Below, piece after piece: positions 1-64,000 of a stretch of 64,000 nt of DNA. The DNA comes from Serpentinicella alkaliphila (GTDB lineage Bacteria > Bacillota > Clostridia > Peptostreptococcales > Natronincolaceae). Position 1 is the stretch's first letter, and every line of letters begins with the position of its first letter. The position numbers were made by a program, and so were the translations under genes. The notes under the pieces were generated by a model, which saw only the letters and a program-made list of their open reading frames with translations, ran no database searches and was not told the origin of the DNA. Location: positions 2,816,502 through 2,880,501 of the forward strand of contig NZ_CP058648.1 in the NCBI RefSeq assembly GCF_018141405.1, in the 5' to 3' direction.

Positions 1-75
1 ACAAATTTTTTTAATATCATTTTTAGTGACCTCAGGCTTTAATAGTGTATGATCAATATATTTCGCTATATTCAT
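1..75 (-). CDS. deoC: Deoxyribose-phosphate aldolase, N-terminal fragment (cut by window edge)
   Basis: The minus strand encodes 25 residues beginning MNIAKYIDHTLLKPEVTK, the characteristic first strand of DeoC (IDHTLLKP). The start codon is at 75-73, preceded by a GAGGTG ribosome binding site. DeoC splits 2-deoxyribose 5-phosphate into acetaldehyde and glyceraldehyde 3-phosphate in deoxynucleoside catabolism. It starts 14 bp after pduL on the same strand, so the two are probably cotranscribed. The rest of the gene lies outside the window. Confidence 0.85.
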   Translation of the reverse strand, partial: MNIAKYIDHTLLKPEVTKNDIKKIC

Positions 76-88
76 AAGCGCACCTCAA

Positions 89-667
89 TTAGTATTTTAT
101 CAATTCAACCATATCTCCATTTTTAACATTAGCTGCATTTCCTTCATCTACATCAACATGCATTTCTAAATCATAAGCTTCATTAACCCTCACTAGAACA
201 TTTTCAAAGATTAAAGATCTTTCCCCAGGAGTTTTTATTTTCACTTTTTCTTTATCCACTACATCAAATTTCTTAGCATCATCTAATCCCATATGTATAT
301 GTCTAGCTGCTGCAATAATTCCTTCAGATAATTCTACTTCTCCATTTGGACCAACTAACTTAGCCCCTGGACTACCAACTATATCACCAGAATCCTTAAT
401 TGGCGGATTAACACCTAGAATAAAACCATCTGCTAAAGAAATTTCTAATTGAGTGTTTGGTCTAGTTGGTCCTAGGACACGTACACCTTTAATAGTACCT
501 TTTGGTCCAACAACATCAACCTTTTCGTTTGAAGCGAACTGCCCCGGTTGAGATAAATCTTTCATTTTAGTTAATTCATAGTCCTTACCAAACAATATAT
601 CTACATGCTCTTTACTTAAATGAATGTGTCTGTTTGATAATGCAATTGGTAACATTTTTTCTGCCAT
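89..667 (-). CDS. pduL: Phosphate propanoyltransferase / phosphotransacylase (PduL family)
   Basis: 192 aa, two tandem PduL half-domains. Metal-binding motifs are visible as SNRHIHLS (His14/His16) and ARHIHMG (His123/His125). PduL converts acyl-CoA and phosphate to acyl phosphate, here most plausibly acetyl-CoA or propanoyl-CoA for ATP formation. The protein starts almost directly with the catalytic fold and has no N-terminal encapsulation helix. No microcompartment shell gene is nearby, so I infer a cytosolic enzyme. It has a strong AAGGAGG site. Linkage to deoC could join acetaldehyde-derived acetyl-CoA with acetyl phosphate formation, but that is inference. Confidence 0.88.
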   Translation of the reverse strand: MAEKMLPIALSNRHIHLSKEHVDILFGKDYELTKMKDLSQPGQFASNEKVDVVGPKGTIKGVRVLGPTRPNTQLEISLADGFILGVNPPIKDSGDIVGSPGAKLVGPNGEVELSEGIIAAARHIHMGLDDAKKFDVVDKEKVKIKTPGERSLIFENVLVRVNEAYDLEMHVDVDEGNAANVKNGDMVELIKY

Positions 668-745
668 GTAATTTCCTCCTTCTATTATTAAGAATTGCTT
701 TAAAATAAATTATAATTCTTTTAGGTTAAAAAATCAAATAATATA

Positions 746-1750
746 CTAGAAATTTTTAAATAAATAATCCATATTAACTGTTTCATCATGTTCATTTTTA
801 CGTTTAATAGTTGTTAAAGTCATACTAACCAATCCCATTATCAAAGCAAATACAGCAACCCCCATGTAATACGTTCTGAAAGGAACATAAAATGAAGCTA
901 AAAACAAATAGCCAAAAAGAAAGAGATAAGACTTTATTTTATTTGGAGAAAGGGCAATGTCTTTGTATTCCTTAAGCTTCCTTTCCTTTTTACTAATTTT
1001 ATTTTCTATTAGCTCATCAATTTCTTCATCCTTTGGGAACATTCCGTTTTTCTCAATTAATTTTAAAAATGTATCTTTATTAACTAGCATTAATTTGTAT
1101 TTACCTGTTAATTGTTCAATAAATGTATAACAGTCTTTTGTAAAATCTGATGTCGTTATTACTATACCCTTTTTTACTTCATTTTTAACTAAACTTTGTA
1201 TCATTTCTTTAATATCTTTTACTTCTACATCTAAGTCATTTTTATATGAAAGAAATAAAATATTTAATTTTTCATTATTTAGATTGGCACTGTATAATAT
1301 AGCTTTATTTTGAATATAGCTAAAACTTAAATTTGAAAAATTCATTTTTACTAGTAGCTCTGTGACATAGTTCTTTAGCTCTTCTTGAGTTTTATTCATT
1401 ATTTCCTTATATACCTTTTGACTAGCTATGTATCTTCTTTTTTTTACTCTTCCCTTTTCTATCTTCTTATTTCTTATTTCAATTGACATAATATGCATTA
1501 AAGTGAGAATAATTATAGAAGCCATTAGAGCAATATATATGTTTCTAAATTCAATAAACAATACACTAAATATTCCAACAAAAATTAACATTCTACCTAA
1601 AAAATAATCAATAATCTTAGCACCTACCCCTTTAGTATCATTTTTAGTATCTAAGTAGTATGCTTTAAACCTTCTACTGGAGCTTCTACTTTTGCTATAA
1701 CCTCTAACCTGCCCAGTTAAAAATTGAAAGAAAGCATTTATGTTTTTCAT
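746..1750 (-). CDS. Membrane protein with central Mrr/restriction-endonuclease-like domain
   Basis: 334 aa. Two predicted membrane helices at about residues 52-90 and two at about 272-315 bracket a basic, cytosolic middle region. Residues 194-207 (KGIVITTSDFTKDC) resemble the conserved strand-and-turn of Mrr-type nuclease-fold domains (GxxVTTSxFTxxA). A preceding hydrophobic strand fits the same fold, but I do not see a clear D...(D/E)xK catalytic set, so the domain may be degenerate. It has a good AGGAGG site and stands alone between two terminators or gaps. Function unknown: it could be a DNA- or RNA-interacting membrane protein. Confidence 0.6.
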   Translation of the reverse strand: MKNINAFFQFLTGQVRGYSKSRSSSRRFKAYYLDTKNDTKGVGAKIIDYFLGRMLIFVGIFSVLFIEFRNIYIALMASIIILTLMHIMSIEIRNKKIEKGRVKKRRYIASQKVYKEIMNKTQEELKNYVTELLVKMNFSNLSFSYIQNKAILYSANLNNEKLNILFLSYKNDLDVEVKDIKEMIQSLVKNEVKKGIVITTSDFTKDCYTFIEQLTGKYKLMLVNKDTFLKLIEKNGMFPKDEEIDELIENKISKKERKLKEYKDIALSPNKIKSYLFLFGYLFLASFYVPFRTYYMGVAVFALIMGLVSMTLTTIKRKNEHDETVNMDYLFKNF

Positions 1751-1796
1751 GTTAACAACCTCCTATTCTTTGGAGTATTGCCAATTTTACAAATGA

Positions 1797-1830
1797 AAAA
1801 CCTCCAAATTTAAAATTTAGAGGTTTTTTG
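1797..1830 (-). terminator. Rho-independent terminator
   Basis: AACCTC and GAGGTT arms enclose an A/T-rich stem (AAATTT pairs), followed on the minus strand by a T run. It lies directly after the 55-aa gene and the hpt operon, upstream of the nuclease-like membrane gene. Confidence 0.75.
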
Positions 1831-1837
1831 TATTATA

Positions 1838-2005
1838 CTAAGCCATAGCCTGTTCTAATTTATCTAAATGTTGTAATGGAAAATGCTTTAATAACTCTTT
1901 AAACTGCTCTACTGTTAGACCTTGTGTAGTAGTATAAATTTCTATCTTACCATTTAAATCAGAGTTTATAAATCTTTGTTTAATTATTTCAAAATCTGCA
2001 GACAT
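1838..2005 (-). CDS. Small conserved-looking hypothetical protein (55 aa)
   Basis: I chose the ATG at 2005-2003 because it has a GGGAGG site 7-8 bp upstream; the longer reading from 2065 has none. The 55-aa product begins MSADFEIIK, is acidic/amphipathic and contains a TVEQFKELLKHFP segment that should form a helix. It lies just downstream of hpt on the same strand and ends at a terminator, so it is probably the last gene of an hpt transcript. Family not recognised. Confidence 0.65.
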   Translation of the reverse strand: MSADFEIIKQRFINSDLNGKIEIYTTTQGLTVEQFKELLKHFPLQHLDKLEQAMA

Positions 2006-2077
2006 TAAATAACCTCCCAATATATTTTTAATAATAGTATGGTAAAATATATTGAGATTATGCAAATTTTAGCTTCC

Positions 2078-2605
2078 TTATTCAACAGAAGCAATATATG
2101 GTAAGTTTCTATATTTTTCAGCATAGTCAATACCATAACCGACTATAAACTTATCTGGTATTATAAAACCAGAATAATCTATATTTAGCTCACATTTTCT
2201 TCTTGAAGGCTTGTCCAGTAACGTACATATTTTCAAGCTTTTAATGTTTCTCGTTTGTAAGTTTTTGGTTAAATATTGCAAAGTAAGGCCAGTGTCTATA
2301 ATATCTTCCACAATTAACACATGTTTTCCCTCAATTTCTAAATCTAAGTCTTTCAAGATCCTAACTACACCTGAACTCTCTGTAGACATACCATAACTTG
2401 AAACTGACATAAAGTCTATATATACATTATCTATCTTCATTTGTCTAATCAAATCCGATAAAAATACACATGCGCCTTTTAAGACTCCTATAACTACTAC
2501 TTCGTTATCCTTAGAATAATCATTAGTTATAGCTTTACCTAATTCCTTAATTTTTTCTTGTATTTCTTGCTCTGAAATCATTACCTCTAAAGTCTTTTGT
2601 TTCAT
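2078..2605 (-). CDS. hpt: Hypoxanthine phosphoribosyltransferase
   Basis: 175 aa, the normal length for bacterial HPRT. The PRPP-binding loop VLIVEDIIDTGLT is at about residues 96-108, and the flexible SSYG motif is at 69-72. The enzyme salvages hypoxanthine (and guanine) to IMP/GMP using PRPP in the cytosol. The start is supported by a GAGGGGAAG site. It is followed by a 55-aa gene and then a terminator. A second purine salvage locus (xpt) lies about 17 kb away. Confidence 0.93.
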   Translation of the reverse strand: MKQKTLEVMISEQEIQEKIKELGKAITNDYSKDNEVVVIGVLKGACVFLSDLIRQMKIDNVYIDFMSVSSYGMSTESSGVVRILKDLDLEIEGKHVLIVEDIIDTGLTLQYLTKNLQTRNIKSLKICTLLDKPSRRKCELNIDYSGFIIPDKFIVGYGIDYAEKYRNLPYIASVE

Positions 2606-2821
2606 TATTCATCTTCCCCTCATTAATATTTAAGAATTATTTTATTATGTAGCTTCTAATAAGCTAAAATGACATTATAAAACCTTAACTATTTAATTAT
2701 AAACATCACTAAACAAACCATAAAGAAATTAAACTATTCATTTTGCATACAGCCATGTTTTAATGATACAATAGTTAGTAGCAAAATAAAATAGAAGAAA
2801 TAAAGAAAGTAGGCTTGGTTA

Positions 2822-3424
2822 ATGGAACGAAATCATATTTTAAATGCTTTTAAGTCAGTTATGTCAAAAAGTAATTCAAATAACTTCTCAGTCTTCGCTC
2901 CGATAATCGAAGTGGACAACGAACTTCATTTGTTGTTCGAAGTCCGTTCATTAGAACTAAATCATCAACCTGGAGAAATATGTTTTCCAGGTGGAAAGAT
3001 AGAAGACAATGAAAGCCCATTACAATCTGCTATTCGTGAAACAATTGAAGAACTAAACATATCGAAAGAAAATATAGAAATAATAGCAGAATTAAGTCCC
3101 ATAACAACTTTATTTAATGTTGTTATATATCCTTTTTGTGGCTTTATTAACAATACTCTACTAGAGAATATTAAATACAGTACCGACGAAGTAGGCTCAA
3201 TCTTTACAGTTCCCTTAAGATTACTCTTAGAACAAAACCCTTTGATTCATACTTTGGGTGTACAGTTAAATATTAGTGAAGACTTTCCCCATGAACTAAT
3301 TGGTAACGACTACAAATGGAAAACTAGCAATTACCCCATTTACTTTTATCAGTATAACAATTATATAATATGGGGGCTAACTGCTAGAATTGTTAAAGAG
3401 TTATTGGACATTATTAGAAAATAA
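2822..3424 (+). CDS. Nudix hydrolase, probable coenzyme A pyrophosphatase
   Basis: 200 aa. A complete Nudix box starts at Gly58 (GX5EX7REUXEEXGU with E64, R72, E73, E76, E77). Immediately before it is the CoA-hydrolase signature (VRSLELNHQPGEICFPGG), which distinguishes NUDT7/YeaB-like CoA diphosphatases. Such enzymes cleave CoA to 4'-phosphopantetheine and 3',5'-ADP. The gene runs opposite to its neighbours, and its ribosome site is weak. Confidence 0.82.
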   Translation: MERNHILNAFKSVMSKSNSNNFSVFAPIIEVDNELHLLFEVRSLELNHQPGEICFPGGKIEDNESPLQSAIRETIEELNISKENIEIIAELSPITTLFNVVIYPFCGFINNTLLENIKYSTDEVGSIFTVPLRLLLEQNPLIHTLGVQLNISEDFPHELIGNDYKWKTSNYPIYFYQYNNYIIWGLTARIVKELLDIIRK

Positions 3425-3435
3425 TAATGTCTTTT

Positions 3436-3936
3436 TTATTGGGATGTAAAAATTTCTTGTATATTGTTACCAAAGTAACTTACAATGTAATTTCGTTCAT
3501 TTCTATTTACTAAAAAATAGTATCCGTCAATATACATATAATTTTCTTTCATCAGTCCATATATTGCTGTTCCATCATTAAAGTATATATTTATTGGACC
3601 AATAACATTTTGTGACGTTCTCTCTGTATAATCATCTTTAATTTCATATTCAGAGATTCTGTTAACAAATTGAGTAATTTTGTTACGATCATTGATGACT
3701 CCTAAAGTTTCATTGTTTATATTCTTTAATTCTATAGCGTTAGCTTCTAATAGCAATGCTAAAAGCCCTTCTAATGAAATGCTCTCCTTTTCATTGGCGA
3801 TACTATCAAAAACATTTTCATTTATGTTTTTATCGTTAGTTTCATCTAAAGAATTAATATTATTGTTATTACCACAACCGCTTATTATAAATATAGAAAT
3901 AAAGCATATTAAAACAATACATGTTTTTTTAATCAT
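3436..3936 (-). CDS. Putative lipoprotein of unknown function
   Basis: 166 aa. A basic start, a hydrophobic core and the lipobox IISGC (Cys21) make this a lipoprotein anchored outside the membrane. An Asn-rich linker follows. The mature part is acidic and ends with tyrosine-rich strands (YIDGYYFLV) that look like a small beta domain. It begins 37 bp after ccsB on the same strand and could be the last gene of the nrfA-resB-ccsB unit, but nothing in it suggests a heme protein (no CxxCH). Family not recognised. Confidence 0.6.
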   Translation of the reverse strand: MIKKTCIVLICFISIFIISGCGNNNNINSLDETNDKNINENVFDSIANEKESISLEGLLALLLEANAIELKNINNETLGVINDRNKITQFVNRISEYEIKDDYTERTSQNVIGPINIYFNDGTAIYGLMKENYMYIDGYYFLVNRNERNYIVSYFGNNIQEIFTSQ

Positions 3937-3973
3937 ATTTTACACCTCGATGTAATCTTTTGAAATAATTATA

Positions 3974-4795
3974 TCATATTAGTAGAATTGTTGCATATGA
4001 GTGGTAACCGGAAAGCAGAGTGTTAACACCAATATAGGTAAATAATATAGCAATGAATCCTAAAACCGCAAAAATTGCAGCTTTTTTATTTTTCCAACCC
4101 CTAGATAATCGTACATGTAAGTATATTGCATATATCACCCAAGTTATAAAAGACCAGGTTTCCTTAGGGTCCCACTGCCAATACCTTCCCCAAGCCTTCT
4201 CAGCCCAAATAGCACCACTAACTATAACTACCGTTAACATAACAAGTCCCAAAGCAATAGCTCTATAGCTAATATTGTCTAGTACTTTAAAATCCGGTAT
4301 ATACTTCATTATAAATGGGTCATTCTTAAAATAATCCCTAATTAAATACATAAATGAAACTGCACATGCAACAGCAAATGCTCCATAGCTAAATATAGCT
4401 GTTGAAACATGAAGCACAATCCACCTGCTTTGTAAAGCTGGCATCAAAGGTCTTATTTCCCTGGATTGCATCGCTGCATAAAATGCCACAAGAAGTATTA
4501 GAGGTGTTACAAAGGTCCCCAAAGCCTTAAACTTGTACTTTTTTTCAAAAGCAATAAAAGATACTGAAATCCCCCATGCAAAACTAGTGGCAAATTCATA
4601 TTGATTAGACAAGGGTAATCTACTAGCCTGTACTGATCTTGAAAACAATGAAATTGTATGAAAAGCTACACCTGCCATAATTAACATAATACCATAGTTT
4701 GCATACTTTTCCTTTCTATACATAAAAAATATGAAATAGGCTACCATTGAAAGTGAATATAAAATCAAAGTAGCAATAAAACTATAATTTTCCAT
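3974..4795 (-). CDS. ccsB: Cytochrome c biogenesis protein CcsB/ResC (system II, CcsA family)
   Basis: 273 aa, about eight membrane helices. The tryptophan-rich heme-handling motif WGRYWQWDPKETWSFITW is near residue 200, with conserved histidines in the flanking helices. Together with ResB it forms the system II synthetase that attaches heme to CxxCH motifs outside the membrane. It is 12 bp downstream of resB and in the same direction as nrfA, so the client protein is almost certainly the neighbouring pentaheme nitrite reductase. Confidence 0.9.
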   Translation of the reverse strand: MENYSFIATLILYSLSMVAYFIFFMYRKEKYANYGIMLIMAGVAFHTISLFSRSVQASRLPLSNQYEFATSFAWGISVSFIAFEKKYKFKALGTFVTPLILLVAFYAAMQSREIRPLMPALQSRWIVLHVSTAIFSYGAFAVACAVSFMYLIRDYFKNDPFIMKYIPDFKVLDNISYRAIALGLVMLTVVIVSGAIWAEKAWGRYWQWDPKETWSFITWVIYAIYLHVRLSRGWKNKKAAIFAVLGFIAILFTYIGVNTLLSGYHSYATILLI

Positions 4796-4807
4796 CTAAA
4801 TCCTCCT

Positions 4808-6025
4808 CTAAATATCTACGATCATATTTTTACCATAAACTTGTAATTTATTCTGCTCCCTTCTAATTACAAGTTCTTTAGGTTTAAAATAAAAACAAAT
4901 TATTAAACCAATTAAAATCAGCGCTGAACCAAACATAGCTCCCACTTTACCTTTCATTTTATTAACTTGTAAATATGTATACCTTTGTGGATTTGAAAAC
5001 TTAAATGTATATTGATGCCACTCAATTGACTCCCCAGCCTCTGCTACATTCATAGCAACTCTATGTCCATTATAAAAAACAGTATACAATATAAAAGGAT
5101 TATTTAAGTCATTTGATAATGATACAAATCGGCCCCTCATATCAAAATCTGGGTAAAATTTAGCAAATTGTATGACTATCCCTTCTTTTTCTTCGATAAT
5201 TGCTGTACCTTCATAGAAAATATCCTTTTTTAATAATTCATCACCTTTGTGAATTTCAAAATCTGTTGCCCAACCGGTGGATGTTTGGTAAAATGCATAG
5301 CCGTTATACCTTAATGGATTGTTAACAAAAACATCTTTCCAAAGAACAGTTTCCTCATCTTTAACTAGTTCTATATTAGAAATATACTGACTTATACTTC
5401 CATCGTCTCTATATTCGATTTTAAAATCATGAATCTTTACATCTATATCTGTTCCCTCTAAAACCTGAGATGATGCTGGAACTCCATATACTGCTGTTGA
5501 AAAATATGTATACTGGCCATATGTATAGAATGCAATTACTAAAAATACTCCTAAATGTATTACCCATGAACCTAAATATCCAATTCTATTTCTTCTTCCA
5601 TAGTATAATTTCTCACCTTTGGCTTCGTGTATATTATAGTTTTTAAATCCTATTTCAGTCATAAAATCCTTAATTTTTTTATCATCCTTTAGTGCAGTAA
5701 ATTCCTTCGACTTATATTTTGTCAATACCTTATAATCTGGTATAGAATAAATTGTCTTTACTATAGAATTTATTCTGAATATACTACAAAGAAAAAGATT
5801 TACTGATAGAGCTACAGCCCCTATAAGAAAATAGAAGGAATGATAGATATCATCGGCTTTACTTAACATAATCATATTTACTACTCTTTCTGAATATAAT
5901 CTAGAATAAAATATTTCATCTCTACCTTGTGGAACCATTGAACCTATAAAGGATAAAATAACTAAGTAGAATAATAGCATTAGTCCGAACTTCATTGACT
6001 TCAAGTAATTTATTATTTTTTTCAT
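4808..6025 (-). CDS. resB: Cytochrome c biogenesis protein ResB
   Basis: 405 aa from the ATG at 6025 (GGAAGTG site 6 bp upstream; the TTG one codon earlier is less likely). It has membrane helices at about residues 12-32 and 62-82, a third near 150-170, a large extracytoplasmic beta-rich domain, and a last helix near 365-385, which is the ResB architecture. It partners CcsB in system II cytochrome c maturation and lies between nrfA and ccsB. Confidence 0.87.
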   Translation of the reverse strand: MKKIINYLKSMKFGLMLLFYLVILSFIGSMVPQGRDEIFYSRLYSERVVNMIMLSKADDIYHSFYFLIGAVALSVNLFLCSIFRINSIVKTIYSIPDYKVLTKYKSKEFTALKDDKKIKDFMTEIGFKNYNIHEAKGEKLYYGRRNRIGYLGSWVIHLGVFLVIAFYTYGQYTYFSTAVYGVPASSQVLEGTDIDVKIHDFKIEYRDDGSISQYISNIELVKDEETVLWKDVFVNNPLRYNGYAFYQTSTGWATDFEIHKGDELLKKDIFYEGTAIIEEKEGIVIQFAKFYPDFDMRGRFVSLSNDLNNPFILYTVFYNGHRVAMNVAEAGESIEWHQYTFKFSNPQRYTYLQVNKMKGKVGAMFGSALILIGLIICFYFKPKELVIRREQNKLQVYGKNMIVDI

Positions 6026-6055
6026 CAATTCACTTCCATTTCTTTTAATTTATTT

Positions 6056-6083
6056 AAAAACCACCACTTTAAGTGGTGGTTCT
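6056..6083 (-). terminator. Hairpin after nrfA (terminator or attenuator)
   Basis: ACCACCACTT/AAGTGGTGGT inverted repeat followed on the minus strand by a T-rich run, placed between nrfA and resB. It would reduce read-through, so more reductase than assembly factor could be made. Confidence 0.7.
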
Positions 6084-6086
6084 ATA

Positions 6087-7343
6087 TTAATTGGCATTCC
6101 TAGCATTAGCGAGGATTTCTAAAGCTTCCTCAGCATAATTTTTTGCATCTTCTAAAACTCTACGTGCTAAAGATGGGTTATGAAAACCTGTAGAATTCTC
6201 TACAAAAACGAAATCCCAGCGATATTGTGCCTTACGATGTAAGTTCCACAATTGCTCAACAGTTTCCTCATCTAATGCCCTTTGTTCAACTAAATCTGAA
6301 AACTCATTTATTAGTTGTACAATCAAATCACTTACCTCTGCTTGCTTAGCATCTATCTCTTTTTGTATTTCTTCAACCCATGCTATCACTGCTTCTCCAT
6401 CATCCCCATGGCACCGTCCACAGGACTCATTCACTGTCTTTAATGGACTCTTAGCCCAATGGGACCTATAGCTTTCGCCATTTTCCTCAACTACTGGCAT
6501 ATGACAGTCTGTACATCCTAAGCCTAAATTATCATGTAAACTGCCTAAATACATTTCAAACTCCGGATGTTGTACTTTTATTAGAGGAGTACCCGTTCTT
6601 GGATGCTTCCAGTCAAAATGGTTTATATCGTCAAAATATACTTCAATTTCATCAACCCCTAAACCATTATCCCAGGGTAGAATTACTTCCCTAGTTTCAG
6701 GATGTAAATAATACTCAACATGACATTGGGCACATGATAAAGATCCTGATTTAGGTTCAAAATCTAATTTTTCTAATGCAACTTGCAATTGTGGTTTTGT
6801 CACTTGAACATTTTTCCCCGGATCATTTCTATGACAGCTATAACAACTAATTGGATTATTTACCTCTTGAACTGTAGTAACAAAGTCCATATTAAATAAC
6901 TCATCACCATACTTTGTATGAAGATATTCATAATCTCCTGTCTTACATGCCAAACATGATGCACCGGGCTTTGGCCTTGCTGTATTGATTACATCATCTA
7001 ATGAATAGTAGTGTCCCCTTGCTGCGAAGTACTCTTTAGAAAATCCTATTCCATCATATAAAACAGAGATATTAGGATATTTCTTTAGGTAGTCAATTGG
7101 ATGTAATCCCCCTAAACTTGAATCCTCTACTGTATCGTCTTTTAATCGTGAAGTCATTAAGAAGGATTGATAAATTAAAGGATATTCGTCTTTCCAATGC
7201 TCTGATGATAGTATCATATCTTCTAAGGCCGGAATTTCACCTCTTCTATCCTCTTCAGGAGGCTCTTCTTGTGGAGCTACTCTACAGGCCGTAACTAACA
7301 TGCATACTATTAAAAAACATATAAGTAATTTGAAATTTTTCAT
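6087..7343 (-). CDS. nrfA: Ammonia-forming cytochrome c nitrite reductase (pentaheme, lipoprotein form)
   Basis: 418 aa. Five heme sites are visible: the catalytic CxxCK (Cys130-Lys134) and four CxxCH sites (His171, His208, His281, His312). KVQHPE at 256-261 gives the Lys-x-Gln-His active-site/calcium segment. NrfA reduces nitrite to ammonium with six electrons on the outer face of the membrane. The N-terminus has a lipobox (LVTAC, Cys20), so the enzyme is tethered by lipid rather than secreted free. No nrfH quinol dehydrogenase gene is adjacent; resB and ccsB follow. AAAGGAGG supports the start. Confidence 0.93.
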   Translation of the reverse strand: MKNFKLLICFLIVCMLVTACRVAPQEEPPEEDRRGEIPALEDMILSSEHWKDEYPLIYQSFLMTSRLKDDTVEDSSLGGLHPIDYLKKYPNISVLYDGIGFSKEYFAARGHYYSLDDVINTARPKPGASCLACKTGDYEYLHTKYGDELFNMDFVTTVQEVNNPISCYSCHRNDPGKNVQVTKPQLQVALEKLDFEPKSGSLSCAQCHVEYYLHPETREVILPWDNGLGVDEIEVYFDDINHFDWKHPRTGTPLIKVQHPEFEMYLGSLHDNLGLGCTDCHMPVVEENGESYRSHWAKSPLKTVNESCGRCHGDDGEAVIAWVEEIQKEIDAKQAEVSDLIVQLINEFSDLVEQRALDEETVEQLWNLHRKAQYRWDFVFVENSTGFHNPSLARRVLEDAKNYAEEALEILANARNAN

Positions 7344-7429
7344 CTTACACGCCTCCTTTTATAAACTAGGTATTACTATTCTTATCAAATTCAGACTTTT
7401 TATTATAGAAATTTAACTTTATAAAAATA

Positions 7430-7462
7430 AAAAAGTAATTACGTTGCCGTAATTACTTTTTT
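7430..7462 (-). terminator. Rho-independent terminator after the sirtuin gene
   Basis: AAAAAGTAATTACG and its exact complement enclose a TTGC loop, with A/T runs on both sides so that it could work in either direction. Confidence 0.8.
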
Positions 7463-7475
7463 GTTTACATATAAA

Positions 7476-8210
7476 CTATTTCTTAGTAGCCTCACTTAAT
7501 ACTTTCCCAATACTATCATTAATAATTAAATTTGCAGATCTGTCATAAGGAGTCGTTTCTTTATTTATTAAAACCAGTTTATTTCCTCTATAGTATTCTA
7601 TTAAACCTGCTGCAGGATAAACAACCAACGAAGTCCCTCCTACTATTAACACCTCTGCTTCACTTATATATCTTATAGCATTATGTATATTGTCCATATT
7701 AAGGCCCTCTTCGTATAGCACAACATCAGGCCTAACAATTCCGCCACAACTGCATCTTGGAATATTTTCCGTTGATTCTAGCACGTAATCTAAACCAAAC
7801 CCAGTCATACAGTCCATACAGTAATTTTCCAGTACTGTTCCATGTAACTCAATAACATTTTTACTTCCAGCCAGTTGATGTAGTCCATCAATATTCTGTG
7901 TAATTACAGCCTTTAGCTTTCCCTGAGCTTCTAGTTCAGCCAATATCTTGTGCGCTGCATTAGGTCTTGCATCCTTATATATCATTTTTGTTTTGTAAAA
8001 TTGGAAAAAGTCATCAGGTCTTTTCGTAAAAAAGGTTCTACTCAAAATTACCTCTGGAGGATATAAACTTTCTGTTGATTGATTGAAAATACCTTTATCC
8101 GTCCTAAAATCTGGTATATTACTTTCTGTAGAAACTCCAGCTCCACCAAAGAAAACTATATTGTTACTTCTATCTATTATTTCCTTTAGTTCCTCTATCT
8201 TTCTATCCAT
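7476..8210 (-). CDS. cobB: NAD-dependent protein deacylase (Sir2 family)
   Basis: 244 aa from the ATG at 8210, which has an AGAGGTGG site; the upstream TTG at 8228 would place that site inside the gene. Sirtuin motifs in order: FFGGAGVSTESNIPDFR (about 21-37), TQNIDGLH with the catalytic His of the following ELHG motif, two cysteine pairs (CxxC and CxC) for structural zinc, and GTSLVVYPA. It removes acyl groups from lysines using NAD. Single gene with its own terminator. Confidence 0.92.
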   Translation of the reverse strand: MDRKIEELKEIIDRSNNIVFFGGAGVSTESNIPDFRTDKGIFNQSTESLYPPEVILSRTFFTKRPDDFFQFYKTKMIYKDARPNAAHKILAELEAQGKLKAVITQNIDGLHQLAGSKNVIELHGTVLENYCMDCMTGFGLDYVLESTENIPRCSCGGIVRPDVVLYEEGLNMDNIHNAIRYISEAEVLIVGGTSLVVYPAAGLIEYYRGNKLVLINKETTPYDRSANLIINDSIGKVLSEATKK

Positions 8211-8274
8211 CCCTATACCACCTCTCAATTATTTATTAATTAAATAATACTACAACCTTTATATTTATCCTTTT

Positions 8275-8973
8275 TTATGAAATTCTTATTTTTTTTAATT
8301 GCTGTCTTTGATTTTTATAGTCAGGCATAATTAATTCTACTAGATTCCAAAATCCTTTTCCATGGTTTTTTTCAATCATATGGCACAATTCATGTACCAC
8401 AACATAATCAAGTTGTTTCGGAGAAAGCATTATACACCTAAAATTAAATAACAAATCATTGTTATATGTACAACTTCCCCAACGACTCTTCTGGTCTTTT
8501 ATTTTAATGGTTCTAGGCCTAATATCAATCTTAACATTATAAAATAATACCCTGCTTTCAATTATTTCAAAAGCCTTTTTTATATACCAATTTTTAATAA
8601 CCTCATATGCCCTGTCATTATGCCGGATTTCCACAATAATACTTTTTTCACTTATATAAACTTGATTTCTTTTTATGTCATTATTGTCTATTATTTTTAA
8701 CCTATACAAATTCCCCAAATATAGTATATTATCTCCATCACAAATATCCTTGTCAATCCCAGCGATTTGAGCATTTTTGACTTCTGAAAGTTTCTTAATT
8801 ATCCATGCCCCTTTTTTTCTAACAATTTCCTCTACCCTATCATTTGAAATTCCATAAGGAACTACTACTACAACCTTATCTGACTGTTCAATTCTTATTT
8901 CAGCTGTCTTTCGTTTACGTTTTATAACAGTGTAATCGATAAATTGATTACTGTATTCGATTCGGAAAGTCAT
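8275..8973 (-). CDS. YgjP-like zinc metallopeptidase (DUF45/M48-related)
   Basis: 232 aa. The zinc motif HELCH is at 194-198 with a further His204, preceded by the family signature SRWGSC (163-168). Such WLM/YgjP-like proteins are cytosolic metal-dependent hydrolases, and their physiological substrate is unclear. Good GGAGG site. It is divergently arranged with pepF across 185 bp of AT-rich DNA. Confidence 0.82.
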   Translation of the reverse strand: MTFRIEYSNQFIDYTVIKRKRKTAEIRIEQSDKVVVVVPYGISNDRVEEIVRKKGAWIIKKLSEVKNAQIAGIDKDICDGDNILYLGNLYRLKIIDNNDIKRNQVYISEKSIIVEIRHNDRAYEVIKNWYIKKAFEIIESRVLFYNVKIDIRPRTIKIKDQKSRWGSCTYNNDLLFNFRCIMLSPKQLDYVVVHELCHMIEKNHGKGFWNLVELIMPDYKNQRQQLKKIRIS

Positions 8974-9158
8974 TTTTTTCCTCCATTTGTTAGTTAATAT
9001 AATAATTAAGCTCTAAAGATAAAAAAATTGCTTTAGTAATGCTTTATTATACTTAACTTAACAAAATTTATCAATAAATATTACCAAAGTAAAATACCAC
9101 TGCTAAAATTAATATTAAATGGATAGATTATATATATAAACTTATTGGAGGGGATAAC

Positions 9159-10937
9159 GTGGAAATGAGATGGAGCCTAGATAGCCTTTATACTTCATTT
9201 GATAGTGAAGAATTTGGTGAGGACTTAAAAAGAATTGATCAAATGATAGGCGGAATTAAAAATTGGACTGAAAAAAATTTAATAAGTGAAGAGGAGCCTG
9301 GTAGAAAGATTGAAGATCATTTAAAAATGATGATAGATTTTAATGACACTTATACAAAAGTTATGGCATACGCAAGTTTAACCTCAAGCGTTGATGTTAG
9401 AAACGATAAAGCTAAAAAAATAATTGATAACCTTCAGGAAAAATATGCAGAATTAACATATCCAATAGTCAAATTTCAAAAATGGTTAGCTTCTTTAGGA
9501 GACATAAGTAAATACCTTGAATACTCAGAGCCCCTTAGATTACATAGATTCTATTTGTATGAATTGATAGAAAACCATAAGTATACTTTAAGTGATGACA
9601 CTGAGCTATTAATTGCAAAAATGTCAAATACAGGCTCAAGAGCATGGTCAAAACTACAGGAGCATACAACCTCTACTCTTCTAGTTGACATAGAAATTAA
9701 TGGAGAAAATAAGCGACTACCCCTACCTATTGTTAGGAATATGGCATATGAAAGAGAAGAAGAAATTAGAAGAGCTGGGTATGAAGCTGAACTTAAGGCC
9801 TATGAAAAGATAGATGAATATTCCGCAGCTTCGCTTAATTCGATTAAAGGTGAAGTATTAACAGTTTCAAAAATGAGAGGGTATAAATCTCCCCTACACC
9901 AAACTATTATCGATTCAAGAATTGATGAACAAACTTTAAATTCTATGCTCGAGGCAATGAAAGAATCTATTCCTTCTTTTCAGAAATATTATAGAAGAAA
10001 AGGAGAAATACTAGGTTATGAAAATGGTCTTCCTTTTTACAACCTATTTGCACCCATAGGAAATGTTGATATTAAATTTACATACGAGGAAGCTAAAAAT
10101 TATATAGTTAAAAACTTTAGAACTTTTAGTGACAGGTTGGCTGATTATGCTCTACATGCCTTTGAAAAAAAATGGATCGATGCTGAACCTAGAGATGGCA
10201 AAAGAGGTGGGGCTTTTTGTTCTAATATTCACCCAATTGGAGAAAGTAGAATACTTTCAAATTTTAGTGGTAGTCTAAGCAGTGTTGTTACTTTAGCCCA
10301 TGAGCTTGGTCATGGATATCACGGACTATGTTTAAAGGATGAAACAATACTTAATAGCAACTATACAATGCCAATAGCAGAAACTGCCTCAATATTCTGC
10401 GAAACAATTATTATGAAAGCAGCCTTAAAAGAATCAACAAACGACCAAGCACTTTCTATACTAGAAACTTCTATTTCTGATGCAGGCCAAGTAATTGTTG
10501 ATATATATAGCAGATTTTTATTTGAAAGTGAGCTTTTTGAAAAAAGAAAAGAACATTCAGTATCTGTTAATGAATTAAAAGAATTGATGATAAAATGTCA
10601 AAAAGAAGCTTATGGTAATGGTTTAGATAGTAAGTTCTTACATCCATATATGTGGGTCAATAAACCACATTACTACTATGCTGGTTTGAACTTCTATAAC
10701 TTCCCTTATGCATTTGGTCTTCTATTTGCGAAGGGTGTATACGCAGAATATTTAAAACGCGGTGAGGCGTTTGTAGAGGAATATGACAAACTACTTGCTT
10801 CTTCAGGTAAAAACTACATTGCTGATGTTGCAGATATGGTTGATATTGATATTAAGTCTAAAGACTTTTGGAGAAGCTCCCTAAAGCTAATTGAGCAAGA
10901 TATAGAAAAGTTTATGGATTTATCATATAAAAACTAA
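9159..10937 (+). CDS. pepF: Oligoendopeptidase F (M3 family)
   Basis: 592 aa, typical length for PepF. The zinc motif LAHELGHGYHG is at about residues 378-388, with the third ligand Glu about 25 residues later (ETASIFCET). The enzyme degrades oligopeptides of roughly 5-20 residues in the cytosol. GTG at 9159 is favoured as start because the GGAGGGG site is 5-6 bp upstream; the ATG two codons later is the alternative. Followed by a terminator. Confidence 0.92.
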   Translation: MEMRWSLDSLYTSFDSEEFGEDLKRIDQMIGGIKNWTEKNLISEEEPGRKIEDHLKMMIDFNDTYTKVMAYASLTSSVDVRNDKAKKIIDNLQEKYAELTYPIVKFQKWLASLGDISKYLEYSEPLRLHRFYLYELIENHKYTLSDDTELLIAKMSNTGSRAWSKLQEHTTSTLLVDIEINGENKRLPLPIVRNMAYEREEEIRRAGYEAELKAYEKIDEYSAASLNSIKGEVLTVSKMRGYKSPLHQTIIDSRIDEQTLNSMLEAMKESIPSFQKYYRRKGEILGYENGLPFYNLFAPIGNVDIKFTYEEAKNYIVKNFRTFSDRLADYALHAFEKKWIDAEPRDGKRGGAFCSNIHPIGESRILSNFSGSLSSVVTLAHELGHGYHGLCLKDETILNSNYTMPIAETASIFCETIIMKAALKESTNDQALSILETSISDAGQVIVDIYSRFLFESELFEKRKEHSVSVNELKELMIKCQKEAYGNGLDSKFLHPYMWVNKPHYYYAGLNFYNFPYAFGLLFAKGVYAEYLKRGEAFVEEYDKLLASSGKNYIADVADMVDIDIKSKDFWRSSLKLIEQDIEKFMDLSYKN

Positions 10938-10942
10938 AATAG

Positions 10943-10971
10943 AAGCTGGTAAAACCCCAGCTTTTCCTTTT
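10943..10971 (+). terminator. Rho-independent terminator of pepF
   Basis: AAGCTGG/CCAGCTT stem followed by a T-rich run, directly after the pepF stop. Confidence 0.85.
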
Positions 10972-11049
10972 GGTAATACAGAATATTTTTAATTACTTTA
11001 TCCATAATAAAAGAGTATGTAAATATAAAATAGAGAGGAGAACGGCATA

Positions 11050-11232
11050 ATGAATCAATTAAATCAAAATGAATTACAAAATCTTAGACACCTTATTAGC
11101 AATCATCAAATGGTAGCAAACAAACTTAACGACTATGCTCAACAATGCCAGGACACAACTATTAAACAAATGTTTCAACAGGCTTCTCAATCAGCACAAA
11201 AAAACGCTCAACAGTTAATGACATTCCTATAA
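11050..11232 (+). CDS. Small spore coat-like protein (CotF-related, 60 aa)
   Basis: A 60-aa, Gln/Asn-rich, all-helical protein with a strong GAGAGGAG site. It precedes a longer CotF-family gene by 21 bp, and together they form a two-gene coat operon ending in a terminator. The pattern (LRHLISNHQMVANKLNDYAQQ) is that of the short helical partner commonly found next to clostridial CotF proteins. Exact family assignment is inference. Confidence 0.72.
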   Translation: MNQLNQNELQNLRHLISNHQMVANKLNDYAQQCQDTTIKQMFQQASQSAQKNAQQLMTFL

Positions 11233-11253
11233 AAATTTAAGGAGGATTTCTTT

Positions 11254-11571
11254 ATGCAAGAAAAAGATATGGTAAATGATATTTTATCTATGACTAAAGC
11301 AGGCATGAATGAATACACAAAAGCAATTGGAGAAGCTTCTAATCAAAATTTAAGACAAACTCTACAACAAATGAGAAGTGGAGACGAGCAATTTCAATAT
11401 GACTTATATAAAATTGCTGAACAAAAAGGATACTATCAATCTGCCCCTACTGCAAATTCCCAGGATTTACAACAAATTAAAAACCAATTAAACCAAGACA
11501 TGAGTAGTGTTGGAATGATGAATAACATGAATAATATGAACAACAATAATATGACGAATAAAATGCAGTAA
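11254..11571 (+). CDS. Spore coat protein, CotF family
   Basis: 105 aa. The N-terminal two-thirds is a ferritin-like helical CotF domain (KDMVNDILSMTKAGMNEYTKA, then LRQTLQQMRSGDEQFQYDLYKIAEQKGYY, given here in parts). The tail is Met/Asn-rich low complexity (repeated NNMN). CotF proteins are assembled into the spore coat in the mother cell. Strong AAGGAGG site, immediately downstream of the 60-aa partner. Confidence 0.85.
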   Translation: MQEKDMVNDILSMTKAGMNEYTKAIGEASNQNLRQTLQQMRSGDEQFQYDLYKIAEQKGYYQSAPTANSQDLQQIKNQLNQDMSSVGMMNNMNNMNNNNMTNKMQ

Positions 11572-11586
11572 AATTTTTAATTTTCC

Positions 11587-11609
11587 GAGGCCCTCCGGGT
11601 CTCTTTTTT
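11587..11609 (+). terminator. Rho-independent terminator of the coat operon
   Basis: GAGGCCC-TCC-GGGTCTC hairpin followed by six T. Confidence 0.85.
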
Positions 11610-11757
11610 ATGTATTTCTACTGTTATTACTAGTATACTTTTCCTTATATGTAATAAATGGTAATATTTAATTATAAAAATTATTTCACACTTTATGAAA
11701 CAAAATAAAATTTTCCGTGTATTAATATATGTACGTGGTTTTAGGGGGGGAAGAATT

Positions 11758-12321
11758 TTGGAATTATCTGATGAGAAAATTATAAATCTATGCCTACAAA
11801 ATGATATTGATGGTTTTAATTCATTATACTCTAAATATGAAAAATACATATATAGGCTATGCTACTATTACACTAATTCCAAGGAAGACTCCTTAGATTT
11901 GTTACAAGATATCTACATTAAAATATATAAAGCTATATCTACCTTTGATAACAAAAGACCCCTTATCCCGTGGATCAAGAAAATAAGTATAAATACTTGT
12001 CAAAATTATATAAGAGACAATAAAAATAACTTAGGTAATAAGGCTTTATCTAATAATATTGATATTATTAATTTGCAATCAAACTCAGATATAGAAGATA
12101 TCGTTGAATTTATCGATACTAAGAAAGCATTAGTCGATGCAATAAGACTACTTCCAGAGGATATTAAATCTGTCGTTATTCTTAGACATGTAGAAAATCT
12201 TAGTTATAAAGAAATAAGTGAGTATATGTCAATTCCCATTGGAACAGTAAAGACATATTTATTTAGAGGCAGAAAGCAAATAAAAGATTATTTAAAAAAA
12301 GAAGGCATTTGGGAGGTATAA
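11758..12321 (+). CDS. ECF-type RNA polymerase sigma factor
   Basis: 187 aa from a TTG at 11758 placed 7 bp after an AGGGGGGGA site; an upstream ATG at 11695 has no site. Region 2 is present (YRLCYYYTNSKEDSLDLLQDIYIKIYKAI, given as landmark words: DLLQDIYIKIYK). A sigma-70 region 4 helix-turn-helix ends the protein (LSYKEISEYMSIPIGTVKTYLFRGR, key part PIGTVKTYLFRGRKQ). It overlaps a ribosome site for the next gene, a zinc-finger anti-sigma-like protein. The operon continues into sporulation genes ytfI/ytfJ, suggesting a sporulation or envelope-stress regulon. Confidence 0.85.
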   Translation: MELSDEKIINLCLQNDIDGFNSLYSKYEKYIYRLCYYYTNSKEDSLDLLQDIYIKIYKAISTFDNKRPLIPWIKKISINTCQNYIRDNKNNLGNKALSNNIDIINLQSNSDIEDIVEFIDTKKALVDAIRLLPEDIKSVVILRHVENLSYKEISEYMSIPIGTVKTYLFRGRKQIKDYLKKEGIWEV

Positions 12322-12323
12322 AT

Positions 12324-12737
12324 ATGGGATGCTCTTTTGACCAAAATCTATTACATGACTATTTAGAAAATACAATTGAACCTCTTGAAAAAATAATTTT
12401 ATTAGAACACCTTAAGGTCTGCAAAGAATGTAGACAGGAACTAACAGAACTTAAATTATTATACTGGGAGTTTAATAGTTTACCAGATATAGATTTACCT
12501 ATAGAGACGATGAGTGTAAAAGAATCAGTTATTAATAAAATAAAAAAGGATCAAATTAAAGATAATGATAAATACAGTTTTAAAAACTATATTTCCACCC
12601 AAAGTAGTGCCTTAGAAAGTGCATCTATTTTCTTAAGGTTTATACCAGGCACCACAATAGCTTCTAATCTTCTTGATAGTGTTTCTACTACTTTTGTTAA
12701 AAAGAGAAAGATTTTTACTATGAGAGGTATTTTATGA
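12324..12737 (+). CDS. Anti-sigma factor-like protein with zinc-finger (zf-HC2)
   Basis: 137 aa from the ATG at 12324 (GGGAGG site), starting just after the sigma factor stop. Residues about 25-40 contain H-x3-C-x2-C (LEHLKVCKECRQEL), the anti-sigma zinc-binding signature that holds ECF sigma factors. There is no clear transmembrane helix, unlike many anti-sigma factors, so I infer a soluble regulator. It overlaps the next gene by 4 bp, so translation is coupled. Confidence 0.75.
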   Translation: MGCSFDQNLLHDYLENTIEPLEKIILLEHLKVCKECRQELTELKLLYWEFNSLPDIDLPIETMSVKESVINKIKKDQIKDNDKYSFKNYISTQSSALESASIFLRFIPGTTIASNLLDSVSTTFVKKRKIFTMRGIL

Positions 12738-13453
12738 TAATTTTACGAATTATAGGGTATTTATTGTTATTCATATTTACTATTATTGCCTTACTAGTAA
12801 TTACTCCAATCAATTATAGCCTAGAATGTTCAAAATACGAGAAACTTAATATATCTTCAAAAACAATTCTTTTTGGTAGGCTTTTTAAAGTAATTATATC
12901 TGTGAACAGTCAAAATAAAATGTATGGTATTTTAACTTTTATTGGCATACCATTTAGTTTTGAAACTTCCTTAGATTCAGTCAAAGTAGATAAGAAGTTA
13001 AATATTAAGAACAAAACTGTTCACAAAACCGATGAACTTTCAGAAACTAAAACCAAGAAAAATACAAAAAATAAAAAAATGACTGATGAATTTGTTAATA
13101 ATTTGAATATAGATTTTATAGTTCACTGTTTAAAATATATAAATAAAATTTGGACCAGTATAAAACCTAAACAGCTAACTTTATACGCTATTTATGGATT
13201 TGAAGACCCCTATTATACTGGGCTAGTATGTTCTTTTACAAACGCACTTTCACCAATCTTAAAGGAATATGATGTTAATTTATCTCCATCCTTTGGTGAA
13301 TCTATATTGTCAGGAGAATTAAAAATTAAGGGAAGAATTACCATAATAGTTTTAATTTACGTAATTGTAAGATTTATGGTTACTAACCCTATTAAAAATA
13401 TATTAAAAAATATAATAAGAATTAAAAAGGAGGAAAAAATTTATGCAAACTAA
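12734..13453 (+). CDS. DUF2953 protein (YtfI-like), sporulation-linked
   Basis: 239 aa. N-terminal membrane helix (about 5-25), a Lys-rich middle, the DUF2953 core with the motif YGFEDPYYTGL near residue 155, and a C-terminal hydrophobic segment near 200-220. In Bacillus the DUF2953 gene ytfI lies directly before ytfJ, and the same pair is kept here with an 11-bp overlap. Function unknown. Confidence 0.8.
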   Translation: MIILRIIGYLLLFIFTIIALLVITPINYSLECSKYEKLNISSKTILFGRLFKVIISVNSQNKMYGILTFIGIPFSFETSLDSVKVDKKLNIKNKTVHKTDELSETKTKKNTKNKKMTDEFVNNLNIDFIVHCLKYINKIWTSIKPKQLTLYAIYGFEDPYYTGLVCSFTNALSPILKEYDVNLSPSFGESILSGELKIKGRITIIVLIYVIVRFMVTNPIKNILKNIIRIKKEEKIYAN

Positions 13454-13814
13454 CTTTACTGAGAACACCAGTGCTCTATTTGAAAAGCTAGAAAAATTCT
13501 TTACATCTAAAACTGTAGTAGGTGAAACTATAGTTGTAGGTGATGTAACTCTTATCCCTATGATTAATATATCTTTCGGACTTGGTACTGGTTCAGGAGA
13601 TGGAACTGACGAAAAAGGAAACAAAGGTGTAGGTGGTGGCGGAGGTGTTGGAGCCAAAGCAACTCCAACAGCTATTATTGCAATAACTAATGGTAAAGTA
13701 GAAGTATTACCTATCAATCAGAGAGGTGGACTTGAGAAGCTTTTAGATATGGTACCTGATATAGTATCTAAAATAAACATCCCAAATAGCGAATGTACTA
13801 AAACTGAAGAGTAA
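13443..13814 (+). CDS. ytfJ: Sporulation protein YtfJ (GerW family)
   Basis: 123 aa. It contains the GerW signature: VVGETIVVGDVTLIPM, then a Gly-rich loop (GVGGGGGVGAKATP) and a C-terminal strand KVEVLPI. Family members act in spore formation and germination in Firmicutes. Strong AAGGAGG site, and it overlaps the DUF2953 gene. A bidirectional terminator follows. Confidence 0.88.
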   Translation: MQTNFTENTSALFEKLEKFFTSKTVVGETIVVGDVTLIPMINISFGLGTGSGDGTDEKGNKGVGGGGGVGAKATPTAIIAITNGKVEVLPINQRGGLEKLLDMVPDIVSKINIPNSECTKTEE

Positions 13815-13824
13815 TATTATTTTT

Positions 13825-13857
13825 AAAGGATAGACCAATATAATTAGTCTATCCTTT
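13825..13857. terminator. Bidirectional terminator
   Basis: AAAGGATAGAC/GTCTATCCTTT perfect 11-bp stem between the convergent ytfJ and beta-lactamase-like genes. Confidence 0.8.
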
Positions 13858-13885
13858 TATTATTACTTTATATTTTTTTGTTTGT

Positions 13886-15382
13886 TTAAGTATAATTAAC
13901 GTTAGCTCCCACTTCGTTATTCTCTTTAATAAATAACTGCATTATATGAACTAAGGTTCTAATGTATACGGTTATAAATATAATGTTAGTCCTTGGATTA
14001 ATAAAGCTTAGTAACGGGACTAAATATAATCTTAATAAGCAAACTATTGCAATTAAAATCAAACTCAACATAGAGCTAAAAACAAATTCGTTTCTATTAT
14101 TGAAACCAACTATACGATATTTTCCGTTACGAAGTTTTATGCTCGTATTAAAAATAGAATTTATAGAAGAGAGTAATAAAATACATCCCAAAGAATATAA
14201 AATAGAATTTGCCCTATGCTGTATTTTATCAAACCCTCGATTTTTATTAAAAACTGTAAAATGCCATGAATTTAGAACCTCATTCAAAAGATATGATCCA
14301 TTATTTCCATTTGTTAAAATAATTATTGCATCCCCTTCTTTTGGTGCTAAAGCAAATGAAGCCCTCCAACCCTTGTTAGCACCATCATGAGAAATATAAT
14401 ACTTACTATCCTCTAATTCATTTACAAAATGACCCAATGCCATATAATCATAAAATAAACCAGTTAACCCATTAACCTTTATTACAGGTTCAAGCATAGT
14501 TTCCATTATATCTTCCTTCAGAAATCCATTTCCTTTAGTGCTTTTAATATTAGTTATTGCAAATCTGCTCATATCTTCTATAGTAGTATACAGTCCCGCT
14601 GCAGCCATTTCTATAAATAGATAGTTAGGCAATAATTTTAAATCTTCATCATATGCCTTGGCAGTCTTACCATGTAAATCTTCATTCCAGCTAAAACTAC
14701 TACTAGTCATACCCATAGGAATAAGAACTTCTTTACTCATATAATCTATAAAATCTTTCTCAGTAATCTCTTCAATTAACAACTGCATTAAATTATAACC
14801 GCCACCAGAATAACTATACTTACCCCCAGGTTCATATACTAATTCTACTGGTTTTGAACCCCCACCTAAACCACTTAATGACTCTTCTAAAGTTGGTAGT
14901 TTCCTCTCTGGTTCATAACCTGGATACCCCCCGCCCATACTTAACCCAGAGCTATGACTCAATACACTTCTTGTTGTAACTTTATTTTTATCATATGTAG
15001 ATTCTGGTAACTCCCATCTTGTTATATACTTCTCCAAAGGTTCGTCTAAATCTAATTTTCCTAAATCATATAGTTTCATTATGCCTAAGGTAGTGACAGG
15101 TTTTGATATTGATGCCACTTGAAATATTGTGTCCTCTTGAATAGGTTTTTTGGCTTCTATATCTGCATATCCAAAGGTACCTACCCACGCTATCTCATCT
15201 CCTCTTATTATAGCGATAGCTGCCCCAGGTATTTTATATTTATTAAGGATATTAGGTGTTTCCTCTTTAATATTACTTATTAACCTTTCATAATCATTTG
15301 TCCTAATAAATTCATTATAGTTAAAAAAGAAAGGTGTTATTACAATAAAAAATAATAAAACTAAAATAATTGATTTTTTCAT
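13886..15382 (-). CDS. Serine beta-lactamase-like hydrolase with membrane tail
   Basis: 498 aa from the ATG at 15382 (GGAGG 7 bp upstream). N-terminal signal or anchor helix (about 3-22). Class C/esterase motifs: SISK (SxxK nucleophile), YSGGGYN (YxN) and HDGANKGW (HxG equivalent). The C-terminal about 110 residues contain three to four predicted membrane helices. Such proteins are usually outer-face peptidases or esterases of the AmpC/PBP4* group rather than resistance enzymes; substrate unknown. Confidence 0.82.
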   Translation of the reverse strand: MKKSIILVLLFFIVITPFFFNYNEFIRTNDYERLISNIKEETPNILNKYKIPGAAIAIIRGDEIAWVGTFGYADIEAKKPIQEDTIFQVASISKPVTTLGIMKLYDLGKLDLDEPLEKYITRWELPESTYDKNKVTTRSVLSHSSGLSMGGGYPGYEPERKLPTLEESLSGLGGGSKPVELVYEPGGKYSYSGGGYNLMQLLIEEITEKDFIDYMSKEVLIPMGMTSSSFSWNEDLHGKTAKAYDEDLKLLPNYLFIEMAAAGLYTTIEDMSRFAITNIKSTKGNGFLKEDIMETMLEPVIKVNGLTGLFYDYMALGHFVNELEDSKYYISHDGANKGWRASFALAPKEGDAIIILTNGNNGSYLLNEVLNSWHFTVFNKNRGFDKIQHRANSILYSLGCILLLSSINSIFNTSIKLRNGKYRIVGFNNRNEFVFSSMLSLILIAIVCLLRLYLVPLLSFINPRTNIIFITVYIRTLVHIMQLFIKENNEVGANVNYT

Positions 15383-15420
15383 ATCAGTGCCTCCGAAAGC
15401 AATCACAATAATAACTTTAA

Positions 15421-15747
15421 TTAAAAATGTTCACCATTTTCATAATAGTTTCTTTCTTGAAAGTATGTAAAAGCAATATCTAAGTTTTCTACATTAATTT
15501 TTCTTGCATAATCATATATGGTTTTAGCAACTAAATTCTGTATATCTTGTCCCCTGTCAAACCAAGATACTTCTATAAACGGGTAAACTTTATCTATTTT
15601 ACCATTTCTTATGGCAACAGATTGAATACATTCTATTTCGAAGTAATCCTTTGGGCACCCAACAATTTCAGCTAACGTATTTATTAGATCTATATCTATC
15701 TTGCAAATTTCTTGAGGTTCAATTCCTCTAACTTTAATTTGTGGCAT
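15421..15747 (-). CDS. DUF1904 family protein
   Basis: 108 aa. It starts MPQIKVRGIE and contains CPKDYFEIE and the motif FIEVSWFDRGQDIQ, the pattern I associate with DUF1904, a tautomerase-like small fold with Pro2. GGAGGG supports the start. It lies 38 bp upstream of the beta-lactamase-like gene on the same strand, so they may share a transcript. Function unknown. Confidence 0.7.
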   Translation of the reverse strand: MPQIKVRGIEPQEICKIDIDLINTLAEIVGCPKDYFEIECIQSVAIRNGKIDKVYPFIEVSWFDRGQDIQNLVAKTIYDYARKINVENLDIAFTYFQERNYYENGEHF

Positions 15748-15801
15748 ATATTCCCTCCATCACTTTTAATATTTGTATACACTTACTTAATTTTAAAAAT
15801 A

Positions 15802-16968
15802 CTATAAGCTTTTTTCAGTCAATATTTTATAGTTTATTTTATCCTTATACATTTCTTTATCTATAGTATTAATAATTTCTTCTAGTTCTATATCCTCAAT
15901 TGGATTTTTTTCATATAACCCAACACTTATACTAATATCATAGGATAATTCAGAAGAAATTTTACCTAATTCTAATCTTATTCTATTTACCACATCTTCC
16001 GCTTTTATGTATTCACATCCGGGTAATGCGAAAACAAATTCGTCACCACCAAGTCTACATATATAATCACTCTTCCTTAGAATACTATTAATTGCTCCAC
16101 TAACTCTAACAATACATTTATCTCCTTCTAGATGTCCATAACTATCATTTATATGCTTTAGATTATTTATATCAATAAATCCGAAGGAAATAGGCTTTTT
16201 ATCCTTCTTGCATACATCTATGGCCTCTCTCATATAATTCAACCCTGATTCACGTACGTATGTATTAGTCATGCTATCAATTTCTATTCTCTTTTTCATT
16301 AATTCATATTCGCTTGATTTAATTAGATAATCCCTTGTTAGAATAAAGAAAGAAACTAATAGACCCATAATAGTAATTATTATTACTAGCATCAATAGTT
16401 GAGCTATATGAAAATTCGCATAAGATATATTTTGGATTATTCTTAGGGAACTAATAACAAATAGGATGAGAATAAAAACTAATGGCATTACAGTTTCATA
16501 TTTATTTAATGTATTTTTATTGATATAGAATTCTCTACATGTTAAATTAACAAAGCTAATCAATAAAACTGAAATTGCTAGCATAGTCAAGTACAAGAAT
16601 GTATTTAATTCTATACTACTTGTAATATCTTCCTTTAGCAAACTACTAGTTGTATGCAATAATAAACCAGATCCAATATCAGCTAAATTTATTATAATGC
16701 TTGTGAAAAAACTAACGACTGAGGATATAAAAATATTTTGTTTATAAATATTAAATACTATTGCAGTAAAAAAACCGTAGTGAAGTTGTATTCTTGCGAT
16801 TAAAGGGATACGTTTCAATATAAGCGCCATAAGTAAAATAATGAGCATACATTGAAAAAACTTTTTACCACTCTCTTTATCCCATTCAAATACTAAATTC
16901 TGTATAATAAAAGAGATAATTGAGCTAAACAAAACCGCAAGAACTATCAAACTTAACTCAGATGCCAT
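15802..16968 (-). CDS. Membrane diguanylate cyclase (GGDEF)
   Basis: 388 aa from the ATG at 16968 (GGAGGGG site). The first about 210 residues form seven or eight membrane helices. A GGDEF domain then has the intact catalytic motif LGGDEFVFA and an inhibitory I-site RKSD exactly five residues before it. It should therefore make c-di-GMP with product feedback. No other domain is attached, so the membrane region is the likely sensor. Confidence 0.9.
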   Translation of the reverse strand: MASELSLIVLAVLFSSIISFIIQNLVFEWDKESGKKFFQCMLIILLMALILKRIPLIARIQLHYGFFTAIVFNIYKQNIFISSVVSFFTSIIINLADIGSGLLLHTTSSLLKEDITSSIELNTFLYLTMLAISVLLISFVNLTCREFYINKNTLNKYETVMPLVFILILFVISSLRIIQNISYANFHIAQLLMLVIIITIMGLLVSFFILTRDYLIKSSEYELMKKRIEIDSMTNTYVRESGLNYMREAIDVCKKDKKPISFGFIDINNLKHINDSYGHLEGDKCIVRVSGAINSILRKSDYICRLGGDEFVFALPGCEYIKAEDVVNRIRLELGKISSELSYDISISVGLYEKNPIEDIELEEIINTIDKEMYKDKINYKILTEKSL

Positions 16969-17089
16969 AAAAATCCCCTCCATAAGAATCAACTTAATTG
17001 TATAGTACTATAGTACCATTTTATTATTTTTAATTATGTCGAATATTGCAATAATTTAATATCTTTTATTATTAAAGAAGCATAATACC

Positions 17090-17131
17090 ATGCAAAAAAA
17101 TATTAAAGGCGTTGCTTATAACAACGCCTTT
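17090..17131 (-). terminator. Terminator of the xpt-permease operon
   Basis: AAAGGCGTTG/CAACGCCTTT stem followed on the minus strand by a run of T (plus-strand A run at 17094-17100). Confidence 0.85.
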
Positions 17132-17159
17132 AGTATGTCTTTAGTATCGAATTTATTAT

Positions 17160-18686
17160 TTATTTTTCTTCAACACTCGCTTTTAATGCTCCTAACACCA
17201 CAGTACTATCACTCTCTTTAACATCGAATGAGAATTTGTACCCAACAAAGAATATAGCCATAACTATATATCCAACAAAGTATTGATAATCAAAGAATAA
17301 TCCTAATTTTGGGGCGTGCATAAATCCTACAGCAGATAAGAATGCCCCTGCGACTGCTGCAATTGCCGCACTATAGTACTTATTATCAATGATAAATACT
17401 AAAATTGCTCCCCATATTAATCCTGTAAACATAGCACCTTGTCCTAATGGAACAATACCACTAGAAAGATTTTTAACTACATCTCCAGCTGGTCCATTAA
17501 ATCTTGTCATAATATAATTTGCAAAATATGGGAACATTGCAAGTACTACAGCTGGAAAGTGTTTCTTCTCAACAGAAGCAAAGGTTTGAGATACCATTGA
17601 AATACCTACAAATACAAGTATCGGTGATATAACAGCAATTGGTATAATTTTAGACATAGCTGCAATAATTCCAAAGGTAGATGCTACAAGAAATACTACC
17701 CCGTTAAGAATTGAATACCCTCTACCAGCATTCATCCACTTAGAACCAATTGATGCTATATAAACTGTCGTTGGAAAAACCCCACCAAATAAAGAGCCTA
17801 CAATTGTTCCTACGCCGTCGAATAATTGTGCTTCTTGTACATCATAACTATCCCCTGCAGCGGCCATTGCTTCAACGTTATTCATTGTTTCAATAAAGTT
17901 ATAAATTGATATTGGTAATAAAATTGCAAATAGTCCTGCCATTGTACTAGTTAAATAAGAAAAACCTTCAATAAATCCTAGTGTAGGGAGTGGTAAATAG
18001 AAACCTACTGTTGATAATCCTTCAGTAATTTTACTAACATCAGATTGCCCAATAGCATAAGATAATGTTGTACCAATAATTATAGCAAATAATGATGCTG
18101 GTATTTTAAAAGGCATAGGTCTTTTTGTAACAAGTCCAATTAGTATAATTGCTAAAACAAGCATTCCCACTATAGGCATTTCAAACGTTTTAAAGAACAA
18201 TTCCCCTCCAATAAAAGCAAAAGCAACTCCAGCTAAAGCTCCTAACATTGATGCTCTTGGTAAATGCTTGTGAACCCATTTCCCTAGAACACTTCCTAAA
18301 GCTTCTACTACACCACCAAGCAAACAGGCTGCCATTGCAATTTTCCATGCTGTTTCTGGATTTCCTGTTAATTCCAAGGCTGGTCTTAAAACACCAAATA
18401 AATAAATAAACATAACAGGTGTACTTATTCCATAAGATAAAGCAGTTACATCTGTTCTATTTTCTTTTTTTGCAAGCTTTCCAGCCATATGCGCATAGTA
18501 TAGGTTACCAAACATTACAGAAATTGCTGCTCCAGGTATTACTCTTCCATATACAATACTGCTTGGGAAACCCATTGAAATCATTGACACAGCAATTAAT
18601 ACGAAATTTGCTAAGTTATTTTGAAATAAAGCAAAAAACCCATCTATATCCTCTCTTTTAAACCAAGGGTAAATTTTATTTGTCAT
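17160..18686 (-). CDS. NCS2-type xanthine/uracil/vitamin C permease family transporter
   Basis: 508 aa, about 12-14 membrane helices. It carries a NCS2-like signature near residue 265 (NFIETMNNVEAMAAAGD) and a following GGVFPTTVY loop. It lies 25 bp downstream of xpt under the same guanine riboswitch, so the likely substrate is xanthine or guanine, the role filled by PbuX in Bacillus. Its sequence looks different from classical PbuX and from PbuG, belonging instead to a less studied subgroup of the superfamily. AAAGGAG site. Confidence 0.82.
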   Translation of the reverse strand: MTNKIYPWFKREDIDGFFALFQNNLANFVLIAVSMISMGFPSSIVYGRVIPGAAISVMFGNLYYAHMAGKLAKKENRTDVTALSYGISTPVMFIYLFGVLRPALELTGNPETAWKIAMAACLLGGVVEALGSVLGKWVHKHLPRASMLGALAGVAFAFIGGELFFKTFEMPIVGMLVLAIILIGLVTKRPMPFKIPASLFAIIIGTTLSYAIGQSDVSKITEGLSTVGFYLPLPTLGFIEGFSYLTSTMAGLFAILLPISIYNFIETMNNVEAMAAAGDSYDVQEAQLFDGVGTIVGSLFGGVFPTTVYIASIGSKWMNAGRGYSILNGVVFLVASTFGIIAAMSKIIPIAVISPILVFVGISMVSQTFASVEKKHFPAVVLAMFPYFANYIMTRFNGPAGDVVKNLSSGIVPLGQGAMFTGLIWGAILVFIIDNKYYSAAIAAVAGAFLSAVGFMHAPKLGLFFDYQYFVGYIVMAIFFVGYKFSFDVKESDSTVVLGALKASVEEK

Positions 18687-18711
18687 TTTTATCCTCTCCT
18701 TTATAGAAATT

Positions 18712-19284
18712 TTAATATTTAAAAACTACTGCTCCATCTTGAAATTTCTCTACAATTGCTAACGATTGAATATTTATTCCTATTTTTCTTAACAGATTAC
18801 CACCATCTTGAAATCCTTTTTCTATAACTATACCAACTCCAACTAAACTTGCATTTGCAGAGTCAACTATTTCTTTCAAACCTAAAATCGCTTGACCATT
18901 CGCTAAAAAATCATCAATAACTAAAATCTTATCAGATTCACTAATATATCTTTTTGCTACCCTTACCCTGTACTGTTTTCCCTTTGTATAAGAATAAACA
19001 TTACCTTCATAAGTTTCATTATCTAGGGTCTTGGATTCTGACTTTTTAGCAAAAACTACCGGAACATTAAAATATTGTGCTGCTATAGCTGCAATTGCTA
19101 TACCAGAAACCTCTGCAGTAAGAATTTTAGTAATTTCTTTACCTTCAAACCTCTTTTTAAATTCCTTACCAATTTCATTTAGTAGTTCTATATCAAGTTG
19201 ATGGTTTAAAAAACTATCCACCTTCAATATATTACCTTCTAAAACTCTTCCATCTTGAATTATTTTTTTCCTTAATAATTCCAT
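18712..19284 (-). CDS. xpt: Xanthine phosphoribosyltransferase
   Basis: 190 aa from the ATG at 19284 (GGGAGG site). The upstream in-frame extension runs into the terminator hairpin and is not real. PRPP loop VIDDFLANGQA is at about 128-138. It converts xanthine and PRPP to XMP. It is the first gene of a two-gene salvage/transport operon controlled by the guanine riboswitch upstream. Confidence 0.93.
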   Translation of the reverse strand: MELLRKKIIQDGRVLEGNILKVDSFLNHQLDIELLNEIGKEFKKRFEGKEITKILTAEVSGIAIAAIAAQYFNVPVVFAKKSESKTLDNETYEGNVYSYTKGKQYRVRVAKRYISESDKILVIDDFLANGQAILGLKEIVDSANASLVGVGIVIEKGFQDGGNLLRKIGINIQSLAIVEKFQDGAVVFKY

Positions 19285-19308
19285 AACTAGCCTCCCATCT
19301 AATTTGTC

Positions 19309-19346
19309 AAAAAATAAAAAACCTGTAGTAATTACACCACAGGTTT
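19309..19346 (-). terminator. Riboswitch expression-platform terminator
   Basis: AAACCTGT/ACAGGTTT hairpin followed on the minus strand by TTTATTTTTT, between the purine aptamer and the xpt ribosome site. Ligand binding should favour this terminator. Confidence 0.85.
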
Positions 19347-19410
19347 GTAGATTTATAAATATAAGTATAACCATGCATAAATATATGCATAGCTAAACAT
19401 ATTGACAAAT

Positions 19411-19479
19411 CACCCGTAGTCAGACCATTTACGGCAGTCTGGTAGAAACTTATGGACCATATCTCCATTATTATACGAG
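19411..19479 (-). promoter_or_regulatory. Purine riboswitch aptamer, guanine type
   Basis: On the minus strand the conserved elements appear in order: TATAAT near the P1 start, GATATGG, AAGTTTCTACC, CCGTAAA and CTGACTACGGG. P1 arms are formed by CTCGTA and TACGGG. The ligand-pairing position is C (GACTACG), the guanine/xanthine-class identity rather than the U of adenine riboswitches. It controls xpt and the permease. Confidence 0.95.
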
Positions 19480-19540
19480 ATTCAATTTTTTAAGTTATAG
19501 CTATTCTAACCTAAAACTAAATAAAAAGCAATAATCTTAT

Positions 19541-19577
19541 AAAAAAAATCCTTAAGAAACATTATTTCCTTAAGGAT
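19541..19577 (-). terminator. Terminator of the crotonase gene
   Basis: ATCCTTAAG/CTTAAGGAT stem followed on the minus strand by eight T. Confidence 0.85.
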
Positions 19578-19591
19578 CTCGTAATATTTAA

Positions 19592-20371
19592 TTATTTACC
19601 TTTAAATTCTGCTTTTCTTTTTTGAACAAAAGCTCCCATACCTTCTTTTTGATCTTCCGTTGCAAAACAAAGAGCAAATAAATCTTTTTCGATTTCTAAA
19701 CCTGTATCTAAATCTACTTCAATTCCTCTATTAATAGCAGTTTTACAGTAACTCATTGCTACACTTGGAAGCTCTGACATTCTTGTTGCCATTGATAAAG
19801 CCACATCCATAAGCTCTTCTGGTTTAACAACCTTATTAAGCAGACCAACTTTTTCAGCCTCTTCTGCCGTATACATTCCACCAGTAAAGATAAACTCTTT
19901 AGCTTTAGCAGCACCGATTACTCTTGGTAATCTTTGAGTACCTCCAAAACCTGGTGTAATCCCTAAGGTTATTTCAGGTTGTCCTAACTTAGCATTATCA
20001 GATGCTATTCTAATATCACAAGCTAATGCTAATTCACAGCCACCGCCTAATGCAAAGCCATTGATTGCAGCTATTACTGGTTTTTCTAGAAGCTCTATTT
20101 TTCTAAAGGTTCTCATAGCTTCTTCAGCCCATTTTCTTGCTTCTGTTGGGTACATAGTACTCATAGTAACTATATCTGCTCCAGCAACAAAGGCTTTACC
20201 CGCACCTGTAATAATAACAACTGATATTTCATCAGTTTTACTAATTTGATCAAATGCACTTTCAATATCTGCAACCACTCTTGGATTTAGAGCATTTAAT
20301 GATTTTGGGTTGTTTATAGTAATAATTCCAACTTTACCCTTTTGTTCAAATAATAAGTTTTCAAAATTCAT
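19592..20371 (-). CDS. crt: Enoyl-CoA hydratase / 3-hydroxybutyryl-CoA dehydratase (crotonase)
   Basis: 259 aa from the ATG at 20371 (AGGAGG site; longer reading unsupported). Crotonase motifs: AGADI oxyanion segment, NGFALGGGCELALACD and the catalytic region GQPEITLGITPGFGGTQRLPR (both Glu residues present). It hydrates crotonyl-CoA, as in butyrate formation. No butyrate-pathway neighbours are present, so its pathway role stays open; it is a single gene with its own terminator. Confidence 0.88.
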   Translation of the reverse strand: MNFENLLFEQKGKVGIITINNPKSLNALNPRVVADIESAFDQISKTDEISVVIITGAGKAFVAGADIVTMSTMYPTEARKWAEEAMRTFRKIELLEKPVIAAINGFALGGGCELALACDIRIASDNAKLGQPEITLGITPGFGGTQRLPRVIGAAKAKEFIFTGGMYTAEEAEKVGLLNKVVKPEELMDVALSMATRMSELPSVAMSYCKTAINRGIEVDLDTGLEIEKDLFALCFATEDQKEGMGAFVQKRKAEFKGK

Positions 20372-20584
20372 AACGATTCCTCCTAAATTGTTTTTTAATG
20401 TTATATCTAAAACCTTAAGTTTTAGAAAACCTATTTTAAAAGTTAATCTTATAAAAATAAACACTCAATATATATATTAGATATTTATCAAAAATATCCT
20501 TTTAAAATAACTAATATTATTTATAAAATTTAGTTAAACTTATAAATATTACCAAATATCAACATTCGTTAATCTAATTTAACC

Positions 20585-20620
20585 TAAAAAAATAAGCATA
20601 TACCTATTAAGTATATGCTT
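20585..20620 (-). terminator. Terminator overlapping the HD-GYP stop codon
   Basis: AAGCATATAC/GTATATGCTT stem and T run on the minus strand. The 5' arm is made by the last codons of the HD-GYP gene, whose stop lies in the loop. Confidence 0.8.
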
Positions 20621-22601
20621 TATTATTGCTCAATCTAAATTGTTTCTCATAATAATAATCTTTATTCGTAAAGATATCACTTTCATAAACATCTTTAAAT
20701 TTTTGTAACGCATTATTAAATACACGAACTAGTTGAGGGTCAAATTGTGTACCAGAACCTTCATTTATTATTTTAACTGATTCCTCAAAACCAATGCTAT
20801 CTTTATATACCCTTCTCGACGTCAAAGCATCGAAAACATCTGCAATACTTACGATTCTAGCTGCTAATGGAATATGTAGTCCTGATAGGCCTTCTGGGTA
20901 TCCCTTCCCATCCCATCTTTCATGATGAAAATGAGCAATATCAATTGCTGTTCTATAAAAATCTCTGTTAAATATTTTTAAGCTCTGTTCAAGATCTGTT
21001 AGTATACTAGCACCTATCGTGGAATGAGTCTGCATTATAGTTCTCTCTTCGTTTGTTAGCCTACCAGGCTTTTTTAGTACTTCATCTGGTATACCAATTT
21101 TCCCAATATCATGTATTGATGCATAGTTAATGATATCACTTACAAAGCTCTCATTAACTCTATAATTACTATCTAGATGATTGATTAGTTCCTCAGCTAT
21201 TATTCTAGAATATTGGGTCATTCTTAGAATATGGTTACCTGTTTCATTATCTCGCTTTTCAACTAGATTTGCAAAAGTTCTAGTAGCTGTGGAAAACATT
21301 TTTTTAGTTAAATATGTTTTATCCAAAATGTTAGAAATTTCGGTGGATATTTTCACACCAAATTGCACTGATTTACTATTATAGTTATTTTCTTCTACGG
21401 AACTGAAGAAGAGAAACCCTAAAACTACGTTATTAATTATTAAGGGTATTATCATATTTGACTTAATGCCCTCTTGATTTAATAATTTTAGAGATTCACT
21501 TTCTGGTCTTTTGGCTAATTCATTCTGAATACTCATAGTAATAATAGGTTTCTTAGTGTCAATTAACTTAGTTAGCCCAGTTTTATGAAACTCAACTTCA
21601 AAACCTGGGCCTAGAAGAACTTTACCATAATTAAAAGCACCATGCTCTGCTATTATTGATTGTTTTTTATAATCTACAAAAGCTACTCCGATTCTATCAG
21701 TATTTAAAATATCCTTAACTAATACTAAAAGCTTCTCTATTATATTGTCTATTATATATTCTGTACTTACTATTTCCTTAATTTTATTTATGAATAATCT
21801 TTCGTTAAAAATATCATCTACAAATTCACCAATTAATTTTTCTTCTTCAAAAGTTGATTTTAATCTTGGTATGTTATTTACATTATAATTATTACTATTT
21901 AAAATTTTAAAACTATCAAAAATATATCTTAAAACGCGTCCAGCTACTTTATTAAGCAAAGAAGCAAGTACTGTCACTATTACAAATAGAACTATTAATG
22001 TAATATTAAGAATATTAATAAACTTAGGTATAACCTGGCCTGTTAATTCTCCGTATTTTAATCTTACATCAGATAGAGGAGCCCTTAACTCTTTGTATTC
22101 CTTATGAAGTTCTACTATTGATAATTTTTGATCTGTGATAGATATATCAGATAAGTCTAATATCGAGTTATTTATTGCTTCAGTCTTTTCAGCCAAGTTT
22201 TTAAATAAATTTACAAAATTATCATAGTTTATAAAAAAGCTTAGTAATGAGTATCCCTCTAAACTAGTCAAAGTGCCATTTATGCTTTGATTAATAGAGA
22301 TTAACTGATCAAATTTTAAAACTAAATTTTGATAATTTTCATTATGAGCATCTTTTATTCTAATAAGTCTTCCTGGTTCAATTATTTGTGTTGATGTTAC
22401 TTGTGATACGACGTTATCCATAACTCTGATATTTAAATCTGCCTCAATATATGTCTCACTAAATCCCAAAAGTTCCTTATTCATATCTACCCATTGAATG
22501 AGAATCGGCCTAAGGTAATAATTATTAATTAGTAATGCAATAGTAAGTACACATATAATTGCTGTTACTATTAGTGCAACTAAACGTCTTATGCTTTTCA
22601 T
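20607..22601 (-). CDS. Membrane sensor with GAF and HD-GYP domains (c-di-GMP phosphodiesterase)
   Basis: 664 aa from the ATG at 22601. Order: membrane helix about 7-27, extracytoplasmic helical sensor, second helix about 198-225, GAF domain about 285-435, HD-GYP about 445-640. Catalytic marks are present: HDIGKIGIPDEV and HHERWDGKGYPEGL, which contains the GYP-equivalent GYPEG. It should hydrolyse c-di-GMP in response to an external or GAF-bound signal. It balances the GGDEF protein at 15.8-17.0 kb. Confidence 0.9.
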   Translation of the reverse strand: MKSIRRLVALIVTAIICVLTIALLINNYYLRPILIQWVDMNKELLGFSETYIEADLNIRVMDNVVSQVTSTQIIEPGRLIRIKDAHNENYQNLVLKFDQLISINQSINGTLTSLEGYSLLSFFINYDNFVNLFKNLAEKTEAINNSILDLSDISITDQKLSIVELHKEYKELRAPLSDVRLKYGELTGQVIPKFINILNITLIVLFVIVTVLASLLNKVAGRVLRYIFDSFKILNSNNYNVNNIPRLKSTFEEEKLIGEFVDDIFNERLFINKIKEIVSTEYIIDNIIEKLLVLVKDILNTDRIGVAFVDYKKQSIIAEHGAFNYGKVLLGPGFEVEFHKTGLTKLIDTKKPIITMSIQNELAKRPESESLKLLNQEGIKSNMIIPLIINNVVLGFLFFSSVEENNYNSKSVQFGVKISTEISNILDKTYLTKKMFSTATRTFANLVEKRDNETGNHILRMTQYSRIIAEELINHLDSNYRVNESFVSDIINYASIHDIGKIGIPDEVLKKPGRLTNEERTIMQTHSTIGASILTDLEQSLKIFNRDFYRTAIDIAHFHHERWDGKGYPEGLSGLHIPLAARIVSIADVFDALTSRRVYKDSIGFEESVKIINEGSGTQFDPQLVRVFNNALQKFKDVYESDIFTNKDYYYEKQFRLSNNKAYT

Positions 22602-22734
22602 ATACTTGGTCCCTCTTTTCACATACCACAAATCGTCATTTTTTGATAATTTATTACATCTATAGTATTTATTATATATAACGATATAGTAAATACAAGT
22701 AATTTATTTCCATATTGCTTAAGTATTAATGAAT

Positions 22735-23115
22735 TTATATTTTTATTAGTTCGACTAATGGCACATCCGCTGGAGCTAGTTTATATAATTTTAATTCCTT
22801 ATATTTTACCCATCTATATTCATCATGGTCTAAAAGCGTGATTTCACCACGTATAATATTGCCTTTATATGCTAGTAATTTGATAGTTCCTCTTTCATAT
22901 TTATAAATACTCTCCCCTACAAAGCTTCCAACACGTATATCTATATTCATTTCCTCTTTAATTTCTCGCTTGAGACTATTTTCCGGAGTCTCATTCTTCT
23001 CTACCTTACCACCTGGAAACTCCCAATACCCTTCTAACTCCTTCCCCTTTTTCCTTTTAGCGATTAATATGTCTCCAAACTCATTTTCAAGTATTACCGC
23101 AACAACATCTAACAT
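22735..23115 (-). CDS. mutT: MutT-type Nudix hydrolase (8-oxo-dGTP diphosphatase-like)
   Basis: 126 aa. Nudix box GGKVEKNETPENSLKREIKEE with correct spacing, preceded by GYWEFPGGK typical of MutT. It sanitises oxidised nucleotides. GAGAGGTGG supports the start. Single gene. Confidence 0.87.
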   Translation of the reverse strand: MLDVVAVILENEFGDILIAKRKKGKELEGYWEFPGGKVEKNETPENSLKREIKEEMNIDIRVGSFVGESIYKYERGTIKLLAYKGNIIRGEITLLDHDEYRWVKYKELKLYKLAPADVPLVELIKI

Positions 23116-23165
23116 TATTTACCACCTCTCATTTTCACTAGTATACTATAGCTTTATTGTTTCCC

Positions 23166-23200
23166 AAAAAAATAAAAACACTAGTTATGTACTAGTGCTT
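23166..23200 (-). terminator. Terminator of the HDOD gene
   Basis: CACTAGT/ACTAGTG stem followed by TTTTTATTTTTTT on the minus strand. Confidence 0.85.
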
Positions 23201-23204
23201 ACGT

Positions 23205-24047
23205 TTAATCTTGATCTACTAATAATTCTGTTGAATCTGATAAGATATCCTCCACATCTTTTTCAGTTAAACCTAATAATGAAATAGCATCCGGAGAAAA
23301 GTTATATGCTAATCCATCCATCCCCATCCCAATTCCTGTCATCATAACAATTGCATCTGCAACATGTACAATTGCTGTAATCTCTTTATTTACTTTAGCC
23401 AATTCTGGAGTGTGATGACATGCTATAGCCTCAACTAATTCCGCAGGAAGATTCCACTTTTCTGCAATAATTGAGCCCACTTCAGCATGATTAAAACCTA
23501 GTATTGCTTCCTCTGCATCTAGAAATGTAATATTTTCTTTATCTACTTTGTTAATCACATTAACATATTGTTCATTCATATAGTGATTCAAAACTAATTT
23601 GCCAATATCCCTTAACAAACCAGCAATGTATGCATTCTCAACCTTTTTATACTTTATTCTTTTAGCTATCATACTTGACACCATTGCGCATAACTGTGAT
23701 TGCTTTAATAAGGTTTGCTCTCCTAAAGCATATCCTTTAAGCTCTTTACTTAATATATTACCAACAGAAGCTGTTAAGGTTATACTTTTAATAGTTTGAA
23801 AACCTAACAACACTGTAGCTTGAGAAATACTACTTATTCTTCTTGGGTAACTGTAAAATGCTGAGTTTGCCAATTTCAAAACCTTTGCTGTTAAAGCCTG
23901 GTCCTTAAGAATTTCTTCTTCTATATCTTTTGCAGTTGAATTTGCATCCTGGGTCAATTCCATTATTCTAATAACGACATTAGGTAGTGTTGGTATATCC
24001 ACAGCCTGTTCAATAATTTGTTCTAAGTTAATCATACTACTATTCAT
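23205..24047 (-). CDS. HDOD domain signalling protein
   Basis: 280 aa from the ATG at 24047 (GGGGGA 9 bp upstream). The HDOD core spans about residues 15-210: PTLPNVVIRIMEL, then DQALTAKVLKLANSA and a later CHH motif (IACHHTPE). HDOD proteins are non-catalytic HD relatives that relay signals, often around c-di-GMP and motility. No second domain. It may work with the nearby GGDEF and HD-GYP proteins. Confidence 0.88.
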   Translation of the reverse strand: MNSSMINLEQIIEQAVDIPTLPNVVIRIMELTQDANSTAKDIEEEILKDQALTAKVLKLANSAFYSYPRRISSISQATVLLGFQTIKSITLTASVGNILSKELKGYALGEQTLLKQSQLCAMVSSMIAKRIKYKKVENAYIAGLLRDIGKLVLNHYMNEQYVNVINKVDKENITFLDAEEAILGFNHAEVGSIIAEKWNLPAELVEAIACHHTPELAKVNKEITAIVHVADAIVMMTGIGMGMDGLAYNFSPDAISLLGLTEKDVEDILSDSTELLVDQD

Positions 24048-24206
24048 CAATACCAATCCCCCAAACCATATTGAAAGTATTGTTTTAATTATAAATTAAA
24101 ATAATATACAGTTATATAGCTATAAAGACCTATAATGTCAAACTTATTAATTAAGAAGTTTAATCTAGTATTTTTAATAATTGATACTAATTATATAATA
24201 ATACAT

Positions 24207-24899
24207 TTACTCATAAAAATCTATTAATTTAACATCTAAATTTTCAACATTTTCCAGTAACCCTCTATCTACTTCAATAAGTATTAACCACCAAGCTAAA
24301 TCATCTGTGCCTACTTTAGATATATATCTATTAATATTAACCATAAGATTTTTGTTTAAATATTCAATATTGCTTAATTCATGATACACAGAACCACTTG
24401 GCTCTTGAAGTACTACTCCAACTATACTATCTGTTAAAAAGTATTCCTTATTATACTGTTTCAAAATTTTACCTTTTATTTCATCACTAATTTCTAATGC
24501 ATTAATAAGATCTGTTAGGTTATTAATTGATATTATTTTTCTTATTTCTGGGTACCCACTCTCATTAAATGAGCTAACTCTAAATAACTGTGAAGGTACA
24601 TTGAAATAGGTACCCTCAAAAGAATTATTATCCGGAAATGTTAGATTGTTTATATTTAACTTCCACGTCCCTATAACTGCATCCTTCCTGCCATCTAATG
24701 TATTAAATTTAATTACTTTATACCCTAAACCCATATACTCCTTCGTTCCACCATCTTTATATATTCCTGTTCTAACTACGAAAATTGGCCTTAAATTATT
24801 TTTAGTTAACACATAATCAATTGAAAAAACTGAACACCAAATAATTAAAATTAAGAAAAGCGATCTCCTTACTCTACTAATTTTTCTTTTTTTATTCAC
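24207..24899 (-). CDS. Membrane-anchored protein of unknown function
   Basis: 230 aa with a GTG start behind a G-rich site. A basic start and one helix at about residues 12-30 are followed by an extracytoplasmic domain (PIFVVRTGIYKDGGTKEYMG, a Gly/Lys-rich strand-turn) and an acidic C-terminus. No catalytic motif seen and not recognised. It is the last ordinary gene before the rnpB/uronate region. Confidence 0.6.
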   Translation of the reverse strand: MNKKRKISRVRRSLFLILIIWCSVFSIDYVLTKNNLRPIFVVRTGIYKDGGTKEYMGLGYKVIKFNTLDGRKDAVIGTWKLNINNLTFPDNNSFEGTYFNVPSQLFRVSSFNESGYPEIRKIISINNLTDLINALEISDEIKGKILKQYNKEYFLTDSIVGVVLQEPSGSVYHELSNIEYLNKNLMVNINRYISKVGTDDLAWWLILIEVDRGLLENVENLDVKLIDFYE

Positions 24900-25040
24900 G
24901 TCTCACACCCCCACCACATAATATAGACGATAAAAAAATAATTTTAGTTTCAAATTATTCTATTACACTTAAATATTGAATTCCTTACATCATCTCAGAA
25001 ACTACTACACTGGGTTGAAATTCCTCGATTTATTTAATAA

Positions 25041-25130
25041 TAGTTTTATATAAAACTAAGTTTTAGTTTTTTTGAAAAATTAGTTTGACATCAAACTAAA
25101 CCGAATATATAATAGTTTTATATAAAACTA
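25041..25130 (+). promoter_or_regulatory. Consensus promoter embedded in a three-operator palindrome array (left locus)
   Basis: Three 18-bp palindromes are visible: TAGTTTTATATAAAACTA at 25041-25058 and 25113-25130 (perfect), and TAGTTTGACATCAAACTA at 25081-25098. The middle one contains TTGACA (25084-25089). Exactly 17 bp later comes TATAAT (25107-25112), followed at once by the third palindrome. So a perfect sigma-A promoter has an operator over its -35 and another over its -10/start. The same arrangement and 32-bp operator spacing recur at 48860-48909. It reads toward the two micropeptide genes. The binding protein is unknown. Confidence 0.75.
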
Positions 25131-25319
25131 ATTTGATAATTATTTAATAACAAACTACTAATTTCAATTTTTTAACCAATGGATTAAATATTAAGTTATA
25201 TGTATTTTATTTACGATAAGATATTATTCTTAAATCTTATATATACTTTATTTTAGAGTTTGATATTAAGCAAATAGTTTTATATTAAATTATTTAAATA
25301 TCAGGAGTGAATTAGAACA

Positions 25320-25436
25320 ATGACTAGTAGTCTTTTAACTGTATTAATTGTGTCATTAGTAGCAACTTTTTTTCAAACATTTTTAATTTATAAAGGTTTT
25401 TCAGCAATATTTAACAAGTTTCGTACTTTACAATAA
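25320..25436 (+). CDS. Hydrophobic micropeptide 1 (38 aa), toxin- or membrane-peptide-like
   Basis: ATG at 25320 with AGGAGTGA 9-12 bp upstream; stop TAA. The peptide has one membrane helix (LLTVLIVSLVATFFQTFLIY, residues 5-24) and a basic tail (Lys25, Lys33, Arg35). It matches the next micropeptide over 18 residues (LLxxLxxxxVxTF pattern). It lies about 200 bp after the operator-controlled promoter. Size, single helix and basic tail resemble type I toxins, but no antitoxin RNA is proven. It is too short for ordinary annotation. Confidence 0.55.
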   Translation: MTSSLLTVLIVSLVATFFQTFLIYKGFSAIFNKFRTLQ

Positions 25437-25562
25437 ATTATACTAGAATTATTTTTGTATTGTATACTTTTGGTAATAGTTTTAATCTAATAAACTATTT
25501 TCACAATTTTTTTCTACTGAATAATTTAATAACTACATTTTTTATGCGAGGTGTGTATTTTT

Positions 25563-25634
25563 ATGAACCATACACTTTTATCAATTTTGATGATTGCTTT
25601 CGTTGTAACATTTATAACACAGTATGAAAACTAA
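25563..25634 (+). CDS. Hydrophobic micropeptide 2 (23 aa), paralogue of micropeptide 1
   Basis: ATG at 25563 with GAGGTG 9 bp upstream; stop TAA at 25632. The core LLSILMIAFVVTF aligns with LLTVLIVSLVATF of micropeptide 1. It ends QYEN and lacks the basic tail. A degenerate copy of the operator palindrome (TAGTTTTAATC...AATAAACTA, about 25476-25496) lies upstream. A hairpin and terminator follow. That two neighbours share this pattern argues against chance ORFs. Confidence 0.5.
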   Translation: MNHTLLSILMIAFVVTFITQYEN

Positions 25635-25683
25635 TGTGATTTGTTTTGATTGTTAAGAAATAATTTTACTTCCCCAATCTAAT

Positions 25684-25727
25684 TTGGTAGTAGATTACTG
25701 GACTTTGTTTTCCAGGACTACTGCCAA
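25684..25727 (+). other. Long hairpin after the micropeptides
   Basis: TTGGTAGTAG pairs with CTACTGCCAA, with an inner CTGGA/TCCAG stem. The outer motif TTGGYAGTAG also forms the terminator stem of the right-hand locus (49135-49174), so it is a shared part of the duplicated unit. Confidence 0.6.
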
Positions 25728-25755
25728 CCCTGCGTTCTTATATACTTTCTTTATT

Positions 25756-25782
25756 AGACCAATACAAAATTGGTCTTTTTTT
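25756..25782 (+). terminator. Terminator of the micropeptide transcript
   Basis: AGACCAAT/ATTGGTCT stem followed by seven T on the plus strand. Confidence 0.85.
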
Positions 25783-25861
25783 ATTTTTATTTTGTCTCAA
25801 ACCTCTTCTATATGTGACTTATGATCTCATAATTCAGAATCACACACTATTGAATACAAGA

Positions 25862-25892
25862 AACTAAAAAATCTAGGCATAAAGCCTAGAAA
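25862..25892 (-). terminator. Terminator of rnpB copy 1
   Basis: CTAGGC-TTTAT-GCCTAG hairpin and T run on the minus strand, 18 bp after the RNA 3' end. Confidence 0.8.
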
Positions 25893-25909
25893 TTTCATTT
25901 ATTATAATA

Positions 25910-26260
25910 CGAGTAAGTCTATAAGCCGAGTTCTGTCATAGATGATCATCTATCTAGGCCTACTGTTACCAATAGGCTCAAGCAATCTACCACGGGACAC
26001 GACGGGCCGCCGCTTTTTAGTCCCTACTTGATCTTGCTCCAGATGGGGTTTACATAGCCAACTAGTCACCTAGTTGCTGGTAAGCTCTTACCTCACCTTT
26101 CCACCCTTACCCCTTCTAATTATATGGAAGGGGCGGTATCTCTCTGTTGCACTTTCCTTGGAGTCACCTCCACTGGGTATTACCCAGCACCCTGCCCTTT
26201 GGAGCTCGGACTTTCCTCGTTCACAGCTTATGCTATGCCCGCGATCATCCAACTTACTCG
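25910..26260 (-). ncRNA. rnpB: RNase P RNA, copy 1 (type A)
   Basis: About 351 nt. The ends CGAGTAAG/CTTACTCG pair as P1. Universal segments are readable on the minus strand: GAGGAAAGTCCGAGCTC (CR-I), GTGCAACAGAGAG, GGTAAGGGTGGAAAGG, GTAAACCCCATCTGGAGCAAGA, GCTTGAGCC and CAGAACTCGGCTTA (CR-V). P16/P17 with a GGCCC loop mark it as type A. The P12-like helix is short (CCCCTTC/GAAGGGG). This is the catalytic RNA that trims tRNA 5' ends. A second full copy lies 23.6 kb away in the same orientation. Confidence 0.96.
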
Positions 26261-26292
26261 TTTAGATATTAAATTGTTTTACCAAGATAATT

Positions 26293-26321
26293 ATTATATC
26301 ATAAAAATTATTTATTGTATA
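26293..26321 (-). promoter_or_regulatory. Candidate promoter of rnpB copy 1
   Basis: On the minus strand TATACA-N17-TATAAT ends about 32 bp before the RNA 5' end. Similarity to the flank of copy 2 extends to about 26310, so the promoter region was duplicated too. Confidence 0.5.
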
Positions 26322-26488
26322 ATTGTATTTTTTGGTACATTAATTATTACTTTTCAGTACGCTTTAAGTTTTACCTTATTCCTAATAGCAACATATTTTT
26401 ACAATCGTTTTTTTAAGAAACGTCATTTACCTAATGTAACATTATACTAAAAAAATCCTTTAATCTGTTGTGGTATAAAATAAAGAAG

Positions 26489-27493
26489 TTACATGCTTTT
26501 TATTTCTTCCCATATGGAATCTATTACGGGAATCCCCTTCTCTAAATTTTCTCTTCTAGTAGATATTACTCTTTCTCCAGGATAAGATATTTTAACTCCT
26601 TCATTAGCAGGTTGTGATGCTTTTATATCATCTATAACATTGTTTATCATAATATCTGTAATCTCCGGTGTATTAAATTTACCAGGATCTATAGCTATCA
26701 TAACCTGTGAACAACCAAATTCATCTTCAGTCATTCGACCTATATCAGTTGTAGAATTTCCTCCTGATAATATCGTTGCAACTAAGTCAAGAGCTATGGA
26801 TAAACCCGACCCTTTCCAAAATCCTATTGGTAGTACCCTCGATGTTTTTTCTATTTCTGCTGGGTCAGTTGAAATATTTCCAGTTGAATCATAGCCCCCC
26901 GGAAAAGGTAATTGTATACCCTTTATTTTATATTCATTAATTTTTCCATAAGAAAATTGTGACATGGCTCCATCAAAAACAACATGCTCTCCATTACTTC
27001 TTGGTATAGATATAACAAATGGATTATTTCCAATTTTACTATCCTTTGCACCCCATGCTGGCATATTAGGCATAGTATTAGTCCAGCATATTCCTACACA
27101 TCCAGCATCAGCAGCTTGCCAACCATAAGCACCACCCCTCAACCAATGATTTGTGTTTCTTATAGCAACTACACCTACGCCATATTCCTTTGCTAATTCT
27201 ATTGCCTTATCCATGCAAATTTTAGCATTAATATTTCCAATGCCTAAATTTCCATCCCATCTCTCAAAACACCCATCTCCACCTATTTTTTTAGCTTTTG
27301 CATTAATATCAATGTAGCCTTTTTCGATGTAATCAATGACTCTTGAAAATCTATTAACTCCATGAGAGTAAACTCCATCTAAACTATTTTCAGCAAATAA
27401 TTTAGCAGAAACCTGGGCATCCTCTTCCCTCATGCCTTTTTTAACCAAAACTCTTTTAAATTCCTTAAGCATATCATCAAATTTGATTCTCAT
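26489..27493 (-). CDS. yiaK: Ldh-family oxidoreductase, YiaK-like (2,3-diketo-L-gulonate reductase type)
   Basis: 334 aa. It matches the YiaK subgroup of the malate/L-lactate dehydrogenase-like family, with landmarks GVYSHGVNRFSRVIDYI, NHWLRGGAYGWQAA, WGAKDSKIGNNP and LPIGFWKGSGLSIALD. These NAD(P)H enzymes reduce 2-oxo acids such as 2,3-diketogulonate. In this cluster the substrate is presumably a uronate-derived keto acid. It is the most downstream gene of the minus-strand uxa block and is separated from uxaC by the IS110 element. Confidence 0.82.
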   Translation of the reverse strand: MRIKFDDMLKEFKRVLVKKGMREEDAQVSAKLFAENSLDGVYSHGVNRFSRVIDYIEKGYIDINAKAKKIGGDGCFERWDGNLGIGNINAKICMDKAIELAKEYGVGVVAIRNTNHWLRGGAYGWQAADAGCVGICWTNTMPNMPAWGAKDSKIGNNPFVISIPRSNGEHVVFDGAMSQFSYGKINEYKIKGIQLPFPGGYDSTGNISTDPAEIEKTSRVLPIGFWKGSGLSIALDLVATILSGGNSTTDIGRMTEDEFGCSQVMIAIDPGKFNTPEITDIMINNVIDDIKASQPANEGVKISYPGERVISTRRENLEKGIPVIDSIWEEIKSM

Positions 27494-27559
27494 AATAACT
27501 TACATTCCTTTCGCTTCGCTCAGGCACAAATCGTAATGAAAGTGTCTAGCGAATCAGAT

Positions 27560-27804
27560 TTTTGTCTATACTTAATGTGAAAATATATAGATATACTACA
27601 GAGCACGGAGGGGGGAGTAGAATTGATTCCTCCACTTTAGGATTCAAGTCCGTATAATAACATGTGTCGAGTATCTTCTCAAGCACAAATGAGTGTGCCT
27701 ATGAGCACGTAACCTAATAATTGTATAAGCAATTCCTTGGTATTCTTTGCTGGATACTCAGTCAATTTCTATATATTTTCAATTTTTATTTTGGAGGGTT
27801 GCTA
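27560..27804 (+). ncRNA. Candidate IS110 bridge RNA region
   Basis: IS110-group elements encode a structured bridge RNA in the non-coding left end, and this region is in the right place and of the right length. Hairpins are visible: ACGGA...TCCGT (about 27603-27655) enclosing a GGAG...CTCC stem, and a CAC...GTG structure near 27684-27706. Loop-target pairings cannot be assigned here. Position-based inference. Confidence 0.4.
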
Positions 27805-29067
27805 ATGTCGAAGATTGTCCACCCTATTTGTTGTGGCATTGACGTTCATAAAAAGTTTCTTGTAGCTGCAATAGCTATAACTGATAAGCAAAATGTCACT
27901 ACATATATCAAACGTCGTTTTTCTACTTTCAATTCTGACCTCAAAAATCTTGAAAAATGGCTACATAATCATAACTGCACTGAAGTCTGTATGGAATCCA
28001 CCGGTAAGTATTGGATTCCTATTTTTAATGTGCTAGAGAATTCTTGTCATGTTGTTATTGCTAATCCTAAATATGTTCGTGCTATTAAAGGCAAGAAAAC
28101 CGATGACAAAGATGCCACTTGGATTGCTGACTTATTTAAATTCGGTTTAGTTCCTTCTAGCTTTATTCCTCCCAAAGAAATTCGTAGGCTTAGGGAGCTT
28201 TTTCGCTATCGCTTTAAATTAACTGGACATAGAGCAAGTGAAAAAAACAGACTACAAAATGCTCTTACTGTATCCAACATCGCTCTAGCTTCTGTTGTTA
28301 GTGACTCTTTTGGCAAATCTGCTTCTGCAATTGTGGACTATATTCTATCCTGTGATACCTTTGATCCTGAGCACTGTAAGTCTCTTTTGCAGAAAAAGTT
28401 AAAGGAAAAGGCCGATGAGATTATACAGTCAATTATCGGATATGAGCTTAGTAATGATCAATCAGTTAAAATGAAGGTTTGCACAAAGCATTATGATTAC
28501 ATTAACGAATGTGTTGATGATTTAGATAAAACTATTTCATCTATGGCAGAACCTTACACTGATTTCATTAATTATGCTGTCACTATCCCAGGTATTAGCA
28601 AAAATTCAGCAACTTATATTATTGCAGAAATCGACACTGATATGTCTGTTTTTAAGTCTTCCAAGCATTTATGCTCTTGGGCAGGTTTAACTCCCCAGAA
28701 TAACGAAAGTGCTGGCAAGAAAAAATCAGTACGCATATCAAGAGCTGGAGTTTATCTCAAACCCCTTCTTGTTCAATGTGCAAATGCTGCGATAAAAGAT
28801 AAAAAGAATCCCTATTTTAAAATTAAGTATGACCATATAAAGAAACGTCGTGGTCATAAACGAGCTATCATTGCCATTGCACGTATGATTCTTACTTGCA
28901 TCTACCACATGTTTTTGAATAAAGAAGCTTTTAATCCATCAGATACAAATTACTCTGATATTCCAGAAGGCCTATATAAAAAACTTAAGATGCAGTTTAT
29001 TAAAAATGCTATTAAATTATTAGAAAAAGAAGGCTGTGTAATTACCCCTCCAGCTGCATCGGCCTGA
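27805..29067 (+). CDS. IS110-family transposase (DEDD recombinase)
   Basis: 420 aa from the ATG at 27805 (GGAGGG site); the longer reading back to 27721 is not needed. The N-terminal RuvC-like domain has GIDVHKK (Asp), CMESTGKYW (Glu) and KTDDKDA (Asp, Asp). The C-terminal Tnp_2 domain has TIPGISKNSATYI and the SAGKKK...RISRAG segment with the catalytic serine region. It appears intact, so the element may still be active. Confidence 0.93.
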   Translation: MSKIVHPICCGIDVHKKFLVAAIAITDKQNVTTYIKRRFSTFNSDLKNLEKWLHNHNCTEVCMESTGKYWIPIFNVLENSCHVVIANPKYVRAIKGKKTDDKDATWIADLFKFGLVPSSFIPPKEIRRLRELFRYRFKLTGHRASEKNRLQNALTVSNIALASVVSDSFGKSASAIVDYILSCDTFDPEHCKSLLQKKLKEKADEIIQSIIGYELSNDQSVKMKVCTKHYDYINECVDDLDKTISSMAEPYTDFINYAVTIPGISKNSATYIIAEIDTDMSVFKSSKHLCSWAGLTPQNNESAGKKKSVRISRAGVYLKPLLVQCANAAIKDKKNPYFKIKYDHIKKRRGHKRAIIAIARMILTCIYHMFLNKEAFNPSDTNYSDIPEGLYKKLKMQFIKNAIKLLEKEGCVITPPAASA

Positions 29068-29198
29068 TAACATATAAATAAATACTTATGCCTTTGAGTG
29101 GCAGATTGCTGGTACTCTTTTGGGTTTGCACAATTCGCTAGGCTTTTCTTTCAACCTATACCCCTTTATATTTTTTTACTCAGACAGTTATATGAATT

Positions 29199-30605
29199 TT
29201 ATACCTCAATTCCTAAGTAATCCAATGCATTACCATAACATATATCCTGAACAATTTTCCCTAGTATTTTCAGGTCATATGGATATTCACCTTCTTCTAC
29301 CCAAGTACCAATTAAATTACATAATATTCTTCTAAAGTATTCATGCCTTGGATACGAGATAAAACTCCTAGAATCTGTAACCATACCTACAAATCTACTT
29401 AATAATCCATTGTTTGCTAGGGAAATCATCTGCTTTGTCATACCATCCTTTTGGTCTAGAAACCACCAACCTGAGCCAAATTGCATCTTTCCTGGAATTC
29501 CACCACCTTGGAAAGAGGCCATCAAAGTAACCAATACGTCATTATCCTTAGGGCTTAGATTGTATAGAATGGTTTTAGGCAAATCGTATTTGTAATCTAT
29601 TTCATTTAATAGTTTTGCTAATGGTTCCGCTATATTATCATCTGCAATGGAATCATATCCCGTATCCGGACCAAGCTTATTAAACATGTTGCTATTCACA
29701 TTTCTCATAGCACCTATATGTAACTGCATAGTCCATCCCCTTGTGCTATACATTTTGGCTAATTCAATCAGTGTTCTAGTTTTGTATTTATTTATTTCAG
29801 CTATTGTTAATTCTTCTCCCTTTAATGCCTTCTTAAAAATACTGTTAATCTCTTCATCCCTTGCTTGTTCAAAGGTTACTTTGTCTATACCATGGTCTGA
29901 AATTCTGCATCCTTCTTCATGAAAAAATTGAACTCTACTTTCTAAAGCCTTTAGAAAATCTTCATAAGATTCAATTTTAATGTTACTTATATTGGATAAA
30001 GACTGTACCCATGGCACAAAAGTATCATTTTGAATATTTATACCTTTATCTGGTCTTAAAGTGGGTAGTACATTAACATCAAATTCCCTATCTTCCCGAA
30101 TTCTTCTATGATGCTCTAGTGTATCAATAGGATCATCTGTAGTACATAGGGCCTTTACATTTGAATTTATAATTAAATTTTTCGCAGAAAAATCATCAGA
30201 TTTTATCAATTCATTCGCCTTATTCCATATCTCTTCAGCAGTAGCTTCACTTATTATAGTATCTATATTGAAAAACCTTCTTAATTCTAGATGAGACCAG
30301 TGATATAGAGGGTTTCCGATGCAGTATGGAACTGTTTTAGCCCATAGCTTAAATTTTTCATATTCATCACCACTGCCTGTTATTAACTCTTCTTCCACAC
30401 CATTTGCACGTAATGCTCTCCATTTATAGTGGTCTCCCCCTAACCATAATTCAGTTATATTTCTGAATTTTTTATTGTCAGCTATTTCCTTGGGGCTTAA
30501 ATGACAGTGAAAATCAAATATAGGCATTTTCTTAGCATAATTATGATACAGCTCAATAGCTACATCATTACTAAGTAAAAAATTTTCATCCATAAACTTT
30601 TTCAT
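29199..30605 (-). CDS. uxaC: Uronate isomerase (glucuronate/galacturonate isomerase)
   Basis: 468 aa from the ATG at 30605 (AAAGGAATG upstream). Metal-binding HxH in IFDFHCHLSP (His33, His35) and the late FVGMVTDSRSF motif are typical of UxaC. It converts D-glucuronate to fructuronate and D-galacturonate to tagaturonate, the entry step of the pathway. It is downstream of uxaA by 95 bp on the same strand. Confidence 0.94.
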   Translation of the reverse strand: MKKFMDENFLLSNDVAIELYHNYAKKMPIFDFHCHLSPKEIADNKKFRNITELWLGGDHYKWRALRANGVEEELITGSGDEYEKFKLWAKTVPYCIGNPLYHWSHLELRRFFNIDTIISEATAEEIWNKANELIKSDDFSAKNLIINSNVKALCTTDDPIDTLEHHRRIREDREFDVNVLPTLRPDKGINIQNDTFVPWVQSLSNISNIKIESYEDFLKALESRVQFFHEEGCRISDHGIDKVTFEQARDEEINSIFKKALKGEELTIAEINKYKTRTLIELAKMYSTRGWTMQLHIGAMRNVNSNMFNKLGPDTGYDSIADDNIAEPLAKLLNEIDYKYDLPKTILYNLSPKDNDVLVTLMASFQGGGIPGKMQFGSGWWFLDQKDGMTKQMISLANNGLLSRFVGMVTDSRSFISYPRHEYFRRILCNLIGTWVEEGEYPYDLKILGKIVQDICYGNALDYLGIEV

Positions 30606-30699
30606 CTTAGACTCATTCCTTTCGTTGTGCTCAAACACACATAATTTTTCAGAAATTAATCTTTAATTCATCCCCTAACTAGTTACACAAAATATTTTT

Positions 30700-32190
30700 T
30701 TAAAGTGTAACTCCTGTTTTATAAATTGCGATTTCCTTAATTCCGTTTTTCTCGTTATTTACATATTCTCCACTCGCAACTTTTATTAGATACTCTATGA
30801 AATTGTTTAACAATGTCTCCATCGGTATATCCTCTAATAATACCCCAGCATTAAAGTCTATCCAGTGGGGCTTTAACTTAAAGATTTCAGAATTAGATGA
30901 AACTTTTACAGTGGGAACAAAGCTTCCAAAAGGTGTTCCTCTTCCTGTAGTAAATAATACTATATGACATCCAGATGCCCCGAGTGCTGTAGATGCAACC
31001 AAATCATTACCAGGGGCATTTAATAGATTTAGTCCCTTCTTTTTAACTATTTCTCCATATCTTAGTACATCCACAACCTTGGACTCTCCACCCTTTTGAG
31101 TGCAACCGAGGGATTTATCCTCTAAGGTTGAAATCCCCCCCTCTTTGTTTCCTGGGGATGGGTTTTCATAGATTGGCTGACCATGTTGAATGAAATATTG
31201 CTTAAAATCATTTATTAAATTAACTATATTATCAAAAACCGATTCAGATTCTGCTCTATCCATTAATATAGTCTCTGCACCAAACATTTCAGGTACTTCA
31301 GTTAATATCGTTGTACCGCCATGATTAATTAGGTAGTCGGAAAAAGCTCCTAAAAGTGGATTAGCAGTTATACCAGAAAATCCATCGGATCCCCCACATT
31401 TTAATCCAACTTTCAGTTCAGATATGGGCATATTTTCCCTAGAATCTTCATTTATAACTTCTAAAATTTCTTTGAGGATATTGACACCTTTTTCAATTTC
31501 ATTACCAACAGCCTGTGTTTTCAAAAACTTAATTCTTTCCTTGTCATATTCACCCAATTCAACGATAAAATCCTCAATAGTATTGTTCTCACAGCCCAAT
31601 CCCAAGACCAATACTCCACCAGCATTAGGATGTTTAACTAAATCCAAAAGTATTGTTCTAGTATTTTCAAAGTCATCTCCTAACTGTGAACACCCATAGT
31701 TATGCTTATATACATGAATTCCATCAATTTGTCCTAGATCGTTCTCTGCTTTCAATCTATTTGCTATTATCTCTGCAGTACCATTAACACATCCAACAGT
31801 TGGCACTATCCAGAGCTCATTTCTAATACCTACATCACCATTTTTTCGTTTATAACCGTTAAATTCAGGGGTTTTACCGATCCTCTTAACCTCCATATTA
31901 ATTGGATTATACTTATAATCTAATGTACCATCTAAATTCGTTTTGATATTGTGAGTGTGTATCCATCGTCCTTTTTCTATGTTCTTTACCGCATGCCCAA
32001 TTGGATATCCATATTTGATAATATTTTCTCCTTGATAAATGTCTACTGTAGCTATTTTATGACCGGGTTTTATATTTTCTAATAATTCAATTTCTTTTCC
32101 ACTGTCAATTAAAACTGTACCTTGCTTTAACTCTTTTAAGGCTATTAAGGTATTATCTTTCTCATTAATTCTTATATAATCCTTCATCAT
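30700..32190 (-). CDS. uxaA: Altronate dehydratase (UxaA family)
   Basis: 496 aa: N-terminal SAF domain (about 1-90) and large C-terminal GD_AH domain with conserved cysteines (CSQLGDD, GLGCENN, KCGGSDGFSG, LGCTQKGG) for an iron centre. It dehydrates D-altronate to 2-keto-3-deoxygluconate. The start overlaps the uxaB stop by 4 bp (ATGA), so translation is coupled. Confidence 0.93.
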   Translation of the reverse strand: MMKDYIRINEKDNTLIALKELKQGTVLIDSGKEIELLENIKPGHKIATVDIYQGENIIKYGYPIGHAVKNIEKGRWIHTHNIKTNLDGTLDYKYNPINMEVKRIGKTPEFNGYKRKNGDVGIRNELWIVPTVGCVNGTAEIIANRLKAENDLGQIDGIHVYKHNYGCSQLGDDFENTRTILLDLVKHPNAGGVLVLGLGCENNTIEDFIVELGEYDKERIKFLKTQAVGNEIEKGVNILKEILEVINEDSRENMPISELKVGLKCGGSDGFSGITANPLLGAFSDYLINHGGTTILTEVPEMFGAETILMDRAESESVFDNIVNLINDFKQYFIQHGQPIYENPSPGNKEGGISTLEDKSLGCTQKGGESKVVDVLRYGEIVKKKGLNLLNAPGNDLVASTALGASGCHIVLFTTGRGTPFGSFVPTVKVSSNSEIFKLKPHWIDFNAGVLLEDIPMETLLNNFIEYLIKVASGEYVNNEKNGIKEIAIYKTGVTL

Positions 32191-33635
32191 AAAATCTCCC
32201 TTATAGCTTCTTCAATTCCTTTTTTCTCTATATTTATTAAGTATCTGCTTACCAAGACTTTTAAGCCATCTATCTTATTTAAGTCCATTTTCCATAATTC
32301 CTCTAAGCCTAAAACAATTTCTACCATATATTTATAGTATTCATCTGTACCATCACAGTTCTCCCAAAGCTTTGAGAACATTTGAAGATAATCAGGAGAG
32401 TCAGATAGATTTATTTTTTCTCCGTTTCTCTCACCTTTATAGAAACGTATCAAAGCTGCTAAGGAGAATAGTAGCTTTCGTGGTAATTCCCCTTTTCGCT
32501 TATTGTATTCTAGAATAGATGGTAATACCCTAGTCTCAAACTTACTCATAGAATTTAATGATATACTTATCAAAAAGTGCTTAATATAAGGGTTTCTAAA
32601 TCTATCTATTACTGCTGCTGCAAATTCATTAAGTTCATCCTGTGGCAAATCTAAGGTAGGAACTATTTCATCATACAATGCAGACCTAATATATCCTCCA
32701 ATTACTTCGTCATTTATAGAATCTTTTACAGTATCAATATTATATAAATATGAAACTGGTACCATAATAGTATGTAATCCGTTCAAAATCCTTACCTTTC
32801 TCGTCCTATATAAAGTCAAATCATCTACAAACAATACATTTAAACCAATTTTATGAGCGGGGAATTCCTTCGCTAGTTCTTTAGGCCCCTCTATTACCCA
32901 TAGATGAAAATACTCACCCTCCACTAAAAATTTATCACGATATCCAAGCTCTTTCTCAATTTCATCAGCAGTTTCCGTTGGGTAACCTGGAACTATTCTA
33001 TCAACCAAAGTATTATAAAATACATTTGCATTGTTAATCCAGTCAATAAATCCTGACTCTAATTTCCACTGCTGTGATAGCTTAATTATAATATCCTTAA
33101 GTTTTTCTCCGTTTTTATCTATTAACTCACATGGCAGAATAATTAAACCCTTTGATAAATCTCCATTAAATGACTTATACCTATGATATAAAAAAGCTGT
33201 TAATTTACCGGGAAATGAATTTTGGGGTCTATCCTCTAATTTATCTTTATTATCATAAACAATTCCAGCCTCAGTTGTGTTAGATATAATAAATCTCATT
33301 TCGGGAGATTCAGCAGCTTTTAAATACTCATCATAATCCCTATATGTATTGATTGCTCTCGTTATAGAATTTATTATAGTACTCTCATTGATTAATTTAC
33401 GGTTTTCAATACCTTTTATTAAGAGTGTATACAACCCACTCTGGTCATTAAGTTCATATACTTTATCATTATTCAAAGGTCCCACTACTAATACTCCAGT
33501 ATTAAAATCTAGCTCCTTATTCATTTTATCAACTATCCAATCAACAAAAGCCCTTAGGAAGTTACCTTCACCAAATTGTAATATCCTTTCAGGATACTCT
33601 AAATAATCTTTATAAATGGATTTATTTAGTTGCAC
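32187..33635 (-). CDS. uxaB: Tagaturonate reductase (altronate oxidoreductase)
   Basis: About 482 aa. I prefer the GTG at 33635 over the GTG at 33647, because the latter lies inside the AGGAGGTG ribosome site. N-terminal nucleotide fold with RILQFGEGNFLRAFVDW, then the mannitol-dehydrogenase-like C-terminal domain with ILNGLHT. It reduces tagaturonate to altronate with NADH. First gene of the uxaB-uxaA-uxaC minus-strand series, directly downstream of the IclR regulator gene. Confidence 0.92.
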   Translation of the reverse strand: MQLNKSIYKDYLEYPERILQFGEGNFLRAFVDWIVDKMNKELDFNTGVLVVGPLNNDKVYELNDQSGLYTLLIKGIENRKLINESTIINSITRAINTYRDYDEYLKAAESPEMRFIISNTTEAGIVYDNKDKLEDRPQNSFPGKLTAFLYHRYKSFNGDLSKGLIILPCELIDKNGEKLKDIIIKLSQQWKLESGFIDWINNANVFYNTLVDRIVPGYPTETADEIEKELGYRDKFLVEGEYFHLWVIEGPKELAKEFPAHKIGLNVLFVDDLTLYRTRKVRILNGLHTIMVPVSYLYNIDTVKDSINDEVIGGYIRSALYDEIVPTLDLPQDELNEFAAAVIDRFRNPYIKHFLISISLNSMSKFETRVLPSILEYNKRKGELPRKLLFSLAALIRFYKGERNGEKINLSDSPDYLQMFSKLWENCDGTDEYYKYMVEIVLGLEELWKMDLNKIDGLKVLVSRYLINIEKKGIEEAIREIL

Positions 33636-33704
33636 TTCACCGAACACCTCCTCTTTTATAAATGAATTGTTTATATCTTCTGTTGCTAATCATACCTTAA
33701 GGAA

Positions 33705-34466
33705 TTATGGTCTATATCCCAATTCCGTCGAGATAAGGTGGGCATACTTTTTTATCTCTAGGGCAAAAACTTCGACCCTGTCCTTCGTGACTCTTATAGA
33801 TGGGCCTGAAATACTAATTGCTCCTTCAACATCACCATTACTATTAAAGATTGCAGCACCAATACACCTAACGCCTATCTCGTTCTCTTCATCATCCTCA
33901 GCAAATCCCTTTTCTCGAATTCTTTGAAGTTCTTCCTTTAGCTTTTCTAACTCTGTGATAGTATTACTAGTCAGTTTTTCAATTTTCGTATTTTCCCAAA
34001 TGGTTTCTACCTCCTCGTCAGTCATATATGCAAGCATTGCTTTTCCGACTGAAGTACAATATAGAGAACTCCTTCTGCCTATAGTAGAAGCCATACGGAT
34101 AGTATTGTCCGCCTCTACCTTATCAATATAAACTATGTCATTTGTATCCCGTATTACTAAATGAACAACTTCATTTACGGACTCCATTAAAGCCTTAGTA
34201 AACGGCTTAGATACTGCTAATATATCTGCTTCAGCTATCCTTCTAGCCCCTAGCTCAAATAATTTAAATGATATTCTATATTTATTGCTATCTGAGTCTT
34301 GTACTACAAACCCTTTATATATTAGTGTTCCTAACAATCTATGAACCGTGCTTTTGTGTAGATTTACTCTACTACCTATCTCTGCAACCCCAAGTCCATC
34401 TACGTGCTTAGAAAGTAATTCCAAAATTGTAAGTGCCCTATCTACCGACTGAACAACATCTTTCAC
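33705..34466 (-). CDS. kdgR: IclR-family transcriptional regulator (KdgR-like)
   Basis: 253 aa with a GTG start 8 bp after AGGAGG. N-terminal winged helix (LGVAEIGSRVNLHKSTVHRLL) and C-terminal IclR effector domain with GVRCIGAAIF. It is divergent from eda-kdgK and co-directional with uxaBAC, so it most likely controls both units in response to 2-keto-3-deoxygluconate. A 17-bp palindrome in the divergent region is a candidate operator. Confidence 0.87.
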   Translation of the reverse strand: MKDVVQSVDRALTILELLSKHVDGLGVAEIGSRVNLHKSTVHRLLGTLIYKGFVVQDSDSNKYRISFKLFELGARRIAEADILAVSKPFTKALMESVNEVVHLVIRDTNDIVYIDKVEADNTIRMASTIGRRSSLYCTSVGKAMLAYMTDEEVETIWENTKIEKLTSNTITELEKLKEELQRIREKGFAEDDEENEIGVRCIGAAIFNSNGDVEGAISISGPSIRVTKDRVEVFALEIKKYAHLISTELGYRP

Positions 34467-34612
34467 TTAAACTTCCTCCTAATCTATTCTTAAAAAATAG
34501 TAATAATTATTATATAAATTATAACTAATAAAAAATGTATTTAGAATAATATTGCATTTATTTTCCATATTAATTATAATATAAATTAAGAAGTTTCGCA
34601 ATGTAAATATAG

Positions 34613-34629
34613 GTTTCATAATACGAAAC
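34613..34629. promoter_or_regulatory. Candidate KdgR operator
   Basis: GTTTCATAATACGAAAC is a near-perfect palindrome (one mismatch per arm) between kdgR and eda, 26 bp before the eda start. Placement fits autoregulation and eda-kdgK control. Confidence 0.5.
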
Positions 34630-34654
34630 AGCTATGTGAGGGAGGCTTTATAAA

Positions 34655-35281
34655 TTGAAAAGATATGAAGTAGTACAAAGAATCGAGAAGGTAGGCGTTG
34701 TTGCGGTAGTAAGAGCTGAAAATACCGAAAAAGCTAAAAACATTGCCTTAGCTTGTATGAAAGGTGGCATTGACTCTATCGAAATTACATTTACCGTTCC
34801 AAGAGCACAAAATGTAATTGAGGATTTAAGTACTGAGTTTGGTAAAGAGCTATTAGTTGGAGCTGGCACAGTACTAGATAGTGAAACAGCTAGAATAGCC
34901 ATCTTAGCTGGTGCAAACTATATCGTCAGTCCAGCATTTGATCTTGAAACTGCAAAATTATGCAATAGATATCAAATTCCCTATATGCCCGGATGTATGA
35001 CAATAAAAGAAATGATAATTGCTATGGAGGCAGGAGCAGATGTTTTAAAGATATTCCCAGGTAGTGTATTTGGACCAGATTATATAAAGGCAGTTAAAGG
35101 TCCTCTACCCCAAGCTCTTATGATGCCAACAGGTGGAGTTAGCATTGATAATGTAGATAAGTGGATAAAAAATGGTTGTATAGCAGTTGGTATTGGCGGG
35201 AACTTAACCCAAGGCTCGAGTGAGGAAATAACTAGAGCTGCCAAGGAATTCGTCGAGAAGATTAAATTAGCTAGACAATAA
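34655..35281 (+). CDS. eda: 2-keto-3-deoxy-6-phosphogluconate aldolase
   Basis: 208 aa, TTG start 9 bp after GGGAGG. Class I aldolase: Glu43 in SIEITF, Schiff-base Lys132 in ADVLKIFPG, and PTGGVS near residue 160. It splits KDPG to pyruvate and glyceraldehyde 3-phosphate, the last step of both uronate arms. Followed 19 bp later by kdgK. Confidence 0.94.
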   Translation: MKRYEVVQRIEKVGVVAVVRAENTEKAKNIALACMKGGIDSIEITFTVPRAQNVIEDLSTEFGKELLVGAGTVLDSETARIAILAGANYIVSPAFDLETAKLCNRYQIPYMPGCMTIKEMIIAMEAGADVLKIFPGSVFGPDYIKAVKGPLPQALMMPTGGVSIDNVDKWIKNGCIAVGIGGNLTQGSSEEITRAAKEFVEKIKLARQ

Positions 35282-35300
35282 TTATTTGGGAGGAATAAAA

Positions 35301-36323
35301 ATGAAAAAGATTGTAACTTTGGGAGAAATAATGCTTAGGCTTTCAACTCCTGGATTCGAAAGATTTGTCCAGGCTGAATCATTTGATGTCGTATATGGTG
35401 GTGGAGAAGCGAATGTTGCCGTTTCATTAGCTAATTACGGATATAATACATATTTTGTATCAAAATTACCGAATAATGAAATAGGTCAGGCAGCTATTAA
35501 TCATTTAAGAAGATTTGGTGTCAACACTAAATATATTGCAAGAGGTGGAGAAAGAGTTGGGATTTACTACTTAGAGTCCGGTGCCTCCATGAGACCATCA
35601 AAGGTTATATATGATAGAGATCACTCCTCTATTTCAGAAGCAGATGTAAATGATTTTGACTTTGATGAAATATTTAAAGATGCAGACTGGTTCCACTTCA
35701 CAGGAATTACACCTGCCTTAAGTGAAAAGGCTATAGTTTTAACTGAGGAGGCTCTAAAATCCGCTAAAAGACATAATGTCACGGTTTCAGTTGACTTAAA
35801 CTACAGAAAGAAACTTTGGACTCCTGAAAGAGCTAATGAAGTAATGTCAAACTTAATGCAATATGTTGATGTTTGCATCGGTAACGAAGAAGATGCAGAA
35901 AAAGTATTAGGATTTAAACCTGGTAAAACCGATGTTACATCTGGTGACTTAGAGCTTGCAGGATACAAGAATATATTTGAACAAATGAAAGAAAAATTTG
36001 GCTTCAAATACGTAATTAGCTCCTTAAGAGAATCTCATTCTGCATCTGACAATGGATGGTCAGCATGTGCTTATGATGGAAGTGAATTCTATCATTCAAG
36101 AAAATATGAAATAAGAATTGTAGATAGAGTCGGTGGTGGGGATTCCTTCGCAGCCGGAGTAATTCATGGATTGCTCGATGGTAGAAACTTTAAGGATGCA
36201 TTAGAGTTTGGTGTGGCAGCCTCTGCCCTCAAACATACTATTCTTGGAGACTTTAATATGGTAACAGTAGAAGAAGTGGAAACATTACTTAAAGGTGATG
36301 CTTCAGGTAGAGTGCAAAGATAG
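35301..36323 (+). CDS. kdgK: 2-keto-3-deoxygluconate kinase (PfkB family)
   Basis: 340 aa from the ATG at 35301 (GGGAGG). Ribokinase fold with GGGEANVAVSLA near the N-terminus and the catalytic VGGGDSFAAGVI near residue 280. It phosphorylates KDG to KDPG, the substrate of eda. Ends at a terminator, so eda-kdgK is a two-gene operon. Confidence 0.93.
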   Translation: MKKIVTLGEIMLRLSTPGFERFVQAESFDVVYGGGEANVAVSLANYGYNTYFVSKLPNNEIGQAAINHLRRFGVNTKYIARGGERVGIYYLESGASMRPSKVIYDRDHSSISEADVNDFDFDEIFKDADWFHFTGITPALSEKAIVLTEEALKSAKRHNVTVSVDLNYRKKLWTPERANEVMSNLMQYVDVCIGNEEDAEKVLGFKPGKTDVTSGDLELAGYKNIFEQMKEKFGFKYVISSLRESHSASDNGWSACAYDGSEFYHSRKYEIRIVDRVGGGDSFAAGVIHGLLDGRNFKDALEFGVAASALKHTILGDFNMVTVEEVETLLKGDASGRVQR

Positions 36324-36376
36324 ATTAGTCGTTAAACTTATTTATCTCCCTAAATAATTAAGTTGTACAATAACTG

Positions 36377-36406
36377 GTGTTGGTGGTTGAAACTAGCACC
36401 TTTTAT
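36377..36406 (+). terminator. Terminator of eda-kdgK
   Basis: GGTGTTGGT/ACTAGCACC stem (two G-T pairs) followed by a T-rich run. Confidence 0.7.
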
Positions 36407-36547
36407 TGTTTCAAAATATAACTTACTAAAAACCATAATTTTAATAATTATTGAGTTATTTTAATATAATACTAACATACCTGTATAAATACGCATTTAA
36501 ACATTCTCCTTCTTTATGATAAATGTAAATTCCACTATAAATATAGT

Positions 36548-36829
36548 CTATACCATTCTCTTTATTGAGCGCTTAGCAAAGAAATGCATAAAGCAATGGA
36601 TTTCTTTATCCATTAAAAGTTTTTCATAGTTTTCATATACTTTATCAGAGCAAAGATTTTTCTGACAACCATCTTTTTTTGCTTGACTCTTTATTTCTAA
36701 TACATAGAATTCAGCATAATCAGACTTCATTATAGCCAGGATAGTTTCCCACTCTGCTATTCTAGCGTAGCGTAAAATCCCAAATGCCCTTTGCACTCTG
36801 TATATCCCCCACATTCTATATCTATCCAA
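36548..36829 (-). CDS. Hypothetical protein, possibly a remnant (93 aa)
   Basis: 93 aa, no recognised domain. Three cysteines (DGCQKNLCSD and HCFMHFF) and a KSQAKK segment are visible. The ribosome site is poor and the start uncertain. It lies between kdgK and the MFS gene, downstream of the latter on the same strand. It may be a decayed gene or a species-specific small protein. Confidence 0.3.
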   Translation of the reverse strand: MDRYRMWGIYRVQRAFGILRYARIAEWETILAIMKSDYAEFYVLEIKSQAKKDGCQKNLCSDKVYENYEKLLMDKEIHCFMHFFAKRSIKRMV

Positions 36830-36846
36830 TTTGTTTTTTAAGTGAT

Positions 36847-38043
36847 TTATTTCGCTTCACTTTCGACATGTATATATGAACTCGAAACGTTTAAAACTAC
36901 ACATACTATCATTAAAATAATAGCTGCTACAATAGCACCCATACCAGCAAAAATACCAAAAGAATCAGATAGTGCACCTGTTATAATTGGCATAATAATA
37001 GCCCCAATACCTCCAACCATTAGCAAGACACCCATAGCCATAGGATAATCTTTAGTAACATTCCCAACAGTTGAAACTGTTGTAGGATAAATACCTGCCA
37101 TAGAGAAACCTAATCCCATGATTGCAATAGTAATTACACTTATGCTATTTGTAGAAAGTAATAGTATATAAAAAATAGCAGTACCACAACTAGTTGTTAA
37201 CAAAAGAATTTTCTTCGATATTCTTACTCCTAAAAAGGCACAGGTTAATCTACCACAAAGAATAACTAACCATAAGAGTGAAGCAAGCATTTGGGCATAT
37301 TCAATGGTCATAATTCTTGAATCAATAAAATATTTAACCATCCATCCATTGATTGTAGCTTCAGCACATAAATAGAAAAACAAAATACCCGCACTAATAC
37401 AAAAATCCCTATTCTTCAAAAAATCGTAAGACACATTTACCTTCTCCGTCTTTTTTGTGTTATCAATTTTCATCTTAGAAAAAAGAACCATTGAAATAAT
37501 AGCTAGAATAATAATCAGACCCGCAGTTATTTTCCAGCCTAACTCTCCATAAAGATTAGTAGATAGAATAACTAAAAATGGAGAAACCAAAGCGCCTACA
37601 GCGAAAACACTATGTAAAACATTAAGAGCTACGTGACTACTGTTAGAAACCTCATTAACCAACGTATTATTAAAATTCGAAATACTTCCACGACTTAATC
37701 CAGTAAATAAAAAACCTAATAACAATAGCATTGGATTACCTGTTAAAATCATAATTGAAAATCCTAAAACAACAAAACTACATAAAAATATAACTGATTT
37801 TTTTCTTCCTAAATATAAAGGTAATACCCCTGCAATAAATGCAGAAATTAAATTACCTGTTTGGTGAGCTGAAATCAGTCCTCCGCTTATCGTATTATTT
37901 AAATTATATTCAGTGCTGATTAGAGGTAACAAAGAACCTAGAATCATAGAATATAAACCATTTACTGCAAAAACGAAAAAACAACACTTCAAAATATATC
38001 TCTCATCTTTGTTAAGTTCTTTATAAAACCATTGTTCTTTCAT
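36847..38043 (-). CDS. MFS transporter, probable sugar/uronate permease
   Basis: 398 aa from the ATG at 38043 (AGGAGA site). Twelve predicted helices with MFS loop motifs (LGRKKSVIF between helices 2 and 3; SRGSISNFNN). It resembles the fucose-permease type. Its position 50 bp after kdgF suggests transport of uronates or unsaturated uronate products, which is inference. Confidence 0.82.
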   Translation of the reverse strand: MKEQWFYKELNKDERYILKCCFFVFAVNGLYSMILGSLLPLISTEYNLNNTISGGLISAHQTGNLISAFIAGVLPLYLGRKKSVIFLCSFVVLGFSIMILTGNPMLLLLGFLFTGLSRGSISNFNNTLVNEVSNSSHVALNVLHSVFAVGALVSPFLVILSTNLYGELGWKITAGLIIILAIISMVLFSKMKIDNTKKTEKVNVSYDFLKNRDFCISAGILFFYLCAEATINGWMVKYFIDSRIMTIEYAQMLASLLWLVILCGRLTCAFLGVRISKKILLLTTSCGTAIFYILLLSTNSISVITIAIMGLGFSMAGIYPTTVSTVGNVTKDYPMAMGVLLMVGGIGAIIMPIITGALSDSFGIFAGMGAIVAAIILMIVCVVLNVSSSYIHVESEAK

Positions 38044-38090
38044 ATCTTTTAATTCTCCTATCTTGAACATGGGTGTCTAACTATGCAACC

Positions 38091-38432
38091 TTAATCATTT
38101 TTTATTATAAAATCCTCCCTATATGGTGTAAATATATCTAGAAGAATACCATTTTTAGTGCATAGACATCCATGTACTTGATTAGACATTTTATATAGAG
38201 TATCACCCTTCTTTACGGTTTGTTTAATTCCGTTAATTTCAAATTCAAACTCCCCTTCCAAAACATAGGTAAGTTGTGTATGAGGATGACTATGTATAGT
38301 TCCAATAGCATCTTTATTAAAGTGTACTTCAACAGCCATTAACTCTTCCCCGTATGCTAGTATTTTTCTTCTTATACCTTCTGAAACTATTTCAAAATCA
38401 CATTCTTCGGAAAAAACAAAAGGCTTATTCAT
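38091..38432 (-). CDS. kdgF: Cupin protein KdgF (unsaturated uronate ring opening)
   Basis: 113 aa from the ATG at 38432 (GGGAGGAG). Single cupin barrel with the metal set H-x-H (HSHPHTQLTYVLEGEFEFE) and later HGCLC. The flanking words GIRRKILAY and LLDIFTPYREDF match KdgF closely. KdgF converts 4,5-unsaturated galacturonate/uronates to their linear ketone, feeding KduI and KduD. It lies upstream of the MFS gene in the same direction. Confidence 0.82.
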   Translation of the reverse strand: MNKPFVFSEECDFEIVSEGIRRKILAYGEELMAVEVHFNKDAIGTIHSHPHTQLTYVLEGEFEFEINGIKQTVKKGDTLYKMSNQVHGCLCTKNGILLDIFTPYREDFIIKND

Positions 38433-38505
38433 AGTTGTTACTCCTCCCAAAATAGTATGATACTTAACAAGGTTTTTTAAGCTAAGTACTAAAAACTATA
38501 ACAAA

Positions 38506-38560
38506 GGGGAAAATACGGATCCGATAACTGGATCTTTTTGATAACCGTCAGATTTTCCCC
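38506..38560 (-). terminator. Large terminator hairpin after uxuB
   Basis: GGGGAAAATACGG pairs with CCGTCAGATTTTCCCC and an inner GATCC/GGATC hairpin gives a branched structure. A weak T run follows on the minus strand. Confidence 0.65.
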
Positions 38561-38568
38561 TATTAGCT

Positions 38569-40182
38569 TTAATATACATATTTTTTCAGTGTGTCTCTAA
38601 CCGCACCCTTTTTAGACACCAATTCCTCAAAATATATTTCAACTTTTTCTCCTATGCCTGCATCATAAAGATTTACACTGAATATGGTTGTGTTTGATAA
38701 TATAGGTTTAAGCTTGTCATGGAACGGTCCTTTATCCCCAAAAGAAATATCTCTAACATAAGGGGCTACCTCTTCGAGAAGTGGGTCTGGACTTAACTCC
38801 AATTTCTCACCATTATCATCAAGTCCAATCAAGTATCTGCACCATCCAGCTATAACCAGTGGAATAAGCTTTAGATCGGTAACATTTAGATCTTCTCTTG
38901 TCATATAAGCTTTTATTGTTTCTCCGAAACGAATTCCAAGTTTCTGAGAAGTATCTGAGGCAATTCTCTGTGGTGTGTCAGGCATAAATGGATTTGGAAA
39001 CCTTACTTGAAGTACTTCATCAATAAATTCCTTTGGATCTATAATTATTGGATTTACAACTACTGGTAATCCTTCCTCATAACCAATTTTCTCTACTAAC
39101 GTCCTCAGTTCAGGATCTTTCATTTCTTTTGATATTAACGTATATCCTAAAAGACAACCATATATAGCCAAGGCTGTATGAAGAGGATTAAGGCAAGTAC
39201 AAACCTTCATTTTCTCCACTTTGTCAACGGTTTCTCTATCTGTAAAAATAACCCCACCCTCTTCAAGATTTGGTCTTCCATTAGGGAATAGGTCTTCTAT
39301 TACTAAATACTCCGATTCTTCTGCATTCACAAAGGGCGCCACATATGTATTTTTTGATGTAACAATATCATCTATATCTTCGAATCCATCCTTCTGAAGC
39401 ATCTCTCGTACACTCGGATCAGGTCTTGGAGTAATCTTATCAATCATACTCCATGGGAAAGCAACAAATTTTGGATCACTGACATAAGCTTCAAAGCCAT
39501 TATCAATAAATCCGTTTTCTATCCATTGTTTTGCAAAGCTACTTACTGCATTTAACAGCTTTGTGCCATTATGTGACATATTATCCATGCTTACTAGAGC
39601 AAGCGGTATTTTTCCATTCATATATCTTTCGTATAAAAGAGAAACTAGTTTGCCAATATAGCTAACTGGATTTTGGGGTCCATTATTAAAGTCATCTATT
39701 ACTGCTGGTAAGAATCCCCCCCTACCATCCTTTAAGCTATATCCCTTTTCTGTTATAGTAAAACTCACCATTTGCAGACTAGGACTTGTAAAAATTTCCT
39801 TTAACCTACACCAACTTTCCTTACTGTACGTATCTACAATCAATGACTCAACAATACTAGCAATAACTGTCTTCTCTATGCTTCCGTTCGCCCTAAGGGT
39901 AACAAGTACACTTAGATTATCGTGTGGTTTATTCATATTCTCTATAATTTCATAGTCAAATCCCTCTGCTACAACAATTCCCCTATCACTCTTACCCTCA
40001 TTTAAAATGTTTTGTTGTACATTTGCTATAAATGCTCTAAATATATTGCCTGCACCAAAATGAACCCAATTTGGATAAGCTTTTGTATTACCTTTAACTT
40101 TTTCAATACTAAATTTAGGTAGATTATACAATGCATCTCGCCAAGCTTTCTCATCACTTAATCCTTTTAAGTTTAACTTCAT
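38569..40182 (-). CDS. uxuB: Fructuronate reductase (mannonate oxidoreductase)
   Basis: 537 aa. Mannitol dehydrogenase family: Rossmann start WVHFGAGNIFRAFI, central KVCTCLNPLHTALA and long C-terminal helical domain. It reduces fructuronate to mannonate with NADH. It is next to uxuA, which supports this over mannitol dehydrogenase. Its start has a GGTGG site. It is clearly distinct from uxaB, 5 kb away. Confidence 0.88.
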   Translation of the reverse strand: MKLNLKGLSDEKAWRDALYNLPKFSIEKVKGNTKAYPNWVHFGAGNIFRAFIANVQQNILNEGKSDRGIVVAEGFDYEIIENMNKPHDNLSVLVTLRANGSIEKTVIASIVESLIVDTYSKESWCRLKEIFTSPSLQMVSFTITEKGYSLKDGRGGFLPAVIDDFNNGPQNPVSYIGKLVSLLYERYMNGKIPLALVSMDNMSHNGTKLLNAVSSFAKQWIENGFIDNGFEAYVSDPKFVAFPWSMIDKITPRPDPSVREMLQKDGFEDIDDIVTSKNTYVAPFVNAEESEYLVIEDLFPNGRPNLEEGGVIFTDRETVDKVEKMKVCTCLNPLHTALAIYGCLLGYTLISKEMKDPELRTLVEKIGYEEGLPVVVNPIIIDPKEFIDEVLQVRFPNPFMPDTPQRIASDTSQKLGIRFGETIKAYMTREDLNVTDLKLIPLVIAGWCRYLIGLDDNGEKLELSPDPLLEEVAPYVRDISFGDKGPFHDKLKPILSNTTIFSVNLYDAGIGEKVEIYFEELVSKKGAVRDTLKKYVY

Positions 40183-40326
40183 TTTAATCCACCACTTTCT
40201 TTAGGTTTATACGCATAATAACTAAATTAATTATAAATATTAATATAGCCCTAACTTAAGCGAAAAGAATAATACATGATGTCTTTCTCAGAACTTTACT
40301 AAAAATACAAATACCAATCCTCTATA

Positions 40327-41397
40327 CTATTTTTCATGTGATTTCTTTATTGCTTCCCATAACCCATTTAGGTATGTTGCACCTAAAGCTCTATCATATA
40401 ATCCATAGCCGGGCATCGCCTTTTCTCCCCAAATCATCCTACCATGATCAGGTCTTATAGGTCCTGTCATACCTATTTCATAAAATGCTTTCATAATTTC
40501 AAACATATCCAGCGAACCATCAGTTGATAAATGAGCCGCCTCATCAAATTGTCCGGGACCTAAATGAATTAGATTTCTTACATGACCGAAATGAATTCTT
40601 CCTTTAAAGCTCCTTATCATATCTGGTATATCATTGTTTGGGTTTGAGCCTAAAGAACCTGTACATAATGTTATGCCATTATTCATTATTGGAACTGCAT
40701 CTAATATTCTTTGTATATTTTCCTTGTTATTAACAATTCTTGGTAAGCCAAATACAGACCATGCTGGATCATCCATATGAATTGCCATCTTGATTCCATA
40801 CTTTTCACAGGTTGGCATAATGGATTTCAAGAAGTATATAAGATTTTGGAATAACTTCTCTTCATCTACCCCTTTATATATTTCAAATAATTCTTTTACT
40901 CTAGCGAGTCTATCTGGTTCCCAACCAGGTAAAATAAATCCACCAGAATTCGCATCCATTTCTTTAAACATTATATCAGGATTAATTTGGTCTATAAGTT
41001 CCTGATCATAGGAAAGAACCGTAGAACCATCCGTTCTTTTCTTAGCAAGGTCAGATCTGGTCCAGTCAAAAACAGGCATGAAATTATAACAAACTAGATC
41101 TATTCCTTCTTTTGCAAGATTTTCGAGGGTCTCAATATAATTTGCAATATATTGCTCCCTTGTAGGAAGACCAATTTTTATATCATCGTGTATGTTTACA
41201 CTCTCAATACCACTCAACTCAAGCCCTGCTGCTTCTATTTCCTCCTTCATAGCTTTAATCGCTTCTCTACTCCATACCTCTCCGGGTTTAGTACCATAAA
41301 GAGTTGCAATAACACCTACGCAGCCAGGTATCTGTCTTATTTGCTCTAAGGTCACTGTATCATATTTACTTCCAAACCACCTTAATGTCATTTTCAT
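40327..41397 (-). CDS. uxuA: Mannonate dehydratase
   Basis: 356 aa from the ATG at 41397 (AGAGGGG 9 bp upstream). TIM barrel with UxuA landmarks: TLRWFG at the start, CVGVIATLYG, AIHMDDPAWSVFGLPRI, TLCTGSLG, FGHVRN and RPDHGRMIWGE, which carry the His/Cys/Asp metal ligands. It dehydrates mannonate to 2-keto-3-deoxygluconate. Upstream of uxuB on the same strand (144-bp gap). Confidence 0.94.
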   Translation of the reverse strand: MKMTLRWFGSKYDTVTLEQIRQIPGCVGVIATLYGTKPGEVWSREAIKAMKEEIEAAGLELSGIESVNIHDDIKIGLPTREQYIANYIETLENLAKEGIDLVCYNFMPVFDWTRSDLAKKRTDGSTVLSYDQELIDQINPDIMFKEMDANSGGFILPGWEPDRLARVKELFEIYKGVDEEKLFQNLIYFLKSIMPTCEKYGIKMAIHMDDPAWSVFGLPRIVNNKENIQRILDAVPIMNNGITLCTGSLGSNPNNDIPDMIRSFKGRIHFGHVRNLIHLGPGQFDEAAHLSTDGSLDMFEIMKAFYEIGMTGPIRPDHGRMIWGEKAMPGYGLYDRALGATYLNGLWEAIKKSHEK

Positions 41398-41494
41398 TTT
41401 CGTATACCCCTCTCTATATTCAGAATAATATGCTAGCAATGGTAGCTCAACAATTGCTCTATATTATCAAACACATCTTTTTATAATAACTTAA

Positions 41495-41965
41495 TCATTT
41501 CTGTATTTTAGAAATTACATAGCTATAAAAGTCTTCTTTTTGTTTTCCTAACACTCTATTATTTAGTATAAAACCATGCTTATTGGTTGAAAATATCAGA
41601 ATCATACCCGGTTTTTTTGATATTCCTATTACGGTATTCCATGCTAAATCTGAACTTTGTTTTTCAGTTTTTATATGAATTCCATCATCATCAAATCCTA
41701 TTTCCATAACATCTGAAATCCTTGCTATCTGTCTTTTAGCTCTAAAATAAACAACTAAAGGTTGAATAACCGTAAATAAACAAATTCCGATTATTAGCAA
41801 TATTCTCAAGAGGTTATTTACATGTCCCCAAAATTTTACTGTCAACGATACCATCATCGCAGTAAATATAATGTTACATACCCCAACTATTGAGCTATAC
41901 ATACTATACATAGATAGTTGCCATATATCAAAAGCAGTCGTTTTATAATTAAATTTATATTTCAT
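41495..41965 (-). CDS. YcxB-like membrane protein
   Basis: 156 aa from the ATG at 41965 (AGGTGA). Two helices at about 22-45 and 55-80, then a PH-like YcxB domain (IGFDDDGIHIKTEKQSSDLAW...). It follows dctM directly. The family has no known function; linkage to the transporter may be incidental. Confidence 0.72.
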   Translation of the reverse strand: MKYKFNYKTTAFDIWQLSMYSMYSSIVGVCNIIFTAMMVSLTVKFWGHVNNLLRILLIIGICLFTVIQPLVVYFRAKRQIARISDVMEIGFDDDGIHIKTEKQSSDLAWNTVIGISKKPGMILIFSTNKHGFILNNRVLGKQKEDFYSYVISKIQK

Positions 41966-41973
41966 ATCACATA

Positions 41974-43266
41974 TCACCTAAATAAAGATGGCAGCCACAA
42001 ACTAATACTAGGAATAAAAGTAATCAATAGGAGAGTAATAATCATACAGACATAAAACGGTAATGTAGCTTTTACAACCCGTTCCATTGGTACATTCCCG
42101 ACTGCAGAACCGATAAATAATACTGCACCAACAGGTGGAGTCAAAAGACCTATACCACAGTTTAAAACAATCATAATCCCGAACTGAATAGGATTTATGC
42201 CTATCGAAGTAGCAATCGGCAGTAAGATTGGGGTAGCAATAAGGATGATAGGCGCCATATCCATAATACAACCAAGAACTAAAAGAATAATGTTTATAAG
42301 CAGCGCTAAAATAATTGGATTATCCGTTAACCCTATAATTGCATTTGATGCTAGTCTAGGGACACTTAATCGTGTTAGAAGAAATCCAAAAATACTAGAA
42401 GTTGAGATTAGAATGAGTACGATAGAAAGAGTATTTACACAGGACTCAAGCGACTTCCAAACACCCTTCCAATCTAGACCTTTATAAATATATACACTAA
42501 CAAACAAACTGTAAATAACCGCAATAGCTGCGGACTCTGTGGCTGTAAAAACACCACCAACTACACCTACTACAACGATGAGAACCGCCGCAAGAGCCCA
42601 GAAAGAAAGAAAAAGCTCCTTTAACAAAATCATCATACTGAATTTCTCTCCCCTAGGATAATTTCTCTTTACAGAAATTATATAGGACCCTACCATTAAC
42701 GACACAGCCAAAATTGCTGCTGGTATGTAACCTGCAAGAAAAAGTCCGCCAACTGAAACTCCACCTGCAACAGTTGCATATATTATCATATTATGACTAG
42801 GCGGGACTAAAAGTCCTTCGACAGATGAAGTGATAGTAACTGCCGTAGAAAAATCGTCATCGTAACCTTGTTCTACCATCATAGGTATTAAAATACTACC
42901 AAGAGATGCTGTATCTGCAGAAGCAGAACCAGAGATGCCCCCGAAGAAATATGAAGCAACGATGTTAACCATCGCCATACCCCCACGCATCCATCCAACA
43001 CAGGCTCTGGCGAGAGCAATCAGCTTTTCAGAAATTCCTCCTGATCCCATAAGAACCCCCATTGTAATAAAAAAAGGTACTGCCATAAGGCTAAATTGAC
43101 TAATGCCCTTTACCATTTGCTGTGCAATGGTAGTAAGAGGAAGTCCCTGATACAAAAGAGTGAATACAGCTGATAAAGCTACTGCATAAACAATAGGAAA
43201 TCGTAAGAATATCATGATGAAAAAACTACCCAGTAAAATTAGTATTGCAATAGTCTCAGCACTCAT
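41974..43266 (-). CDS. dctM: TRAP transporter large permease
   Basis: 430 aa from the ATG at 43266 (GGAGGAGG), overlapping dctQ by 11 bp. About 12 helices, with the TRAP-M words GSASADTASLGSILIPMM and NCGIGLLTPPVGAVLFIGSAVG. It forms the sodium-driven permease together with DctQ. In this cluster it likely imports hexuronates. Confidence 0.93.
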   Translation of the reverse strand: MSAETIAILILLGSFFIMIFLRFPIVYAVALSAVFTLLYQGLPLTTIAQQMVKGISQFSLMAVPFFITMGVLMGSGGISEKLIALARACVGWMRGGMAMVNIVASYFFGGISGSASADTASLGSILIPMMVEQGYDDDFSTAVTITSSVEGLLVPPSHNMIIYATVAGGVSVGGLFLAGYIPAAILAVSLMVGSYIISVKRNYPRGEKFSMMILLKELFLSFWALAAVLIVVVGVVGGVFTATESAAIAVIYSLFVSVYIYKGLDWKGVWKSLESCVNTLSIVLILISTSSIFGFLLTRLSVPRLASNAIIGLTDNPIILALLINIILLVLGCIMDMAPIILIATPILLPIATSIGINPIQFGIMIVLNCGIGLLTPPVGAVLFIGSAVGNVPMERVVKATLPFYVCMIITLLLITFIPSISLWLPSLFR

Positions 43267-43789
43267 TGTATACCTCCTCCTTAACAAAAATCGATTTAAT
43301 ATGATTATATATGGACTCAACTAAAAAAATCACCATAGCTACACCTGCCAGAGGTACTGGTAAATACATCCAAAATCTAGAAATGCTTGGCATACTTACA
43401 TAAGTCCCTCTTGAACCAAGTAATACTGCATATCTCCAACCTACTACTATCATAACTACTGCAAGACCTAGTACAGCAACATCTGAAAGGATATCCAAAG
43501 CCAATATCAATTTTTTTGGCAAATATTTATCAAATGCAGTCATACGAATATGTGCCTTTCTTCTAATGGCTAAAGCCGCTGAAAGAACTGCCATATATGC
43601 CATACAAGTTAAAACCACTTCTTCACTCCATGCAGGATCTGGAATAAAAGAAATGTATCGTCCAGCTACTGCCATAGTAGTAATAAGAATATCAACTATT
43701 AATAGCAACTTGCATAATAATAGGACTATCTTGTAAGCCATATCGTAAGCCGGTTTTATTTTGTCTATTGTATTAAAAATGTTTGACAT
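43256..43789 (-). CDS. dctQ: TRAP transporter small permease
   Basis: 177 aa, four helices, with the DctQ words PDPAWSEEVVLTCMAYMAVLSAA and RRKAHIRM. Good ribosome site (GGGGGAG). It bridges the binding protein and DctM. It overlaps dctM. Confidence 0.9.
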   Translation of the reverse strand: MSNIFNTIDKIKPAYDMAYKIVLLLCKLLLIVDILITTMAVAGRYISFIPDPAWSEEVVLTCMAYMAVLSAALAIRRKAHIRMTAFDKYLPKKLILALDILSDVAVLGLAVVMIVVGWRYAVLLGSRGTYVSMPSISRFWMYLPVPLAGVAMVIFLVESIYNHIKSIFVKEEVYNEC

Positions 43790-43840
43790 ACATTAGCTCC
43801 CCCTATATAAAATTTCTCATTAAATGTTCAGTCATTATTT

Positions 43841-43882
43841 TTAAAAAAGACACAAAGATCATAATTAACCTCTGTGTCTTTT
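43841..43882 (-). terminator. Hairpin between dctP and dctQM
   Basis: AAAAGACACA/TGTGTCTTTT stem followed on the minus strand by T6. A partial terminator here would make more binding protein than permease. Confidence 0.75.
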
Positions 43883-43938
43883 AAAGTTATCATAACAATA
43901 CTATTATTAATATGTTGCGAGCCGGTCTTAGACAAACA

Positions 43939-44970
43939 TTATTGCATATCAATGATTTTTTGATAAAGTTCTTTGCTATTTGCTGTCGCATTAACAACAA
44001 CATCTTTAACTGCTTCCTGCCAAGGTGTTTTATCCTCAACCTCTATTACATTAACACCTGCTGCTCTTAACTCTGCTAATACCTTATTCTCAGCTTCTTC
44101 AGAAATTCTTCTGTTAAATTCTGATGCATATCTACCAGCTTCCATAAGAGCCTCTTGTTGTTCTTCTGTCAATTTGTCCCAAGCCTCATCCGTGATAACT
44201 ACTTGTATCGCCCCAAGTGTATGTCCATCAAGAATTAAGTTTGGTGCTACTTCGTGGAATGAATTTGCCTTATAGTTAGCAATAGGCTGCTCAGCTCCGT
44301 TTACAACACCTGTTTGAAGTGCAGAATAAAGTTCGCCGAAAGATACAACTGTAGGTGAAGCGCCTAAGCCTTGTACCATACCTTGCATAACAGGGTCATT
44401 TGATACTCTTAATTTCATACCTTTTAAGTCTTCCATACCACTAATTGGTTCAACTGTGAAGAAATGGCGGAAACCTTCTTCTCCGTAGAACAGACCTCTA
44501 ATGCCTGTACCTTTTTGATGTGGCTCAAGAAGGAATTCAGGAGCTAATTCAGATGTAGCAAAATTCCAGAAGTGCTCACGGCTTACAAATGTGAAAGGAA
44601 CAGAAAGTAATTTAGACTTCTCTCCACCGTAGCTCGTAAGTGCAAAGGCAGAAATACGAGACATATCAATTGTCCCACCGCCACCAAGCATTGCATCTAG
44701 AACATCATTCTCCGATCCTAAAACGCCACTTGCCTGAATGTCAATCTTAATCTTACCGCCTGATAGTTCCTCAACTTTTTCTTTAAACACAAGAGCAGTT
44801 TGACCAACAATACTTTCTAGCGGATTAACTTCTGCATATACAAAAGTAATCTCTTTTGGCTCTTCTTTAACCGTTGTTTGCGTTGGTGTTTTCGCCCCAC
44901 ACCCCGCTAATACTGAAACAATTAACACTAGCACAAGACTTAATGATAGTAATTTGAACCCCTTTTTCAT
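43939..44970 (-). CDS. dctP: TRAP transporter substrate-binding lipoprotein (DctP family)
   Basis: 343 aa from the ATG at 44970 (GGAGGGG). Signal with lipobox VLAGC, Thr-rich linker, then the DctP fold with GMEDLKGMKLRV (the Arg that binds the substrate carboxylate) and VNGAEQPIANY. The anchored protein delivers a carboxylated substrate, here probably galacturonate or glucuronate, to DctQM. Confidence 0.92.
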   Translation of the reverse strand: MKKGFKLLSLSLVLVLIVSVLAGCGAKTPTQTTVKEEPKEITFVYAEVNPLESIVGQTALVFKEKVEELSGGKIKIDIQASGVLGSENDVLDAMLGGGGTIDMSRISAFALTSYGGEKSKLLSVPFTFVSREHFWNFATSELAPEFLLEPHQKGTGIRGLFYGEEGFRHFFTVEPISGMEDLKGMKLRVSNDPVMQGMVQGLGASPTVVSFGELYSALQTGVVNGAEQPIANYKANSFHEVAPNLILDGHTLGAIQVVITDEAWDKLTEEQQEALMEAGRYASEFNRRISEEAENKVLAELRAAGVNVIEVEDKTPWQEAVKDVVVNATANSKELYQKIIDMQ

Positions 44971-45217
44971 ACTGTCCCCTCCAATATCTTTACTTAATAT
45001 TTGCATTGTAGAAAGTTCCATATAAGCCGTTTCATTAAAACTGCAAACCGCGTCTAAGAAATTTCTACATTAATGCCGTTAATTTTTCCTTACATAAGAT
45101 ATCGTTTTCTTTAAAAACTAGAATGCCCGCTATTCCATTCTTCATAGTTCATAACATTATTAAGGTAGTATGTAGTTTAGTGGTATATGGAAGATTAGGT
45201 AAAAACAAATCATATTA

Positions 45218-45937
45218 TCAAATAAAATTTAAAAGATTATTTTTCTTGTGCTCCATATTAAAGTATTCAGGATATTTTTGTTTTAACTCCTCCTGCTCAA
45301 ATATCAGCTTTTGAATATGATTATATATAACTTCCTGTCCCATTTGCTCATTGTGAGTTTTTATACTCTCTAAAATCTGTAAATGTTGATCAATAACATT
45401 CTTCCAGTTCACATCTGCAATAAATGTAAGCATCCGAGTACGCTTGTATTCCGTATTAATTTGTTGTATAAAAGACCATGTTCTTTCTTTGTTGCATCCT
45501 ATAAAAATAGTTTTATGAAACTCCTCGTCCATCTCTAAAAATTCAAAGAACTGTCGCTTGTCTATTAACTTTCTTTGTTCATTAATATTCTCTTGAAGTA
45601 CATTTAATAACTCCTCTGGAAACTTTTCTGTGGCTATCTTAAGTACAGCCAATTCTAAGCATTCTCTAATAAATCTTGCATTCTCAACAACATCTAAATC
45701 AATATAAGAAATATAAGTTCCTCTTTGTGGAAGTATATAGAGTAAACCTTCCTTAGATAATTTAATGAACGCTTCTCTTACGGGTGTTCTACTAACCTTT
45801 AAAAGGTCGGAAATCTCCTTTTCGCTTACTCGAGTCCCTGGAGGCATATTAAGATTAATAATGTTTCTCTTAATAACCTCATAAACATAATCACCGACTG
45901 TCATTCCACTTCTTTGTTTTTCTACTTCTAAATTCAT
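45218..45937 (-). CDS. GntR-family regulator, FCD subgroup (first)
   Basis: 239 aa. N-terminal GntR winged helix (SEKEISDLLKVSRTPVREAFIKL) and C-terminal all-helical FCD domain with its metal-binding His residues (EFHKTIF). It is next to dctP and so likely senses a uronate and controls the transporter. Short direct/inverted repeats GGTAGTATG occur both in its own promoter region and before dctP (about 45161-45190). Confidence 0.85.
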   Translation of the reverse strand: MNLEVEKQRSGMTVGDYVYEVIKRNIINLNMPPGTRVSEKEISDLLKVSRTPVREAFIKLSKEGLLYILPQRGTYISYIDLDVVENARFIRECLELAVLKIATEKFPEELLNVLQENINEQRKLIDKRQFFEFLEMDEEFHKTIFIGCNKERTWSFIQQINTEYKRTRMLTFIADVNWKNVIDQHLQILESIKTHNEQMGQEVIYNHIQKLIFEQEELKQKYPEYFNMEHKKNNLLNFI

Positions 45938-45989
45938 ACGATCACTTCCTCGGTAGAGTATCTATCCATTATTTGCTATATACTACCAT

Positions 45990-46018
45990 ACTACCGTACC
46001 ATCTATCAGTTGTCAACC
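45990..46018 (-). promoter_or_regulatory. Promoter of the first GntR gene, with repeats
   Basis: On the minus strand TTGACA-N17-TAGTAT. Repeats GGTA(C/G)GGTAGTATGGTAG overlap the -10 and are a plausible autoregulatory operator. Confidence 0.55.
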
Positions 46019-46159
46019 AAAATATGGAACATAATAAATGCATATATATTTTTTTCTGCCTGTAATATTCGAATGAAAGCAGTTAATAGGCTATCCAAGA
46101 GTAATAGTTATCAGCTATCAGACAACTTTATTGTTAAGGGAAACTAAAAGTCTTGTACT

Positions 46160-46864
46160 TTAAATATCACTTTCTTGATCATGTATAAAATAGTCTGTAA
46201 ACTCTGTATAAATTCGCTCACCTAATCTTTCAATCCCGCCATTCAGATGTTTACTAACAAATTCTTCTATGCGATTAATTTCTTTATTTTTTATAATATC
46301 TGCTAATTCCTTGTGTTCCTCATAAATAGCTTGAAAGCTATGTTCCGCAACAATATCAAGCATTCTAAACCTTGTGTAATGCACCTGTAGCTTTTGAATT
46401 TGATCCCAAACTATTAGTTTATTTGTGGCTTTAAACCATACCTTATGAAGTTCACCATCTATCTTATAAAAATCCTCTGCAGTAAAGTCTGATTTCAATA
46501 GAGTCTCTTGAAGCCTTAGATTATACTCAATTCCAGCTACTAATTGATCATCAAGATTTTTTATTGCATCTCTAATAACCATGGTTTCAATTGCTTTTCT
46601 CATATATATGAACTGACGTATTCTATCCATATCTAACAAAGAAACATAATTTGCCTTATATGGTATATTGACTACTAATCCAGAATTATTAAGTCTTTGA
46701 AGGACATCTCTACTTGGGGTCCTGGATATATTATATCTTTCGCATATGTCTTGTTCAGTTAATAATTGTCCTGGTTTAATTGTTAAATTAAGTATATCTT
46801 TTTCAAGACTACTATACACATCTTCAGCTATTGTATTCGCCTTATAAGCTCTTATTCTTGCCAT
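46160..46864 (-). CDS. GntR-family regulator, FCD subgroup (second)
   Basis: 234 aa with N-terminal winged helix (TEQDICERYNISRTPSRDVLQRL) and C-terminal FCD domain (DGELHKVWF). It lies 54 bp after kduI on the same strand, so it may be part of a kduD-kduI-gntR operon and regulate it. AAGGAG site. Confidence 0.85.
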   Translation of the reverse strand: MARIRAYKANTIAEDVYSSLEKDILNLTIKPGQLLTEQDICERYNISRTPSRDVLQRLNNSGLVVNIPYKANYVSLLDMDRIRQFIYMRKAIETMVIRDAIKNLDDQLVAGIEYNLRLQETLLKSDFTAEDFYKIDGELHKVWFKATNKLIVWDQIQKLQVHYTRFRMLDIVAEHSFQAIYEEHKELADIIKNKEINRIEEFVSKHLNGGIERLGERIYTEFTDYFIHDQESDI

Positions 46865-46918
46865 ATCTAAAACTCCTTACATAATAGAATGATTTATAGT
46901 ATATTTTGGTTTATCTTA

Positions 46919-47755
46919 TTATTTCAATTCTTTTATTGCAATATGGTCCATATCGGTAAACTCAATATTTTCACCGCACATACCCCATATAAATGTATAA
47001 TTACTAGTTCCGACACCACTATGAATGGACCAACTTGGGGATATAACCGCTTGTTCATTTGCCACAACGATATGCCTTATTTCTTGAGGTTGCCCCATTA
47101 AATGGAAAACTCTAGCCTCATTGTTCATATTAAAATACATATATACTTCCATACGTCTTTCATGAGTATGGGGTGGCATCGTGTTCCATACATTTCCTGG
47201 TTCAAAAATTGTCATACCCATTACCAACTGACAGCTTTCACAAATGTTTGGATGTATGTATTGGTTAATTGTTCTAACATTTAGATTTTCTTTTTCACCT
47301 AGTTTTACTTTTCTTGATTGTCCCAAAGTAATTATTCTTGTAGGGTAGGCTTTGTGAGCAGGACTACTATTGAAATAAAATTTTGCAGGGCTATTAATGT
47401 TATCTGATTCAAAGATAACATCTTTACTTCCCATTCCAATATAAAGCCCATCTGCATTGTCTAAAATAAACTCATTGCCGTCTATTGTTATCTTTCCTTT
47501 GCCACCAATATTTATGATGCCTGCTTCTCTTCTTTCAAAGAAATAACTAACTCCTAGTTCCTTACCAGCGCTTAGTTTGATTTTTTCACCAACAGGCATA
47601 ACACCCCCTGCAATTATTCTGTCAATATGTGAATAAACTAAAGCTGCCTCATTTTCAACAAATAGCTTTTCTATTAAATAATGGTTTCTTAACTCTTCCG
47701 TTGTATAATACTTAGAATCACTTGGATGATTTGCATATCTTATCTCTAAATTCAT
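46919..47755 (-). CDS. kduI: 5-keto-4-deoxyuronate isomerase
   Basis: 278 aa, the standard KduI length. Bicupin fold with metal ligands in MPPHTHERRMEVYMYF (His, His, Glu) and a later His (SIHSGVG). It isomerises 5-keto-4-deoxyuronate (DKI) to 2,5-diketo-3-deoxygluconate, the route for unsaturated uronates released by lyases. Paired with kduD. Confidence 0.95.
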   Translation of the reverse strand: MNLEIRYANHPSDSKYYTTEELRNHYLIEKLFVENEAALVYSHIDRIIAGGVMPVGEKIKLSAGKELGVSYFFERREAGIINIGGKGKITIDGNEFILDNADGLYIGMGSKDVIFESDNINSPAKFYFNSSPAHKAYPTRIITLGQSRKVKLGEKENLNVRTINQYIHPNICESCQLVMGMTIFEPGNVWNTMPPHTHERRMEVYMYFNMNNEARVFHLMGQPQEIRHIVVANEQAVISPSWSIHSGVGTSNYTFIWGMCGENIEFTDMDHIAIKELK

Positions 47756-47777
47756 TAAACATCACTCCTTCTTAAAT

Positions 47778-48533
47778 TTACCTTGCAAGCCAGCCGCCAT
47801 CAACGGCAAGTGTAAATCCATTAACATAGTCCGATGCTTTAGATGCTAAAAAAATCACTGCACCATCCAAGTCCTCAGGAGTCCCCCATCTATTAGATGG
47901 TATTCTTGATAAAATTTCTGAACTCCTTTTTTCATCAGCTCTAAGAGCAGCTGTATTATCTGTAGCCATATATCCAGGGGCTATTGCATTTATATTAATA
48001 TTGTATTTAGCCCACTCATTTGCCATTAACATAGTTATCCCTTTAACACCAGATTTACTGCCCGTATATGAAGGAACTCTTATCCCCCCCTGAAAAGATA
48101 GCATAGATGCAATGTTTATTATCTTTCCTGAAGTACCCTGCTCGATAAACTTTTTAGCTACTGCTTGACTTAAAAAAAATACCATTTTAAGGTTGATATT
48201 CATAACTTCATCCCAATCTTGTTCTGTGAAATTAATGGAATCTTCACGCCTAATAATTCCAGCATTGTTGACTAAAATATCAATTTTACCAAAGTTGTGC
48301 ATGGCTGCTTCCATAACTTTTGGAATAGAACCTATTTCCATTAGGTTAGCTTGAACACCTACAAATTTTCTTCCTACTTTTTCTACAAGCTCTTTTGTTT
48401 CCTTTAAATCAGTGGATCCTACTCCCAGAATATCTGCTCCAGCTTTAGCTAGGGCTATAGCCATACCTTGGCCAAGACCTGTTCTGCAGCCTGTAACCAT
48501 TGCTACCTTACCTTCTAATGAAAAGATATCCAT
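47778..48533 (-). CDS. kduD: 2-keto-3-deoxygluconate 5-dehydrogenase (SDR family)
   Basis: 251 aa. SDR motifs: VTGCRTGLGQGMA cofactor loop, NNAGI, the catalytic Ser (ASMLSF), YTGSKSG (YxxxK) and the C-terminal VDGGWLAR. It reduces 2,5-diketo-3-deoxygluconate to KDG, which enters kdgK. First gene of the kduD-kduI(-gntR) series. Confidence 0.94.
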   Translation of the reverse strand: MDIFSLEGKVAMVTGCRTGLGQGMAIALAKAGADILGVGSTDLKETKELVEKVGRKFVGVQANLMEIGSIPKVMEAAMHNFGKIDILVNNAGIIRREDSINFTEQDWDEVMNINLKMVFFLSQAVAKKFIEQGTSGKIINIASMLSFQGGIRVPSYTGSKSGVKGITMLMANEWAKYNININAIAPGYMATDNTAALRADEKRSSEILSRIPSNRWGTPEDLDGAVIFLASKASDYVNGFTLAVDGGWLAR

Positions 48534-48571
48534 CCTTACGCCCCCTTGTAAATTTGTATGTTCTCCCTATT

Positions 48572-48602
48572 ATTGTATACATTGTATACAAAGTATACAA
48601 TA
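48572..48602. promoter_or_regulatory. Triple GTATAC operator upstream of kduD
   Basis: Three GTATAC cores at 48575, 48584 and 48593, spaced exactly 9 bp, form overlapping palindromes (TTGTATACA and TTGTATACAA types). The core fits FadR/FCD-type GntR sites (T-GT-AC-A). It lies 39-69 bp before the kduD start, in the promoter zone. Confidence 0.6.
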
Positions 48603-48677
48603 ATTATAAAATATATCCCATATGTACGTCAATAGGAGTATAACATACTCATAAATATAGATTTATATAGTTTCTTT

Positions 48678-48787
48678 AAGTGGCTGTATCTCTCTTGTTA
48701 TACTTCCCTTGTAGTCACCTCCTCTAGATTACCCCACACAAAAATGATGTTTAGAAATTATGTTCCGCGTTTTATACCAACTTGTAT
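48678..48787 (-). pseudogene. Decayed rnpB relic (5' half only)
   Basis: 48678-48740 aligns with rnpB copy 2 around 49796-49860 at roughly 80% by eye (AAGTGGC.GTATCTCTCT, GTAGTC.CCTCC, ATTACCC). A second patch (CCGCG...CCAACTT near 48764-48784) matches the extreme 5' end, with about 25 bp missing between. The conserved AGTCCG region is gone, so it cannot be functional. It is a third, older copy. Confidence 0.6.
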
Positions 48788-48859
48788 ATACCATTTAAAC
48801 TCCTTAGATAGAAGATAATTTATCTAACAAGATATATTTCATAGTATAAACTACAAAAA

Positions 48860-49009
48860 TAGTTTGACATCAAACTATTTTTAAACTAAAATAGTTTTAT
48901 ATAAAACTATTATAAGATTCTCAAAATAATAACTAACTATCTTTTTAATTATCTTTTATATTATAAATATTAATATATTTTTTTAATAAAATAGTTTGAT
49001 ATCAAACTA
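48860..49009 (+). promoter_or_regulatory. Operator-embedded promoter (right locus)
   Basis: TAGTTTGACATCAAACTA (48860-48877, identical to the left locus) and TAGTTTTATATAAAACTA (48892-48909) start 32 bp apart. TTGACA in the first and TAAAAT before the second are 17 bp apart. A third, perfect palindrome TAGTTTGATATCAAACTA is at 48992-49009. Downstream only a 9-codon ORF (49052) remains, so the peptide genes of the left locus seem lost here. Confidence 0.7.
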
Positions 49010-49134
49010 TTTTATTAAAAAAAATCATTTACTCATACTATATAAGGTACAATGAAAAACCTGATAGTAATAATGTATTAGTTTTATAACATTAACTAAA
49101 TATGTTTTGTTTTATTTCGCATATCTCTCTTTTA

Positions 49135-49184
49135 CTTTGGCAGTAGATATTGTAAGATAGGTCTATTGCCAAAGACTTTTTTTA
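49135..49184 (+). terminator. Terminator of the right operator locus
   Basis: CTTTGGCAGTAGA/TCTATTGCCAAAG stem (one G-T) then a T run. It shares the TTGGYAGTAG arm with the hairpin at 25684. Confidence 0.8.
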
Positions 49185-49494
49185 ATAAACTACATTTAAA
49201 GTAATCTTATATTTATTTTCTTATCCTTTTTCTTATATAAGAATTATCTATTCATACATTTATAAATATATACAAATTTAAAAACATTTTGACCTAATAT
49301 ACCTTCCTTTCCCCCGAAATACCCAAATTTACAGACTACAACTAAATTAACCAAAACCAATCTTAATTATCTCCTAGTATTATCAAAGATATAAATGATA
49401 TCAATTCGCCTTTTAAACAGCTGATATTTTAATAAAGAGACTTTTAGTAGTTTAGAAATCAACTCCCTTTGGTGGTAAGCAGCCAGTTAGAGGC
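49185..49494. other. AT-rich spacer, nothing recognised
   Basis: About 310 bp without a plausible ORF, palindrome of the local type, or RNA motif that I can identify. Confidence 0.5.
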
Positions 49495-49540
49495 CTCAAA
49501 AAATAAAAAAGATTGTAAATATATCTATATATTCACAACC
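49495..49540 (-). terminator. Terminator of rnpB copy 2
   Basis: GGTTGT...ACAATC stem with AATATAT/ATATATT inner pairs and T-rich tail on the minus strand, 18 bp past the RNA 3' end. Confidence 0.8.
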
Positions 49541-49557
49541 TTTGTATAATCATATAA

Positions 49558-49926
49558 CGAGTAAGTCTATAAGCCGAGTTCTGTCATAGATGATCATCTA
49601 TCTAGGCCTACTGTTGCCAGCAGGCTCAAGCGATCTACCACGAGACACGACGGGCCGCCGCTTTTTAGTCCCTACTTGATCTTGCTCCAGATGGGGTTTA
49701 CATAGCCAACTAGTCACCTAGTTGCTGGTGAGCTCTTACCTCACCTTTCCACCCTTACCCCTTAAATATATTAACTATTTCTAGCTATATATTAAAGTGG
49801 CGGTATCTCTCTGTTGCACTTTCCTTGGAGTCGCCTCCACTGGGTATTACCCAGCACCCTGCCCTTTGGAGCTCGGACTTTCCTCGTTCACAGCTTGGCT
49901 GTGCCCGCGATCATCCAACTTACTCG
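49558..49926 (-). ncRNA. rnpB: RNase P RNA, copy 2 (type A, long P12-like helix)
   Basis: About 369 nt with all the universal segments listed for copy 1 intact. It differs at about eight core positions, in the P3 tip, and in the P12-like arm, which is replaced by a longer AU-rich stem capped by GAAA (TAGCTA-GAAA-TAGTTA). All core changes are structure-neutral: GUAA to GCAA and GUGA to GCGA tetraloops, or U-G/C-G exchanges in stems. Same orientation as copy 1. Confidence 0.96.
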
Positions 49927-49961
49927 TAATATTTAATTGTTAGTTTTTCTTCAGGAAGATA

Positions 49962-49990
49962 ATCTTAACATAATTATTATGTCATGTCAA
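49962..49990 (-). promoter_or_regulatory. Promoter of rnpB copy 2
   Basis: Minus strand TTGACA-N17-TAAGAT, about 35 bp before the RNA 5' end. Stronger by consensus at -35 than the copy 1 promoter. Confidence 0.6.
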
Positions 49991-50036
49991 AATAAAATTA
50001 GTTCCAATAACAGCAAAATTTTGATTTAAATTTGCC

Positions 50037-50435
50037 CTACTTATTATCCATTGCTCTATTAGCTAAAGCATCAGCTTTTTTATTTAGTTCTCTCTTTATA
50101 TGAACTATTTCAAACTTCTCAAATTGTTTAATTAATGGTTTAACCATATTAAACATTAGTATCATTGCTTCATTTTTCACCTTATATTCACCTTTGATTT
50201 GCTTAACTACCAATTCACTATCTAAATAGCATGTTACACTTTTTAAGCCTAAGTCTAATGCCACTTCTAAGCCTCTGCAAAGGGCTTTGTATTCAGCAAC
50301 ATTATTTGTTTGTTCACCGATATATTGACTTATTTCTTTTATTACATTACCTTCATTATCTTCAATAAATACGCCTATTCCAGCCTCACCTGGATTACCC
50401 CTTGAGCCCCCATCTGAGTAAATACGTGCCTGCAT
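50037..50435 (-). CDS. RNase HI-like protein
   Basis: 132 aa. Catalytic DEDD set: Asp8 (YSDGG), Glu48 (VAEYKAL), Asp72 (YLDSELV), Asp122 (KKADALAN). It is the short, single-domain type that degrades RNA in RNA-DNA hybrids. GAGGGGG site. It follows the nif3-like gene on the same strand. Confidence 0.9.
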   Translation of the reverse strand: MQARIYSDGGSRGNPGEAGIGVFIEDNEGNVIKEISQYIGEQTNNVAEYKALCRGLEVALDLGLKSVTCYLDSELVVKQIKGEYKVKNEAMILMFNMVKPLIKQFEKFEIVHIKRELNKKADALANRAMDNK

Positions 50436-50460
50436 TTAAATCCCCCTCTTTAGTTTGAAA

Positions 50461-51579
50461 TTATACTACTGTAAAAGGATTACCATTTACTTCTGATTTT
50501 ATAATTTCAATATTTATGTTTTCTTTTATAAACTGTTGATTCAGATATTTTTCAATTAAATTGTTAAAAAGTATTTCTGATTCATAGTGTCCTAGATCAA
50601 TAAGATTAATATTTAATTCTTCAGCTAATTGGGCATCATGATATTTTACATCACCAGTGATTAGTAAATCGCAACCTAACTTAGCAGCTCTTGAAATATA
50701 TTCTGAACCACTACCATTTACAATCGCTATTTTTTTAATTATTCCATTTAGATTACCTACTACTTTTAAATGAGAAATTTCGAATGATTTTTTAACATTT
50801 TCAATAATAGCTTTAAATAATAACGGACTTTCCAGTATGCCTACTCTCCCTATGCCTACTGTAGGTTTTAGTGGATTTTCAAGTTTATATACATCATAGG
50901 CTACTTCCTCATATGGATGTGCCTTAATCATAGCATCTAAAACATTTCTTAAATACTTCTCGTGTACTACTGTCTCTATCTTTGTTTCCTCAACTTTTGC
51001 CAATTCGTTTTTTTTACCTATAAAAGGATTAGTATCCTCTAAAGCCATGAAAGTACCCTCACCTGAGGTTCTAAATGTACAATGACTATAGTTACCAATA
51101 TGCCCCGCACCCACATTAGCCATTTCGTTACTTACAGCTTCTTCATATCCTTTTGGAACAAATACAGTAACCTTATATATACTCCCATCTACTATAGGAT
51201 CTAAAATACTTGGATTTTTCAAATTGAACATACTACCTATGTAAGCATTTAGGCCATTTTCTGCACCATCTATATTTGTATGAGCAGTATATATATTTAT
51301 ATTATTTTGAATAGCCTTAATAATTAAACTCCCCCTATAACTTTCATTAGTTATATTTTTCAAAGGCTTAAATATTAAAGGATGATGGCAAATAATTAAT
51401 TGTACCCCTTTATTTATTGCTTCATCTATAACTTTTTCATTTACATCTAAACAAATAAGTATTTTCCCTACTATTGCCTCTGGGCTTCCTACTTGCAAAC
51501 CCACATTATCCCAACTAAAAGCAATATTTTTCGGAGATAATTTTTCAATCATATCAGTTACTATTCTAACTCGAGACAA
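50461..51579 (-). CDS. Nif3-like dinuclear metal centre protein (YqfO)
   Basis: 372 aa, TTG start 5 bp after AGGAGGTG. N- and C-terminal NIF3 halves with metal ligands CHHPLIFKPL and later GHYESE, and an inserted PII-like middle domain (about 130-230) as in YqfO. It overlaps trmK by 19 bp, the usual Firmicutes arrangement trmK-yqfO. Its role is unclear; GTP cyclohydrolase-related activity has been proposed for the family. Confidence 0.88.
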   Translation of the reverse strand: MSRVRIVTDMIEKLSPKNIAFSWDNVGLQVGSPEAIVGKILICLDVNEKVIDEAINKGVQLIICHHPLIFKPLKNITNESYRGSLIIKAIQNNINIYTAHTNIDGAENGLNAYIGSMFNLKNPSILDPIVDGSIYKVTVFVPKGYEEAVSNEMANVGAGHIGNYSHCTFRTSGEGTFMALEDTNPFIGKKNELAKVEETKIETVVHEKYLRNVLDAMIKAHPYEEVAYDVYKLENPLKPTVGIGRVGILESPLLFKAIIENVKKSFEISHLKVVGNLNGIIKKIAIVNGSGSEYISRAAKLGCDLLITGDVKYHDAQLAEELNINLIDLGHYESEILFNNLIEKYLNQQFIKENINIEIIKSEVNGNPFTVV

Positions 51580-52265
51580 CTTAACACCTCCTCTAATTGG
51601 ATTAGCTTCAATTTGCTTGTCTCATAAATTTCAACTGTATTGTTCATATTAGCCGATTCTATTTGGTTAATTATTCTCTTTTCTTTGTTTATTTTATTAC
51701 CAATGAACTCTATTGCTAATTCTTTAGGATTTGTATTGAGGTAAAATCCTATATCAAAATACAATTCGTTACTCACTTCTTGTTTTCCTTCTGTAGCAAC
51801 AATGATCTCATATATTTTATTATCTTCCTTAACCAATAAATCTTTAACTATTTTAAAACCGTTTTGTACTAAATGCTTCCTTAGTATGTTTTGAGCCTGC
51901 ATAGGTTGAAGAATAAAATTTTTAATACTTTTAGTAATTTCAACATTTGCATCTAAAAGCTCAGTAATTAATATTCCACCCATACCCGCTATAATTGCTG
52001 TATTAATTTCACCAGGACTAATGGTTTCTAATCCACTACCAAGTCTCGTTTCTATATGTCCATTACATTTAAACCTTTCAATATTGTTTTTAGCACTTTT
52101 AATTGGCCCCTCATTAACGTCAGAAGCAATAACGAAATCACTCAATTTGTTTTGTATTAAATAAATTGGAATATAACCATGGTCGGTACCTACATCAACC
52201 ACTCTACTTCCAGGTATCACTTGCATAGCTATCATTTTTAATCTTGGTGTTAGTTGAATTTCCAT
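51561..52265 (-). CDS. trmK: tRNA (adenine(22)-N1)-methyltransferase
   Basis: 234 aa from the ATG at 52265 (GGAAGG). SAM-binding VVDVGTDHGYIPIYLI and IAGMGGILI motifs are diagnostic of TrmK (YqfN). It methylates A22 in the D-loop of some tRNAs. Coupled to the nif3-like gene. Confidence 0.9.
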   Translation of the reverse strand: MEIQLTPRLKMIAMQVIPGSRVVDVGTDHGYIPIYLIQNKLSDFVIASDVNEGPIKSAKNNIERFKCNGHIETRLGSGLETISPGEINTAIIAGMGGILITELLDANVEITKSIKNFILQPMQAQNILRKHLVQNGFKIVKDLLVKEDNKIYEIIVATEGKQEVSNELYFDIGFYLNTNPKELAIEFIGNKINKEKRIINQIESANMNNTVEIYETSKLKLIQLEEVLSCLELE

Positions 52266-52390
52266 TTTAAACCTTCCTATAATTAAAATTAAATTAATTT
52301 TCTTACAAAGCAATTTACTACCTTAAATATTTACCAGATACATATTTTATTAAACAAATTACAAAAATATATTTAAAGGAGGAATTCTAA

Positions 52391-52591
52391 ATGCCACATA
52401 CCGAGAAAGATAAAAAAAATATCAAACCTACTGAAGAAATACCAAAATTCAGTTGGGGTGGTAGAACTCAAGAATGGGAAGAAGAATCCGAACAGTTAAT
52501 GCATTACATGCAAGACCAAATCGATAATCAAGAGAGAGATGAAGAGCTTAATAAGAAAATTGAATATGCAAAGCAAAAACAGTATTGGTAG
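52391..52591 (+). CDS. Small charged hypothetical protein (66 aa)
   Basis: Strong AAAGGAGG site and ATG. The product is highly charged and soluble, with a central FSWGGRTQEWEEE motif and a long helical Glu/Lys tail. No known family. It runs opposite to its neighbours and ends at a bidirectional terminator. Confidence 0.72.
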   Translation: MPHTEKDKKNIKPTEEIPKFSWGGRTQEWEEESEQLMHYMQDQIDNQERDEELNKKIEYAKQKQYW

Positions 52592-52608
52592 TGTTTAGGC
52601 AAAATAGC

Positions 52609-52634
52609 AATAGATTCGCTAAGGCGAATCTATT
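52609..52634. terminator. Bidirectional terminator
   Basis: AATAGATTCGC/GCGAATCTATT perfect stem between the 66-aa gene and rpoD. Confidence 0.85.
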
Positions 52635-52647
52635 GTTTTATGTTCTA

Positions 52648-53775
52648 TTATTCTAAATAATCCTTTAGTTTTTTACTTCTACTTGGATGTCTTAGTTTTC
52701 TCAAGGCCTTTGCTTCTATCTGTCGAATTCTCTCACGTGTGACTTCAAATTTCTTACCAACCTCTTCAAGAGTTCTAGCTCTTCCGTCATCAAGTCCAAA
52801 TCTTAATCTCAACACTTTTTGTTCTCTAGGTGTTAAAGTATCTAAAACATCTACCAACTGCTCTTTTAATAAAGAGAACGCAGCAGCTTCAGCTGGTGCA
52901 GGAGCATCCTCATCTGGTATAAAGTCCCCTAAATGGCTGTCTTCTTCTTCACCAATTGGAGTTTCTAAAGATACAGGCTCCTGTGCTATTTTTAATATTT
53001 CTCTAACTTTATCTTCAGAAATGTCCATTTCAGTTGCTATTTCTTCAGGTTTAGGTTCTCTACCTAACTCTTGTAATAATTGTCTAGAAACTCTTATTAA
53101 TTTATTAATAGTTTCAACCATATGAACAGGGATTCTTATAGTTCGGGCTTGATCTGCAATAGCTCTTGTAATAGCTTGTCTTATCCACCAAGTTGCGTAA
53201 GTACTAAACTTATATCCTTTACGATAATCAAACTTTTCAACTGCTTTAATTAGTCCTAAATTACCTTCCTGAATTAGATCTAAGAATAGCATTCCACGTC
53301 CTACATAACGTTTAGCAATACTTACAACTAGACGTAGATTTGCCTCAACTAATTTTTTCTTAGCATCCTCATCTCCATCTTCCATTCGTTGTGCTAATGC
53401 AATTTCTTCTTCTCCAGTTAGCAATGGTACTTTACCTATTTCTTTTAAATACATTCTAACTGGATCATCAATATTAATACCCTTTAAAAAACTTAAGTCC
53501 TCTTCAATATTCTCATCAGGAATATCCTCTTCTAAATCAACTTCTAAATCAACCTCTAAATCAATGTCAGAATCAAGATCAAGCTCTTCTTTTTCTCCAA
53601 CCACATCAATACCCATAGTAGCTAAATGCTCATATAATTCATCTATTTGATCCTTATCAATATCAACATTGTCAAAGGTATTCATAATTTCAGTATAAGT
53701 AATCATACCTCTTTTTTTGCCTTTTTCTATCAGCTTATCCATCGATTCTTTATTAATATCTTTTGTATCGCTCAA
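52648..53775 (-). CDS. rpoD: Primary RNA polymerase sigma factor
   Basis: 375 aa, TTG start behind GGGGAGGG. Region 1.1 at the N-terminus, an acidic linker (repeated DLEVDLEVD), region 2 ([27 protein letters not shown]) and region 4 ([18 protein letters not shown]). It is the housekeeping sigma that should read the TTGACA/TATAAT promoters noted here. Downstream of dnaG by 16 bp, the classic macromolecular synthesis operon. Confidence 0.96.
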
Positions 53776-53791
53776 ACCAATTCCCTCCCCT

Positions 53792-55600
53792 CTATGACCT
53801 CAATTTCTGAACTTCTCTATTAATATCCATAATCTTTATACTAATTTCCAACAACTTACTATCAACCTCTTCCTTACGTAAATTAATATCATTGCTTATT
53901 TCTTTTTGTCTATCTTGTAATATATTTAACTCATATAGGAGTTTATATCTTCTCAAATTAAGTACGTATTGTTCTAAAGCTTTATTCATATCTATATGAC
54001 TTATATCTGTTTCTAAAATATTTTTTATTAAGTCTGTATATTCTGTTAAATTTTGTTTTATTCTTTCAAAATCTTGACTTTCATATATTATTTCTACAAT
54101 AGCCTGATGTTCTGCCAATAGAAAATCATCAGAATTAATTTTCTTTGCAATGTCAATGATCGCATTTGGATATGTCAACATATATTTAACAAGTTGTTTT
54201 TCTGCTATTATATGTCCCTTCTGTTCTGGTATAGGAACTGATTCAATATATTTATTATTATTTCTTTTGTTACTATAACTATACTTTTTATCGTGATTTG
54301 GATTAAATATTGCTTTATTTCCATATAATTCATGATTTAAAGCGTCAATAGATATTCCTATTTCTTGACATATTTTATTAATATAAACTTCTTTTTCTAT
54401 TGAACTCTCAATTTCCTTTATTATTTTGACAACTTCTTTACCTATTTTTATTTTCTCTTCAGGTACATTTAAGTTATACTTTTGTTTAACTAAATGTATT
54501 TTATAGTCAATTAGAGTCATCGCCTGATTTATTAAATCTTCAAAAGCTATTTTTCCATATTGTTTTACATATTCATCAGGATCTTTTTTATCAGGTAGTA
54601 AAACAACTTTTAAATTTATGTCTATTTCCTTTAGTAAATCTATACCCCTCGATGTTGCAGTTGTACCAGCTACATCTCCATCAAAACAGATGACAACTTC
54701 CTGGCAATATCTTTTTAATATATTCCCGTGTTCCTTAGTAAAGGATGTCCCTAGTGTTGCCACAGTGTTTTTTATTCCTAACTGATACAGAGATATTACA
54801 TCTGTATAACCCTCTACAACTATTATCTGATTATTTTTAACATGCTTTCTAGCAGAATTTAAATTATAAAGTATCTTTCTTTTATTAAATATATCAGTCT
54901 CTGGGGAGTTTAGATACTTCGGTAAAGAGTCATCCAAAACTCGTCCACCAAAGGCTACTACATTGCCTCTAACGTCGAAAATTGGAAACATTACTCTATT
55001 TCTAAATCTATCGTAGAACCCATTATTTTTATTTCTTACGATCAATCCGCACTTTTCGAGTTCATCTTCAGTGTAACCTGTTTTAGTCAAATACTCTAAT
55101 AAAAGGTTCCAACTATTACTTGCATAACCTAAACCAAAGTGACTAATCGTCTGTATTGAAAACCCTCTATTAATTAGGTATTTGAGAGCGGGATTTCCCC
55201 TTTCCTTTAAATTATTATAGAAGAATTTGGCTGCAACTTTACTAATTTCATAAAGCTTATTTTTTCTATTATTAGCCTCACTACCTTGCTTATTCAATTG
55301 TTCAGTCTCAATCTTCATATTAACACGCTCTGCTAAAAATTTTACAGCATCTATAAATTCTAAATTCTCTATTTTCATAACGAAATTTAAAACATCTCCA
55401 GCCTCACCACAACCAAAGCATTTAAAAATCTGCTTGTCTCTACTTATAACAAAGGATGGTGTTTTCTCATTATGAAATGGACAAAGTGCCTTATATGAAT
55501 GTCCTGTAGATTTAACATGTACATATGAAGAAATCACGTCAACAATTTCATTTCTTTCCTTAACTTCGTCAATTAAATGTTCTGGAAAAGCATTTTCCAT
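53792..55600 (-). CDS. dnaG: DNA primase
   Basis: 602 aa. CHC2 zinc finger ([11 protein letters not shown]...CFGCGEAGD, about 42-70), TOPRIM core ([17 protein letters not shown]) and a C-terminal DnaB-interacting helical part. It makes RNA primers for replication. Followed by rpoD. Confidence 0.96.
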
Positions 55601-55787
55601 ATTACTACTCCTAAACTAAAACAACTTATTTGAATTACTATACTATTTCTTCCTTTTTACCAAATTTCCTTCTTATTTTGATTAATTTCTTATGTAATAA
55701 AAACTATTGAAACAAATATACTCAGGCATAGTTAGATTTAATTCGTCACAATACGACAAAAGTCCTGCTTTTTTATTAATTTTTTTT

Positions 55788-56810
55788 CTACATTTTACTA
55801 TTAATATTTTCAGGAAAAGGAATTACTTTATTTTGGAACAATTTTATAGCATAACTATCAGTACACATTGCAATAAAATCCGTTACTACTCTATTTAGAT
55901 TTTCACCATTAACCGACTTTAAGTATAACTCAGGTAGCAAATTTGGATAGTTAATAAAATACTTGTATAAAAATTCAACTATATACGTTGCTTTTTCCTT
56001 CTCTACTGTACATAATTCTCCATTATATACATTTTTAAACATAAATTCTCTTAGTTTACTCATCTTTTCATAAACTACATGACTTTGAGTAATTATTATG
56101 TCTTCTTCTTTCTCTAATTGCTTTTTAGTTTCCTTTATAATATCATGTACAAACGTATTGACTCTTAAGCTATGCGTATCTCCCAAAACCTCAAGAATAT
56201 CTCTTGGTATATCATCTTTTCTTAAGATTCCTGCACTAATACTATCCTGTATATCATGACAAAGATATGTAACTCTATCAATTAGCTTAACTAATTTACC
56301 TTCAAGAGTAAAAGGTATACCTTCACCAGTATGGTTCAATATACCATCCCGAACTTCCATCGTAAGATTCAAACCTTTCCCTTCCCTCTCTAGAACATCA
56401 ATAACCCTTAAACTTTGTTCATTATGTTTGAAGTGGCCTGTTAGTCTATTGAGAACCTCTTCCCCACTATGTCCGAAGCAAGTATGACCCAAATCATGAC
56501 CCAAGGCAATAGCCTCTACCAGGTCTTCATTTAATTTAAGAGCCCTAGCTATAGTTCTAGCAATTTGGCTTACCTCCAAAGTATGTGTTAGTCTAGTTCT
56601 AAAACTATCATACTTAATTATATATACTTGTGTTTTGCCCTTTAGTTTTCTAAAAGATTCACTGTGAATTATCCTGTCTCTATCCTTTTGATAGCACGTC
56701 CTTATATCACATTCCTCTTCAACAACCTGCCGTCCCTTTGATTCCTCACTTAGCTGTGCAAATGGAGATAAATTATACTTTTCAAACGTCTCAGTTTCTT
56801 TCCTATACAT
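55788..56810 (-). CDS. dgt: dGTPase-like HD-domain nucleotidohydrolase
   Basis: 340 aa. HD motif in GHDLGHTCFGHSGEEVL with upstream TRLTHTLEVSQIA. Short Firmicutes type of deoxyguanosinetriphosphate triphosphohydrolase-like protein, commonly adjacent to dnaG in Clostridia. It hydrolyses dNTPs to nucleosides and triphosphate. Confidence 0.9.
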   Translation of the reverse strand: MYRKETETFEKYNLSPFAQLSEESKGRQVVEEECDIRTCYQKDRDRIIHSESFRKLKGKTQVYIIKYDSFRTRLTHTLEVSQIARTIARALKLNEDLVEAIALGHDLGHTCFGHSGEEVLNRLTGHFKHNEQSLRVIDVLEREGKGLNLTMEVRDGILNHTGEGIPFTLEGKLVKLIDRVTYLCHDIQDSISAGILRKDDIPRDILEVLGDTHSLRVNTFVHDIIKETKKQLEKEEDIIITQSHVVYEKMSKLREFMFKNVYNGELCTVEKEKATYIVEFLYKYFINYPNLLPELYLKSVNGENLNRVVTDFIAMCTDSYAIKLFQNKVIPFPENINSKM

Positions 56811-56954
56811 CCGATTTACCAGCTCCTTTACGATAACTAATAATATTATATATACGATAAATTTTTACAATTTCCTCTATTAATTTACCCATATTATATA
56901 TTTAATTACTATAAAAACAATATTTTATTATCAAGCTTTAATAACGAAAAATGA

Positions 56955-56985
56955 TTAATAAAAAGCAGGTATTTTAAGTACCTGC
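56955..56985 (-). terminator. Terminator of the peroxidase gene
   Basis: GCAGGTA/TACCTGC hairpin and TTTTT on the minus strand. Confidence 0.75.
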
Positions 56986-56998
56986 ATAATATATTAGT

Positions 56999-57027
56999 GA
57001 GTCAAAAAGAACCGTCCCTATTGACTC
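56999..57027. repeat. REP-like palindromic element overlapping the peroxidase stop
   Basis: GAGTCAA/TTGACTC arms enclose GAACCGTCCC (reverse GGGACGGTTC), a motif I know as a dispersed palindromic repeat in Firmicutes and other bacteria. The last codons and the stop of the peroxidase gene (...LLSQ, TAG) are supplied by the repeat. Confidence 0.6.
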
Positions 57028-57497
57028 AAAAGTTTTTCTATATCTTCTTTAATTTTTAATGGTGATGTAGTAGGTGCATATCTATTTATTACATTTCCTT
57101 TAGAATCTATAAGAAATTTTGTAAAGTTCCATTTGATCTCCTTACTAAATAAAGATTTTGCTTTGCTTTTTAAGTATTTATATAATGGGTGAGCATTTTT
57201 TCCGTTTACTTCAATTTTTTCAAACATCGCAAATGTAACTCCATAATTTATTTGACAGAATTGATAGATTTCTTCATTACTGCCTGATTCCTGCTTAGCA
57301 AATTGATTACATGGAAATCCTAGTATCTCTAATCCCTTATCCTTTAGCTCTTGATAGAGTAATTCTAGGTCCTTAAACTGAGGGGTTAGCCCACATTTAC
57401 TAGCAGTATTTACAACTAACACTACTTTACCTTCGTACTCCTTCATACTTATTTCTTCACCAAAAATACTTTTTGCAGAGAAATCATAAAAGTTCAT
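57018..57497 (-). CDS. Glutathione peroxidase-like thiol peroxidase (Cys form)
   Basis: 159 aa. Peroxidatic Cys35 in [12 protein letters not shown], then [10 protein letters not shown] and WNFTKFLID. It is a cysteine rather than a selenocysteine enzyme and probably uses thioredoxin. It lies 102 bp after an OhrR-like regulator gene on the same strand. Its C-terminus is encoded within a REP-like repeat. Confidence 0.9.
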
Positions 57498-57546
57498 TAA
57501 ATAATCCCCTTTCTGTTTGTAAAAATTCTATTTTTATAAATTTAAT

Positions 57547-57565
57547 TTTGTACAATTAAATTAGT
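57547..57565. promoter_or_regulatory. Candidate OhrR-type operator before the peroxidase gene
   Basis: TGTACAATTAAATTAG resembles the OhrR half-site TACAATT-AATT. It lies between the regulator and the peroxidase gene, 50-68 bp before the start. Confidence 0.35.
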
Positions 57566-57599
57566 TTTAAATAAAGTCAAACTCCTTACGGAATTTAAC

Positions 57600-58037
57600 T
57601 TATTCATTTGGTGTATTTAATAACAGCTGATCTAGAAGTTGTTTTAATAATATAAGTTTTTCTTCGTCTCCCTTATAATTACAATAGATTTTTTCAGGAA
57701 CTTCTAATATTTCATCCTTAAGAAGTAAGCCCTTATTGGTTACTTCTATAGTTACATTTCTATCATCGTCTTTATTTCTATATTTAATAATTAATCCCAT
57801 GGCCTCAAGCTTTTTTACAACAGGAGTGAGTGTGCCGGAATCCAAATGTAATCTTTTAGCTAATTCCTTAAACATAATTTTTTCTTCTTCCCATATTACT
57901 AACATAGTTACATACTGGGTATATGTTAAGTTAAATTTATCTAATAACGGTTTATATTTCTTTATTACTTCTCTTGACAAAGCATATAAAGGAAAACATA
58001 TTTGATTTTGTAATTTAATTTTATCGTATTTATTCAT
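57600..58037 (-). CDS. MarR-family regulator, OhrR-like
   Basis: 145 aa. Winged helix of MarR type (FKELAKRLHLDSGTLTPVVKKLEAMGLI) and an N-terminal Cys14 in NQICFPLYALSREV, matching the redox-sensing cysteine of OhrR/SarZ. It most likely senses organic hydroperoxides and controls the downstream peroxidase. A palindrome overlies its own start region. Confidence 0.85.
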   Translation of the reverse strand: MNKYDKIKLQNQICFPLYALSREVIKKYKPLLDKFNLTYTQYVTMLVIWEEEKIMFKELAKRLHLDSGTLTPVVKKLEAMGLIIKYRNKDDDRNVTIEVTNKGLLLKDEILEVPEKIYCNYKGDEEKLILLKQLLDQLLLNTPNE

Positions 58038-58066
58038 AGTTTTACCTTCTTATTAATTCTATTAAA

Positions 58067-58081
58067 TTTGATTTAATCAAA
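58067..58081. promoter_or_regulatory. Palindromic operator at the regulator's promoter
   Basis: TTTGATTTAATCAAA (perfect around a central T) starts about 10 bp after a minus-strand TATAAT (58091-58096). Suggests autorepression. Confidence 0.5.
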
Positions 58082-58139
58082 TCAATTTGTATTATAATAC
58101 TAAATTCTAAAACGAAAAATGTCAATCTATAATTATTAA

Positions 58140-58652
58140 TTACTGCTCTTTAATTACTATCTTCTCTACTTCTGCTATGTATAGGGTATGATAATCTTTA
58201 TTTGGATACCACTTATTATCTAGTTCAGTATCTATAAAACTTTCTGAATTGAACTCCTGAGAGTATATTTTCCTGCAGACAATTGCCATATTTCCTTCTT
58301 CAAAATATGGTGTGTTGTTTAAATGTTTAATCGTTAAATTTGCTTTTGAAATCTTATCTTCATTTCTACCTGATACCGTCCCTAAATAACTAAGTTGTTT
58401 TCTGAAGGATTCATCAAAAAATGTTAACGAAAATGTATCTGAATTATCTACAAAGCTTTTAGTATAACGTTGTGGCCTTATAACAATATATACTACATTT
58501 TTATTAAACATAAAACCAAAGCCACCCCAAGAAGCAGTCATAGTATTTACTTTACTATCATATTCAGCGGTAATAAGCATCCATTTTTCACCTATAAGTT
58601 TAAAAGTACTTTCATTTAATTCTCCAGGTTTGATTTCTTTATATGTACTCAT
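58140..58652 (-). CDS. Flavin reductase family protein (FMN-binding split barrel)
   Basis: 170 aa. It starts with a KPGELNESTFKLIGEKWMLITAEY strand set and contains NTMTASWGGFGFMF and VIRPQRYTKSF, the FMN-binding loop pattern of flavoredoxins. Probable flavin-dependent electron carrier or reductase. Good AAGGAG site. Confidence 0.82.
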   Translation of the reverse strand: MSTYKEIKPGELNESTFKLIGEKWMLITAEYDSKVNTMTASWGGFGFMFNKNVVYIVIRPQRYTKSFVDNSDTFSLTFFDESFRKQLSYLGTVSGRNEDKISKANLTIKHLNNTPYFEEGNMAIVCRKIYSQEFNSESFIDTELDNKWYPNKDYHTLYIAEVEKIVIKEQ

Positions 58653-58679
58653 AATCTACCAATCTCCTTCCAAATAATT

Positions 58680-58960
58680 TGATTTTATAATTATATTTTT
58701 TCTTTATTATGTATTATATATAACATTATAATACTTTAGCTTTATGATAACTAGTGGCTAATAAATCCCGAAAAATACCTCTAACTATTTTGGGTATGAT
58801 ATAAACCGATAATACTGGTGAAGGGCACTATAAGTCCATAGGCTTTAATAATACTTAGATTGTGAAAAATGTAATGACTGCATTGTGTCTATAGAAAAGT
58901 TCAAGAAAATACTGAAAGAGGTTAATAAACTAAAGTAATAAATATAAGGTAGCTATTTAA
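58680..58960. other. Intergenic region with a possible gene tail
   Basis: On the plus strand an open frame at 58852-58938 encodes a Cys-rich end (DCEKCNDCIVSIEKF...) closed by TAA but lacks a start and is preceded by stops. It could be the remnant of a metal-binding protein gene; otherwise the region looks empty. Confidence 0.25.
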
Positions 58961-58967
58961 AAGAAAC

Positions 58968-59004
58968 AGAGTACTGCCTGAAATCCTCTATAAGACAGCA
59001 CTCT
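58968..59004. terminator. Terminator of the molybdopterin operon
   Basis: AGAGTACTGCC... pairs with GACAGCACTCT. T-rich tails lie on both sides (GTTTCTTTT on the minus strand). Confidence 0.65.
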
Positions 59005-59049
59005 TGTTTTATTACTTCTTTAATTCTTAATCTCCTAATGATTAACGTT

Positions 59050-59541
59050 CTACCTAGCACATTCATTTGCATTTGCATTTAATATATCTAGGCCATGTTT
59101 TAGTGCCTCTAAAATTACTGTCAGGCTCTCTTTCACCGCTTTAGGGCTGCCAGGCATATTAATAATTAGCGTCTTATTTCTAATTCCAGCCCTTGCTCTA
59201 GATAGCATAGCTTTTTTGGTAATTGTCATAGAATAGGCACGCATTGCTTCTGGTATACCCGGCGCCTCTCTATGTATAACAGAAAGGGTCGCCTCTGGAG
59301 TAACATCTCTGATGGAAAAACCAGTTCCTCCAGTTGTTAATATTAAATGATACCCGTCAATATCCGCCATACGAATCATAGTGTCTGAAAGTTGATTTAG
59401 CTCATCAGGAACAATTACTTTCTCCTTGACAATATACCCTGCCTCTATCATAATCTCGCTTATAAGGTCTCCGCTTCGATCTACCCTTTCACCCTTAGAA
59501 CCTTTGTCACTGGCAACTATAATCCCGACAGAATATATCAT
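59050..59541 (-). CDS. mogA: Molybdopterin adenylyltransferase (MogA/MoaB family)
   Basis: 163 aa. Motifs TTGGTGFSIRDVTPEAT and NMPGSPKAVKE of the MPT-binding fold. It adenylates molybdopterin before metal insertion by MoeA. The start overlaps the MOSC gene by 4 bp. Confidence 0.9.
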   Translation of the reverse strand: MIYSVGIIVASDKGSKGERVDRSGDLISEIMIEAGYIVKEKVIVPDELNQLSDTMIRMADIDGYHLILTTGGTGFSIRDVTPEATLSVIHREAPGIPEAMRAYSMTITKKAMLSRARAGIRNKTLIINMPGSPKAVKESLTVILEALKHGLDILNANANECAR

Positions 59542-59993
59542 AGTGAATCCCCACTCAATACGGTTATTTCATCATTACAAACAACTTTCCCACCATTTAA
59601 AACTCTAGTAAATATCCCTTGGGTTGGCATAATACACTGACCAACTTGTTGTTGTATGGCACATCCATGGTGACATTCCTTACCAATCTGGGTAACCTCA
59701 TGCAAAGAATCCCCAATTTTTAATTTAGTTCCTACAGGGAGTTTCCAAAGTTCTAAGCCTTCAGTTGTAATATTCTCTGCAAACTTACCAGTGCAGAGGC
59801 CCTTAGCCCCTAATTCCCTCATTTTGTCAACACTTTCATTAGCTAATAAACTCACCTGACGATGCCATTTTCCACCATGTGCGTCTCCCTCAAGTCCGAA
59901 GTCCTGAATGAAATTACCTTCAGGTATAGTTTTTTTAGGAACACCTTTAATTTCACTAATATTAATGGCTATAACCCTACCTTTTATCATCAT
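59538..59993 (-). CDS. MOSC-domain protein
   Basis: 151 aa. MOSC fold with [18 protein letters not shown] and a cysteine motif CHHGCAI. In many Clostridia MOSC and MogA are one protein; here they are two genes overlapping by 4 bp. Probably a sulfur/metal carrier in Moco maturation. Confidence 0.85.
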
Positions 59994-60469
59994 TCTTCCC
60001 CCCTCAAATAATGGCCACTTTTTCCGCCTAGTTTTTCTATTAGTCGAATATTCTCAATAACCATATTCTTATCAACTGCTTTGCACATATCGTAAATCGT
60101 CAAAGCTGCTGTGGTTACTGCTGTAAGTGCTTCCATTTCAACTCCAGTTTTACCAACGGTACTTACAGTAGCTGTGATGTTTACTGCACTATTTTTTGAA
60201 TCTAGCTCAAATTTTAAATCAGCACCTGAAATAAAGATGTTATGACACATGGGTATCAAATCACTGGTCTTTTTAGCACCCATAATACCCGCTATCTGTG
60301 CAACTGAAATTACATCACCTTTTTTATGTGTTCCATTAACAACCATATTAAATGTATCTTCTGACACATTAATAGTTCCTTTTGCTACTGCTACACGCTT
60401 AGTATCAGCTTTATCGTCAACAGATACCATTTTTGCTTTGCCACTTTCGTTAAAATGTGTAAATTCCAT
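59990..60469 (-). CDS. moaC: Cyclic pyranopterin monophosphate synthase accessory MoaC
   Basis: 159 aa. Conserved [12 protein letters not shown] and [28 protein letters not shown] segments. With MoaA it makes cyclic pyranopterin monophosphate from GTP. Overlaps the MOSC gene by 4 bp. Confidence 0.95.
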
Positions 60470-60471
60470 GT

Positions 60472-61434
60472 TTACCCCCCTATTCCGACCATATTTCTTA
60501 AAACAGGTATAAATTCTGTATCATTTATATAATGTTGGTCAGGTTTGTTAAAAATAAGGTCCTCTAAATATGACAGTAGTTTATTTGCATCTAATTTCAA
60601 TGCCTCTTTTATATCAATCTCCCGATTAGAATGAAGGCATAGTTTTAACTTCCCATCAGCAGTTAGCCTAATACGATTACAGCTATTGCAAAAATGATCT
60701 GAAATAGAGCTGATAAAACCAACTTTACCTTGGTTATCTTTCTTTATGAAGTATTCCGCAGGCCCATTATAAACCGAGTCCTGAGATTCAAATAAATCCA
60801 TATAACGGTCTATAAGAACTTGATTAGAGATAAATTTCTGCTTATTCCAAGTAGCAACTTCGCCTACAGGCATTAATTCAATAAATCGTACTTCCACATG
60901 CTCATCAGCCAATCTTATAAAATCCATAATTTCATCAGTATTAAAGTGATTTATAACAACAACGTTGATTTTTATTGGAAGCAATCCAGCCTCTTTGGCT
61001 GCCCCTATACCATTAATAACTTCCTCAAAATTTCCACCTCTTGTAATCTTCTTATATTTTACAGGGTTTAATGTATCTAGACTAATATTAACACGATTTA
61101 GTCCAGCTTCCTTTAACTTTTGTGCGTAGTCCTTAAGCAATACACCATTTGTAGTAATCGACAAATCCTTTACTTCTCGCATACTACCAATTGTCTTTAC
61201 CAAGTCTAAAATCCCTCTTCTTACTAAAGGTTCTCCGCCCGTTAATCTCACCTTATTAACTCCCAGCTTCGTCATTGCTTCAACTAATTTGGTATAGGAT
61301 TCTATTCTTAAAATTTCATTATGCGATTTTTTATCAACACCGTCTGCTGGCATACAATATTGACACTTTAAGTTGCAAAGGTCTGTTACGGATAAACGTA
61401 AGTAATTAATTTCCCTATTATATTGATCCTTCAT
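60472..61434 (-). CDS. moaA: GTP 3',8-cyclase MoaA (radical SAM)
   Basis: 320 aa. N-terminal radical-SAM cluster CNLKCQYC, C-terminal second cluster CNSCNRIRL...CLHS, and the essential GlyGly end (VGIGG). First step of molybdopterin synthesis. Its ATG immediately follows the preceding stop. Confidence 0.96.
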
Positions 61435-63351
61435 CTATGTACCACCTACTTCTATTGTTGACATATGGAATCCTTCGAGTTCATAACCGCCTATACTTTT
61501 TAGATGATTTATAAATTCCGTATTTTGAATCTTTTCTAGAAAATATTGAACCCTTGGATCATTGATATATTCATGTGGAATAATAAAATCATAATCCTCT
61601 AATGCAACTGGTATGAATTCTAATCCCATTAGATTAGCCACAGACTGAATACCTAATCCTACATCGGAATTTCCACTTAATACAGACAAAGCGACGCTAG
61701 TATGAGTTGTTAATTCTGTATCATAGCCATTTATTAATCTTGATTCGTACTTTTCTTTCTTTAATATATAGTCAAGCAGTACGCGAGTTCCAGAACCCCT
61801 TTGTCTATTAGCAAATAGTACATCTTTATCAAATAAGTCCTTTATCTCTTTAATATTCTTTGGATTACCTTTGTTAACATAAAAACCCTGCCATCTTTTA
61901 ATTCCTTTTAATAGGTGAATTTTCTCACCCTTTAAGTATTTATTAATAAATCCCATATTATATAAGCCAGTTTCTTCATCTAATAAATGTGTCGGAGCAA
62001 TATGAGTCTCTCCTTTCCTAACTGCCATTATCCCACCTAAACTTCCAACATGGGCAGAGGAAACAGTATAGCCATCTCTTGCTTTAGACATAAAATCATT
62101 TAAATAATCCATTAAAATATCATGACTTCCTATTGATACTAAGGAACGATCAATTAAATCTACTGGCTTTAATAGCTCTACTTCTACTATTGCACCCGCT
62201 TCATATCCTTCTGATGCCTTAGGAATTCTCAATAACCCATCAGCATTAACAAGAGACATAGTCGCTCCGGCACCACGATTTAATGGTGTAGCTATTCGTT
62301 TTTCACCAACTTTTCCAACCTTCATCCTTACGATTTCTTCATGCTTTAATGCGGAAACTATTCTTTTAGACAGGGTTACTTCAATTTTCACGTCCTCTTT
62401 TTTTGCTAAATTTGGGTTTAAAAGTGGAAGCACAAAGGTTTTAAAGGCTATATATGCTGAAACCGGATAACCAGGTATACCAATAACTGGTTTGCCAGCT
62501 ATTTTCCCTATAATTGTAGGTTTTCCTGGTTTAATCGCAATACCATGAATGTATACATCTCCTAATTCCCTAATTAAACTCACAGTGTAATCCTCTGAAC
62601 CAGCAGAAGATCCTGCATTGATGACGGTTATATCATTTTCCTCAACTGATTTTAATATAGCCTTCCTTAATTTATCTATTTCATCAGGTACTGGATCGTA
62701 GCGATTTGGTATCCCGTTTGTTTCTTTTACCATACTTTCGAAAACCCTGGAGTTTGAATCAATTATTACACCTGGCTTCAAAGACTCTCCAGGATTAACA
62801 ATTTCTGTTCCAGTTGGAATAATCCCAACAGTTTTTAGCTTGTATACCTCTAATTCTAAAACCCCACCGCTAATTAAAGCTCCAATATCCACTGGAGTTA
62901 TACGGTAATTGGATGTTAAAATCATATCACCACAGGCTATATCCTCCCCAACAACTCGAACATTCTCCCAAGGATAGACAGATTTAATTGTTCCAATCTG
63001 ACCTTCACCTTTTGGGATTACATCTTCAATCATTAATACAGCATTAAAACGTTGATCTATATAATCTCCTGTATCCACATACATGAAATCTGCACCCTCA
63101 CATAAAATTACCTCATTCCTTTCATGAGCACCATAAGTGGATTCAGCCTTCAGAGCGATACCATCCATAGCAGAGGCATTATAATGGGGATTTGAAATAG
63201 TTGCAAATATAGGTTCTTTCGTTATTCTTCCTAAGCAATTGAAAACTGAAATAACTTCTGACTCCTCGTATAATGGCTTAATAAATTGGCTTCTTAGTAT
63301 TTTTTCTGCCTCTTCTAAATCTACAGTATCTAAATATACATTTCTTTTCAT
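61435..63351 (-). CDS. MoeA fused to a periplasmic-binding-like (LysR substrate) domain
   Basis: 638 aa from the ATG at 63351 (other in-frame starts at 63363 and 63375 are possible). The N-terminal about 400 residues are MoeA (NPHYNASAMDGIA, NAGSSAGSEDYT, GYPVSAYIAFK). The C-terminal about 230 are a PBP-like domain (VGSLGGIMAVRKGETH, RGSGTRVLLDYIL) like that of ModE/TOBE-type or tungstate sensors. Metal insertion into MPT-AMP, with the extra domain perhaps binding molybdate or tungstate. It starts 17 bp after the upstream moeA. Confidence 0.88.
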   Translation of the reverse strand: MKRNVYLDTVDLEEAEKILRSQFIKPLYEESEVISVFNCLGRITKEPIFATISNPHYNASAMDGIALKAESTYGAHERNEVILCEGADFMYVDTGDYIDQRFNAVLMIEDVIPKGEGQIGTIKSVYPWENVRVVGEDIACGDMILTSNYRITPVDIGALISGGVLELEVYKLKTVGIIPTGTEIVNPGESLKPGVIIDSNSRVFESMVKETNGIPNRYDPVPDEIDKLRKAILKSVEENDITVINAGSSAGSEDYTVSLIRELGDVYIHGIAIKPGKPTIIGKIAGKPVIGIPGYPVSAYIAFKTFVLPLLNPNLAKKEDVKIEVTLSKRIVSALKHEEIVRMKVGKVGEKRIATPLNRGAGATMSLVNADGLLRIPKASEGYEAGAIVEVELLKPVDLIDRSLVSIGSHDILMDYLNDFMSKARDGYTVSSAHVGSLGGIMAVRKGETHIAPTHLLDEETGLYNMGFINKYLKGEKIHLLKGIKRWQGFYVNKGNPKNIKEIKDLFDKDVLFANRQRGSGTRVLLDYILKKEKYESRLINGYDTELTTHTSVALSVLSGNSDVGLGIQSVANLMGLEFIPVALEDYDFIIPHEYINDPRVQYFLEKIQNTEFINHLKSIGGYELEGFHMSTIEVGGT

Positions 63352-63367
63352 CCCATATCCCATCCTT

Positions 63368-64000
63368 CTATTCAAACATATATACCCTTAGAGGGGTTCC
63401 CACCTCTATACCTTCTTTCTCCATAGGTATCCTTATATACCCTTCTGCTTTCGACAAAAGTGAAACCATACCTGATTTTCCATTCACTGGATAAGCTATA
63501 TATCCAGTATCAGTTTCATCTAGGGTGACCATGTAGTAAACCTCCCTACCAGAGGAAACATGGGCTTGAAATCCTGAAGTAGCCACCATATAACGTTCTT
63601 TTTCACTAGACTTTAACAATATTTCTCTAATAAAGGGCTCAACAATTGCCTTATATGAAATCATGCATGATGCTGGGTGACCTGGTAATCCAAATACAGC
63701 TTTATTGTTTACTCTTGCTATAATGGTTGGTTTTCCTGGCTTTATTGCTACACCATGAACTAAAACACCTGGCTGTCCTAATTGATTTATTATATCTGGA
63801 GTCATATCCTTTGTCCCAACAGAACTACCTCCAGAAACCAACAGAACATCAGAGACAGCTAAGGCCTCCTCCATATGTTTTTTTAATAACTCTGAATCAT
63901 CTTCAACCATATTTATATATGTAACCTCACAACCGATAGACGTTAGCATGGATTTCAAGCCATAGGTATTAACATCTCGTATCTCACCGATTTCAGGAAT
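63368..64000 (-). CDS. moeA: MoeA, molybdopterin molybdenumtransferase (N-terminus outside window)
   Basis: The reading frame stays open to the window edge, so about 211 C-terminal residues are visible, including IRDVNTYGLKSML, VSGGSSVGTKDMTPD, GKPTIIARVNNKAVFGLPGHPAS and a C-terminal domain IV. It is a second, unfused MoeA in tandem with the fused one, which is typical of organisms that handle both Mo and W. Operon with the following genes. Confidence 0.9.
   Translation of the reverse strand: MPEIGEIRDVNTYGLKSMLTSIGCEVTYINMVEDDSELLKKHMEEALAVSDVLLVSGGSSVGTKDMTPDIINQLGQPGVLVHGVAIKPGKPTIIARVNNKAVFGLPGHPASCMISYKAIVEPFIREILLKSSEKERYMVATSGFQAHVSSGREVYYMVTLDETDTGYIAYPVNGKSGMVSLLSKAEGYIRIPMEKEGIEVGTPLRVYMFE

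What the first reader, a model, noticed from the sequence alone, without database searches (positions are those of the whole stretch)
25910..49926. A 22-kb uronate catabolic cluster is bracketed by two full rnpB genes in direct orientation
RNase P RNA is normally single copy. Here two complete copies (25910-26260 and 49558-49926) lie 23.6 kb apart in the same direction, and everything between them is the hexuronate cluster plus an IS110. Similarity also extends into the promoter flank of each. This looks like an island integrated by recombination at rnpB, with the incoming DNA carrying its own variant rnpB. The direct repeats could also allow excision. No integrase is visible, so homologous recombination rather than site-specific integration is my guess.
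Basis: partly seen in the sequence, partly recalled or inferred. Interest (0 to 1): 0.92.

Follow-up and report, generated by a model that had tools for sequence, protein, structure and literature searches.

The report
Duplicated rnpB flanking acquired uronate genes
This bacterium carries two intact, slightly different copies (plus a decayed scrap of a third) of the normally single gene for RNase P RNA, with a block of sugar-acid-eating genes, much of it acquired from other bacteria, lying between them; the copies are siblings made within this lineage, so the spare RNase P gene probably did not arrive with the sugar genes.

Summary
Observation confirmed. Two complete class A RNase P RNA genes (A 25906-26260, B 49554-49926, both minus strand) lie 23.6 kb apart, and the genes between them are a uronate cluster plus one IS110. 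All 19 family relatives have one rnpB, beside rpoD-trmK-nif3, which is B's position. New here: a decayed third rnpB piece (C, 48677-48739), and a paired, lineage-specific convergent transcription unit with a rare operator downstream of both A and B; the repeated unit is promoter + rnpB + that unit. Part of the cluster (36.8-48.65 kb) is horizontally acquired: 80-85% nt identical to a relative whose core DNA is 68% identical, and nearly as close to a genome of another family; the shared stretch stops 30 bp from C. But A and B are sister genes (bootstrap 100; 97% identical outside P12) and neither resembles the rnpB of genomes sharing the cluster, so the idea that the incoming DNA brought a variant rnpB is not supported. 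Best reading: in-lineage local duplication of the rnpB unit, with acquired uronate genes between the copies; both copies look functional. Other genera of the order carry 2-3 dispersed rnpB copies. No integrase lies in the interval.

The parts
25906..26260 (-). rnpB copy A, full-length class A RNase P RNA, short P12 stem
   Evidence: cmscan 307.3 bits, model 1-367
49554..49926 (-). rnpB copy B, full-length class A RNase P RNA, longer P12; in the ancestral position next to the rnhA-like/nif3/trmK/rpoD block
   Evidence: cmscan 304.3 bits; synteny with 19 relatives
48677..48739 (-). rnpB piece C, degenerate remnant matching model positions 71-133, ends at P12
   Evidence: 51/64 identity to A, E 1e-9 in pairwise BLAST; nhmmer E 5.2e-6, no comparable hit in reversed control
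26293..26321 (-). putative promoter of copy A (TATACA-17-TATAAT), read by eye
   Evidence: aligned to the promoter region of B; inference
49962..49990 (-). putative promoter of copy B (TTGACA-17-TAAGAT), read by eye
   Evidence: inference
25041..25800 (+). downstream unit A: palindromic operators (25041, 25081, 25113, 25275), promoter TTGACA-17-TATAAT, two tiny ORFs, hairpin 25686-25725 and terminator; converges on rnpB A
   Evidence: operator search, hairpin and folding; transcription inferred
48860..49190 (+). downstream unit B: operators (48860, 48892, 48992), promoter TTGACA-17-TAAAAT, hairpin/terminator 49139-49180; converges on rnpB B
   Evidence: transcription inferred
36835..48647 (-). 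horizontally acquired block: MFS, cupin, uxuB-like, uxuA, ycxB, dctM, dctQ, dctP, gntR, gntR, kduI, kduD
   Evidence: 80-85% nt identity to G018 and 79-85% to G305; pfam
29199..36323 (.). uxaC, uxaA, uxaB-like, iclR (minus) and kdgA, kdgK (plus); 60-70% aa to family relatives
27721..29067 (+). IS110-family transposase, the only close copy in the genome
   Evidence: pfam, genome search
26489..27493 (-). Ldh_2-family dehydrogenase, left end of the cluster
50037..55600 (-). conserved right flank: RNase H-like, nif3, trmK, rpoD, dnaG

Best explanation
A unit made of the rnpB promoter, rnpB and the small convergent transcription unit downstream was duplicated locally within this lineage, leaving B in the ancestral place, A further downstream and a decayed third piece C between them. 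A composite uronate cluster, a large part of it acquired from other Clostridia, came to lie between the copies; its right end abuts C and its left end abuts A. Both intact copies kept a promoter-like sequence, a terminator and the RNase P fold, so both are probably expressed and functional. Recombination between A and B could delete the cluster and leave a single rnpB. Shown: copy number, sisterhood, remnant C, the paired downstream unit, horizontal origin of 36.8-48.65 kb, single-copy relatives without the cluster at this place. Inferred: order of events, how the cluster entered (perhaps recombination at the repeats), expression of both copies.
For: Two full hits and only two in the genome. 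A+B split SH-aLRT 99.9 / UFBoot 100, four private shared bases. B in the conserved rpoD-trmK-nif3 context; 19 of 19 relatives with a single rnpB there and no uronate genes nearby. Piece C, with the end of the acquired block 30 bp away. Operator unit present at six loci in 3.26 Mb, two of them immediately 3' of the two rnpB copies, and absent near rnpB in relatives; hairpin GGYAGTAG..CTAYTGCC found only in those two places among the sequences tested. Acquired block 80-85% nt identical to G018 against 68% for core DNA, and kduI/kduD 89-90% identical to G305 of another family. A/B differences outside P12 fall in loops or mostly keep pairing.
Against: The spacers between rnpB and the operators are otherwise poorly alike, so the age of the duplication is uncertain and gene conversion may have kept A and B similar. 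No congener is held, so an unsampled close relative could have donated one copy. The order of duplication and insertion is not resolved. The region upstream of A's promoter shows no clean junction.
Confidence: 0.6

Rival explanations
1. Single-crossover (Campbell-like) integration: a circle or fragment from a close congener carrying the cluster and its own rnpB recombined with the resident rnpB, giving two rnpB copies around the island.
For: Direct repeats bracket the cluster; cluster horizontally acquired in part; no integrase; long identical runs between copies.
Against: The genomes sharing the acquired block have quite different rnpB (G018 90%, G305 86%) and A/B are sisters; none of the family genomes has the cluster within the roughly 10 kb examined on either side of rnpB; a third piece C needs an extra event.
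Confidence: 0.22
2. Site-specific or element-driven integration at rnpB in more than one round, each leaving an rnpB copy, as with islands in tRNA or tmRNA genes.
For: Three rnpB traces in direct orientation, one truncated.
Against: No integrase in the interval; both copies are full-length and carry diverged promoters and downstream units, unlike a short att duplication.
Confidence: 0.08
3. The IS110 element, of a family that includes RNA-guided recombinases, brought in or rearranged the cluster.
For: IS110 lies inside the left part of the interval.
Against: It has no second close copy in the genome and sits between ldh2 and uxaC rather than at an rnpB border.
Confidence: 0.04
4. Assembly artefact.
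For: RNase P RNA is usually single copy.
Against: Copies differ at 11 bases plus P12 and have different flanks; single-contig 3.26 Mb genome.
Confidence: 0.02

Closest known systems
Bacterial class A RNase P RNA (RF00010)
   Same: Both copies match the whole model and keep the core; scores are within the range of single-copy relatives.
   Different: Two copies in one genome, with different P12 stems.
Dispersed rnpB paralogues in genera g120 and g121 of the same order
   Same: At least six other genomes carry two or three full-length copies, 85-96% identical over the aligned stretches.
   Different: In the two genomes where copies share a contig they are hundreds of kb apart; no uronate genes were found beside them.
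Genomic islands bracketed by direct repeats of RNA genes (tRNA, tmRNA; general knowledge)
   Same: An acquired gene block lies between directly repeated RNA genes.
   Different: Full gene copies with promoters and downstream units instead of a short att repeat; no integrase.
Hexuronate (uxa/uxu/kdu/kdg) catabolic clusters with TRAP transporter
   Same: Same gene content and partly same order as in G018 and G305.
   Different: Located between rnpB copies; the uxaCAB-iclR-kdgAK part is of a different type, 60-70% identical to family members.

Membership tests
Class A RNase P RNA | Full-length match with conserved core and pairing | tested here: met
   both full-length; 95/100 and 93/101 model pairs standard
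Class A RNase P RNA | Expression and catalytic activity | not testable with these tools
   Only promoter-like and terminator-like sequences seen
Horizontally acquired genomic island | Similarity to another lineage far above core genes | tested here: met
   80-85% nt vs 68% core to G018; kduI 89% to another family; holds for 36.8-48.65 kb only
Horizontally acquired genomic island | Absent from this locus in relatives | tested here: met
   19 of 19 family genomes in the stretches examined, shorter at contig ends in three
Integrative element with att sites | Integrase gene and short att repeats at the borders | tested here: not met
   No integrase domain among the 20 proteins of the interval; repeats are whole genes
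Island carrying donor rnpB | One rnpB copy groups with the donor lineage | tested here: not met
   A and B are sisters, bootstrap 100, apart from G018, G010, G305, G308; unsampled congeners not testable

The most novel reading that the evidence does not exclude
Tandem rnpB units act as a recombination platform: duplicated RNase P RNA genes with a regulated convergent unit capture acquired metabolic clusters and allow their loss by recombination, while the two RNase P RNAs with different P12 stems are used under different conditions.
Probability: 0.08. Interest if true: 0.75.

Novelty: new variant of a known kind. Interest (0 to 1): 0.42.

Why it matters
RNase P RNA is treated as single copy and is used as a marker gene. 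Here, and in at least six other genomes of the order, bacteria keep two or three full-length copies, for which the open-access library searched gave no report. If both are expressed, it gives a natural system for asking what a second RNase P RNA does, and whether such repeats help to hold or lose acquired metabolic genes.

Tried and rejected
Donor origin of A or B: rejected for sampled lineages by tree. IS110 as driver: no second close copy, wrong place. Tiny ORFs in unit A as conserved proteins: no significant homologue in the family. rnpB on plasmids and phages: a few nearly full-length hits, several in records of chromosome size; one Enterobacter plasmid shows rnpB beside gar genes and phage-like genes, with no integrase seen next to it; not informative here. 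GC content: interval 32-38% against 28-35% in the flanks, too weak to use alone. Literature on duplicated rnpB or islands at rnpB: nothing relevant found. The first rnpB tree run failed for a thread setting and was repeated.

Full report
Observation. Rfam's class A RNase P model matches two places from end to end on the minus strand, 26260-25906 and 49926-49554, with 307.3 and 304.3 bits. Genome-wide only these two are found; the genome is one contig of 3,257,581 bases. The genes between them encode a hexuronate pathway, a TRAP transporter, regulators and one IS110.

Third piece. A profile of 20 rnpB genes (A, B and 18 family relatives) finds one more hit in the window, 48738-48677, E 5.2e-6, with no comparable hit in the reversed window. 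It matches positions 71-133 and stops at the P12 stem. Pairwise, it is 51/64 identical to copy A.

Repeated unit. Similarity of A and B extends about 60-80 bp upstream, to a promoter-like pair with the same 17-base spacing. Downstream, both copies face a convergent unit with the operator pair TAGTTTGACATCAAACTA-14-TAGTTTTATATAAAACTA around a consensus-like promoter. In the whole genome this operator occurs at six loci; the other four are at pflB-like, etf/glcD-like, thiolase and etf/rex genes (names of these genes read from the sequences, not tested against a library). It is absent near rnpB in relatives. Both units end in a hairpin GGYAGTAG...CTAYTGCC, found nowhere else among the sequences tested. 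The rest of the spacer is poorly conserved.

Relatives. All 19 other genomes of the family have one rnpB, next to rpoD, trmK and nif3, and none of the tested stretches (mostly 20 kb) holds the uronate genes. Copy B is in this position. In several relatives the block found at 2.1-7.3 kb of the window, or part of it, lies within about 9 kb downstream of rnpB, so the stretch between that block and rnpB has grown in this lineage. In the order, 321 genomes searched, at least seven, from three genera, hold two or three strong full-length hits (the match list was cut, so this is a lower bound). In genera g120 and g121 the copies are 85-96% identical over the aligned stretches and dispersed.

Origin of the copies. 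Outside P12 the copies are 323/334 identical; relatives are at most 91%. A and B form a clade with SH-aLRT 99.9 and bootstrap 100, with four bases found in no other sequence. The rnpB of G018 and G305, which share the cluster, are 90% and 86% identical to both. So neither copy comes from those lineages. Differences outside P12 lie in loops or mostly keep base pairs (a few positions at P15 are an alignment shift), so both copies look constrained.

Origin of the cluster. From 36.8 to 48.65 kb the DNA is 80-85% identical to G018 and 79-85% to G305, whereas the rpoD-side core is 68% identical to G018. kduI of G305, a genome of another family, is 89-90% identical to ours, and the kduI tree does not follow families. 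This part is horizontally acquired. The uxaCAB-iclR-kdgAK part is 60-70% identical to family members and gives no sign of recent transfer. Homology to G018 ends at 48647, 30 bases from piece C.

Conclusion. A local duplication of the rnpB unit within the lineage, with an acquired and composite uronate cluster between the copies, explains the findings with the fewest assumptions. Entry by homologous recombination at rnpB is possible but not shown, and the claim that the incoming DNA carried a variant rnpB is not supported by the sampled genomes.

Noticed in passing
25041-25800 and 48860-49190: Convergent units with a rare palindromic operator shared with fermentation genes (pflB-like, etf, thiolase); candidate small RNAs or small ORFs facing rnpB.
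   Followed up: partly
25320-25436 and 25564-25635: Two tiny hydrophobic ORFs with ribosome-binding-site-like sequences in unit A; the longer one has no significant homologue in the family.
   Followed up: partly
19397-19498: Purine riboswitch (86.8 bits) upstream of a phosphoribosyltransferase gene.
   Followed up: no
6087-7343: Cytochrome c552-type nitrite reductase gene; in a few relatives it lies within 9 kb downstream of rnpB, here 18.5 kb beyond copy A.
   Followed up: partly
L097-L111: Multiple dispersed full-length rnpB copies in other genera of the order (g120, g121).
   Followed up: partly
L126 (G018) and L147 (G305): Same uronate block with different internal order and an inserted or lost uxaA-uxaC-uxaB segment, suggesting modular exchange.
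   Followed up: partly

Follow-up and report, generated by a model that had tools for sequence, protein, structure and literature searches.

The catalytic RNA of RNase P is encoded by rnpB, an essential gene that is usually regarded as occurring once per genome. Targeted phrase searches among open-access papers recovered no published report of a duplicated bacterial rnpB. At least two full-length copies occur in 1 of the 20 genomes of the family considered here and in 7 of 321 genomes of the order, the latter tally being approximate, with several draft assemblies among them. The remaining multi-copy genomes belong to two genera of another family (g128 and g129; genomes G303-G306, G308, and G312), which likewise carry two or three full-length genes, found at dispersed loci in G303, G304, G308, and G312 (L183-L191). 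The rnpB genes of G303-G306 form two paralogue groups common to four species. A further parallel is provided by integrative elements at tRNA and tmRNA gene ends, in which direct repeats of an RNA gene also bracket acquired DNA. At the Serpentinicella alkaliphila locus described here, whole rnpB genes rather than gene ends are repeated and, unlike the dispersed and older paralogues of g128 and g129, the two copies are recent sisters arranged as direct repeats 23.6 kb apart at the ancestral rnpB locus. As RNase P RNAs, both are unremarkable members of class A; the oddity is that a sister duplicate has been retained and that a cluster of acquired metabolic genes lies between the pair.

The window, i.e., the whole 64,000-nt stretch of DNA that was analysed, contains two class A RNase P RNA genes (Rfam RF00010) in their entirety. 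Both are encoded on the minus strand, copy 1 at 26260-25906, with a short P12, and copy 2 at 49926-49554, with a longer, GAAA-capped P12. Covariance-model scoring, which the first-pass annotation had put forward as a check on both copies, returned 307.3 and 304.3 bits, respectively, well over the threshold of 100 and with the full model covered in each case (positions 1-367). Neither copy scores far below the other (the gap is no more than 3 bits), and the full-length single-copy genes of the family span a range (271-322 bits) that includes both. They share with other RF00010 class A genes the full-length match, all core helices, and the rpoD-trmK-nif3-rnh synteny upstream, and differ from them in that two intact genes and a third remnant stand in place of one gene. 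The genome-wide count of rnpB is two, as a search of the whole 3.26-Mb genome (a single contig) found no copies outside the window, and RnpA is encoded by one gene. An assembly artefact can be set aside with near certainty: we found nothing to support it, and the copies reside on one contig with different sequences and flanks at each.

Leaving aside P12 and a single-base indel of the P3 loop (AU/C), the two RNAs differ in their cores by eight transitions. Six of these map to stems and keep the pair (positions 26, 179, 266, 277, 288, and 289), and the other two change the free N of a GNRA tetraloop (positions 95 and 293; GUGA/GCGA and GUAA/GCAA). The differences named in the first-pass annotation are all present and compatible with the fold. 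Specifically, the P3 stem reads CATAGC/GCTGTG in copy 1 and CACAGC/GCTGTG in copy 2 (G-U to G-C at 26/37), GGTGAG pairs with CTTACC in copy 1 and with CTCACC in copy 2 (G-U to G-C at 167/179), the tetraloops all remain GNRA, and the short P12 hairpin of copy 1 (about -14.0 kcal/mol) is replaced in copy 2 by the longer GAAA-capped stem (about -14.6 kcal/mol). The list in that annotation lacked the P3-loop indel and the changes at positions 266 (C/U; G-C to G-U), 277 (U/C; G-U to G-C), 288 (A/G; U-A to U-G), and 289 (U/C; G-U to G-C). In copy 1, 95 of the 100 model pairs are canonical, and the core differences of copy 2 all keep pairing. Comparison with relatives identified U at 179 as derived in copy 1, and U at 266 and probably G at 288 as derived in copy 2; both copies have thus changed while keeping the fold. 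In simulations of eight random core transitions, no pair was broken in 12% of draws, and none was broken with at least six changes in stems in 0.8%; with random substitutions of any kind, the fraction leaving every pair unbroken was 1.0%. Given these frequencies, the pair-keeping pattern alone is only moderately strong evidence for selection. The contrast between conserved genes and diverged flanks is stronger.

Each gene is preceded by a promoter-like site that aligns with the position of the TTGACA-17-TATGAT element of relatives: TATACA-17-TATAAT for copy 1 (26293..26321, minus strand), where the -35 hexamer is weakened, and TTGACA-17-TAAGAT for copy 2 (49962..49990, minus strand), both with TG before the -10. 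Terminator-like hairpins followed by TTTTTT are located behind copy 1 (TCTAGGC-TTTAT-GCCTAGA; 25872..25890, minus strand) and copy 2 (GGTTGTGAATATATAGATATATTTACAATC; 49508..49545, minus strand), the latter read from the sequence and missed by a simple terminator scan; the two hairpins are unrelated. Gene identity is about 95%, whereas the flanks are barely alignable. The upstream flanks of the two copies resemble each other no better than shuffles (125 of 500 reach the score), and homology downstream was not detectable beyond two short elements (104 of 200 shuffles reach the score). The region upstream of copy 2 resembles the rnpB promoters of all four relatives compared (0 of 500 shuffles reach the score against any of them), and that of copy 1 does so less clearly (1-2 of 500 shuffles, two of the four relatives). 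Selection on both copies as RNAs, as the first reading of the sequence had proposed, is likely in view of the model scores, the pair-preserving changes proper to each copy, the promoter- and terminator-like signals, and genes that are about 95% identical within diverged flanks.

The main alternative to maintenance of both copies is gene conversion. In that case, one of the genes would be silent or dispensable, and the pair would be alike only through conversion or youth. The long identical runs that they share, among them the final 59 nucleotides of the RNA, and the weaker -35 of copy 1 fit such a scenario, but promoter- and terminator-like signals are kept in both copies, each has pair-preserving changes of its own, divergence is far greater in the flanks than in the genes, and a third copy, described below, shows what decay looks like. 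We therefore regard a silent duplicate as unlikely. Less probable still is specialisation of the copies for different conditions or substrates via their P12 arms and promoters. These are indeed the regions of greatest difference, and in two other genera of the order two or three diverged copies persist, in one case as two long-lived sister groups shared by four species. However, P12 length is freely variable among single-copy relatives (RNAs of 346-444 nt in the family), and no core change alters the fold.

In a tree built from 47 rnpB sequences, in which the genus is represented by S. alkaliphila alone, the two copies are sisters (support 100/99) inside the family of Alkaliphilus-type relatives. 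Pairing of copy 2 with each of three near relatives was disfavoured (p-AU 0.037, 0.036, and 0.004), the lowest value being that for the rnpB of G012, a genome of the same family, for which the pairing is rejected. The idea that the copies came from different lineages, for which phylogenetic placement had been suggested as the check, is thus not supported, being at odds with both the tree and the AU tests. A viral carrier was also looked for, but viral contigs contained no exact match to a 20-base pattern from this rnpB 5′ end.

The two short elements shared downstream occur in the same order and on the same strand at both rnpB loci. The first is a hairpin, TTTGGTAGTAGAT...CTACTGCCAA next to copy 1 (25683..25727, plus strand) and TTTGGCAGTAGAT...CTATTGCCAA next to copy 2 (49136..49172, plus strand). 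The second is an exact composite site of operator-promoter-like paired palindromes, convergent with copy 1 (25082..25130, plus strand) and with copy 2 (48861..48909, plus strand). With search patterns written after seeing the window sequences, the hairpin was found at exactly two places in the genome, one next to each rnpB, and the composite site at three, of which two are at the rnpB loci. Such exact recurrence at just these places is hard to attribute to chance, and indicates that the duplicated segment extends about 0.8 kb past rnpB. The paired palindromes overlap a TTGACA-17-TATAAT-like promoter, and similar sites at other places in the genome (L201) lie about 200 bases before EtfB-like and pyruvate formate-lyase-like genes, which suggests a candidate operator for one regulator. 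Two small open reading frames convergent with copy 1 (25320-25436, 38 aa; 25563-25634, 23 aa) would encode hydrophobic peptides; neither has clear relatives in the loci compared. Near copy 2, a third, decayed rnpB fragment (48739-48675, minus strand) is equivalent to positions 70-135 of copy 2, stopping where P12 starts, with 79% identity across 67 bases (E 3e-9; score reached by 0 of 1000 shuffles). The Rfam model does not recognise this fragment, which is thus a remnant and not a gene.

The ancestral neighbours of rnpB are split between the two copies. Copy 2 has rpoD-trmK-nif3-rnh upstream (50037..53775, minus strand), as found beside the single rnpB of relatives, and nrfA, ResB, and other genes that follow rnpB in relatives lie beyond copy 1. 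The two copies are separated by a cluster of hexuronate catabolic genes, 22 kb in size. It comprises a block for hexuronate catabolism and transport (36835..48647, minus strand; kduD, kduI, two GntR genes, a TRAP transporter, uxuA, an oxidoreductase, a cupin, and an MFS gene) and a remainder (26489..36323) with genes for 3-dehydro-L-gulonate 2-dehydrogenase, an IS110-family transposase (27721-29067), uxaC, a uxaA-like gene, uxaB, an IclR-type regulator, KDPG aldolase, and a sugar kinase. Relatives carry uronate genes at other loci. About 12 kb, most of the 36835-48647 block, is 80-85% identical at the DNA level to a cluster in G012, and this similarity stops 28 bp from the third rnpB fragment. 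The block proteins are 71-92% identical to those of G012, as against 51-53% for DnaG, Nif3, and TrmK and 86% for RpoD outside the cluster. These values point to transfer of the block and, hence, to import of part of the cluster.

Import might also account for the second rnpB, if circular or linear DNA carrying the cluster together with the rnpB of a close relative had recombined into the resident gene, so that one copy would be the donor's. Direct rnpB repeats flanking the cluster, a part of the cluster recently shared with G012, and ancestral neighbours on the outer sides of both copies are all as this scenario would have it. Nevertheless, we consider it improbable: the copies are sisters, the pairing of copy 2 with the G012 rnpB is rejected, and in the G012 stretch that was read the cluster counterpart sits at another locus, with no rnpB sequence beside it. 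On these grounds we reject an import from the G012 lineage that brought its rnpB along, and the donor would possibly be a congener outside the sampled genomes. An integrase-type island at an RNA gene does not match the locus either, as the repeats are whole genes instead of short attachment sites, and no integrase was identified among the scanned cluster genes, which are metabolic, regulatory, and transport genes plus the IS110 transposase.

We consider it probable, instead, that duplication took place within the S. alkaliphila lineage and that the cluster between the copies stabilises both. A segment of at least 1.2 kb, made up of rnpB, its promoter, and about 0.8 kb of convergent downstream DNA, would have been duplicated, and at least one further rnpB copy would have been made and then decayed to the fragment. 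The partly imported hexuronate cluster now sits between the two intact copies. RecA-type recombination between the direct rnpB repeats would delete the intervening cluster; because of this loss, selection for the cluster would keep both copies. Both genes are probably maintained, as they are conserved relative to their drifted flanks and the third copy has decayed. We infer that they are expressed as working class A RNase P RNAs sharing the single RnpA protein; the same tRNA-processing activity from both would provide added dosage or a backup, and the copies would have drifted only within the limits of the fold. Against duplication with stabilisation by the cluster, gene conversion, if ongoing, could keep a silent copy intact, the -35 hexamer of copy 1 is weakened, and beyond the two short elements no similarity could be detected downstream of the genes. 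Gene structure, the sister relationship, the shared flanking elements, synteny, and the import signal are observations, whereas expression, function, the sequence of events, and stabilisation by the cluster are inferences.

A genome with two intact sister genes and the decayed remnant of another offers a natural test of three questions: whether the dosage of RNase P RNA matters, where in the RNA drift is tolerated (here P12 and pair-neutral sites), and in what way a duplicate can be preserved when useful genes are inserted. It is conceivable, though doubtful, that rnpB is a recurrent landing or amplification site for acquired DNA in the order, where cargo between repeats fixes a second working RNA that is then free to diverge. 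Two other genomes of the comparison carry partial rnpB repeats. In G107 (L182), an exact 53-nt repeat of the rnpB 3′ end occurs at 2528-2580 and 18120-18172 on the same strand, the repeat being 15.6 kb downstream of the intact gene, and the open reading frames in between are tyrosine recombinase-, serine resolvase-, and reverse transcriptase-like; this looks like an integrative element with the rnpB 3′ end as its putative attachment site. In G142 (L166, about 1501-1700), the intact rnpB has, 1.5 kb upstream, a duplicate of its promoter and 5′ third, and a protein gene begins directly after this partial copy. Elsewhere in the S. alkaliphila window, a purine riboswitch (19397-19498; 86.8 bits) lies upstream of a minus-strand phosphoribosyltransferase gene.
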